Shown: positions 1-29,716 of the stretch, piece by piece
Layout: every line of letters begins with the position of its first letter
How positions within the stretch are numbered: the first letter of the stretch is position 1
Virus record (IMG/VR): IMGVR_UViG_3300031774_000095
Location: 1 to 29,716 of that record
DNA: 29,716 nt
Direction: 5' to 3' (one strand)
From: a virus
Notes under the pieces: generated by a model
What the model was told of the DNA's origin: nothing
What the model saw: only the letters and a program-made list of their open reading frames with translations
Database searches by the model: none
Program-made: the position numbers and the translations under genes

Positions 1-156
1 CACGCCGCAACCGACGAGACGATCACGGTCGCGCAGAGCTCCGCGAAGGAGATCCACGGCCCGTTCGATCTGATGCGCTTCAACGACTCGAAGAAGCGCG
101 TGACCGTACTTATTCAAGCAGCCGTTGGCGTGACCGTCGCGGCAGTGGAGGGCTAA
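1..156 (+). CDS. phage tail-region protein, 3' end only
   Basis: Open frame from the first base to a TAA at 154-156, giving the last 51 residues of a gene that begins outside the window. The fragment ends in a run of small hydrophobic residues (AAVGVTVAAVEG) and shows no motif I recognise. It lies two bases before the next late gene and reads in the same direction as the tail and lysis genes, so a virion or tail-associated role is likely from context only. Confidence 0.6.
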   Translation, partial: HAATDETITVAQSSAKEIHGPFDLMRFNDSKKRVTVLIQAAVGVTVAAVEG

Positions 157-158
157 CG

Positions 159-611
159 ATGGCCGCCGGAGACCTGACCCTATTCAACGACTTCACGAGG
201 CAGCTCGCAGAGAAAGAGATCGACCTCGCAGACGACACCTACAAGATCGCGCTCTACACGACGACGCGCGCGCCGGTCGTGACCGAGACGACGCCAGTCT
301 ATAGCGGGACGAACGAGGTCAGCGGGACGAACTACGCGGCGGGCGGCGTCACCGTGAGCTCGAGCATGGCCGTCGGTCTCTCCGGCGCGGTCGCGAGCTG
401 GACCGGAGGCAGCGGACCCCACGCGACCTGGAGCCAGCACGCGAGCGGCCCCACCGACATCCGCTGGGGCATTCTCTACAACGACACCGCAGCCGCGAAG
501 CCTGCCGCCGCCTTCATCGTATTCGGAGATGGCGCAGACATCTCGCTAGCGGACGGCGACATCAGCTTCACGTTCCACGCGACAGCGATCGCGCAGATCA
601 CGCGGAGCTAG
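159..611 (+). CDS. putative phage virion protein, GTNEVSGTxYAAGG type
   Basis: 150 residues. The layout (short helical start, a segment near residues 30-40 reading KIALYTT, then GTNEVSGTNYAAGG near 51-64, a WGILYND block and a FxFGDGADISLADGDISFTFHAT tail split over several strands) matches a small beta-rich structural protein common in siphophage tail or decoration modules. I recognise the pattern, not a named family. It starts two bases after the preceding stop and ends one base before the next gene, so it is translated within the same late operon. Role in the virion is inferred. Confidence 0.65.
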   Translation: MAAGDLTLFNDFTRQLAEKEIDLADDTYKIALYTTTRAPVVTETTPVYSGTNEVSGTNYAAGGVTVSSSMAVGLSGAVASWTGGSGPHATWSQHASGPTDIRWGILYNDTAAAKPAAAFIVFGDGADISLADGDISFTFHATAIAQITRS

Positions 612-612
612 G

Positions 613-1272
613 ATGCACGTCGTCCCGTTCACGATTTCGGGCTACACGTTCACGCACGTCGAAGAAGGCGACGCGCTGAACCGACCCGCGCGTGATCGCT
701 GGACGGAGCTCCACGACGTCGCGACTGAAGCCTGGAGAGGCGAGCCCTACGAGCCCTGCGACATCAGCGAGGGCGAGACCGTCTTTGCGATCACAGACTC
801 AAGCGGCGAGCTCTGGGGCACGTTCGCGCTCTACCGGCAACGCGCGCTCGACGCCGCCCTGCCCCACGTCGTGAGCGCGCTCGTCGCGCCTATGTTCCCA
901 GAGCTCGACGTGGAGATCCCGGGCGAAGCGCTCGCTCCGAACGGGCTCGTCGTCAACGCGAACGAGATCATCGAGGCGGAAGAGCGTCGCGCGACGTTCT
1001 GGCGTCGCACCTTCGGCGTGATCGAGCACCTCGTCGAGAACGGCCTAGAGCTCGAAGATGGCAGCGTTCTCGAGATCGACCACATCCGGTTCCCGCAGAC
1101 CGAAGACGGCGACACCGCCCAGCACCAATGGACGAACGTCCGCGAGTTCTTCGATCGGTACATGAAGCTCGTCGTCGAGTTCGACGCGAACGATCGAGCG
1201 CTGCGGACCCTCTCGATCTGGAAGCCGGTCGATCCCGATTCGTCACGAGCTCGGGGAGCGTTCGATGCCTGA
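613..1272 (+). CDS. hypothetical late protein
   Basis: 219 residues, acidic, with no transmembrane segment and no motif I recognise. Alternating charged and hydrophobic stretches and several tryptophans suggest a soluble folded protein. The ATG follows the previous TAG by one base, and the end overlaps the next gene by eight bases, which indicates translational coupling inside the tail operon. Placement between a putative virion protein and a fibre-like protein suggests a tail-tip or fibre-assembly role, but this is inference only. Confidence 0.6.
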   Translation: MHVVPFTISGYTFTHVEEGDALNRPARDRWTELHDVATEAWRGEPYEPCDISEGETVFAITDSSGELWGTFALYRQRALDAALPHVVSALVAPMFPELDVEIPGEALAPNGLVVNANEIIEAEERRATFWRRTFGVIEHLVENGLELEDGSVLEIDHIRFPQTEDGDTAQHQWTNVREFFDRYMKLVVEFDANDRALRTLSIWKPVDPDSSRARGAFDA

Positions 1273-2950
1273 AACAACGCTCGCGCCTGCGATCTCGGCG
1301 AACGCGAACACCACAACCGGAGACGCCCGCGTCGGACTCGGATCGACAGGCGTCCCTTCGGCGCTGCTGACGTCGATCGGATTCGGTCACGACAACGCAG
1401 TGAAGAACTCGACGAATTACGGCTACGTCTCGCACTATGACACGAGCTCGATCCCGCTCGACGCCGAGGTGACGAAGGCAAAGCTCGAGATGAAGGCGTC
1501 GGACGCGGACTCGGTCGCGACGGCGATCGACATCGACGTCCTGGCGCTGAACGTTCGACTGAACCAGAACGACTCGGTCGTCTTCGAGAGCAACCTACTT
1601 TACGAACCCCAAAACGGAGCTTACCCGTCTTCGACGGCGCTCTGGTCGAACGGGAACACGACGACCTTCGACAACCCTCGCCTGATCGCGTACCTGAACA
1701 TCCGCCACGGGCTGCACGGTTACGCGCAAGCCTGGACCGCAGACAACGCGAGCGGCGAGACGCTCGATTATCACTGGTTCCGTGCTGCTCGCGTCGGGAA
1801 CATGACGAGCCTCGACACCTACCTGCGCGCGAACGTCTACACCGCGACCGGAAGCGCAGGCTCTTATCAGAAGGGGACGCTCGTCGATACCGGCGTCGCC
1901 CGCTCGCTGACCACTCTCCCGGCGACAACCGAGGCGGCTTGGTACTGCGCGGCGAGCGGCGACTTCACGCCGACGCACGGGACCGTCTACATCACCGAGA
2001 TCGTCCTCGAGGGCGAGTTCGAGGCGGGCACCCATCAGGTCCGATTCCGCGCGCATCACGCCGCATCGAACGCATCGACCGAGAACATGCTCGCGCTCGC
2101 TCACGACGGAGAAAACGGAGACAACGACACCGACCCGCGCAAGCTCCAAGGATTCGGCGGCGTTAGCTGCTGGCGCGACAACGGACAGATCCAGAACGCC
2201 TCGATCGCGGGCAGCGGCGACGCGAACCAGAACCTCCCCGCCTTCACCGCGAACACCGTCTACGCCCTGGGCGACGCAAATTACGACACCGACCACACGC
2301 TCGCGAATTTCCGAACGGATCTCTCGAGCGCGCTCGGAGCTCGGACGGCGACGACGCAGTGGGTCGGCGTGCGCCTGCAAGACTTCACGACGACGACGAG
2401 CGGAGCCTGGAGGCGCGTCCACACATCGTCGGGGACGACCGAGACGCGCGACTCGCTGAAGGGCGTCCTGCTGACGCTCACATGGCACCAACCCCAGCCG
2501 ATCACCGTCACCGGCCTGAACGGGACCGTCGAGGTCACGCCGCAGATCGACCGAGAGCAGACCGCGACCGCAGCGGTCGCGACGAGCTCGCTCGCTGGCA
2601 CCGTGAACGACGCGCTCGCTCTCGAGCAGAGCTCGGTCGCGGGCTCGAGCACGAGCTCGCTCGCCGGAACCGTGAACGATGCGCTCGCCCTCGAGCAGAC
2701 CGCGCTCGCGGCAAGCACGACCAACTCGCTCTCGGGCAACGTAAACGCAGCGAGAGCTCGAGCGCAGAGCGACGTCGCTGCCTTACTGGCGCAGAGCGCG
2801 CCCGCCGTCGTCACCTGGGCGGCGCTCGCGGAGCTCGTCACCGCGACCGGAACGGGCACCTCGACGGCGTCGCTCTCAGGCTCCGCGACCTCGACGCACG
2901 CACTACTGACGGGAACCGGGACGTCGTCCGTCTCGATCTCAGGGAGTTAG
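1265..2950 (+). CDS. putative tail fibre or receptor-binding protein with C-terminal repeats
   Basis: 561 residues, the largest gene of this late block. The sequence is rich in Thr, Ser, Asn, Ala and Gly and poor in Lys, with short beta-type stretches throughout. From about residue 420 it becomes repetitive: units starting GTVEVTPQ, GTVNDALALEQ, GTVNDALALEQ and GNVNAARARAQ, each about 23 residues, followed by a Ser/Thr/Gly/Ala-rich tail ending SVSISGS. Such composition and repeats are typical of phage fibres and appendages. No enzymatic motif is visible. The start overlaps the previous gene by eight bases. Receptor binding is inferred from composition and position. Confidence 0.6.
   Translation: MPETTLAPAISANANTTTGDARVGLGSTGVPSALLTSIGFGHDNAVKNSTNYGYVSHYDTSSIPLDAEVTKAKLEMKASDADSVATAIDIDVLALNVRLNQNDSVVFESNLLYEPQNGAYPSSTALWSNGNTTTFDNPRLIAYLNIRHGLHGYAQAWTADNASGETLDYHWFRAARVGNMTSLDTYLRANVYTATGSAGSYQKGTLVDTGVARSLTTLPATTEAAWYCAASGDFTPTHGTVYITEIVLEGEFEAGTHQVRFRAHHAASNASTENMLALAHDGENGDNDTDPRKLQGFGGVSCWRDNGQIQNASIAGSGDANQNLPAFTANTVYALGDANYDTDHTLANFRTDLSSALGARTATTQWVGVRLQDFTTTTSGAWRRVHTSSGTTETRDSLKGVLLTLTWHQPQPITVTGLNGTVEVTPQIDREQTATAAVATSSLAGTVNDALALEQSSVAGSSTSSLAGTVNDALALEQTALAASTTNSLSGNVNAARARAQSDVAALLAQSAPAVVTWAALAELVTATGTGTSTASLSGSATSTHALLTGTGTSSVSISGS
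2522..2803 (+). repeat. four 69-75 bp tandem units inside the fibre gene
   Basis: Units start at 2522, 2597, 2666 and 2735 (spacing 75, 69, 69 bp) and each encodes about 23-25 residues beginning G-(T/N)-V. The middle two units are nearly identical in protein (GTVNDALALEQ followed by a Ser/Ala-rich stretch and SLA or SLS) and differ in DNA mostly at third codon positions. The drift suggests old duplications kept under protein-level selection. Confidence 0.8.
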
Positions 2951-2952
2951 CC

Positions 2953-3306
2953 ATGACCGAAGACCAGAACATCACGCACGTTCGAGGCGACGACCTCTCG
3001 ATCTCGGTCACCGTCACGCTCGACAACTCGAGAACGCTCGACGGCTCCGAGAGCTGGAAGTGGGTTCTGAAGACGAACGCAGGCGCGCACGCGCTCGTGA
3101 CGAAGACGGACTCGAGCGGCATCACCGTAGACGGCTCGACTCATCAACCGACCGTCGTGCTGACGCCCAGCGACTTCGCGATCTCGAGCTTCCCGAACTC
3201 GGTGAACTCGAAGACGTTCGTCCACGAGCTCGAGATGACGAAGAGCACGAAGGTCGAGACCGTCACGCGCGGAACCTTCACGCTCGTCTCGGATGTCGCG
3301 GTCTGA
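2953..3306 (+). CDS. putative tail appendage or baseplate protein
   Basis: 117 residues starting MTEDQNITHVRGDD two bases after the fibre gene stop. The pattern (ITxxRGDDLSISVTVTL, then a WKWVLKT strand and late strands HELEMT and GTFTLVSDVAV) looks like a small beta-sandwich, similar in style to N-terminal domains of siphophage baseplate or appendage proteins that carry an (R)GD(D/S) segment. I chose the ATG at 2953 because the upstream part of the open frame lies inside the fibre gene. The last base of its stop overlaps the ATG of the next gene. Function is inferred from fold pattern and position. Confidence 0.6.
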   Translation: MTEDQNITHVRGDDLSISVTVTLDNSRTLDGSESWKWVLKTNAGAHALVTKTDSSGITVDGSTHQPTVVLTPSDFAISSFPNSVNSKTFVHELEMTKSTKVETVTRGTFTLVSDVAV

Positions 3307-3587
3307 TGGCAGAGGGGAACGGCGAGCTCCGCCGGATCTTCGCAGCGGTCGCGACCGCCGCGATCCTGGGCGCGTGGACGTTCGCCGCGACGCGCGCGAG
3401 CTCGCAAGACATCGAGGTCGTCCGGGCCGAGATCGAAGAGGTCGAGAAGGAGGCAAAGGAACGCCATGTGGAGCTCGCTCGTAAAGTGGATTCAATCGCG
3501 CAGAAGATCCAGCTCGAAGCCGTCGCCGCCGCCGCCTTCCGGGCAGAGGTCCGCGCCGCCCTGGAGATTCGCGATGGACGTGAATGA
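3306..3587 (+). CDS. small membrane protein with coiled coil, lysis cassette
   Basis: 93 residues. One transmembrane helix near residues 11-28 (IFAAVATAAILGAWTFAA) is followed by a long charged helix of coiled-coil type (EIEEVEKEAKERHVELARKV). This N-in, single-span, helical layout fits an inner-membrane spanin or a holin-accessory protein. It sits directly upstream of, and overlaps, the endolysin gene, which supports a lysis role. The start overlaps the previous stop by one base (TGATG). No lipoprotein partner (outer spanin) was found nearby, so the spanin reading is tentative. Confidence 0.6.
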   Translation: MAEGNGELRRIFAAVATAAILGAWTFAATRASSQDIEVVRAEIEEVEKEAKERHVELARKVDSIAQKIQLEAVAAAAFRAEVRAALEIRDGRE

Positions 3588-3906
3588 TCCGCTCGCGAAG
3601 CAGCTCCACCTCGAGTGGGGCGCGTTCTGGGTGATCGTCAATGAAGGGTGCAGGCGCTTTGGCGGCTCGGTCGTCTCTGGCATCCGCAGCGAGACCCGGA
3701 ACGTCGGCGTCGGCGGTCACCCGGAGAGCCGTCACCTGAAGGGGCTCGCCGCCGACGTGACCTTTCTGCCGGATCGAGAACGCGACGCGAGAGAACGCTG
3801 CGACGAGTGCTTCGCGTTCTTCTACGAGCGCGGGCTCTACGGCTACCAAAAGCCCAGCGGAACGTCGCTGCATATCCAAGATCGGAGCGCGAAAGCTCCA
3901 CAGTAG
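3574..3906 (+). CDS. endolysin, peptidase M15 family (L-Ala-D-Glu or D-Ala-D-Ala type)
   Basis: 110 residues. Residues 52-61 read SRHLKGLAAD, which fits the zinc-binding SxHxxGxAxD signature of M15 peptidases (His54 and Asp61). A second SLHIQD block gives the third ligand at His100. These enzymes cut peptide bonds in the peptidoglycan stem. The length is that of a catalytic domain alone, with no cell-wall-binding domain. The ATG at 3574 overlaps the preceding membrane gene by 14 bases. The longer upstream open frame would read through that gene and is rejected. The neighbours (membrane protein before, holin after) support a lysis role. Confidence 0.85.
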   Translation: MDVNDPLAKQLHLEWGAFWVIVNEGCRRFGGSVVSGIRSETRNVGVGGHPESRHLKGLAADVTFLPDRERDARERCDECFAFFYERGLYGYQKPSGTSLHIQDRSAKAPQ

Positions 3907-3919
3907 AAGGAGATCGAAG

Positions 3920-4129
3920 ATGGAGAACAAGTGGATCGGATTCAGTCGATCACTCTGGAGCGCGTTCCTGCCGGTCGCGCTCATCGTCGCGCGGATGTTC
4001 GGGCTCGAAGGAGCTGACCAGCTCGGCGAGATCGCGACGCGCTCGATCGACTCGGTGATCGTGATCGTCTCGCTCGTGCTTCAGTTCCTCCACCAGAGGA
4101 ATCCGCAGCCGACGAGCGCCGCATCGTAA
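3920..4129 (+). CDS. holin-like small membrane protein
   Basis: 69 residues with two hydrophobic segments: residues about 12-28 (LWSAFLPVALIVARMFG) and about 45-58 (VIVIVSLVLQFL), separated by a short polar loop and ending in a polar, charged tail. Size and two-span topology fit a class II holin that permeabilises the inner membrane and releases or activates the endolysin encoded just upstream. A strong ribosome-binding site (AAGGAG) precedes the ATG. Assignment is by topology and context, since holins have little conserved sequence. Confidence 0.75.
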   Translation: MENKWIGFSRSLWSAFLPVALIVARMFGLEGADQLGEIATRSIDSVIVIVSLVLQFLHQRNPQPTSAAS

Positions 4130-4137
4130 TAGACAAG

Positions 4138-4947
4138 ATGGCGAGCTCGTCACCACTGACGATCGTCGTCATACCGGACTCGCACGCAGAGCCCGGGCAG
4201 GATCTCTCGCGCTACTCCCTGCTCGGGCGACTGATCTGCGACGTCTTCTCGAAGACGCCCGGCCCTCACGTCGTCGTAAACATCGGCGACTGGTTCGACC
4301 TTCCCAGCCTCGGTTCCTTCGACCGCCCTGGCTCGAAGGCGACGGAGCTCCGCCGCTACCGGGACGACATCGAAGCCGGTCTCGAGGCGCAGCGTTTGCT
4401 CTGGAAGGAGGTCGAGGACTACAACCGCTGGAGGCGCGGCGATCACGTCCTCGAGATCGAGTGGCACTACACGCTGGGCAATCACGAGGCGCGGATCTCG
4501 AGAGCAATCGAGAGCGATCCCGCGAAGCTCGAGGGAGTGATCTCGCTCGACGACCTGACGGAGAGCTCGCCGATCCCGTGGACGGTTCACGACTTCCTTC
4601 GTCCCGTCTTCCTCGGAGGCGTCGCGTTCAGCCACTACTTCACGAGCGGCGTCATGGGTCGCAGCGTCGGAGGCGAGAACCCTGCGGCGACGATCCTGCG
4701 GAAGCAGATGACGAGCTGCGTCCAAGGTCACACGCACACCTTTGACTTCGCAGAGCGGACGCGCGCCGATGGTCAGAAGATGAACGCCCTCGTCTGCGGC
4801 TGCTTCTTCACCCACACGGAGCAATGGGCAGGGCCGCAGGTCAATGCGCTCTGGACGCCGGGAATCGCCGTGCTGCGGGAGGTGCTCGATGGGCAATTCG
4901 ACCTCGAGTGGTGGAGCTGGAGACGACTGCTCAAGCAGTTCGGTTGA
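4138..4947 (+). CDS. calcineurin-like metallophosphoesterase
   Basis: 269 residues with all the metal-binding motifs of the calcineurin-like superfamily in order: DSH (Asp14, His16), GDWFD (50-54), GNHE (114-117), SH (165-166) and GHTH (197-200). Such enzymes hydrolyse phosphoesters with two metal ions. The phage substrate is unknown and could be nucleic acid, a cyclic nucleotide or a nucleotide. It follows the holin by eight bases on the same strand, so it is expressed late. No signal peptide or extra domain is visible. The fold and metal site are secure, the role is not. Confidence 0.85.
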   Translation: MASSSPLTIVVIPDSHAEPGQDLSRYSLLGRLICDVFSKTPGPHVVVNIGDWFDLPSLGSFDRPGSKATELRRYRDDIEAGLEAQRLLWKEVEDYNRWRRGDHVLEIEWHYTLGNHEARISRAIESDPAKLEGVISLDDLTESSPIPWTVHDFLRPVFLGGVAFSHYFTSGVMGRSVGGENPAATILRKQMTSCVQGHTHTFDFAERTRADGQKMNALVCGCFFTHTEQWAGPQVNALWTPGIAVLREVLDGQFDLEWWSWRRLLKQFG

Positions 4948-4963
4948 TCTGCGAAAGCTACTC

Positions 4964-5251
4964 GTGTCCTTCAGGGAGCGGTTCGATCCGCTCTACCCGG
5001 TGATCCTTCGCCGCGCGTCCATCGGTGACGCCTGGGGCGATACCGCCGTCGTCCTCCGCAAGGGAGAGCCCCATCTCCTGATTCGCGTGGAGAAGGGACT
5101 CTCCCCTGAAGCGCAGTTCTTCGTTGTGATGCACGAGCTTGGTCACTGCTTGCAGTGGCGGGCTAACGAAGGTTCTCGCGAAGACGACCACGATGCAGAG
5201 TTCGGCCTCGCTTACGCAAAGCTATGGTCGACCTTGATCGGGTCGGGGTGA
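4964..5251 (+). CDS. small HExxH metalloprotein, zincin-like
   Basis: About 95 residues from a GTG at 4964. The open frame runs further upstream, but that part is antisense-like overlap with the phosphoesterase. The key segment is FFVVMHELGHCLQW, a zincin HELGH, with a downstream DDHDAEFGLAYA stretch that could supply the third metal ligand. This recalls small M48/SprT/ImmA-type metalloproteins, but the subfamily is not clear. The start lies 16 bases after the phosphoesterase stop and its ribosome-binding site is weak. The 3' end overlaps a convergent small gene by about 90 bases. Confidence 0.65.
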   Translation: MSFRERFDPLYPVILRRASIGDAWGDTAVVLRKGEPHLLIRVEKGLSPEAQFFVVMHELGHCLQWRANEGSREDDHDAEFGLAYAKLWSTLIGSG

Positions 5252-5372
5252 CGACGATCTCGCCCTTTCCGCAAGTTCGACACACGCCCGCGTAGTCCCA
5301 GTCGTGACCGCTTGCCGAGTGCAACCCGCCGTAGCGCCAAAGGTGTTTGCGAATCCAGCAACGTAGTCCCAT
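5163..5372 (-). CDS. small zinc-binding protein, DUF1660-like pattern
   Basis: 69 residues. Cys5, His10, His17 or His23 and a CRTCG knuckle near residue 31 form the C-x4-HxW...H...CxxCG arrangement of small phage zinc proteins of the DUF1660 type. The last 25 residues are Arg-rich and read antisense to the HELGH gene, so the real functional part is probably the first 45 residues. ATG overlaps the stop of the upstream RHH gene (ATGA). It is the last gene of the leftward small-gene cassette. Confidence 0.55.
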   Translation of the reverse strand: MGLRCWIRKHLWRYGGLHSASGHDWDYAGVCRTCGKGEIVVTPTRSRSTIALRKRGRTLHRGRLRENLR

Positions 5373-5563
5373 CAGTTGGACTCCCCAGATGAAGAAGGTT
5401 CCGGACGAAGAGCGCTCACGACTATGAAGAGCGCCTGGCTAGTCGCTGAGCGCATATTCTGCTCGGCTGTCAGCTTCAGCCTCTCCCACTCGTTCTCTGT
5501 CAGGTGAAGAGTCAAGGGCTTCTTCTCTCCCTTGGAGCGTCCCCGGTGTAGCTTCGTGGCCAT
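5372..5563 (-). CDS. ribbon-helix-helix (Arc-type) small DNA-binding protein
   Basis: 63 residues from the ATG at 5563, chosen because GTTCAAGGAG gives a good ribosome-binding site and the longer frame is low-complexity Thr/Ala. A basic N-terminal arm is followed by a short strand (KPLTLHL) and two helices (ENEWERLKLTAEQNM, then SATSQALFIVVSALR), the layout of a MetJ/Arc repressor monomer. It could regulate early genes or a toxin-antitoxin-like function. No toxin partner is evident. The stop overlaps the next gene's ATG (ATGA). Confidence 0.65.
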   Translation of the reverse strand: MATKLHRGRSKGEKKPLTLHLTENEWERLKLTAEQNMRSATSQALFIVVSALRPEPSSSGESN

Positions 5564-5564
5564 C

Positions 5565-5768
5565 TCAATTCTCCTTGAACAGGTGTCGCTCGTAGGCGTT
5601 CTGCATCTCGTCAATGTCGCGGTCGTCAATGTCGCGATCGATGTCCGGGTCGTCGTCGCAGCGGCAGCGCCGCAACTCCCGATCGCAGTCGTCGCAGTAG
5701 TCGTCTCCATCCAGATGCCGGTCGATGTCGTCCTGAGTGCATCCCGGCGGCAGATTGCTCGGCATCAT
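5565..5768 (-). CDS. small acidic Cys-rich protein
   Basis: 67 residues (ATG at 5768, or the next ATG at 5765) preceded by GGGAGGGG. The sequence is strongly acidic, with repeated Asp-Ile-Asp-Asp runs near residues 40-55 and a possible metal knuckle, CDDCDRELRRCRC, near 28-40. It resembles the small acidic early proteins that phages often use to bind host proteins or mimic DNA, but this is only a suggestion. The 3' end lies one base from the RHH gene start, so the two are probably translated together. Confidence 0.55.
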   Translation of the reverse strand: MMPSNLPPGCTQDDIDRHLDGDDYCDDCDRELRRCRCDDDPDIDRDIDDRDIDEMQNAYERHLFKEN

Positions 5769-5926
5769 TTCCCCTCCCATGTTTGGACACAGATCTTCAC
5801 GTCCCATCCGTTGTCCCCGTCCACCGGCGGGTCTAGTTCGGCAGAGAGGATGCGAATCACGGAGGCCACGACTCCGGGCCTCTTGTTGTAGATCCCCGCA
5901 AGCCTCTCGGCTTCTTCGTGCTTCAT
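5765..5926 (-). CDS. hypothetical small early protein
   Basis: 53 residues starting MKHEEAERLAGIYNKRPGVV. The ATG at 5926 is preceded by GGGCGGGAG and overlaps the stop of the upstream gene (ATGA). The region upstream in this frame lacks coding character. The composition is that of a soluble helix-plus-strand protein: an N-terminal helix, a central ASVIRILS strand, and a C-terminal WDVKICVQTWEGK strand that suggests a small alpha/beta fold. No known family recognised. Confidence 0.6.
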   Translation of the reverse strand: MKHEEAERLAGIYNKRPGVVASVIRILSAELDPPVDGDNGWDVKICVQTWEGK

Positions 5927-6063
5927 ACTCCCGCCCTCCCCTTCGGCGAGAACCCGCCACCGCGAAGCCAGTCGGCCAGGTCCTCGGCTTTGTCCATCAT
6001 CCCCTCGTGATCCCCTGCTCGAGCGCAGTCGATCAGTTCCTCCAGACACTTCGTCGGGTCCAT
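5923..6063 (-). CDS. very small early protein ending in a DWLxxGG motif
   Basis: 46 residues, read directly from the minus strand: ATG at 6063, TGA at 5925-5923. Sequence begins MDPTKCLEELIDCARAGD and contains AEDLADWLRGGGFSPK, a helix followed by DWLxxGGFxP, which I associate with small phage-encoded helical proteins. Both ends overlap the neighbours in ATGA junctions, strong evidence that it is translated. Function unknown. Confidence 0.65.
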   Translation of the reverse strand: MDPTKCLEELIDCARAGDHEGMMDKAEDLADWLRGGGFSPKGRAGV

Positions 6064-6512
6064 CAGACTTTCTCCTCGTCAGGCTCTTCGTTCAGTACGA
6101 CGCCAAAGCCATTTGCCAGGTCCCGTGCGTCAGCCAGGATGTTCCGGGCGTTTCGCATGTCGCCCCTTCTGTCAGATCGGAGTCCGCCGAGCGTTCCGTC
6201 AATCAGCTCGATGGCTCGCACGCACGCCGCATACAAGTCAGGCGCAGCGCTTATCAGGAGACCGTTGGAAAGTTGCTCGCGAAGAGCGCCAGGGCTCCCT
6301 ACTTCGCCGTCCCCCTGATAGATCCGGGCAATGCTCTTGATCTCCCCAGCGCCGGGGACGGCTTCCTCTTCCGGTCGCTTTGCCTCGAGCGTTGCCCACT
6401 CCACGAAGGGACTTCCGTTCCACTGTTTGGCCGAGCTGGGAAGTCCCGACCCATGCCTGCGAAGACTCCACTTGCCCCTTGTCGCGCAGAGGACTTCGTA
6501 CTGCTTGCGCAT
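6063..6512 (-). CDS. hypothetical early protein with AAPDL motif
   Basis: 149 residues. The N-terminal half is basic and Trp-rich. The C-terminal half contains LLISAAPDLYAACVRAIELI, then a polar spacer and a helix ARNILADARDLA. The same AAPDL-plus-helix pattern recurs in the gene at 7019-7312, suggesting relatedness or a shared module of phage accessory proteins. The stop overlaps the following ATG (ATGA). The ATG at 6512 is two bases before the stop of the gene upstream. No catalytic motif seen. Confidence 0.6.
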   Translation of the reverse strand: MRKQYEVLCATRGKWSLRRHGSGLPSSAKQWNGSPFVEWATLEAKRPEEEAVPGAGEIKSIARIYQGDGEVGSPGALREQLSNGLLISAAPDLYAACVRAIELIDGTLGGLRSDRRGDMRNARNILADARDLANGFGVVLNEEPDEEKV

Positions 6513-6513
6513 T

Positions 6514-6732
6514 TCAGATCTCCTTCCGGCTAACGATGACGACGCGCGTCTTCTCGTCCAGAATCGTGGCCTCGTGAAACGACCCTCGCTCCATCATTGC
6601 GTGGGCGTGGGAGTAGGGAACCAGCCGCTCGAGCGGGTCGGCGTTTCGGGTTTCGCGAGTCCGAAGGATCACCGTCGTCCCGTGATCGGTCGGCTCGTTG
6701 TAGGAGAAGACGTTCGTGATCGGAGGGCTCAT
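6514..6732 (-). CDS. hypothetical early protein
   Basis: 72 residues. Several beta-type stretches (TTVILRTRE, EATILDEKTRVVIVSRKE) suggest a small beta protein. There are no cysteines and no membrane segment. The ATG at 6732 overlaps the stop of the upstream zinc-ribbon gene (ATGA), so it is translationally coupled. Not recognised. Confidence 0.6.
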   Translation of the reverse strand: MSPPITNVFSYNEPTDHGTTVILRTRETRNADPLERLVPYSHAHAMMERGSFHEATILDEKTRVVIVSRKEI

Positions 6733-7022
6733 GCCTCACCTCGTTTGTCGGCGATCTGGTTCGCCGGGTTCGTCCAGGGCTTGTTTACATTCCAAGTGTG
6801 GTCGGTCCTGCAGACTTCACAGCGTCGGTATTCAATGCCGCCGAGATGTCCTGAGGTCACGAGTTCGCCACCGCACCGGTGACAAACGTCCTTCACGGAA
6901 AACGCTTGGTCTGACTTTGCGGCTTCATAGAAGGCGTGCTCTTGAGCCAGATCGCCCATCGTGATCTCGCCGCGGCCGTAAGCTGCGACGGCCTTTGCCA
7001 GTTCGTTGGCTGCACGACTCAT
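6729..7022 (-). CDS. zinc-ribbon early protein
   Basis: 97 residues. A helical N-terminal half (about 1-40) is followed by CHRCGG near residue 47 and CEVCRT near residue 68, two CxxC knuckles about 18 residues apart that should bind one zinc. Such ribbons occur in small phage transcription or host-takeover proteins, but the target cannot be read from sequence. The ATG at 7022 overlaps the upstream stop (ATGA) and the 3' end overlaps the next ATG in the same manner. Confidence 0.65.
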   Translation of the reverse strand: MSRAANELAKAVAAYGRGEITMGDLAQEHAFYEAAKSDQAFSVKDVCHRCGGELVTSGHLGGIEYRRCEVCRTDHTWNVNKPWTNPANQIADKRGEA

Positions 7023-7312
7023 GCCTCACCTCCCGTCGCCTTGTTGATTGCATCGCGCAAAGCCAGAAGAGCCTTTGCCCGTGGGCTCATCGGTCTCCGC
7101 GGGTTGATGGCAAACGGATCTGCCGACAAGAGCTGCTGCGCAGCCTTGAGCAAGTCCGGCGCGGCAGCGATCAGCGTCGCGTGACTTTCCCGAAGGTTGG
7201 TCGCGATGTAGTGCGGTCCGTCAATGCCGTGATGGCTGCCGTTGACTTCCCACGTCTCTGCGGTGCTGCGTCGGCAGGACCACGGGCCCGGGTTGATGAA
7301 TTTTCTGGTCAT
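7019..7312 (-). CDS. hypothetical early protein with AAPDLL motif
   Basis: 97 residues from the ATG at 7312, chosen over a GTG at 7327 because the ribosome-binding site GGGAGG lies between them. The N-terminal part (PWSCRRSTAETWEV) is followed by a strand-rich stretch and then TLIAAAPDLLKAAQQLL and a C-terminal helix ALLALRDAINKATG. The pattern is common in small phage accessory proteins of unknown role and resembles the gene at 6063-6512. The ATG overlaps the upstream stop by one base (TAATG). Confidence 0.65.
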   Translation of the reverse strand: MTRKFINPGPWSCRRSTAETWEVNGSHHGIDGPHYIATNLRESHATLIAAAPDLLKAAQQLLSADPFAINPRRPMSPRAKALLALRDAINKATGGEA

Positions 7313-7428
7313 TAGTTTGCCTCCCACGAGGACACCTGGCGTGCAATCTCCAGTGCGTCCTCTTCCGTCAAGTGGAGTTCAGTGGTTTCGAAGTCGTCGC
7401 CGTTGAACTCGAGTTCACGCGGGTCCAT
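7312..7428 (-). CDS. 38-residue early mini-protein
   Basis: Read from the minus strand: ATG at 7428, TAA at 7314-7312. Sequence starts MDPRELEFNGDDFETTELHL and ends ARQVSSWEAN. It is strongly acidic. Both junctions are TAATG one-base overlaps with neighbouring genes, and a GAAGGGGAAG-like purine run precedes the ATG. Position and overlap style argue that it is translated although it is very short. Function unknown. Confidence 0.6.
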   Translation of the reverse strand: MDPRELEFNGDDFETTELHLTEEDALEIARQVSSWEAN

Positions 7429-8324
7429 TACTTCCCCTCCTTCTGGAAGGGAGGAATCCCGCGGATATGGTCTGCGGCTTTCTGGGCTTGCTGCGCAGCG
7501 TCAATGACGATCCGGGGATCGTCGCGCAGGGCTTTCTTCCAGCTCTGGATGTACGCGGCAGCGTTCTCTACCGTGTCCTTCCGCTGAAGGCCGGAGATGC
7601 CACAGAGGAAGGAGGCCGTGAACTCGGCCACGAGTTCCTCCCGCGCATACTCGTGACTGCGGAACTTCGCTGCCCGGTTGACGCTCTTCCTCTTCAGCCG
7701 GGACGTGTGCCCAGTCGCGTGACCCAGCTCGTGGAAGACAGTTGCGAAGTAGGCGGAAGCGTCTGTGAACTCATCAGGATGAGGAACCCTGACCGCGTCC
7801 TCCGGCGGGATGTAGCAAGGCTGGTTCCCGCCGTGAGTGAACTTCGGCCCGTCAGGATTGCCGGGCTGAATAAAGTCGTCCACAAGCTTCTGGGCGACTT
7901 CCGTCCCCGACATATCAGTCGGCTCACTGACCGAGTCCGGAGAAGACGTGTCTTCCACTCCTTCGCACTGGCCGACGTTCCAAACCCGGAAGGATCGAAG
8001 AAGGGGATAGGTAGACTTCTTCCCCGTGTTCTCGTCTTCCTTCTTGACCCAGTTCCAATAGATGACGTTCGCGAAGCGATCCAGCTGATCCTCTTGGATC
8101 ACTCCTCCCCGCTCTTCGGTCTGCTTCTTCGTCAGCCAGGTGGGCGACTCGAAGCGTCCTCCCATCATGGAAAGCCAGAAGACGTTGAAGCCGCGATAGG
8201 CGGTGCCGCGAATGTTCCGCGGCATTCCGGCGTGCGGGTTCCACGTTCGCAGCCAGGGGATCTCCCCTTCATCCATCCGGGCGATGACTTCGCGAGTGAC
8301 ACTCTCGTAGATCTTGGCGCTCAT
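7428..8324 (-). CDS. ArdC-like antirestriction protein
   Basis: 298 residues from the ATG at 8324 (GAGGAG ribosome-binding site, TAATG overlap with the upstream stop). The N-terminal domain (about 1-125: IYESVTREVIARMDEGEIPW, then RNIRGTAYRGFNVFWL) is the ssDNA-binding domain of ArdC. The C-terminal zincin-like domain carries HELGH at 198-202 and a downstream EELVAE segment for the third ligand. ArdC proteins of plasmids and phages protect incoming DNA from host restriction. The family link is clear, but the function here is inferred. The middle stretch at 120-150 is probably a linker. Confidence 0.88.
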   Translation of the reverse strand: MSAKIYESVTREVIARMDEGEIPWLRTWNPHAGMPRNIRGTAYRGFNVFWLSMMGGRFESPTWLTKKQTEERGGVIQEDQLDRFANVIYWNWVKKEDENTGKKSTYPLLRSFRVWNVGQCEGVEDTSSPDSVSEPTDMSGTEVAQKLVDDFIQPGNPDGPKFTHGGNQPCYIPPEDAVRVPHPDEFTDASAYFATVFHELGHATGHTSRLKRKSVNRAAKFRSHEYAREELVAEFTASFLCGISGLQRKDTVENAAAYIQSWKKALRDDPRIVIDAAQQAQKAADHIRGIPPFQKEGK

Positions 8325-8758
8325 TAGTTCCACTCCTCGTCGTCTTCGTCGCCGTCGTTCCAGAAGTCGTCGCCTTCTTCGGACTCCACTTCGTCGTCGT
8401 CCCCGATGTTCCAGCCCACTTCTTGCATCACCGGGAGAAGGAGGTCGAAGGGGGCGAGGAACCCTTCACGGGCATAGCCGAACCCCTGCTCGGGAGCCCG
8501 CTCACTCGGCGCAGCATCGTCGGTCCCGTCCTGTCCAACACAGGATGTCCAGCAGGACACATGCCAAGCGTTCGGGTTTCGGGTGAAAGTCTCGTTCGGG
8601 TTCTTGCGGTCGAAGACGTCCCACTCGGTGCTGTCCTCCATGAGGACGACCCCATAACCGGAGTAAACTCCGACGTGGTCATCGATCCGGACGTACTCCG
8701 CTGGACGAAGGTCACGGCCGCAATTCGGGTTCTTGCAGATCCAGGAGAACTGACCCAT
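8324..8758 (-). CDS. hypothetical early protein, MGQFSWI family pattern
   Basis: 144 residues. It starts MGQFSWICKNPNCGRDLRP: a Cys-x5-Cys knuckle after a conserved-looking MGQFSW start that I have seen in small phage and actinobacterial proteins, followed by GVYSGYGVVL. A second Cys pair (VSCWTSC) lies near residue 70. The C-terminal 30 residues are almost only Asp, Glu, Gly, Asn and Trp, a strongly acidic tail that could mimic DNA or block a host protein. TAATG overlaps at both ends. Function unknown. Confidence 0.65.
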   Translation of the reverse strand: MGQFSWICKNPNCGRDLRPAEYVRIDDHVGVYSGYGVVLMEDSTEWDVFDRKNPNETFTRNPNAWHVSCWTSCVGQDGTDDAAPSERAPEQGFGYAREGFLAPFDLLLPVMQEVGWNIGDDDEVESEEGDDFWNDGDEDDEEWN

Positions 8759-9195
8759 TAGATCAGGCCCTCCTTGCGAAGCGCCTCGGCGACCAGTTCA
8801 AGAGCCTTGCGAGGGTTCTTGACACACCTGCCATTGGAGCGGGTTTCGTAGAGGAACTCGAAGCACCGAGTCGCCAGCTCCGATGCAGATTCCTCGGAGG
8901 TGTTCTCGTGCTGACACCAGGCGGCGGCCTGTTGCTCAGCCTTGTAGGTCTGCACGATGTCCCCGACCGCAGCGAACCCGTTCTCCGGGTTGTGGTAGTG
9001 GTTGAGATAACGCTCAACCCGACCAGCCAGATACTCGGCTTCCTTTTCGCTCAGGGCGTTGCTGTCGTAGATCCAGTCGGACTGCTGAGTTCCGGAGCTG
9101 TCAATCCAGTAGCCGAAGATCCCGAACTCCTCAGTCTCTTCCCCGTCGTCGTTGACGAAGGGAGCCGGCATGAGATTGATTCTCGTTGCCTTCAT
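8758..9195 (-). CDS. first gene of the leftward early cassette, hypothetical
   Basis: 145 residues. ATG at 9195 with a near-perfect ribosome-binding site (AGGAGG seven bases upstream). Mixed alpha/beta composition with a FGIFGYWIDSSG segment and a C-terminal helical region (ALELVAEALRKEG). No motif recognised. As promoter-proximal gene behind the operator pair at 9250-9282 it should be the most strongly expressed member of the 13-gene cassette. Confidence 0.65.
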   Translation of the reverse strand: MKATRINLMPAPFVNDDGEETEEFGIFGYWIDSSGTQQSDWIYDSNALSEKEAEYLAGRVERYLNHYHNPENGFAAVGDIVQTYKAEQQAAAWCQHENTSEESASELATRCFEFLYETRSNGRCVKNPRKALELVAEALRKEGLI

Positions 9196-9249
9196 CTTGT
9201 TGCCTCCTGCCGGGCGGGTGGTTTGAAGTGCCCGACAAGGGAATACTGC

Positions 9250-9282
9250 CCTGAAAACAGGATACCGCCACCTGAAAACAGT
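9250..9282. promoter_or_regulatory. operator pair in front of the leftward cassette
   Basis: CCTGAAAACAGG (9250-9261, perfect inverted repeat around AAAA) and CCTGAAAACAGT (9271-9282), centres 21 bp apart, two helical turns. They match the operator consensus found at 13674, 14842, 14865, 19859 and 19881. A possible rightward -35 (TTGACC, 9286-9291) lies just beyond the second site. No strong leftward -10 is evident. Repressor control of the early cassette is inferred. Confidence 0.7.
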
Positions 9283-9500
9283 TTATTGACCAATTATTTT
9301 TGGGTCGCTGTATCGCTTCCTGGGCGCATCTCTGGGGTCTTCGGGTGTGCTAGTACCCGGCAGGAATCAAAGACGCGACACGGGGCGTCCTGTGGCTTCT
9401 GGGGTGGGCTCAGAGGATGGGGAGCTCGAGGAGGAGACCAGGCGGGGGGTCTTCTAAAAGAATCCAGCTCCGGGATGGGGGCGGCGATAGGACTGGGTCG

Positions 9501-9563
9501 GCCCGGGTAAGTACCCGGAAACGCTTAGGAATGGTGCTGGTTCGACTCCAGTCCCGGGCACCA
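9501..9563 (+). other. putative attP core: tRNA 3'-end-like sequence
   Basis: 9536-9552 folds as a T arm (GCTGG, loop TTCGACT, CCAGT), followed by CCCGGGC, A and CCA (9553-9563): a complete tRNA 3' end with encoded CCA. The acceptor sequence fits bacterial tRNA-Leu. GCCCGGG at 9501-9507 could pair with it, but only 28 bases lie between it and the T arm, too few for a D arm plus anticodon arm, so this is not a complete tRNA. Phages integrating into a tRNA gene carry such a 3' segment as attP core beside int, which starts at 9639. Confidence 0.65.
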
Positions 9564-9638
9564 CTAGACCCTCGGAATCGTTGAGGAAATTCGGCTCCCC
9601 TCTTCCCTGGGGGGTTCTTCGGGTGTAGGGTCGCCGCC

Positions 9639-10751
9639 ATGGACCACCCGACTAGACGTATAGGATGGGTCTCCTCTAAAGGTGGGGACCGATACGAGAT
9701 CGACTTCCGAGAGCTTGGGAGGATCTCCTCCCTTGATGGCGTGACCTTCCGCGGGGACGAGGGGAAGATCCTCGCGACGGGAGTTCTTCGCGCGATCGAG
9801 TCCGCAGTCGCACGGGGGGAAGCGCTCGAGTCCGTTGTCGCACGCTATCGGCCCCACTCAAGGAAGAGGGAGATCGTCGCTGCGTTCTCTCGCTTCGTCT
9901 CGCATGTCGAGGACCTGGTTGAAGCTGGCGACCGGAGCGAGAAAACTGCTCGCGAATATCGTCGCCTCCTTCGGACGGAGCTTCCTTGGTGGCAGAAGAG
10001 AACTATCGACGAGATGACCTTTGCTGCGCTCGAGGACTGGGACCGCTCGCTCGTGGTTCGCAAGCTCTCGCCGAAGAGCAGGAAGAACTATCTTGGAGCC
10101 CTTCGCGCAGCCTGCTCATGGCTGGCACGACGAGGCGAGCTGAAGAGCGTCCCGCCGTTCCCTCGAGTGGAAGTCCCTGAACATCGGCCGACCATCCTGC
10201 CGCGCGAGGTTGTGGACTTCTTGCTCCGGCAGATCCCAGAGAAGCAGCGAGGTCCGTACCTCCTTGCGGCTCGCATGGGTCTACGACCTGGGGAAGTTCG
10301 TGCGCTCGATGTCAGCGACGTGAGTCGCAGCGGGAAGATCTGGAGACTGAACGTCTCCAAGGCTGTGCAAGGTCCCCACTCTGGCAGCAAGATCGGACCG
10401 ACGAAGAACCGGCGCGACCGGGTCCTGCCTGTCCACCCTGAAGTCAGAGAGTGGCTCGAGCATCACATCGACTGGACTGGTCGACTACGACGAGCGCCGC
10501 TCTTCACAAACCCAGTCTCGCACAAGCGCTTGAGTCACACGCAATTCTACGAGGTCTGGTATAGGGTCCGGCAAGGAGTCACCGATGCCAGTCTCTACCA
10601 GGGAACCAAACACAGCTTCGCCAGCGATGCACTCGAGTCAGGAATCGACATCAACCGCATCCGAAAGTTCCTCGGCCACAGCGACCCGCGTTCGACAGAG
10701 CGCTACGCCAAGCTCAGCGACAAGAGTCTCGACATCTTCGCCGAGCGGTAG
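9639..10751 (+). CDS. int: tyrosine recombinase / phage integrase
   Basis: 370 residues. An N-terminal arm domain (about 1-75), a core-binding domain (80-165) and a catalytic domain (190-370). Catalytic residues visible: Arg216 (GLRPGE), Lys256, His347 (FLGH) and nucleophile Tyr356 (TERYAKL). The box normally reading HxxRH reads QGTKHSFAS here, so box-II Arg is Lys324 and the preceding His is Gln321. It should integrate and excise the phage at the adjacent att site. The ribosome-binding site is weak. The 3' end overlaps a zinc-ribbon frame by 167 bases. Confidence 0.9.
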   Translation: MDHPTRRIGWVSSKGGDRYEIDFRELGRISSLDGVTFRGDEGKILATGVLRAIESAVARGEALESVVARYRPHSRKREIVAAFSRFVSHVEDLVEAGDRSEKTAREYRRLLRTELPWWQKRTIDEMTFAALEDWDRSLVVRKLSPKSRKNYLGALRAACSWLARRGELKSVPPFPRVEVPEHRPTILPREVVDFLLRQIPEKQRGPYLLAARMGLRPGEVRALDVSDVSRSGKIWRLNVSKAVQGPHSGSKIGPTKNRRDRVLPVHPEVREWLEHHIDWTGRLRRAPLFTNPVSHKRLSHTQFYEVWYRVRQGVTDASLYQGTKHSFASDALESGIDINRIRKFLGHSDPRSTERYAKLSDKSLDIFAER

Positions 10752-10845
10752 CTGCCCTGGCTGCTCTGCGGATCTATACGACCGCGGCTGCAAGAGACGC
10801 TGTGCCCGATGCGGCTACTTCGAAGACTGCTCGAACCTGATTTAG
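10585..10845 (+). CDS. small C-terminal zinc-ribbon protein overlapping int
   Basis: 86 residues in another frame. The first two thirds are Ser/Thr-rich and lie over the int 3' end. The C-terminal 30 residues (CPGCSADLY then RCARCGYFEDCSNL) form a convincing zinc ribbon. The codons for that part lie mostly beyond the int stop. AAGGAG six bases before the ATG at 10585 gives a good start. The next in-frame ATG is at 10627. The ribbon looks real. Whether the overlapped Ser-rich part is functional is uncertain, and an ancestral fusion to int is possible. Confidence 0.55.
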   Translation: MPVSTREPNTASPAMHSSQESTSTASESSSATATRVRQSATPSSATRVSTSSPSGSCPGCSADLYDRGCKRRCARCGYFEDCSNLI

Positions 10846-11105
10846 AAGGCCGACCAGGCTGTCGCATTCTTTTTTGAGACCGAGCAGCGTCGCGTCCCTA
10901 CCCTGACAGCTCGGCCAGCCCGCTCGAGTTCGGGAAGGCGTTTCCAAGCGCCGTCGATTTCTTTGTAGACCGCAATCTCTCTCCCTGTCACTGGACGCTT
11001 TGCCTCGCGCAATGCGCAAAGAACATCGCTTTGCGCCTTGTTGAGCTTTGTCCCACGGATCTCGCGGTAGGCTTCAATTGAAGTCCTCTGGACTTGAGGG
11101 CGCAT
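10842..11105 (-). CDS. winged-helix DNA-binding protein
   Basis: 87 residues. A basic N-terminal tail (RPQVQRTSIEAYREI) is followed by a winged-helix pattern from about residue 22: helix QSDVLCALRE, VTGREIAVY, recognition helix AWKRLPELERAGRAV, wing VRVGTRRCSVS and a final ATAWSAF strand. This is the shape of small phage replication or regulatory wHTH proteins. It is last in the leftward recombination block, convergent with the int block, and overlaps the zinc-ribbon gene by four bases. Confidence 0.65.
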   Translation of the reverse strand: MRPQVQRTSIEAYREIRGTKLNKAQSDVLCALREAKRPVTGREIAVYKEIDGAWKRLPELERAGRAVRVGTRRCSVSKKNATAWSAF

Positions 11106-11106
11106 G

Positions 11107-11355
11107 TCAGACCTCGTCCTTCCACATAGCAGCCCAGTCGTCAGGACCGAGCCCCGTCAACAAGAACTCGCGCTCGCTGTCCGTCAGCTCTGGGAACATC
11201 TCCTGGACCAGAGGGCACTCGTTGCGCTTGGTCAGGAATCGCTCGATCTTTTCGTAGGTCGTGTTGAGGAGAAGAGTCGTGGTCTTTCCCGTGACCGGGT
11301 TTGGTCGCATCAGGCACACGCCCGCCCGTCGGAACCCGTAGTCCTCAGCGCTCAT
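11107..11355 (-). CDS. hypothetical protein, LTxxEREFLxTG pattern
   Basis: 82 residues. The C-terminal part FPELTDSEREFLLTGLGPDDW matches a pattern I associate with small phage proteins of unknown function (LTxxEREFLxTGxxPxxW). An excellent ribosome-binding site (AAAGGAG) precedes the ATG at 11355, and the terminator at 11376-11409 lies just upstream, so the gene is expressed by read-through or from a promoter I do not see. The stop lies one base before the next ATG. Confidence 0.6.
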   Translation of the reverse strand: MSAEDYGFRRAGVCLMRPNPVTGKTTTLLLNTTYEKIERFLTKRNECPLVQEMFPELTDSEREFLLTGLGPDDWAAMWKDEV

Positions 11356-11375
11356 TTCGGAACTCCTTTCGCCTC

Positions 11376-11409
11376 AAAAAAAAGGCCCGTTGTTCGTCAC
11401 CGGAGGGCC
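11376..11409 (-). terminator. Rho-independent terminator after the recombination genes
   Basis: On the minus strand GGCCC (11409-11405) and GGGCC (11388-11384) pair around a 16-base loop, followed at once by eight T (11383-11376). The stem is short but GC-only and the T tract is the best in the window. It lies 35 bases after the stop of the nuclease gene, so it probably ends or attenuates the leftward recombination transcript. Confidence 0.65.
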
Positions 11410-11444
11410 AAGCCGGGTGGAGGCGGCGAACTTCGCCGAGACGC

Positions 11445-12197
11445 TTAGGCCGACAGATCCAGATCCGTCAGCGGAGACCAGCACCATTCTTGGCGGTCAC
11501 ACCATTTGCAGTAGGCGCAGCTCCTCGAGCGTGCAGCCTTCGGCCTGGGAGGCGGGAGATCCCCTTCGGCTGTGACCAGGGCGCTCTGCTTTTCGAGCTT
11601 TGTCGCATAGTCCAGGTCGTAAAGGATTCTCTCCGCGTAGAGTTCCGAATTGTCTTTGCAGTAGACGATGACAATCGCGTCCTCTACGCCCTCCGGCAGA
11701 GTGTGGAGATACGCCTGGACCTGGGCCGCATAGTTCGGCGACCAGGCCGCATAGCCGACCTCCTTCAACAGCTCGAAGCGCTTCACGTTCGAAGACTTGA
11801 TTTCGAGGAGGGACTTGCGGGGGATCACATCCTCGCTCCAGATGATCCCATCGATGTGGCCGATCCAGCGGCCGTCGCCGCCGACGCACTCGAGCTGTTG
11901 ATCCGTGACGAGGAACCCAGCTTCCTCGAGGATGCGGATCACTTCGTCCTCGATTGCGTGACCCAGACCAAAGATCCGAAGAAGGCCTGGCTTCCATGCG
12001 AATCCCTTCCCCTCGTCAATGGGGAGTCCGCGAAACGCTGCCCAGCGCTCACGCCAGCATCGCCCGGCAGATGACATCCGGTCGATGCCCGTCGGCTCCT
12101 CTTGACTTTGCGCCTGCTTCGCCCGCTCATTCTCCATGAGCGTCTGGTCGATCCGGCTCAGGATATGAGGAGCCAAGATCACGAAATTCTCTTGCAT
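11445..12197 (-). CDS. PD-(D/E)XK nuclease with Cys cluster (Cas4/RecB-like)
   Basis: 250 residues from the ATG at 12197 (GGAGGG upstream). The nuclease core is clear: GHIDG (Asp116) and LLEIKSS (Glu132, Lys134), then a helix YAAQVQAYL typical of RecB/Cas4 nucleases. Cys47 near the N-terminus plus a C-terminal cluster CAYCKWCDRQEWC could hold an iron-sulfur cluster as in Cas4 and AddB. It is probably the 5'-3' exonuclease partner of the Sak4-like ATPase and SSB-like protein encoded upstream in the same operon. The last step of a recombination module is inferred from context. Confidence 0.82.
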   Translation of the reverse strand: MQENFVILAPHILSRIDQTLMENERAKQAQSQEEPTGIDRMSSAGRCWRERWAAFRGLPIDEGKGFAWKPGLLRIFGLGHAIEDEVIRILEEAGFLVTDQQLECVGGDGRWIGHIDGIIWSEDVIPRKSLLEIKSSNVKRFELLKEVGYAAWSPNYAAQVQAYLHTLPEGVEDAIVIVYCKDNSELYAERILYDLDYATKLEKQSALVTAEGDLPPPRPKAARSRSCAYCKWCDRQEWCWSPLTDLDLSA

Positions 12198-12212
12198 GGC
12201 GACCCTCCAAAA

Positions 12213-12265
12213 CCGCCGGGAGAGTGGACGCGGGAGGCAACCACGCGCCCACTCCATCCCGGCGG
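12213..12265 (-). promoter_or_regulatory. long intergenic RNA hairpin before the nuclease gene
   Basis: Outer 8-bp stem CCGCCGGG (12213-12220) with CCCGGCGG (12258-12265), then AGTGG with CCACT and CGCG with CGCG inside. On the minus strand the hairpin is followed by TTTT and then the ribosome-binding site of the nuclease gene. It could be an attenuator, an RNA-processing site, or a translational control element that lowers nuclease relative to SSB and Sak4. Confidence 0.6.
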
Positions 12266-12294
12266 CCCTCACCCCTGCGGCGAGGTAGTTAGTC

Positions 12295-12807
12295 CTAGAA
12301 GGGGATGTCGTCGACGAGCCCTTCGGACGTGGGCGAACTCGTCACCACTTCGGGAAGCGCCGCAACGGGAGTCGCGCCGTTCGCCATCGAGTAGTTGCGA
12401 ACCCGGTTCTCGAAGCCGTCCGCGTCCCCGAAGCTCGCGTCCTTTGCCTTGGCCCTGACCAGGTCGACGATGACCATCTTCCCCTCGAGCGCTTCGGTGC
12501 CGTCCGTCCGGAGGAAGTCCCGGCCGAGACCGCAAGCGTCGCTGAGCGATGCGAGATGCTCGAGGGCGATCTCCACCGCCTTCGGGTTCGGGTTCTGAAT
12601 GTTGAAGTTCTGCCAAAGGTGGCGACCGCTGAACTCCCCTCCTGCGTGCGTGAACTGCACCTTGAGATAGACGCCCGTCCCAGCCTTCGTCTTCTTCAGA
12701 TCGCTGCTGACGATCATCATCCGGTACTCCCCGGCCGGGAACGCGGCGAAGTCGCCGCCCGTCATGCTGGTGTCGATCCCGCTCAAGTCGATGTCGAACT
12801 TCGGCAT
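12295..12807 (-). CDS. SSB-like / DUF669-type single-strand-binding protein
   Basis: 170 residues. The N-terminal region (GEYRMMIVSSDLKKTKAGTG then YLKVQFTHAGGEFSGRHLWQ) is the beta-rich OB-type pattern of phage DUF669 proteins, which accompany recombinases. The last seven residues, LVDDIPF, copy the acidic C-terminal tip of bacterial SSB that recruits partner proteins. It should coat ssDNA made by the nuclease for annealing or replication. ATG at 12807 overlaps the upstream stop by one base (TAATG). Confidence 0.78.
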   Translation of the reverse strand: MPKFDIDLSGIDTSMTGGDFAAFPAGEYRMMIVSSDLKKTKAGTGVYLKVQFTHAGGEFSGRHLWQNFNIQNPNPKAVEIALEHLASLSDACGLGRDFLRTDGTEALEGKMVIVDLVRAKAKDASFGDADGFENRVRNYSMANGATPVAALPEVVTSSPTSEGLVDDIPF

Positions 12808-13607
12808 TACGCTGCCTCCTTCTTCTGAGTCTTCTTGGTGGTTCCCTTCGCCGCCTTGATGTTGGCGACGATTCGCTCGCGGATCACAGACCATCCGTTC
12901 TCCGCGGGAATCTCGATCTGCGCGGGAAGTCCAAAGCGGTTCCCCGCGATGTAGCTCCCGTTCTCCTGCAGGTTGAGGAAGCGACTCCCCGTTGCCATTG
13001 ACGTGCGAACGGTGCGGTCTTCCTCTCCCCTGTCGATCGCCATCTTCTCGACTTCCAAGAAGCCAATGATGTCGACCCAGCGGCACCAGATCTCTCGGGA
13101 CCGCTTGTGCATCGCGGGCTCGACCCTCGAATAGTCTCCGAGGATCGGGTCCGGGTAGTGCTCATTCTTGGCGTGAGCAATCACGAAGACGTTCATCTTC
13201 TTCTTGCGGCAAGCCTGAAGCGCTTCGACGTAATTGCCCATGAGGGTCTCGACGGCCAGGTAGCCTTTGCCGTGCGACATCTCGCCGATGTTGGCCTTGC
13301 CAGCTTCGGTCGAGACCTTCTTCCGAGCCAGCTCCTCGAGGACCGACAAAGAGTCGACTCCGATGCTCTTGAAGTCGTGGTCTTCAGTGGCGACTTCGAC
13401 GACCTGGGCAAGGGCTTCGTCGAAGTCCTTCGGCATGGGGAGCGCCGTCGTCTTCAGAAGACCGCGACCCTCCTCGAGCGGCTGCATGAGAAGTCCGTCC
13501 ACGGAATCGACCAACGTCGTCTTCCCGGACTTCTCCGGCCCGTAGATCAGGACTGCCAGGCTCTTTGCCTGAACTCCTGAGGTAGCTTGAGAAAGAAAGG
13601 TTCCCAC
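12807..13607 (-). CDS. Sak4-like RecA-fold recombinase ATPase
   Basis: 266 residues from a GTG at 13607, chosen because AGGAGG lies six bases upstream. The longer frame from an ATG at 13655 has no such site and lies over the promoter region. Walker A GPEKSGKT at 23-30 and Walker B IGVDS near 82-86 mark a RecA-like core, as in phage AAA_24/Sak4 proteins that promote single-strand annealing. The C-terminus is Lys-rich (KGTTKKTQKKEAA). First gene of the leftward recombination operon, behind the operator at 13670-13689. Confidence 0.82.
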   Translation of the reverse strand: MGTFLSQATSGVQAKSLAVLIYGPEKSGKTTLVDSVDGLLMQPLEEGRGLLKTTALPMPKDFDEALAQVVEVATEDHDFKSIGVDSLSVLEELARKKVSTEAGKANIGEMSHGKGYLAVETLMGNYVEALQACRKKKMNVFVIAHAKNEHYPDPILGDYSRVEPAMHKRSREIWCRWVDIIGFLEVEKMAIDRGEEDRTVRTSMATGSRFLNLQENGSYIAGNRFGLPAQIEIPAENGWSVIRERIVANIKAAKGTTKKTQKKEAA

Positions 13608-13666
13608 AGTTTGCCTCCTATTAATTGCGACCCTAAAACAAGAATCGCTGTTCATTGGACTCGTAG

Positions 13667-13695
13667 AGTGTAGCCCGTTTTCGGGCTACCCGAAA
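13667..13695 (-). promoter_or_regulatory. leftward promoter with operator in its spacer
   Basis: A perfect inverted repeat (8-bp arms GTAGCCCG/CGGGCTAC around TTTT, 13670-13689) contains the operator core CCCGTTTTCGGG (13674-13685). Read leftward, the operator core is followed after one base by TACACT (13672-13667), a plausible -10, and preceded by TTTCGG (13695-13690) at a 17-bp spacing, a weak -35. The same one-base gap between operator and -10 occurs at 14865-14883. A repressor here would block RNA polymerase directly. Confidence 0.65.
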
Positions 13696-13761
13696 GCGAA
13701 AAGATGGGCGTGATCTAATCAGGCCTATTTGATAGTCTCGGAATCAAAGGGGAGGCAGCCC

Positions 13762-14307
13762 ATGGACATCAATACGGGCAGTTACACAATCAGGGTTCAG
13801 CAAGCGCATGGGCCGGACCTTGAGGCAATCTTTCGAGACATCCTGCGCGCATGGATGAAGGATGCGAATCGCTCGCCGGAGCATGTCGCGCGGGAGACGG
13901 AGCAGCCCGTCGCGAAGATCCGCGGCTACCTGAAGGGCAAGCCGATTCCGCTCGACTTCGCCTCTCGGATCTGCGCGATCTCAGGCCTGTCGTTGCACGA
14001 CCTACTTACCGGGCATAAAGCCTACGACGAGTCCCCGTCCCAGGTCGTCTCGATCAAGGACGCAATGCTGCACCGTCTTGGGACGATGATGTCGGCTGAC
14101 GACGTTCGCGTCCTCTATGACTGGATGTTCCTGTTGAACGATCACCCGGAGTTCGCGGTGGCGGTCAAAAGCTCAACGAACGTCGCCTTCCTCCTCGCAG
14201 AGGAGAATGGGATCGACACCGCGGCAGCTCGTGAGACTCTTAGAAAGATGTACGATCGGATCGCTGCGGCTGCTACGAGGCGCGAACCGCTCAGCGACCG
14301 CGGCTGA
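13762..14307 (+). CDS. helix-turn-helix regulator, repressor-like
   Basis: 181 residues from the ATG at 13762, preceded by GGGGAGG. An HTH-type segment lies at about 36-62 (SPEHVARETEQPVAKIRGYLKGK), followed by GLSLHDLLTG, a typical end of the XRE fold. The C-terminal 90 residues are helical, with no S24/LexA peptidase residues. It faces the recombination operon across the operator at 13670-13689 and converges on, and overlaps by 17 bases, the second repressor-like gene. The C-terminal halves of the two genes look related. Its targets are unknown. Confidence 0.7.
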   Translation: MDINTGSYTIRVQQAHGPDLEAIFRDILRAWMKDANRSPEHVARETEQPVAKIRGYLKGKPIPLDFASRICAISGLSLHDLLTGHKAYDESPSQVVSIKDAMLHRLGTMMSADDVRVLYDWMFLLNDHPEFAVAVKSSTNVAFLLAEENGIDTAAARETLRKMYDRIAAAATRREPLSDRG

Positions 14308-14821
14308 TCTGGCGAGCTTCTTTGCTGACCTTGCTCGAGTCCAGGCCTTGCGCTGCCGCTAAGTTGTGGACCATCTCGTTCATATTCTTGATGAATCCAG
14401 GCAAGACGTTGAGCTGATTTCCAATCATCACGGTCTCGAGCAGCGTCGCCATTGAGTCCGCAGGAAGCGAGTTCCGCAAGATCTGCCAGGTTCGATCCGC
14501 CGATCGACTCTCTCCATAGTCCGGGTGCATTTCGAAAAGCTCTCCCGGTCCCATGTCCAGCGCAATGCACATTCGCGCAAGAGTCTCTACTCGAGTCCCC
14601 TGGTCCATTCCGTCGTCGATGAATGCGGCGAAGGTTTGCTGACGCACGCCCAGGCGCTGGGCCATCGCTCGAGTGGAGAGTCCCCAAGCATTCTTGAGAT
14701 CAATCACGACTCCCCGGAGAACGTCATTCAAGTCGGGGCCGGTTCGCTTTTCGCGGCGGCCAGAGTCCAGGATTTCGACTTCTAACGTCTTGAGCTTCGG
14801 GCGTCGGGTTCGGTTAGCCAA
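14291..14821 (-). CDS. XRE-family repressor, likely CI-like
   Basis: 176 residues from a TTG at 14821, which has AAAGGAA upstream. Another TTG at 14860 would add 13 residues but lacks a ribosome-binding site. After a basic N-terminal arm, an HTH lies at about 47-70 (LSTRAMAQRLGVRQQTFAAF) followed by LARMCIALDMGPGELF. The C-terminal region is helical, without a LexA-type peptidase domain. It is divergent from the Cro-like gene across two operator sites, the position of a lambda-type cI. Repressor identity is inferred from position and fold. Confidence 0.72.
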   Translation of the reverse strand: MANRTRRPKLKTLEVEILDSGRREKRTGPDLNDVLRGVVIDLKNAWGLSTRAMAQRLGVRQQTFAAFIDDGMDQGTRVETLARMCIALDMGPGELFEMHPDYGESRSADRTWQILRNSLPADSMATLLETVMIGNQLNVLPGFIKNMNEMVHNLAAAQGLDSSKVSKEARQISRGR

Positions 14822-14841
14822 GGTGGTTCCTTTGGTCGCGA

Positions 14842-14883
14842 GCTGTTTTCGGGGTCCCAATGGAACCGAAAACGGGTTATAAT
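14842..14883 (+). promoter_or_regulatory. PR-like promoter with two operators
   Basis: Operators GCTGTTTTCGGG (14842-14853) and ACCGAAAACGGG (14865-14876), centres 23 bp apart, lie between the divergent repressor and Cro-like genes. A perfect -10 TATAAT occupies 14878-14883, one base after the second operator. The -35 (around 14855-14860, TCCCAA) is poor. Transcription should begin near 14890, only about three bases before the ATG of the Cro-like gene at 14893. Confidence 0.75.
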
Positions 14884-14892
14884 GCTCGGTCT

Positions 14893-15117
14893 ATGACCCT
14901 TGCAACATACCTAAAACGAGAAGGACTGTCGCAAACAGCTTTCTCTAGGCTTTCTGGAGTCACTCAAAGCCGCATCAATGCCATTTGCCAGGGAGAAGGG
15001 ACGACCGCTCTGACCGCTCTTCTTGTGATGCGGGCAGCTCCAGAGGTTGGGCTGATCGACTTGATCGGCGAGGAGAAACGAAGGTTCCTCGAGCAATCGG
15101 GCGGATTCATTGGCTGA
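14893..15117 (+). CDS. Cro-like small helix-turn-helix protein
   Basis: 74 residues from the ATG at 14893. An upstream in-frame ATG at 14860 lies inside the promoter and would precede the start of transcription. The HTH runs from about residue 13 to 34 (SQTAFSRLSGVTQSRINAIC), followed by a short helical tail with no dimerisation domain beyond it, the size of lambda Cro. No ribosome-binding site is visible and the expected transcript start is within a few bases of the ATG, so translation may be leaderless. Overlaps the next gene by eight bases. Confidence 0.75.
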   Translation: MTLATYLKREGLSQTAFSRLSGVTQSRINAICQGEGTTALTALLVMRAAPEVGLIDLIGEEKRRFLEQSGGFIG

Positions 15118-15898
15118 TCCCCAACTCGAGAACGGATACACGCGCATTGCCGACGAGCTTCTTGAGGCGTTGTGCCGTGCGCAGCTGACCGCCCGGCAAT
15201 ACAGCGTTGTCCTGGCCCTGGTCCGGAAGACTTACGGATACGGGAAGAAGCGGGACCAGCTCAGCGCCAGCCAGCTCGAGGAACTGACAGGGATCGCTCG
15301 CTCCAAGATTCCCGCAGTCCTCACCGAGCTGGCGCGACTTCGCGTGATCGAAATCCACGGGGAGAGACGCCACGGGAAGATCCCCACGCTGTCGATCCAA
15401 AAGGATCATTCGCGGTGGGGTCTGAAGCATTCGGAAGATGCCCCCAAGTTGGTAGCAACTGAGATGCCCCCAACTCGGCTCCCAGATGCCCCCAAGTTGG
15501 TAGCACTAGATGCCCCCAAGTTGGGGGCACACAATAGAGAAGAAACAATAGACAAGAAAGAAAGTATAAAGAGCGTGAAGCGGGTGCGCTTTGGGAAGCT
15601 CCTTCCTCTTCTTGCTCCGGATACTGTCGACGCTTGGATCGCCATTCGGCCAGGCGGTCGCGAGTATTCCGCCGACGAAGTTCAAGCCTTCTACCTCGCT
15701 GCGCGTCCTGCTCTTGTCGCTGCGGACAAAGAGCCTCTTTCATCTGCGCGAAAATTATTCGCCTCGGCGAAGCCACATCAAGTCCGGCAAGCGGTCCTGT
15801 GGGTTGAGACGCAAGCCTTGGAGGCAATGCGAATCTCTGACGACCGCGCGTTGGATTCTTTTGATGACTTCGTCGAGGCGTTTGGTCTTCATCAATAG
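15110..15898 (+). CDS. replication initiator, lambda O-like
   Basis: 262 residues from a TTG at 15110. The N-terminal stretch (PQLENGYTRIADELLEAL, then VVLALVRKTYGYGKK) is the signature of the phage_rep_O DNA-binding domain (about 1-95). The middle (110-140) is a repeated DAPKLV-type stretch that exists because the DNA there carries four iterons. The C-terminal domain (150-262) should contact the helicase encoded next. As in lambda, the protein would bind the origin inside its own gene and load the helicase. Overlaps the Cro-like gene by eight bases. Confidence 0.88.
   Translation: MADPQLENGYTRIADELLEALCRAQLTARQYSVVLALVRKTYGYGKKRDQLSASQLEELTGIARSKIPAVLTELARLRVIEIHGERRHGKIPTLSIQKDHSRWGLKHSEDAPKLVATEMPPTRLPDAPKLVALDAPKLGAHNREETIDKKESIKSVKRVRFGKLLPLLAPDTVDAWIAIRPGGREYSADEVQAFYLAARPALVAADKEPLSSARKLFASAKPHQVRQAVLWVETQALEAMRISDDRALDSFDDFVEAFGLHQ
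15437..15580 (+). other. replication origin: four iterons plus AT-rich unwinding segment
   Basis: Iterons GATGCCCCCAAGTTGG at 15437-15452, 15485-15500 and 15509-15524, and a variant GATGCCCCCAACTCGG at 15463-15478. The fourth extends into a 19-bp palindrome (15511-15529, TGCCCCCAA-G-TTGGGGGCA). From 15529 to about 15575 the DNA is A-rich and purine-rich, unlike anything else in this GC-rich window, and fits a DNA unwinding element. The order iterons then AT-rich stretch inside the O-like gene is that of lambda ori. Confidence 0.82.
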
Positions 15899-15919
15899 AA
15901 AACAGTAAGGGGGCAGCAA

Positions 15920-16942
15920 TTGACCGAGATTGAAGAAGTCCAGAAAGTCGCGGAGTCTCACGGGGAGAAGACGGCGCTCGAGATGGTCGCATTCCTTCGC
16001 CAGATTCAGGAAGACTACTCGCTCGAAGCGCTTGCCTGGTATTACCAGAATGGGATTGCATATCACGGCGTGGGCGACTTCCTCGAGGCTTTCCGCAATG
16101 ACGAAGGGATCGAGGATCTTCGTGCTGAAGTCCACGGCATGGCGGCGAAGATCGAGACACTACCCGGACGGCAGCTACTTGCCGAACTTCGTGCGGGATT
16201 GAACACCCGACTTGATCCAATCGAGTGGCAAGACGCCGATGACGTCCACATGGAGGATTCGCCTCACTTCCCATCGAGCTGCGCGCCCATCGACGAGATC
16301 CTTGACGGCAAGGGGCTTTACGGGGTCACGACGATTGCGGGAGCGCCAAAGGTCGGGAAGTCCTTGATGGCACTCTCGTGCGCGATCGAAAGCGCACGCG
16401 CGGGCTGGCGCGTGATCTATTGCAACGCCGAGATGAGCCGCGCCCACTTCGGCCAGCGGCTTCGCAACTACATGGGGCGGGTCGATCCGATTGTCGCAGA
16501 GCAGCTGAAGATCGCTCACGTCACAACAGGAATCTCGCAGAGCTTCCTTTTGGATGCTCTTGTCGATGAGCGGGTTGAGGCCGTAGACGACCGGCTCTTG
16601 ATTGTCTTGGACTCGATCAACCGAATTGTTGACATGGGGACGACCGAGGAGAGCGAAGCCGGCTACTGGCGATTGCTTCGTGACTGGTCAGCCTGGGCGA
16701 TGAACACACGCCGCTCGACCGAGGGCGCGGTTAGCTGGGTGATCGTTTCAGAGCTAGCGCAGCACGGCGGCGTCAAAGGACGCTCGCTCGAGTACCTCTC
16801 AGACGTGGTCGTCAGGATCAATGCGACCGGAACGGATGACATTGTCGAGGTCGATATTCCCTACTCCCGCGCGACGCGCGGAGGATATATCGGGGCTCTA
16901 CGGCGGGACTTCAAGACCGGTCGATTCTTGCGGGGGAATTAG
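15920..16942 (+). CDS. DnaB-like replicative helicase (RecA-fold ATPase)
   Basis: 340 residues from a TTG at 15920 with AAGGGGG upstream. Walker A GAPKVGKS at 141-148, Walker B LLIVLDS at 226-232, and a later SELAQHGG segment form the RecA core of a DnaB/RepA-type hexameric helicase. The N-terminal 120 residues are helical and may contact the initiator. The gene directly follows the O-like initiator with 21 bases between, so the pair forms the replication operon. It could alternatively be a RepA-like ATPase, but the replicative role is well supported by context. Confidence 0.82.
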   Translation: MTEIEEVQKVAESHGEKTALEMVAFLRQIQEDYSLEALAWYYQNGIAYHGVGDFLEAFRNDEGIEDLRAEVHGMAAKIETLPGRQLLAELRAGLNTRLDPIEWQDADDVHMEDSPHFPSSCAPIDEILDGKGLYGVTTIAGAPKVGKSLMALSCAIESARAGWRVIYCNAEMSRAHFGQRLRNYMGRVDPIVAEQLKIAHVTTGISQSFLLDALVDERVEAVDDRLLIVLDSINRIVDMGTTEESEAGYWRLLRDWSAWAMNTRRSTEGAVSWVIVSELAQHGGVKGRSLEYLSDVVVRINATGTDDIVEVDIPYSRATRGGYIGALRRDFKTGRFLRGN

Positions 16943-16945
16943 GCA

Positions 16946-17116
16946 ATGCAATGCGAAGCGCTTTACCGCGAAGGGCGATGCGAAAAGGAGGCGACGCAGT
17001 TCTACATGCCGCCCGTCGACGATTTTGAAGTGACGCCGGTTCTCTTCTGTGATGCCTGCGTTCGTCTTGCGGTCAGCGAAGAGCCGAAGCGAGAGAAAGT
17101 AAGGGAGTCGGGATGA
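16946..17116 (+). CDS. small Cys-rich (zinc-binding) protein
   Basis: 56 residues starting MQCEALYREGRCEKEAT. Cys3, Cys12 and the later FCDACVRLA pair give a four-Cys site of treble-clef or zinc-ribbon type. Starts three bases after the helicase stop and ends in an ATGA overlap with the resolvase gene, so it is embedded in the replication operon. A GGGGGAA run serves as ribosome-binding site. Role unknown, perhaps a nucleic-acid-binding accessory protein. Confidence 0.65.
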   Translation: MQCEALYREGRCEKEATQFYMPPVDDFEVTPVLFCDACVRLAVSEEPKREKVRESG

Positions 17117-17586
17117 GAGTGATAGGTCTCGATCTGGGGACAAAATTAGGATACGCCTGGACCAACGACGGGAAGGTTCGCTCGAGGGATTCCGGCGTGG
17201 CCGACTTCTCTCCAAAGCGCTCAGAAGGTGGCGGGATGCGCTTCCTACGCTTTCGAACTTTCCTGGCAGAACTGGTCTACGAGCCTGCCGAGACTGTCAT
17301 CTTCTACGAACTCGTCGCGCCCCAGGCTCATCGCGGAGGCAGTGCTGCCCACGTCTTCGGTGGTTTCCTCGGCGTTCTTTCGGAGTTCTGCGAAGGCTCT
17401 TCGCCACCAATCCCATACCAGGGAATCCCAATCGCGACCATCAAGCGCGAAGCCACAGGGAAGGGAAACTCGGGCAAGCCTCTTGTCTTGGCAGCCGCCT
17501 TCTCGAAGTTCGGTCCAGTCAAGAGCGAGGACGCAGCGGATGCGCTTTGGACTCTTGCCTGTGGCATGAAGGAACTAAACAAATGA
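17113..17586 (+). CDS. RuvC-like Holliday-junction resolvase
   Basis: 157 residues. The RNase H fold is visible from the start: strand VIGLDLGTKLGYA with Asp7, FYELV with Glu66, and the late helix SEDAADALW with Asp140 and Asp143. The four acidic residues bind the catalytic metal ions. It should cut branched replication or recombination intermediates before packaging. ATG overlaps the upstream stop (ATGA) and the stop overlaps the next ATG. Confidence 0.85.
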   Translation: MRVIGLDLGTKLGYAWTNDGKVRSRDSGVADFSPKRSEGGGMRFLRFRTFLAELVYEPAETVIFYELVAPQAHRGGSAAHVFGGFLGVLSEFCEGSSPPIPYQGIPIATIKREATGKGNSGKPLVLAAAFSKFGPVKSEDAADALWTLACGMKELNK

Positions 17587-17891
17587 GCCAGGAAGAACCT
17601 CTCGAGGAAGTCCTCGAGCCTGCAAACCACTTCGACTTGCTGCGCATCGACCCACTTCAAGCGATCAACGAGAAGTCGCGACGCGGGAGACAGCGCTATG
17701 GGGCCGAGTGGGTCGGCCATCGGCCGATCCTCGAGGCGCACGACGAGGCGCTCGACTTGGGAGCCTATCTCTTCTTCGAACTCGAGAAGGGTGAACTCGA
17801 CAGGCAGCTCATCGAGGAGCTGATCCGTCAAACGCTGAACCTGATCCAAGGCGTTCGGGTAGCAGCAAAGACCTTGGAGGAGACTCAATGA
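17583..17891 (+). CDS. hypothetical protein, MazG-like helical pattern
   Basis: 102 residues from the ATG at 17583 (ATGA overlap with the resolvase stop). The segment RRGRQRYGAEWVG followed by EAHDEALDLGAYLFFELEKGE recalls the core helix pair of phage MazG-like nucleotide pyrophosphohydrolases, with acidic residues on one face. The classical EExxE and ExxD set is not fully present, so the match is weak. Position between replication and modification genes would fit a nucleotide-pool function. Otherwise unknown. Confidence 0.55.
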   Translation: MSQEEPLEEVLEPANHFDLLRIDPLQAINEKSRRGRQRYGAEWVGHRPILEAHDEALDLGAYLFFELEKGELDRQLIEELIRQTLNLIQGVRVAAKTLEETQ

Positions 17892-18382
17892 GCTGGAAAG
17901 ATCGTGTAAAGGAATTTCGGCGGGTTCCTGTTGCTGAGCTACAGGCGAACCCGAAGAACTGGCGGGAGCATCCGAAGGAGCAGCAAGAAGCGCTTTCGGG
18001 GGTACTCGAGGAGGTTGGGATTGCGGGAGCGCTACTCGCTCGAGAGACGCCCGATGGTCTCGAGCTGATCGATGGGCACTTGCGTTCCGAGATGAATCAA
18101 GAAGTCGACTGGCCTGTTCTCGTGCTTGATGTCAACGAGGAGGAAGCTGACAAGCTCCTGGCCTCCATCGATCCGATCGCTGCAATGGCTCTCAAGAACG
18201 AATCCTCCTTAAATGACCTTCTCGCAGGTATTGAGGCAGAGAATGCTTCTTTTGCGAAGCTGCTCAAGGGACTCGAGACCAAGATCCCTGAGGCCCCGGA
18301 CGACTTCAGCGACTTCGACGAGGACATCGAGACGCAGCACGAGTGCCCGAGCTGCGGCTACCGCTGGAGCGGCGGGGAGTGA
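17888..18382 (+). CDS. ParB-like nuclease-domain protein with C-terminal zinc ribbon
   Basis: 164 residues. The N-terminal domain (PVAELQANPKNWREHPKEQ, then DGLELIDGHLRSEM near 57-70) is the ParB/Srx-type fold seen in phage ParB-like proteins, with the conserved IDGHLR in place of the usual GxxR box. A C-terminal HECPSCGYRWSGGE is a zinc knuckle. In phages such genes often stand next to DNA methyltransferases, as here (GTGA overlap with the following methyltransferase). It could be a DNA-binding adaptor for modification or packaging. Enzymatic activity is not evident. Confidence 0.72.
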   Translation: MSWKDRVKEFRRVPVAELQANPKNWREHPKEQQEALSGVLEEVGIAGALLARETPDGLELIDGHLRSEMNQEVDWPVLVLDVNEEEADKLLASIDPIAAMALKNESSLNDLLAGIEAENASFAKLLKGLETKIPEAPDDFSDFDEDIETQHECPSCGYRWSGGE

Positions 18383-19695
18383 CTCTCTGGCTTCATCGTG
18401 GAGCGCATGGGTACTTCCCCGGAGACAAGAGGAACCTCGACACAGGTCCCTGCCCCACGGTTCTGGCCGGCGGCAACCTGGGAGCTGAATACTGGCTCGA
18501 GGATGATGGGAGAGAGTTCGTGCCTGATACCAGCAAGCCGGCCTATCGCGTACCCACGATGGATGAGATCCGCGCGATCCCCTGGAATGGCCTCACGGTC
18601 GCTTCGACATTCAGCGGCTGTGGAGGCTCTTGTCTGGGGTATCGCATGGCAGGCTTCCGCGTAGTCTGGGCAAACGAGTTCGTCCCTGCGGCTCAGGACA
18701 GCTACAACGCCAACAAAGCCGAGGCCTGCTACCTCGACTCGAGGGACATTCGAACCGTCAAGTCTGAAGAGATCCTCGAGCAGACAGGTCTTGCTCGAGG
18801 GGAACTCGACCTCTTCGATGGCTCCCCCCCCTGCCAGGCGTTCTCGACTGCGGGAAAGCGAGAGAAGGGCTGGGGCACCGAGAAGAAATACGAGCATGGG
18901 GCGACGCAGAAGAACGAGAGGCTCTTCGACGACTACATTCGCCTCCTCGATGGCTTGCAGCCGAAGACCTTCGTCGCGGAGAATGTCTCGGGCCTGGTCA
19001 AAGGCACCGCGAAGGGGATGTTTTTGGAGATCCTTCGAGGTCTCAAGGCCTGCGGTTACCGCGTCAAGTGCAAGCAACTCGACGCACAGTGGCTCGGCGT
19101 CCCCCAGATGCGGCAGCGCGTGATCTTCGTCGGCGTGCGAGAAGACCTCGGGCTCGAGCCTGTGCATCCGAAGCCTCTTCAGTACCGCTACAGCGTTCGC
19201 GACGCGATTCCGAATGCGCTCTTCGTGCCGTACATGACCACGGGGAAGACGCCAGTTCAACGAACGGCTGACAAGCCTTGCCCCACCGTCACCACTTTCA
19301 ACGTGAGCGGGGCAGGCGACAAGATTGAAGTCGAGGGCAGTCACGAGGGATGGTACTCGGGAAGCCTCGAGGGCTATGCGACAGGCGAGGAGTGGGACAA
19401 GATCAAGCCAGGAGAAGCCTCGAAGAAGTATTTCAACCTCAAAAGAGCACATCCTGACAAGCCAAGCGGGACCATCCTCGCCTCGCATGGAACTCCTGGC
19501 AGTTCCGGCGTAGCTCACCCGACCGAGAAGAGGAAGTTCACGATCCCCGAGCTGAAGCGGATCTGCGGCTTCCCGGACGACTTCATTCTCAAGGGGACCT
19601 ATGCGCAGCAGTGGGAGCGCTTGGGGAACTCGGTTCCGCCCGTGATGATGCACAAGGTCGCAGAAGCCATCCGGAGCGGAATCTTCGACAAGTGA
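18379..19695 (+). CDS. DNA (cytosine-5) methyltransferase
   Basis: 438 residues from the GTG at 18379 (GTGA overlap with the ParB-like stop). Motif I STFSGCGG (76-83), motif IV DGSPPCQAFS with catalytic Cys152, motif VI ENV (201-203), motif VIII QMRQRV (243-248), SVRDAI and motif X GNSVPP near the C-terminus are all intact. A target-recognition region lies before motif IX/X, near residues 290-360. About 70 residues precede motif I and include a PCPTVLAGG segment like that in the recognition region. No restriction enzyme is nearby, so this is a solitary methyltransferase, probably protecting phage DNA. Its target is unknown. Confidence 0.92.
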   Translation: MTLWLHRGAHGYFPGDKRNLDTGPCPTVLAGGNLGAEYWLEDDGREFVPDTSKPAYRVPTMDEIRAIPWNGLTVASTFSGCGGSCLGYRMAGFRVVWANEFVPAAQDSYNANKAEACYLDSRDIRTVKSEEILEQTGLARGELDLFDGSPPCQAFSTAGKREKGWGTEKKYEHGATQKNERLFDDYIRLLDGLQPKTFVAENVSGLVKGTAKGMFLEILRGLKACGYRVKCKQLDAQWLGVPQMRQRVIFVGVREDLGLEPVHPKPLQYRYSVRDAIPNALFVPYMTTGKTPVQRTADKPCPTVTTFNVSGAGDKIEVEGSHEGWYSGSLEGYATGEEWDKIKPGEASKKYFNLKRAHPDKPSGTILASHGTPGSSGVAHPTEKRKFTIPELKRICGFPDDFILKGTYAQQWERLGNSVPPVMMHKVAEAIRSGIFDK

Positions 19696-19835
19696 AGTTC
19701 CCCCCGATTCGCATCTCGATTCCAGTCTCGACCTTGTGGCGAAAGCTCCACGAGTACCGTCGGAAGAGACAGCTCGAGCGCTTCCGGCAGCGTCGGAAGA
19801 AGGCTCGGGCAAGACGCTCGCGAGGTACTTCCTAA
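19692..19835 (+). CDS. very small basic protein
   Basis: 47 residues from the GTG at 19692, which overlaps the methyltransferase stop (GTGA). Over one third Arg or Lys: LWRKLHEYRRKRQLERF continues into an Arg/Lys-rich tail. Likely an RNA- or DNA-binding helix, but a spurious frame is possible because the ribosome-binding site is poor. Confidence 0.5.
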   Translation: MKFPPIRISIPVSTLWRKLHEYRRKRQLERFRQRRKKARARRSRGTS

Positions 19836-19858
19836 GCGCATCAATGAGGGTCTGGCTA

Positions 19859-19892
19859 CCTGTTTTCTGATTGGTGTTTGACTGTTTTCGGT
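19859..19892 (+). promoter_or_regulatory. operator pair before the terminase genes
   Basis: CCTGTTTTCTGA (19859-19870) and ACTGTTTTCGGT (19881-19892), centres 22 bp apart, in the 130-base gap before the small terminase gene. TTGACT (19878-19883) overlaps the second site and would serve as a -35, but the expected -10 (TACCCC near 19901) is poor. Same consensus as the other five sites, which suggests repressor control of entry into late genes. Confidence 0.6.
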
Positions 19893-19965
19893 CCATCGCC
19901 TACCCCCCCAGATCAGAAGTCCCGCTCGAGCTTTGTCAGCTTTCCGGGCCTTTCTCTGATTTGCA

Positions 19966-20319
19966 GTGAGAAAACAGCGGAGCGCGATCATCGCCAACGA
20001 GCAGAACCTTAAGCCTTGGCCCAAAGGCGTCTCGGGGAATCCGAAGGGCCGTCCGAAGCGCAAGAGCTTCGAGACTCTGGTCGAGGAAGAACTCGATCGG
20101 CAGGTCCCTGGTGCCTCGTCGATGATCGGTCGAGAAGCGCTCGCAAGGCTCTTCGTCTCCCAGCTGCTCAGCAAGCGCAACAAAGAAGCCTTCTCCCACT
20201 ACATCAAGAGGGCCTGGCCCGAGGTATCTCGCCACGAGATCAGCGCCGACGTGGAGATGAATGCGGAAATCGAAGTTGCAGCCGACGAGCTTCGCAGGCT
20301 CCTGGAGCGGGCTGAATGA
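19966..20319 (+). CDS. terS: small terminase subunit, DUF5681-type N-terminus
   Basis: 117 residues from a GTG. The segment LKPWPKGVSGNPKGRPKRKS near 15-34 is the GxSGNPxGRPK signature of DUF5681-type phage packaging proteins, a DNA-binding arm. The C-terminal part is helical (oligomerisation). It lies directly in front of, and overlaps by four bases (ATGA), the large terminase, which supports the DNA-recognition role in packaging. No better start codon exists upstream. Confidence 0.78.
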   Translation: MRKQRSAIIANEQNLKPWPKGVSGNPKGRPKRKSFETLVEEELDRQVPGASSMIGREALARLFVSQLLSKRNKEAFSHYIKRAWPEVSRHEISADVEMNAEIEVAADELRRLLERAE

Positions 20320-21587
20320 CGCAATCCAGGATCGAGAATCCTCGACTGCGAGAAGGGCTGCATCAGGCTTCGTCTGCGGTCCAGGCTCGAGCGCTCTACG
20401 ACTGGGGCCTCTGGGCAAGGCCAAACCAGCTCGAGCCCTCTGGCGATTATCGATACTGGCTTGTGCTTGCTGGTCGAGGCTACGGCAAGACTCGAGCAGG
20501 AGTCGAGTGGGTCCGGGCTCAGATCGAGAGTGGCAAGGCCTCTCGAGCGGTAGCGGTGGCTCCTACCGCGGCCGACTGCCGCGACACCTTGACCGAAGGT
20601 CCCTCAGGCTTCTTGCAGTGCTGCCCTCCGTGGAATCGACCCACCTACGAGCCGAGCAAGAGGCGTCTCACCTGGCCGAATGGTGCCACCTGCACGCTGT
20701 ACTCGGCCGAGGAAAGTGACCGCCTGCGAGGCGTCAACTGCGACCTCTTGCTCGCAGACGAGCTGGCTGCCTGGTCGAAGCCTGAGACCTGGGACATGGC
20801 GATGTTTGCTCTGCGCCTGGGGGACAACCCTCGAGCGATGATTACGACCACGCCACGGCCGACGAGGCTGATCCGGGAGCTGCTCGAGCACCGCGATGCG
20901 GTGGTCACTCGAGGCTCGACCTACGAGAACAAATCGAACCTGGCACCTCAGTTTCTCGAGGAGATCGTGCGCAGGTACGAAGGGACCAGGCTCGGGCGGC
21001 AGGAGATCTATGCGGAGGTCCTCGAGGACGTTGATGGCGCGATTCTGACTCGAGAGATGCTCGAGGCAGCGCGGGTCGAGAAGGTCCTCGAGCCTGGCCG
21101 AACCGTGGTGGGGGTCGACCCGGCTGTCACCTCGGGCGAATACGCCGACCGCACGGGGATCGTGGTGGCCTGCCTCGATGCTTCAGGAGAGCTCTATGCG
21201 ATGGCCGACCGCTCGTGCCAGCTCGGGCCTGCAGGCTGGGCTCGCAGGGTCGTCGATGTCTTCCACGAGTTCGAAGCCGACCTGATCGTCGCGGAGAAGA
21301 ACCAGGGCGGGTTGATGGTCGAACACACCATTCGCTCGGTCGAGACCGACGTTCCGATCTCCCTGGTCACTGCCACCAAGGGGAAGCACGTCCGGGCTGA
21401 GCCGATCCTCTCGATGTTCGAGCAAGGTCGTGCTCACACGCTCCCAGGACTCGAGACGCTCGAGGAGCAGCTCGGGCGGTTCACGCCTGAGGGATACGAG
21501 GGAGACGACTCGCCGGATAGCGCCGACGCCTTCGTCTGGGCGGCAACGGAACTCACGACGGACAAGGGGGCGCAGATCTTCTTATGA
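20316..21587 (+). CDS. terL: large terminase subunit (packaging ATPase and nuclease)
   Basis: 423 residues. Walker A GRGYGKT at 53-59, Walker B LLLADE at 144-149, a motif III-like ITTTPRP near 176-182, and a nuclease domain whose first acidic strand is VVGVDPA (Asp268) with later acidic residues in LIVAEKNQGG and SPDSADAFVW. This is the motor that packs DNA into the prohead and cuts it. Length is typical. The gene holds 14 copies of CTCGAG. The stop overlaps the portal ATG (ATGA). Confidence 0.93.
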   Translation: MTQSRIENPRLREGLHQASSAVQARALYDWGLWARPNQLEPSGDYRYWLVLAGRGYGKTRAGVEWVRAQIESGKASRAVAVAPTAADCRDTLTEGPSGFLQCCPPWNRPTYEPSKRRLTWPNGATCTLYSAEESDRLRGVNCDLLLADELAAWSKPETWDMAMFALRLGDNPRAMITTTPRPTRLIRELLEHRDAVVTRGSTYENKSNLAPQFLEEIVRRYEGTRLGRQEIYAEVLEDVDGAILTREMLEAARVEKVLEPGRTVVGVDPAVTSGEYADRTGIVVACLDASGELYAMADRSCQLGPAGWARRVVDVFHEFEADLIVAEKNQGGLMVEHTIRSVETDVPISLVTATKGKHVRAEPILSMFEQGRAHTLPGLETLEEQLGRFTPEGYEGDDSPDSADAFVWAATELTTDKGAQIFL

Positions 21588-23986
21588 GCATCTTCTCGAG
21601 GAGAAGCGCCGAAGTCGCTCAGCCGCTCGGTGGGACCGTTTTGTCCCTGTCCAGGCTACTTGGGCACCAGGCCTATGACACGGACCCGATACGGACTGAT
21701 GCAGACGCTCTGAAGGCCTATTCAGGCTGGGTCTATGCCTGTGTTTCGACGATCAGCCAGGACGTTCGAAGTTCCACATGGAACGTTTGGCAGAAGGCTG
21801 GTACCGGTCGAGAGGACTGGAAGGCGCTCGAGGAAGGTCAGGTCCCTGATGTTCTAGCTAGACCGAACTCATCCCAAACCTTCGCGGACCTTCTCGAGCT
21901 GACCCAGGTCCATCTCGACCTGGCTGGTCGAGCCTTCTGGCACCTAGTGACCGCAGGTCCTGGCGGTCGAGTGGTCGGCATCCAGCCTTTGAATCCCGAT
22001 TGGGTCTCGAAGGCGGTCTACAACGACGCCAGAACCCAGCTCACAGGCTGGGAGATCGCGGTTGGAGGTTCTGGCCGAAGGACGCTGCCTGCTGAAGACG
22101 TGATCCTCTTTCGCTATCCCGACCCTGTCGATCCCGTGGGCGGGATGTCCCCCATTCGAGCCGTCGCCATGTCAGCCGACATGGACACCTATTCCCGAGC
22201 CTACGCCGCAAGCCACCTGCGGAACCACGCGCAGCCCACAGGCATCCTGACCACCGAGTCAGAGCTGACTCGAGACCAGGCCTCGACGCTCGCAGAAGCG
22301 TGGAAGGACTCGCACCAGGGCACCAACAACATCCAGGTCCTCGGCAAGGGTGCGCAGTATCAGCCTCTCAGCTCGACTATTCGAGACCTTGCCTACCTCG
22401 AGCTGAGCCGAGTAAGTCGAGACCAGATCCTCGCCGCGTACCACGTTCCTGCCTCGAAGCTCGGCCTGGTCGAGGACTCGAGTCGAGCCAACGGGGAGGA
22501 GAGCGACAGGACCTACTCGGCCCTCTGCTTGGGGCCTCGACTGAGGCGCTACCACGAACCAATTACGCAGCGAGTTCTTCCCAGGCTTGGGCTCGACTCG
22601 AGCCGGTTTTGCTTCGAGTTCGACCCGGTCGAGGTAGCCGACAAGACCTTCGAGCGCGATGCAGCACAGGCTGCCTTTCAGGCAGGCGCGATTACACTCG
22701 ACGAGTATCGCGACCGGATCGGATTCGGGCCTGACCCGAACGGCCGCGGGGCAGTCTACTTCGTGCCGCTCGGATTCTCGGTGGTCGAAGAGCCTGACTC
22801 GAGCAGCCTGGCAGTCTCGAGCGATAGTCTCGAGGAGGACTCGGCGGTACTGCAAGACGCTGCTCGAGGAGAAGCAGGTCTCGGCGATAGCGTCGCGCCT
22901 GATCTGGTCCTGAATGGAGCACAGGTCGCCTCACTCGTCTCTGTAGTCGAGGCGATGATGGCAGGCACCCTCCCCTACCCGAGTGCTCTCGAAATCGTCC
23001 AGAGCGCCTTCGGTATGTCAGAGGAGAAGGCCAGGCGAATCCTCGGCCCCGAAACGAACGCCGGAATCAACGAGCCTCAAGCGGTCTCCGAGGCTGTGGA
23101 TCGAGCGATGCGAAGCCTCGAGCTAGACGACCGGGAACTCGAAGACCCGAGCGAAGAGCGAATCGAGATCGCTGCGCTGCGCTTCCTCTCGTCCCAGGGC
23201 GAAGCCGAGCGCCGCATGAAGGGGCGTCTCCGAGCGTTCTTCTCCCGGATGCAGAAGGCAGTTCTTGCTGAGCTGAAGTCGAGCCCCCCTCGAGCAGCCT
23301 CACCGGCCGAGACTCGTGCTCCGATGCCCTCGCTCGAGGATGTCTTGCTTGAGTTCGACGAGGACTTGAAAGCTATTCTCTTCGAGGAGTCTTTCAGCAC
23401 CTTCGGCGAAGGCTTCGAGTCTTTCAGCCAAGAGCTTGCCTCGACGATCTCCCCTGATCTCCACGTCGACTTCAACCTGGTCTCTGACGAAGTCATCGAG
23501 TGGGCTGCTCGAGAGTCAGCGAAGAAGGTCAAGGGGATCACAGCCGAGACGCTTGGCACGGTGCAAGAGATCGTCTCTTCCTCTCTTGCAGAAGGCGATT
23601 CGATCGACGGGATTGCCGACAAGCTGCGCGCCAAGTTCGACGAGTACAAAGGCGTCCGCGCCGAAACGATCGCTCGAACCGAGACAGCGAATGCCTACAA
23701 CGCCGGGAAGTTCGAGAACGCTCGTGCCTTCGATGAAGCCAATGACGACTTGGTAGTGACAAAGACCTGGGTCCCAACCCAGGACGACCGGACTCGAGAC
23801 GCCCATCGCTCGGGCGCGATCAAGAATTCGTCCGGACAAACTGCGCGAACGCTTCCGATCAACGAAGCCTTCTATGTCGGGGGTGAGCCCATGCAGCGCC
23901 CTCTCGACGATAACGACGGACGGACCAGCGCGGGGAACGTGATTCGCTGCCGGTGCGTTCTCATCAACGACGTGAGGGATGTCTGA
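21584..23986 (+). CDS. portal protein fused to a Mu F-like head morphogenesis domain
   Basis: 800 residues in one uninterrupted frame. Residues 1 to about 420 are an HK97-type portal (YSGWVYACVSTISQDV near the start, then LEEVQ-type helices). After a low-complexity acidic linker, the C-terminal 200 residues (IARTETANAYNAGKFENAR, then TWVPTQDDRTRDAH and NVIRCRCVL) form the SPP1 gp7 / Mu F domain that usually is a separate gene. The fusion places the morphogenesis protein on every portal subunit. The stop overlaps the protease ATG by one base (TGATG). Confidence 0.9.
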   Translation: MSIFSRRSAEVAQPLGGTVLSLSRLLGHQAYDTDPIRTDADALKAYSGWVYACVSTISQDVRSSTWNVWQKAGTGREDWKALEEGQVPDVLARPNSSQTFADLLELTQVHLDLAGRAFWHLVTAGPGGRVVGIQPLNPDWVSKAVYNDARTQLTGWEIAVGGSGRRTLPAEDVILFRYPDPVDPVGGMSPIRAVAMSADMDTYSRAYAASHLRNHAQPTGILTTESELTRDQASTLAEAWKDSHQGTNNIQVLGKGAQYQPLSSTIRDLAYLELSRVSRDQILAAYHVPASKLGLVEDSSRANGEESDRTYSALCLGPRLRRYHEPITQRVLPRLGLDSSRFCFEFDPVEVADKTFERDAAQAAFQAGAITLDEYRDRIGFGPDPNGRGAVYFVPLGFSVVEEPDSSSLAVSSDSLEEDSAVLQDAARGEAGLGDSVAPDLVLNGAQVASLVSVVEAMMAGTLPYPSALEIVQSAFGMSEEKARRILGPETNAGINEPQAVSEAVDRAMRSLELDDRELEDPSEERIEIAALRFLSSQGEAERRMKGRLRAFFSRMQKAVLAELKSSPPRAASPAETRAPMPSLEDVLLEFDEDLKAILFEESFSTFGEGFESFSQELASTISPDLHVDFNLVSDEVIEWAARESAKKVKGITAETLGTVQEIVSSSLAEGDSIDGIADKLRAKFDEYKGVRAETIARTETANAYNAGKFENARAFDEANDDLVVTKTWVPTQDDRTRDAHRSGAIKNSSGQTARTLPINEAFYVGGEPMQRPLDDNDGRTSAGNVIRCRCVLINDVRDV

Positions 23987-24585
23987 TGAACCTGAACGCT
24001 TCCGCTCGAGCACTCGAGGAAGAAGGCTCGATGAGCTGGTTCCGAGCCAGCACCAACGATCTCGACCGCCACGGAACCATCGTCGAACCGAGAGGAATCG
24101 ACACGACGAACTTCCGAACAAACCCGGTGTTCATGTGGGGACACGACGCCTATGGCGACGGGTCTCCTCCGGATCTGGAGAATGTACTCGGTCGGGTCGT
24201 CGACTACCGCACGAGCGATGAAGCCTTCGACATCGGCGTCGAGTGGGCTGAGCACGACCGCGCTGTGATGGCGCGCGACCTGGTACGAGCTGGCTTCTTG
24301 AGTGCCGTCTCCGTCGGCTTCATTCCCGATGCGGACGGGATGACCACGCGCAGCGTCGATGGCTCGGAGGTTCCCGTCTATCAGCGCACGGAGCTGGTCG
24401 AAGTCAGCCTCGTGCCTGTCCCTTCCAACCCGAACGCGGTCGCTCTGATGCGCTCGCTTCGGATGCCCGTTTTCTCGAACCCCTCTCCGTCCCTCGAGGA
24501 CGCAGATTCCGAGGGCCTCCGGGACGCAACTAGGACCCTGCTTGAGCTGGAACGAATCCGGCTTGCCCTGCGGTCCACTTCATAG
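23986..24585 (+). CDS. prohead protease (HK97 S78 family)
   Basis: 199 residues from the ATG at 23986, which overlaps the portal stop. An upstream start at 23953 would lie in the portal gene. The S78 pattern is clear: WFRASTNDLDRHGTIV, then VFMWGHD with His53, a LSAVSVGF block with catalytic Ser109, and ELVEVSLVPVPSNPNA. It trims the scaffold part of the capsid precursor during maturation. Located between portal and major capsid as in HK97. Confidence 0.9.
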   Translation: MNLNASARALEEEGSMSWFRASTNDLDRHGTIVEPRGIDTTNFRTNPVFMWGHDAYGDGSPPDLENVLGRVVDYRTSDEAFDIGVEWAEHDRAVMARDLVRAGFLSAVSVGFIPDADGMTTRSVDGSEVPVYQRTELVEVSLVPVPSNPNAVALMRSLRMPVFSNPSPSLEDADSEGLRDATRTLLELERIRLALRSTS

Positions 24586-24596
24586 GAGGTTCCATC

Positions 24597-25847
24597 ATGG
24601 AACTCGCAACAGCAGTCGAGGAGCTGAAGGACGAAGTCCGACAGTTCGCCGACGAGACGGTGAAGCCGATTCAGGAAAGGCTCGCGTCGCTCGAAGAGCG
24701 CGACTCGGCCCCTACCGATGACTCGGTCACCGATATGGAGAAGAGGCTCATCGACAGCGAGCAGAAGCTCGCCGAGATGGGCGAGGTCATCCGACTTGTG
24801 CAGGTCAACGGCGGCATGTTGCCCGCGGCCGAAATGAAGGCGGAAGACCCCTACAAGAACCAGCTCGTGCCTCGCGTCGATGAGATGCGGAGCACCTGGG
24901 CCGAGAAGCGGACGATCGACACCGCCCTCTTCTCGTCCGACGCCGGGAAGCTCTCGACCGATACGGCCGACAGCTTCATCGACTTCTTCGTCAACGAGCA
25001 GACGACGCTCGGTCGTTGCCAGATTCGCCGCATGGCGGGTCCGCGTGGCACGATCGATCGCCTGAACTTCGCGACCGAGAAGATCCGACTGGCGACGGAG
25101 GCGACGGCCCAGGCCGTGTCCGATTCGGTCACGATCAGCCGCCGCAACCTCACCACGAACGAAATCGTCTGGACGGAGGACGTCTCGTTGTCCTTCCTCG
25201 AGGACAACATCGCCCGTGGCAACGTCGAGTCGGTCATTGCTGGCAAGCTCGGTCTGGCCTTTGGGACGGACATGAACTCGCTGGCCTGGCGAGGCGATAC
25301 AGCTGAAGCGAACACGACCTTCCTGGGCGTGGACGATGGCTGGAATCACCTCATGGAAGCCGACAGCGACGTGATCGATGTCGACCTCTCGGGGAACAGC
25401 TCGGGAAGCATCTGCAAAGACAACTTCCGCACCGTGCTGAAGAACCTGCCCAACAAGTACCGGACGATCGGGGACCTCACGTTCTTCTGTCCTCCGGGCT
25501 TCGCGCAGGAGTACGCAGACGAGTATGCGGATCGCGCCACCGCTGGCGGTGATGCGGTACTCGTCGGCGGCTTCCCGAACCTTCGCTACTTCGGGATTCC
25601 GATCATCCCCGAGTCGGCGATGGTGACGAAGTCGGGCGACACGGGCGCAGCCGCGCTCGGGTCGAAGCTGCTCCTCACGCCGGTGTCGAACCTCGTGTTC
25701 GGCATCCAGCGCGACCTCACGGTCGATGCGGAGTGGAACCCGCGCAAGCGCGTCGTCGAGTACACGCTCAGCGCGCGGCTCGATCAGGAGTACGCGTTCG
25801 GTGGTGTGATGGTTCTCGGAAACCAGATCGACAGCAGCGTTCTGTAG
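24597..25847 (+). CDS. major capsid protein, HK97 fold
   Basis: 416 residues with a perfect ribosome-binding site (AGGAGG). Residues 1-75 form a coiled coil (VEELKDEVRQFADETVKPI, EKRLIDSEQKLAEMGEVI), the delta/scaffold domain removed by the protease. From about 130 to the end the HK97 fold follows (RRMAGPRGTIDRLNFAT, later a KRVVEYTLSARLDQEYAFGGVM strand near the C-terminus). CTCGAG occurs once here against 14 times in terL. A hairpin lies 109 bases after the stop. Confidence 0.92.
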   Translation: MELATAVEELKDEVRQFADETVKPIQERLASLEERDSAPTDDSVTDMEKRLIDSEQKLAEMGEVIRLVQVNGGMLPAAEMKAEDPYKNQLVPRVDEMRSTWAEKRTIDTALFSSDAGKLSTDTADSFIDFFVNEQTTLGRCQIRRMAGPRGTIDRLNFATEKIRLATEATAQAVSDSVTISRRNLTTNEIVWTEDVSLSFLEDNIARGNVESVIAGKLGLAFGTDMNSLAWRGDTAEANTTFLGVDDGWNHLMEADSDVIDVDLSGNSSGSICKDNFRTVLKNLPNKYRTIGDLTFFCPPGFAQEYADEYADRATAGGDAVLVGGFPNLRYFGIPIIPESAMVTKSGDTGAAALGSKLLLTPVSNLVFGIQRDLTVDAEWNPRKRVVEYTLSARLDQEYAFGGVMVLGNQIDSSVL

Positions 25848-25955
25848 GTGATGGGAACTAGCGTGCAAAAGACTCGAGCTGAGAAGCAAGAGCCTCGGTC
25901 CCAATGCTGCCTGGGGGAGAGGTGTGTTTGTGCGCTTGTACCTGTCGGTCGATGT

Positions 25956-25991
25956 CCCCTCGTGAGTTCGGGTGGTTCCTCTCACGAGGGG
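25956..25991 (+). terminator. strong hairpin after the capsid gene
   Basis: CCCCTCGTGAG (25956-25966) pairs perfectly with CTCACGAGGGG (25981-25991), an 11-bp stem with a 14-base loop. There is no good T tract after it, so it may be a transcript-stabilising end, a partial terminator or an attenuator that sets a high capsid level relative to the tail genes, all common at this position. The 200-base gap 25848-26047 holds nothing else I can support. Confidence 0.65.
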
Positions 25992-26047
25992 GCGTCGGCC
26001 TTTCCCGTCAGACTGACTTCGCTTCGGCGGTCGAAGGTGCGTGAAAG

Positions 26048-27220
26048 ATGAGCCTCACTCGAGTCGATCAGCTCGCAGCACATCTCGGCCTTTCGTCGCC
26101 CCCCGTTCGTGCCCAGGCGACGCTCGACATTGCCGAGGCGATGGTCGCGTCCTACCTCTCGATCGAGTTCAATCAGCGCGGGGATGCGCTGCAAGAGCAC
26201 ACGGTCAGCCAGCGGATCACGCCTGTGCGTGATCGACTGACGCTCGAGGTCGGGGGCGGTCCGGTCACAGGCATCGAGTCGATCTGGTTCGACAGCGAAA
26301 CCGAATACGTCTACAACCCAGACTTCTCGGGCTGGGTCGTTAGCGGTCGCAACGAAGACGGCACGGCGTACACCTTCAAGGCGGGGACGGAGTACCTCGT
26401 CACCTACCGAACCGGGTGGAGTGCTGGAGCTTCCGCATACAACTGGCAGTGGTATCGCAACTCGAGCGGGAGCTTCTCAGACCTCGACCGGCTCGGCTGG
26501 ACTTTCCTAACCGGCGATCAGACCGCAACGAACGCAGACGGCGACCCGATCTTCGGAGCGTCTTCCACCGCACCTGATCGCATGATCTACGAGCTTGGCG
26601 TCGTCGCTGGCGATGACCTCAAGAGCCCGACGATCGCCCTCGACGGCAGAGCGTTCCCGTTCGTTGTCGTGCGCTCCAACCTCTCGCGCGCATCGACTAC
26701 CGGGAATGCCGTCCTAGAAATGGGTTGGAAAGACGGGGACGGGCGTGACTATTACACGGGGAAGAAACGCTCCCATCGCGGCAGGAATCAAACGCCCGAC
26801 CAAATCGTCGAGCGAAGCGTTTCAGGCGGACACAACAACTACCGCACAGACGTGATCGATATGGGCTTCCTCGCCGCCGGGCTGCTCGACGAGCAGCTCG
26901 AATCCCAGAACCGCGCCTGGATCGACGCCACGGTCACCGAGATCTCGATCAGGCTTTGGGCAGGAGGCGCGGACGCTCCCAACGGCGCGAAGTTCGACCT
27001 CGACTACATCAAGATCTGCGACGGCCTCGCGCGAATGCCGGAGCCTGTCCTGACGGCGGTTCTGGAGACGGCTCGCCACATCAGCGAAGGCGGCGGGTCG
27101 GGCGTCCAGGCGAAGTCGATCGGCGACTTCTCGCAGACGATGGGACCAGGCGAAGCGTCCGCAGCGATCCCGCCTTCTGCGCGAATGATGCTCGAGCCGT
27201 ACCGGAGGCCAAGCTGGTGA
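26048..27220 (+). CDS. head-tail connector (gp6-like) with a large inserted beta domain
   Basis: 390 residues. The N-terminal 60 (RVDQLAAHLGLSS then VRAQATLDIAEAMVASYLSIEF) and the C-terminal helix (PEPVLTAVLETARHISEG) match the helical HK97 gp6 connector that usually is 90-110 residues, here split by about 200 residues of insert. The insert is beta-rich, with strands like FPFVVVRSNLSRAS, AVLEMGWKDGDGRDYY and GAKFDLDYIKICD, the last resembling the closing strand of carbohydrate-binding or concanavalin-like sandwiches. Placement after the capsid gene supports the connector call; the insert's role is unknown. Confidence 0.72.
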   Translation: MSLTRVDQLAAHLGLSSPPVRAQATLDIAEAMVASYLSIEFNQRGDALQEHTVSQRITPVRDRLTLEVGGGPVTGIESIWFDSETEYVYNPDFSGWVVSGRNEDGTAYTFKAGTEYLVTYRTGWSAGASAYNWQWYRNSSGSFSDLDRLGWTFLTGDQTATNADGDPIFGASSTAPDRMIYELGVVAGDDLKSPTIALDGRAFPFVVVRSNLSRASTTGNAVLEMGWKDGDGRDYYTGKKRSHRGRNQTPDQIVERSVSGGHNNYRTDVIDMGFLAAGLLDEQLESQNRAWIDATVTEISIRLWAGGADAPNGAKFDLDYIKICDGLARMPEPVLTAVLETARHISEGGGSGVQAKSIGDFSQTMGPGEASAAIPPSARMMLEPYRRPSW

Positions 27221-27546
27221 ACTTCGACCTCTTCAACAAGACCGCGGACATGATGCGCCCCGTCGCCGATTACGACGACATGGGCGGCGTCATCTATAAC
27301 CTCGTGAACTTCAGCGGCACGACGCACTGCCGCATCTCTCCTGGCGTGCCGAGTGAGATCTCGAGCGGTCCGACCGAATACGCCGAGGCGACGACGATGG
27401 TCTACGTCCTACCTGGGCTGACGTATCAGCGGGACGACGAAGTCCATCACGGCGCTGCGGTCTACAAGGTGCTCGGCGTCATCGTTCCCAGCGTGCCTGA
27501 CTACTACACGAAGCTCGTGTGCAAGGAGACGAGCAGTGGCGTCTAA
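27217..27546 (+). CDS. head closure / head-tail joining protein
   Basis: 109 residues from a GTG at 27217 that overlaps the connector stop (GTGA). Starts VNFDLFNKTADMMRPV and is mainly beta, with WVYVLPGL-like and VYKVLGVIVPS strands, consistent with the SPP1 gp16 / HK97 gp7 stopper family by size and position, though no strict motif exists. Lies between connector and the gp10-like gene in the canonical order. Confidence 0.62.
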   Translation: MNFDLFNKTADMMRPVADYDDMGGVIYNLVNFSGTTHCRISPGVPSEISSGPTEYAEATTMVYVLPGLTYQRDDEVHHGAAVYKVLGVIVPSVPDYYTKLVCKETSSGV

Positions 27547-27952
27547 AGTCAACGTGGATTGGAACGGCAAGGAAGCGCTCTTGAAGGCTTCTGAGCGACT
27601 GAATGCGAACGCCGAAGTCGCGGCGATGTTCCTCGAGGGGAAAGTCATTCGGTCTCTATCGAAGGGGCAGCCAGCAAAGAGAGTCGGGAAGCGCCTGGTC
27701 GGCCAGAGTCCTTCGAAGCCAGGGCAACCCCCGAGACTTCTCCACGGCAATCTTCGCAACTCGATCTATCACCGCGTCGTGCGAGGACGGCGGTCGCTTG
27801 TTATCGCGATTGGTGCGAATACGCCTTACGCAAGAGCGCTCGAGTTCGGGTACCCGAAGGGCAACCTCGAGGAGCGTCCCTACCTGCGCCCGGCAATTCG
27901 CAAGAACCGCGAGAAGGCAATCCAGAAGCTCGCTCGGGGGCTGTTCAAGTGA
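27536..27952 (+). CDS. HK97 gp10-like tail completion protein
   Basis: 138 residues from a GTG at 27536 with AAGGAG eight bases upstream. The pattern is typical for the gp10 family: N-terminal helix VDWNGKEALLKASERL, a basic KGQPAKRVGKR, SPSKPGQPP, LLHGNLRNSIYHRV and the C-terminal ARALEFGYPKGNLEERPYLRPAI, in which the FG...RPYLRPA segment is the family hallmark. It connects head and tail. Overlaps the next gene by four bases (GTGA). Confidence 0.85.
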   Translation: MASKVNVDWNGKEALLKASERLNANAEVAAMFLEGKVIRSLSKGQPAKRVGKRLVGQSPSKPGQPPRLLHGNLRNSIYHRVVRGRRSLVIAIGANTPYARALEFGYPKGNLEERPYLRPAIRKNREKAIQKLARGLFK

Positions 27953-28353
27953 TCGACCTGACCCGCTCGCTCGTCGACTATCTGCGCGGCGATCCGATCC
28001 TCGCGACGAAGCTCGGAGCCTTTCGCGGATACCCCTCAGTGTTCGGCGTCTCTCCGATCCCTGAACCCGCGACGACCCCGTTCATCGTGACGCAGTCGGT
28101 CGCAGACACAACGCTCGACAAGAAGAGCGGCGTGATGCGCGAGATCGAGCAGGACATCGGGATCTACGACGACGAAGACGGAAGCGTCGCAGACATCGAG
28201 TCGATCGCGGAGTACGTCCGCGAGAAGATGCGCGGCAGCTTCTCCGTTCCCGACTGGACGATCAGCACCGTCCACGTCAGCGGACCCACTATTTCGGACG
28301 TGGAAGATCTCCACGGTCGAACCCTATCCGCGAGGATCATCCTCGATCGGTAA
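27949..28353 (+). CDS. tail terminator / completion protein (DUF3168-like)
   Basis: 134 residues from the GTG at 27949. Starts with helix SLVDYLRGDPILATKLG, then a VFGVSPIPEPATTPFIVTQSV block and late strands ISTVHVSGP and RIILDR, the layout of small phage tail-terminator proteins. Position before the tail tube gene agrees. The call rests on pattern and order, not on a strict motif. Confidence 0.72.
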   Translation: MIDLTRSLVDYLRGDPILATKLGAFRGYPSVFGVSPIPEPATTPFIVTQSVADTTLDKKSGVMREIEQDIGIYDDEDGSVADIESIAEYVREKMRGSFSVPDWTISTVHVSGPTISDVEDLHGRTLSARIILDR

Positions 28354-28371
28354 CAGCAGGAGGAAGGCCAA

Positions 28372-28758
28372 ATGGCTGTAGACGGAAACGAGATCGGAAT
28401 CATCATCGGGAGCGACCTGATCGGCTCCCAGAGAGGCGCGACCATTACGCGCAGCGCAGAGATGCTAGACGTCTCATCAAAAGAAGACGACGACGCGTTC
28501 TTCCTGGCAGGAAAGCGAACAATGAACGTCGAGTGCAACGCCTTCTATGTATCAGGAAGCACCGCTTACGCCTCGCTGGTGACCGCTTACGAGGCGGGCA
28601 GCGTCGTCACTTTGGTCTGGAGTGATAACGCCAATTCGGGATCCCCGACTGCCGTGAAGACAGTAAGCGCATTGGTTCAAAACATGAGCGTAGACGCACC
28701 CGCTCACGGACCCGCCGAGATCAGCATCTCGCTTCAGGGGACGGGAAACGTCACCTGA
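28372..28758 (+). CDS. major tail (tube) protein
   Basis: 128 residues with AGGAGG before the ATG. Begins VDGNEIGIIIGSDLIGSQRGATITRSAEMLDVSSKEDDD: the short strand plus the SxEMxDVSSKxxD loop is typical of TP901-1-like tail tube proteins. Later TMNVECNAFYV and the C-terminal PAEISISLQGTG strand complete the fold. It is followed directly by the tail chaperones, as is the tube gene in most siphophages. Confidence 0.82.
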   Translation: MAVDGNEIGIIIGSDLIGSQRGATITRSAEMLDVSSKEDDDAFFLAGKRTMNVECNAFYVSGSTAYASLVTAYEAGSVVTLVWSDNANSGSPTAVKTVSALVQNMSVDAPAHGPAEISISLQGTGNVT

Positions 28759-29156
28759 TGAGCTTGACGGCTGACCAACTGCGAGGGCGCGCGCGCGTCC
28801 TGATCGACGGCGAAGAGCTCTTCCTTCGCTTCGATCAGGGCGCGCTCGCTCGCCTAATCGACCAGCTCGGTCTCGAGGGGCTCGTCTCGATCCCCAGTGC
28901 GGTCGCGCAGCTCGACCCGCAGACGCTCGCCGCCCTGGTTTGGGCCGGTCGTCTCTGGGAAGAGCCAGAGCTCGCGCTCGAGACCGTCGAGGGCTGGTGG
29001 TATCCCCTGCTCCCCACCTACAACGCCGCGCTCGAGGCGATCAACCTCGCGCTCTGGGGCGTCCCCGAACCGGAGCTCGAGGGAGGCAGCGACGACGACG
29101 TGGACCCTCACCACGCGGCGACTGGGACTTCGTCGCCGCGCGGCGCTTTGCAGTAG
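28758..29156 (+). CDS. tail assembly chaperone, G-like product
   Basis: 132 residues. Begins with the sequence LTADQLRGRARVLIDGEELFLRFDQGALARLIDQLG, a short beta-hairpin then helices, as in GTA/HK97 tail chaperones. The end (PELEGGSDDDVDPHHAATG) is an acidic, disordered tail. It overlaps the -1 frame that carries the second chaperone domain. TGATG overlap with the tail tube stop. Confidence 0.8.
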   Translation: MSLTADQLRGRARVLIDGEELFLRFDQGALARLIDQLGLEGLVSIPSAVAQLDPQTLAALVWAGRLWEEPELALETVEGWWYPLLPTYNAALEAINLALWGVPEPELEGGSDDDVDPHHAATGTSSPRGALQ

Positions 29157-29461
29157 TTCGATGGAGTTGGGAAGAGGAGCGCTTCTGGAAGACGACGCCC
29201 GCCGAGTTCAACGGCTACGCCGAAGAGTACGGCGAGCAGCAGAAAGCGAGGCTCGAGCTCGCACGAGCCGCGAGCTACTGGACTGCGGCCCTGGGGCGAG
29301 CGAAGACGATCCCGCAGTTCGAGCAGTGGATGAACCCGCCGAAGCCGGGACGCGCGCTTGAGGGTGAAGAGCTGGAAGAGCGAAAAGAGCAGCACGAAGC
29401 AATCGCGGAACGGTTTCGCGAGGTGATCGAGCAGAGGGAGAACGCGCAGCATGGCGACTGA
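29063..29461 (+). CDS. -1 frame extension of the tail chaperone (T-like domain)
   Basis: Open frame offset by -1 from the G-like gene, coding for a helical protein with DWDFVAARRFAVVRW and EERFWKTTPAEFNGYAEEY, the FWxxTPxEF pattern of tail assembly chaperone domains. No ATG, GTG or TTG lies at the junction; the nearest upstream codons fall in the non-coding-looking Arg-rich part. The product is therefore probably made by programmed -1 frameshifting as in lambda G/T. The start given is a candidate slip point (CCCC at 29063-29066), not a proven one. Confidence 0.65.
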   Translation, partial: PRTGARGRQRRRRGPSPRGDWDFVAARRFAVVRWSWEEERFWKTTPAEFNGYAEEYGEQQKARLELARAASYWTAALGRAKTIPQFEQWMNPPKPGRALEGEELEERKEQHEAIAERFREVIEQRENAQHGD

Positions 29462-29716
29462 AGTAGGCGCAGTAGAGGTCGTCCTTCGAGCTCGCATCGA
29501 CCAGCTCCAGCGCGACCTGAAGCGCGCCGAGGGCAGCACGAAGACGACCGCAAACCGGATGCGCGCGAATTTCGCGAAAATCGCGGCGAGCGTTCGGCAG
29601 GTCAAAGGAAACCTCGTCGGCGTCGCAGCGGTCGCGGGCGGTCTGGCGACCGGCGCGATGGCGAACCTCGCGCGGCAGGCGATCAAGACCGCGAACGACC
29701 TGGGCGACGTCGCCTC
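29451..29716 (+). CDS. tape measure protein, 5' end
   Basis: First 88 residues, running off the right edge of the window. ATEVGAVEVVLRARIDQLQRDLKRAEGST is the usual start of phage tape measure proteins, a coiled-coil initiating helix; the hydrophobic VAAVAGGLATGAMANLARQ follows. It fixes tail length and probably is the longest gene of the genome. Overlaps the T-like frame by 11 bases. Confidence 0.82.
   Translation, partial: MATEVGAVEVVLRARIDQLQRDLKRAEGSTKTTANRMRANFAKIAASVRQVKGNLVGVAAVAGGLATGAMANLARQAIKTANDLGDVA

Follow-up and report, generated by a model that had tools for sequence, protein, structure and literature searches.

We found that the palindrome CTCGAG is strongly over-represented in the 29,716 bp stretch of phage DNA analysed here (hereafter the window), and that this signal is real, unusual, palindrome-specific and opposite to that seen in the relatives of the phage. 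The cause is most likely a DNA habit of a host. Our leading explanation, to which we give a probability of roughly 0.4, is that CTCGAG is a diffuse genome signature like the highly iterated palindromes (HIPs) of cyanobacteria, gained together with a host. The window belongs to a tailed phage carrying a tyrosine integrase (9639..10751, + strand; 5 CTCGAG vs an expectation of 1.8), a gene which suggests a temperate phage.

An excess of CTCGAG at the level of DNA

An exact count, with all positions listed, gave 112 copies of CTCGAG dispersed over the whole window, about 1 per 265 bp. An earlier note on this DNA had reported about 110 copies by eye where base composition predicts about 10, and both figures were close, the calculated expectation being 9.8. 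The ten-fold excess which it described therefore holds against base composition (approximately 11 times) but not against Markov or synonymous nulls, which leave an excess of about 2.5–3.1 times. Markov models of order 1 and order 2 predicted 35.3 and 36.0 copies, 112 being 3.1 times the trinucleotide prediction, and orders 3 and 4 predicted 55 and 89, both of which are inflated by CTCGAG itself. The dinucleotides GA (1.5), TC (1.52) and CG (1.24) are common in the window. The earlier note would have been refuted had di- and trinucleotide counts by themselves yielded about 110 copies; when run, such a model gave 35–36 and an excess of about threefold stayed.

CTCGAG was the most frequent hexamer of the window and its sole clearly over-represented palindrome. 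We shuffled synonymous codons inside 28 genes 1,000 times, keeping protein and codon usage, and found 89 coding copies of CTCGAG vs 34.5 ± 4.7 expected, the highest of the 1,000 shuffles reaching 52. Among the 64 palindromes compared in this way CTCGAG had a z of 11.9 and the runner-up 3.0. In order to take out the general liking for TCGA with a C on its left and a G on its right, as well as for TCGA itself, left and right preferences were also learned from non-palindromic LTCGAR words only and then used to predict the palindromes. This LTCGAR fit predicted 38 copies of CTCGAG (ratio 2.9), and the other palindromes of the same core were GTCGAC (14 vs 44.5), ATCGAT (9 vs 17.8) and TTCGAA (10 vs 9.1). 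By this context fit, palindromes of the window stood at a median of 0.32 of expectation when all cores were taken together. Palindromes are thus generally below expectation and CTCGAG is above it, indicating ordinary palindrome avoidance with one exception in this phage. Under strict nulls the excess specific to CTCGAG is about 2.5–2.9 times.

The excess acts on DNA and not via protein, as the earlier note had held. Coding copies were spread over the three codon frames as 60, 17 and 12 (frames 0, 1 and 2), so that the third frame which had been pointed out is indeed used, and the synonymous shuffle gave only 2.3 expected copies in frame 1 and 4.1 in frame 2. Leucine was encoded by CTC in 85% of cases before GAG vs 33% before codons without an initial G, arginine by CGA in 65% of cases between CT and G vs 14–17% in most other contexts (Fisher P = 1.7e−7), and serine by TCG in 72% of cases between C and AG vs 24–42% elsewhere (P = 0.001). 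As the shuffle and the choices of leucine, arginine and serine codons in three frames all favour CTCGAG, selection or bias acts at the level of DNA, and a protein-level cause was rejected. Outside called genes there were 23 copies in 8.2 kb, some of which fall in Cas4 and SSB genes called later. These belong to a consecutive minus-strand row of a Cas4-domain exonuclease, an SSB-like protein and a Sak4-like annealing ATPase (11445-13655), which is a phage recombination module.

It is possible, if rather doubtful, that codon context alone is responsible: the phage or its host would prefer NTC|GAN junctions, of which CTC-GAG is the commonest case, and release from restriction would do the rest, with no process specific to the palindrome. 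TCGA as a whole was raised over the synonymous expectation (370 vs 264), as were CTCGAC (38 vs 23.4) and CTCGAT (21 vs 11), about two thirds of coding CTCGAG lie in frame 0, and leucine is already encoded by CTC in 72% of cases before GAC or GAT. A test of leucine codons before GAG against those before GAC, GAT and GAA alone was borderline (P = 0.05). The frame 0 excess therefore partly overlaps a general NTC|GAN effect, and the clean evidence for an effect on DNA comes from frames 1 and 2. However, these frames are enriched through arginine CGA and serine TCG, beyond the reach of any Leu-Glu codon-pair rule, the LTCGAR fit already includes the preferences for C on the left and G on the right and still falls far short of the count, and GTCGAC is depleted even though it shares the TCGA core.

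The distribution along the window was described as very patchy in the earlier note, with steps in density marking module boundaries, but we found that patchiness is mostly background. Variance/mean per kb was 1.55 and the CV of spacing 1.12, no regular spacing was found along the window, and CTCGAG made up a homogeneous share of TCGA sites across 30 genes (chi2 = 30.5, df = 29, P = 0.39). The gene counts given for terL, portal and capsid were exact. The terL gene (20316..21587, + strand) contains 14 copies, 8 in frame 0 and 6 in frame 1, vs a synonymous expectation of 3.7, and the gene for the portal with a MuF-like C-terminus (21584..23986, + strand) contains 16 vs 4.4; both owe their richness in CTCGAG to the large number of Leu-Glu pairs and TCGA sites which they contain. 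The head maturation protease gene (23953..24585, + strand) contains 3. The gene for the major capsid or virion structural protein (24597..25847, + strand) contains 1 vs an expectation of 1.5; with CTCGAG in 1 of 18 TCGA and only two Leu-Glu pairs, it departs marginally at most from the other genes. The homogeneity among genes speaks against module boundaries, except for the TCGA-poor leftward cassette (7428..9195, − strand), which consists of a gene for an ArdC-like anti-restriction protein with two small genes beside it and has 0 CTCGAG and only 6 TCGA in these three genes. This 1.8-kb cassette, TCGA-poor unlike other regions of the phage, may have a separate origin and may be a recent acquisition.

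Relatives and other viruses

The terL product was 72–75% identical to those of six IMG/VR contigs and 42–54% identical to those of prophage-like loci, mainly in Alphaproteobacteria; scans with the integrase and Sak4 gave no useful relatives. Across terL, portal and protease, where the six relatives share 62–68% nucleotide identity with the window, 0 of 33 CTCGAG were kept at the aligned place (those of terL in 0/6 homologues), and individual positions therefore do not matter. The five close relatives long enough for the LTCGAR fit contained 1 CTCGAG in total vs approximately 38 expected, and 49 terL relatives contained 145 vs 402. This member is thus enriched in a word which its clade has purged. 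The sister contigs L006 and L007 also have 0 copies of GTCGAC, alongside the absent CTCGAG.

An assembly artefact is unlikely since a second assembly (L063), 99.98% identical over 6.36 kb, repeats the excess with 21 CTCGAG vs 8.1–9.6 expected. L063 was also considered as a closure of the record into a circle, which it does not close.

A scan found at least 120 viral contigs with three clustered CTCGAG; these were chosen for CTCGAG, so that prevalence cannot be read from them. Among the contigs listed, some exceeded the palindrome-specific excess of the window, with L165 having 58 CTCGAG vs 14.4, and L087 (49 vs 6.4) and L158 (61 vs 8.0) being unrelated viral contigs with CTCGAG at 6–8 times context. 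In L113 (IMGVR_UViG_3300036798_000479, 8234 bp) there were 45 copies vs 0.2, partly in short (15-bp) repeats. The excess therefore recurs in unrelated viruses, and viral contigs of this kind exist. In L113, a GC-rich phage contig, TCGA is nearly confined to CTCGAG (45 of 73 TCGA). It should also be noted that Salinibacter phage M1EM-1 (MF580955.1, 1-30000) has 2 CTCGAG vs approximately 96 by the context fit or 49 by the order-2 Markov model, a near-purge which suggests strong XhoI-type restriction pressure in Salinibacter.

Host and methyltransferase as candidate sources

We found no host with a comparable palindrome-specific excess among approximately 500 genomes of three phyla, a survey outside which lie Planctomycetota, Myxococcota, Bacteroidota and haloarchaea; the search for bacterial genomes sharing the excess, suggested earlier as a route to the host, was thus negative within this range. 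The genomes counted, with some overlap, were 190 from Alphaproteobacteria, 100 from Pseudomonadota, 149 from Actinomycetota, 60 from Acidobacteriota and 31 from one alphaproteobacterial order, the phylum names following the loci used as centres. The densest genome had 24 CTCGAG per 10 kb vs 37.7 in the phage. The palindrome-specific ratio was mostly 0.5–1.3 in about 70 stretches taken from genomes dense in CTCGAG or biased towards it; the top ratio of 2.0 came from one stretch, the sister stretches of which gave 0.85 and 0.83. CTCGAG-dense bacterial genomes are thus explained by their own TCGA context. Candidate hosts rejected on this ground were the alphaproteobacterial order (up to 24 per 10 kb, with near-identical dinucleotide biases) and the Acidobacteriota (CTCGAG/GAGCTC up to 14). 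Salinibacter, Rhodothermus, Planctopirus, Isosphaera and Rubrobacter plasmids were rejected by composition, with 1.6–4.4 CTCGAG per 10 kb and observed/expected ratios of 0.31–1.65.

Under the host-derived signature which we prefer, the phage would have acquired its bias by long residence in a host lineage which favours CTCGAG and in which the word is no restriction target. What the sequence itself shows is that synonymous and non-coding positions genome-wide have moved to CTCGAG, by drift or under pressure, over and above a broad liking for TCGA, whereas other six-base palindromes are avoided in the usual manner. A resident methyltransferase probably marks the word, and methylation-linked repair or replication may retain it. 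Single sites would then be interchangeable, with no site-specific function required, and the relatives may avoid CTCGAG due to restriction of the word by their own hosts.

A variant which we consider unlikely is that the phage lineage keeps a HIP of its own, with CTCGAG methylation encoded by phage or host driving the very word which sister phages purge. Were this self-maintained HIP true, one could follow how HIPs form by comparing close viral relatives in which the trend is reversed.

The only DNA methyltransferase seen in the phage is a C5-cytosine enzyme (18358..19695, + strand) with the motifs FSGCGG, PPCQ, ENV, QMRQR and GNSVP, the closest PDB matches of which are 8yf3 and M.HaeIII. Its frame spans 18343/18358-19695; the end given earlier (18379-19695) was correct and the start close. 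A ParB-N-like gene (17888..18382, + strand) overlaps it, and a ParB-like gene also neighbours a C5 methyltransferase gene of this kind in Azospirillum p7 and in the Streptomyces phage TurkishDelight. The overlapping pair occupies 17888-19695 in the window, 14418-16185 in L198 and 19345-21206 in L197, the latter two being one alphaproteobacterial plasmid and one actinophage. GGATCC is strongly avoided in these three replicons (observed/expected 1/12.6 in the window, 0/15.6 in L197 and 0/19.2 in L198).

It seems improbable that this enzyme is itself the source, by recognising CTCGAG or TCGA, protecting the sites by methylation and enriching them via repair or replication. The enzyme is intact by motif, no restriction partner was seen in the window, CTCGAG methylases are known from giant viruses (PMC7253447), and the gene is absent in L005, the one relative readable there, where a ParB-like gene is followed by an FkbM-type gene in a contig without CTCGAG. 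However, replicons with homologues at 54% and 59% identity hold 2 and 1 CTCGAG vs 15.5 and 23.5 expected, the figures of 2 vs 15.5 being those of the TurkishDelight stretch and 1 vs 23.5 those of the Azospirillum p7 stretch, and a relative (L266) with a 65% identical methyltransferase holds 4 vs 5.5, no excess. As the replicons bearing homologues are poor in CTCGAG, the methyltransferase family is not tied to the excess and the link between the two drawn in the earlier note is not supported, though the target-recognition specificity of this member may differ. Methylation alone would moreover lift avoidance and leave the excess unexplained.

It is very unlikely that CTCGAG is a multiply used functional site under selection (e.g. 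for recombination, nucleoid organisation or self-recognition), as its genome-wide presence in all frames could suggest, since spacing is irregular, a palindrome has no orientation, positions are not conserved among relatives and the ArdC cassette lacks the word with no evident loss; palindromy and unconserved positions also led us to reject a role like that of Chi or KOPS.

Significance and comparison with known systems

The filling of some genomes by one palindrome, as by HIP1, has an unsolved cause. A clade with strong avoidance in some phages and strong excess in another is a small comparable system, which could test methylation, repair or host signature as the source of iterated words. The excess could also serve as a compositional tag by which uncultivated phages are assigned to hosts. 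If codon context alone explains CTCGAG, the result would be a modest caution for genome-signature methods.

For HIP1 of cyanobacteria, methylation-linked repair or replication has been proposed by Elhai (PMC4390886), and most cyanobacterial HIPs occur at about 500–2,500 per Mb (PMC4390886). In the window, one palindrome is far ahead of other words, being both top hexamer and top palindrome; it occurs at 3,770 per Mb, though as a hexamer it is shorter than HIP1; and its excess goes beyond codon and amino-acid preference by the synonymous shuffle and the three-frame codon tests. The candidate for a methyltransferase of matching specificity is the C5 enzyme, the homologues of which do not co-occur with CTCGAG excess. 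The HIP1-like interpretation put forward earlier is therefore supported by a word which is dispersed, palindromic and dense.

As with cyanobacterial HIP1 and the alternate HIPs (Elhai 2015, PMC4390886), a short palindrome is over-represented genome-wide with one dominant word per genome, and this is the property of one lineage, absent in relatives. Unlike those HIPs (PMC4390886), the signal is in a phage and not a cyanobacterial chromosome, the word is CTCGAG, the specific excess is weaker and the methyltransferase is only a candidate for a matching specificity. In the giant viruses mollivirus, cedratvirus and pandoraviruses (PMC7253447), CTCGAG is likewise a target of virus-associated methylation, without a restriction enzyme; the enzymes of these giant viruses of amoebae are N6A or N4C enzymes, however, whereas that of the phage is a C5 enzyme of which CTCGAG is only a candidate target. 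Phages and plasmids avoid palindromic restriction sites (e.g. PMC10359461). The palindromes of this phage other than CTCGAG follow this rule, as does CTCGAG itself in the relatives, whereas in the phage CTCGAG runs counter to it.
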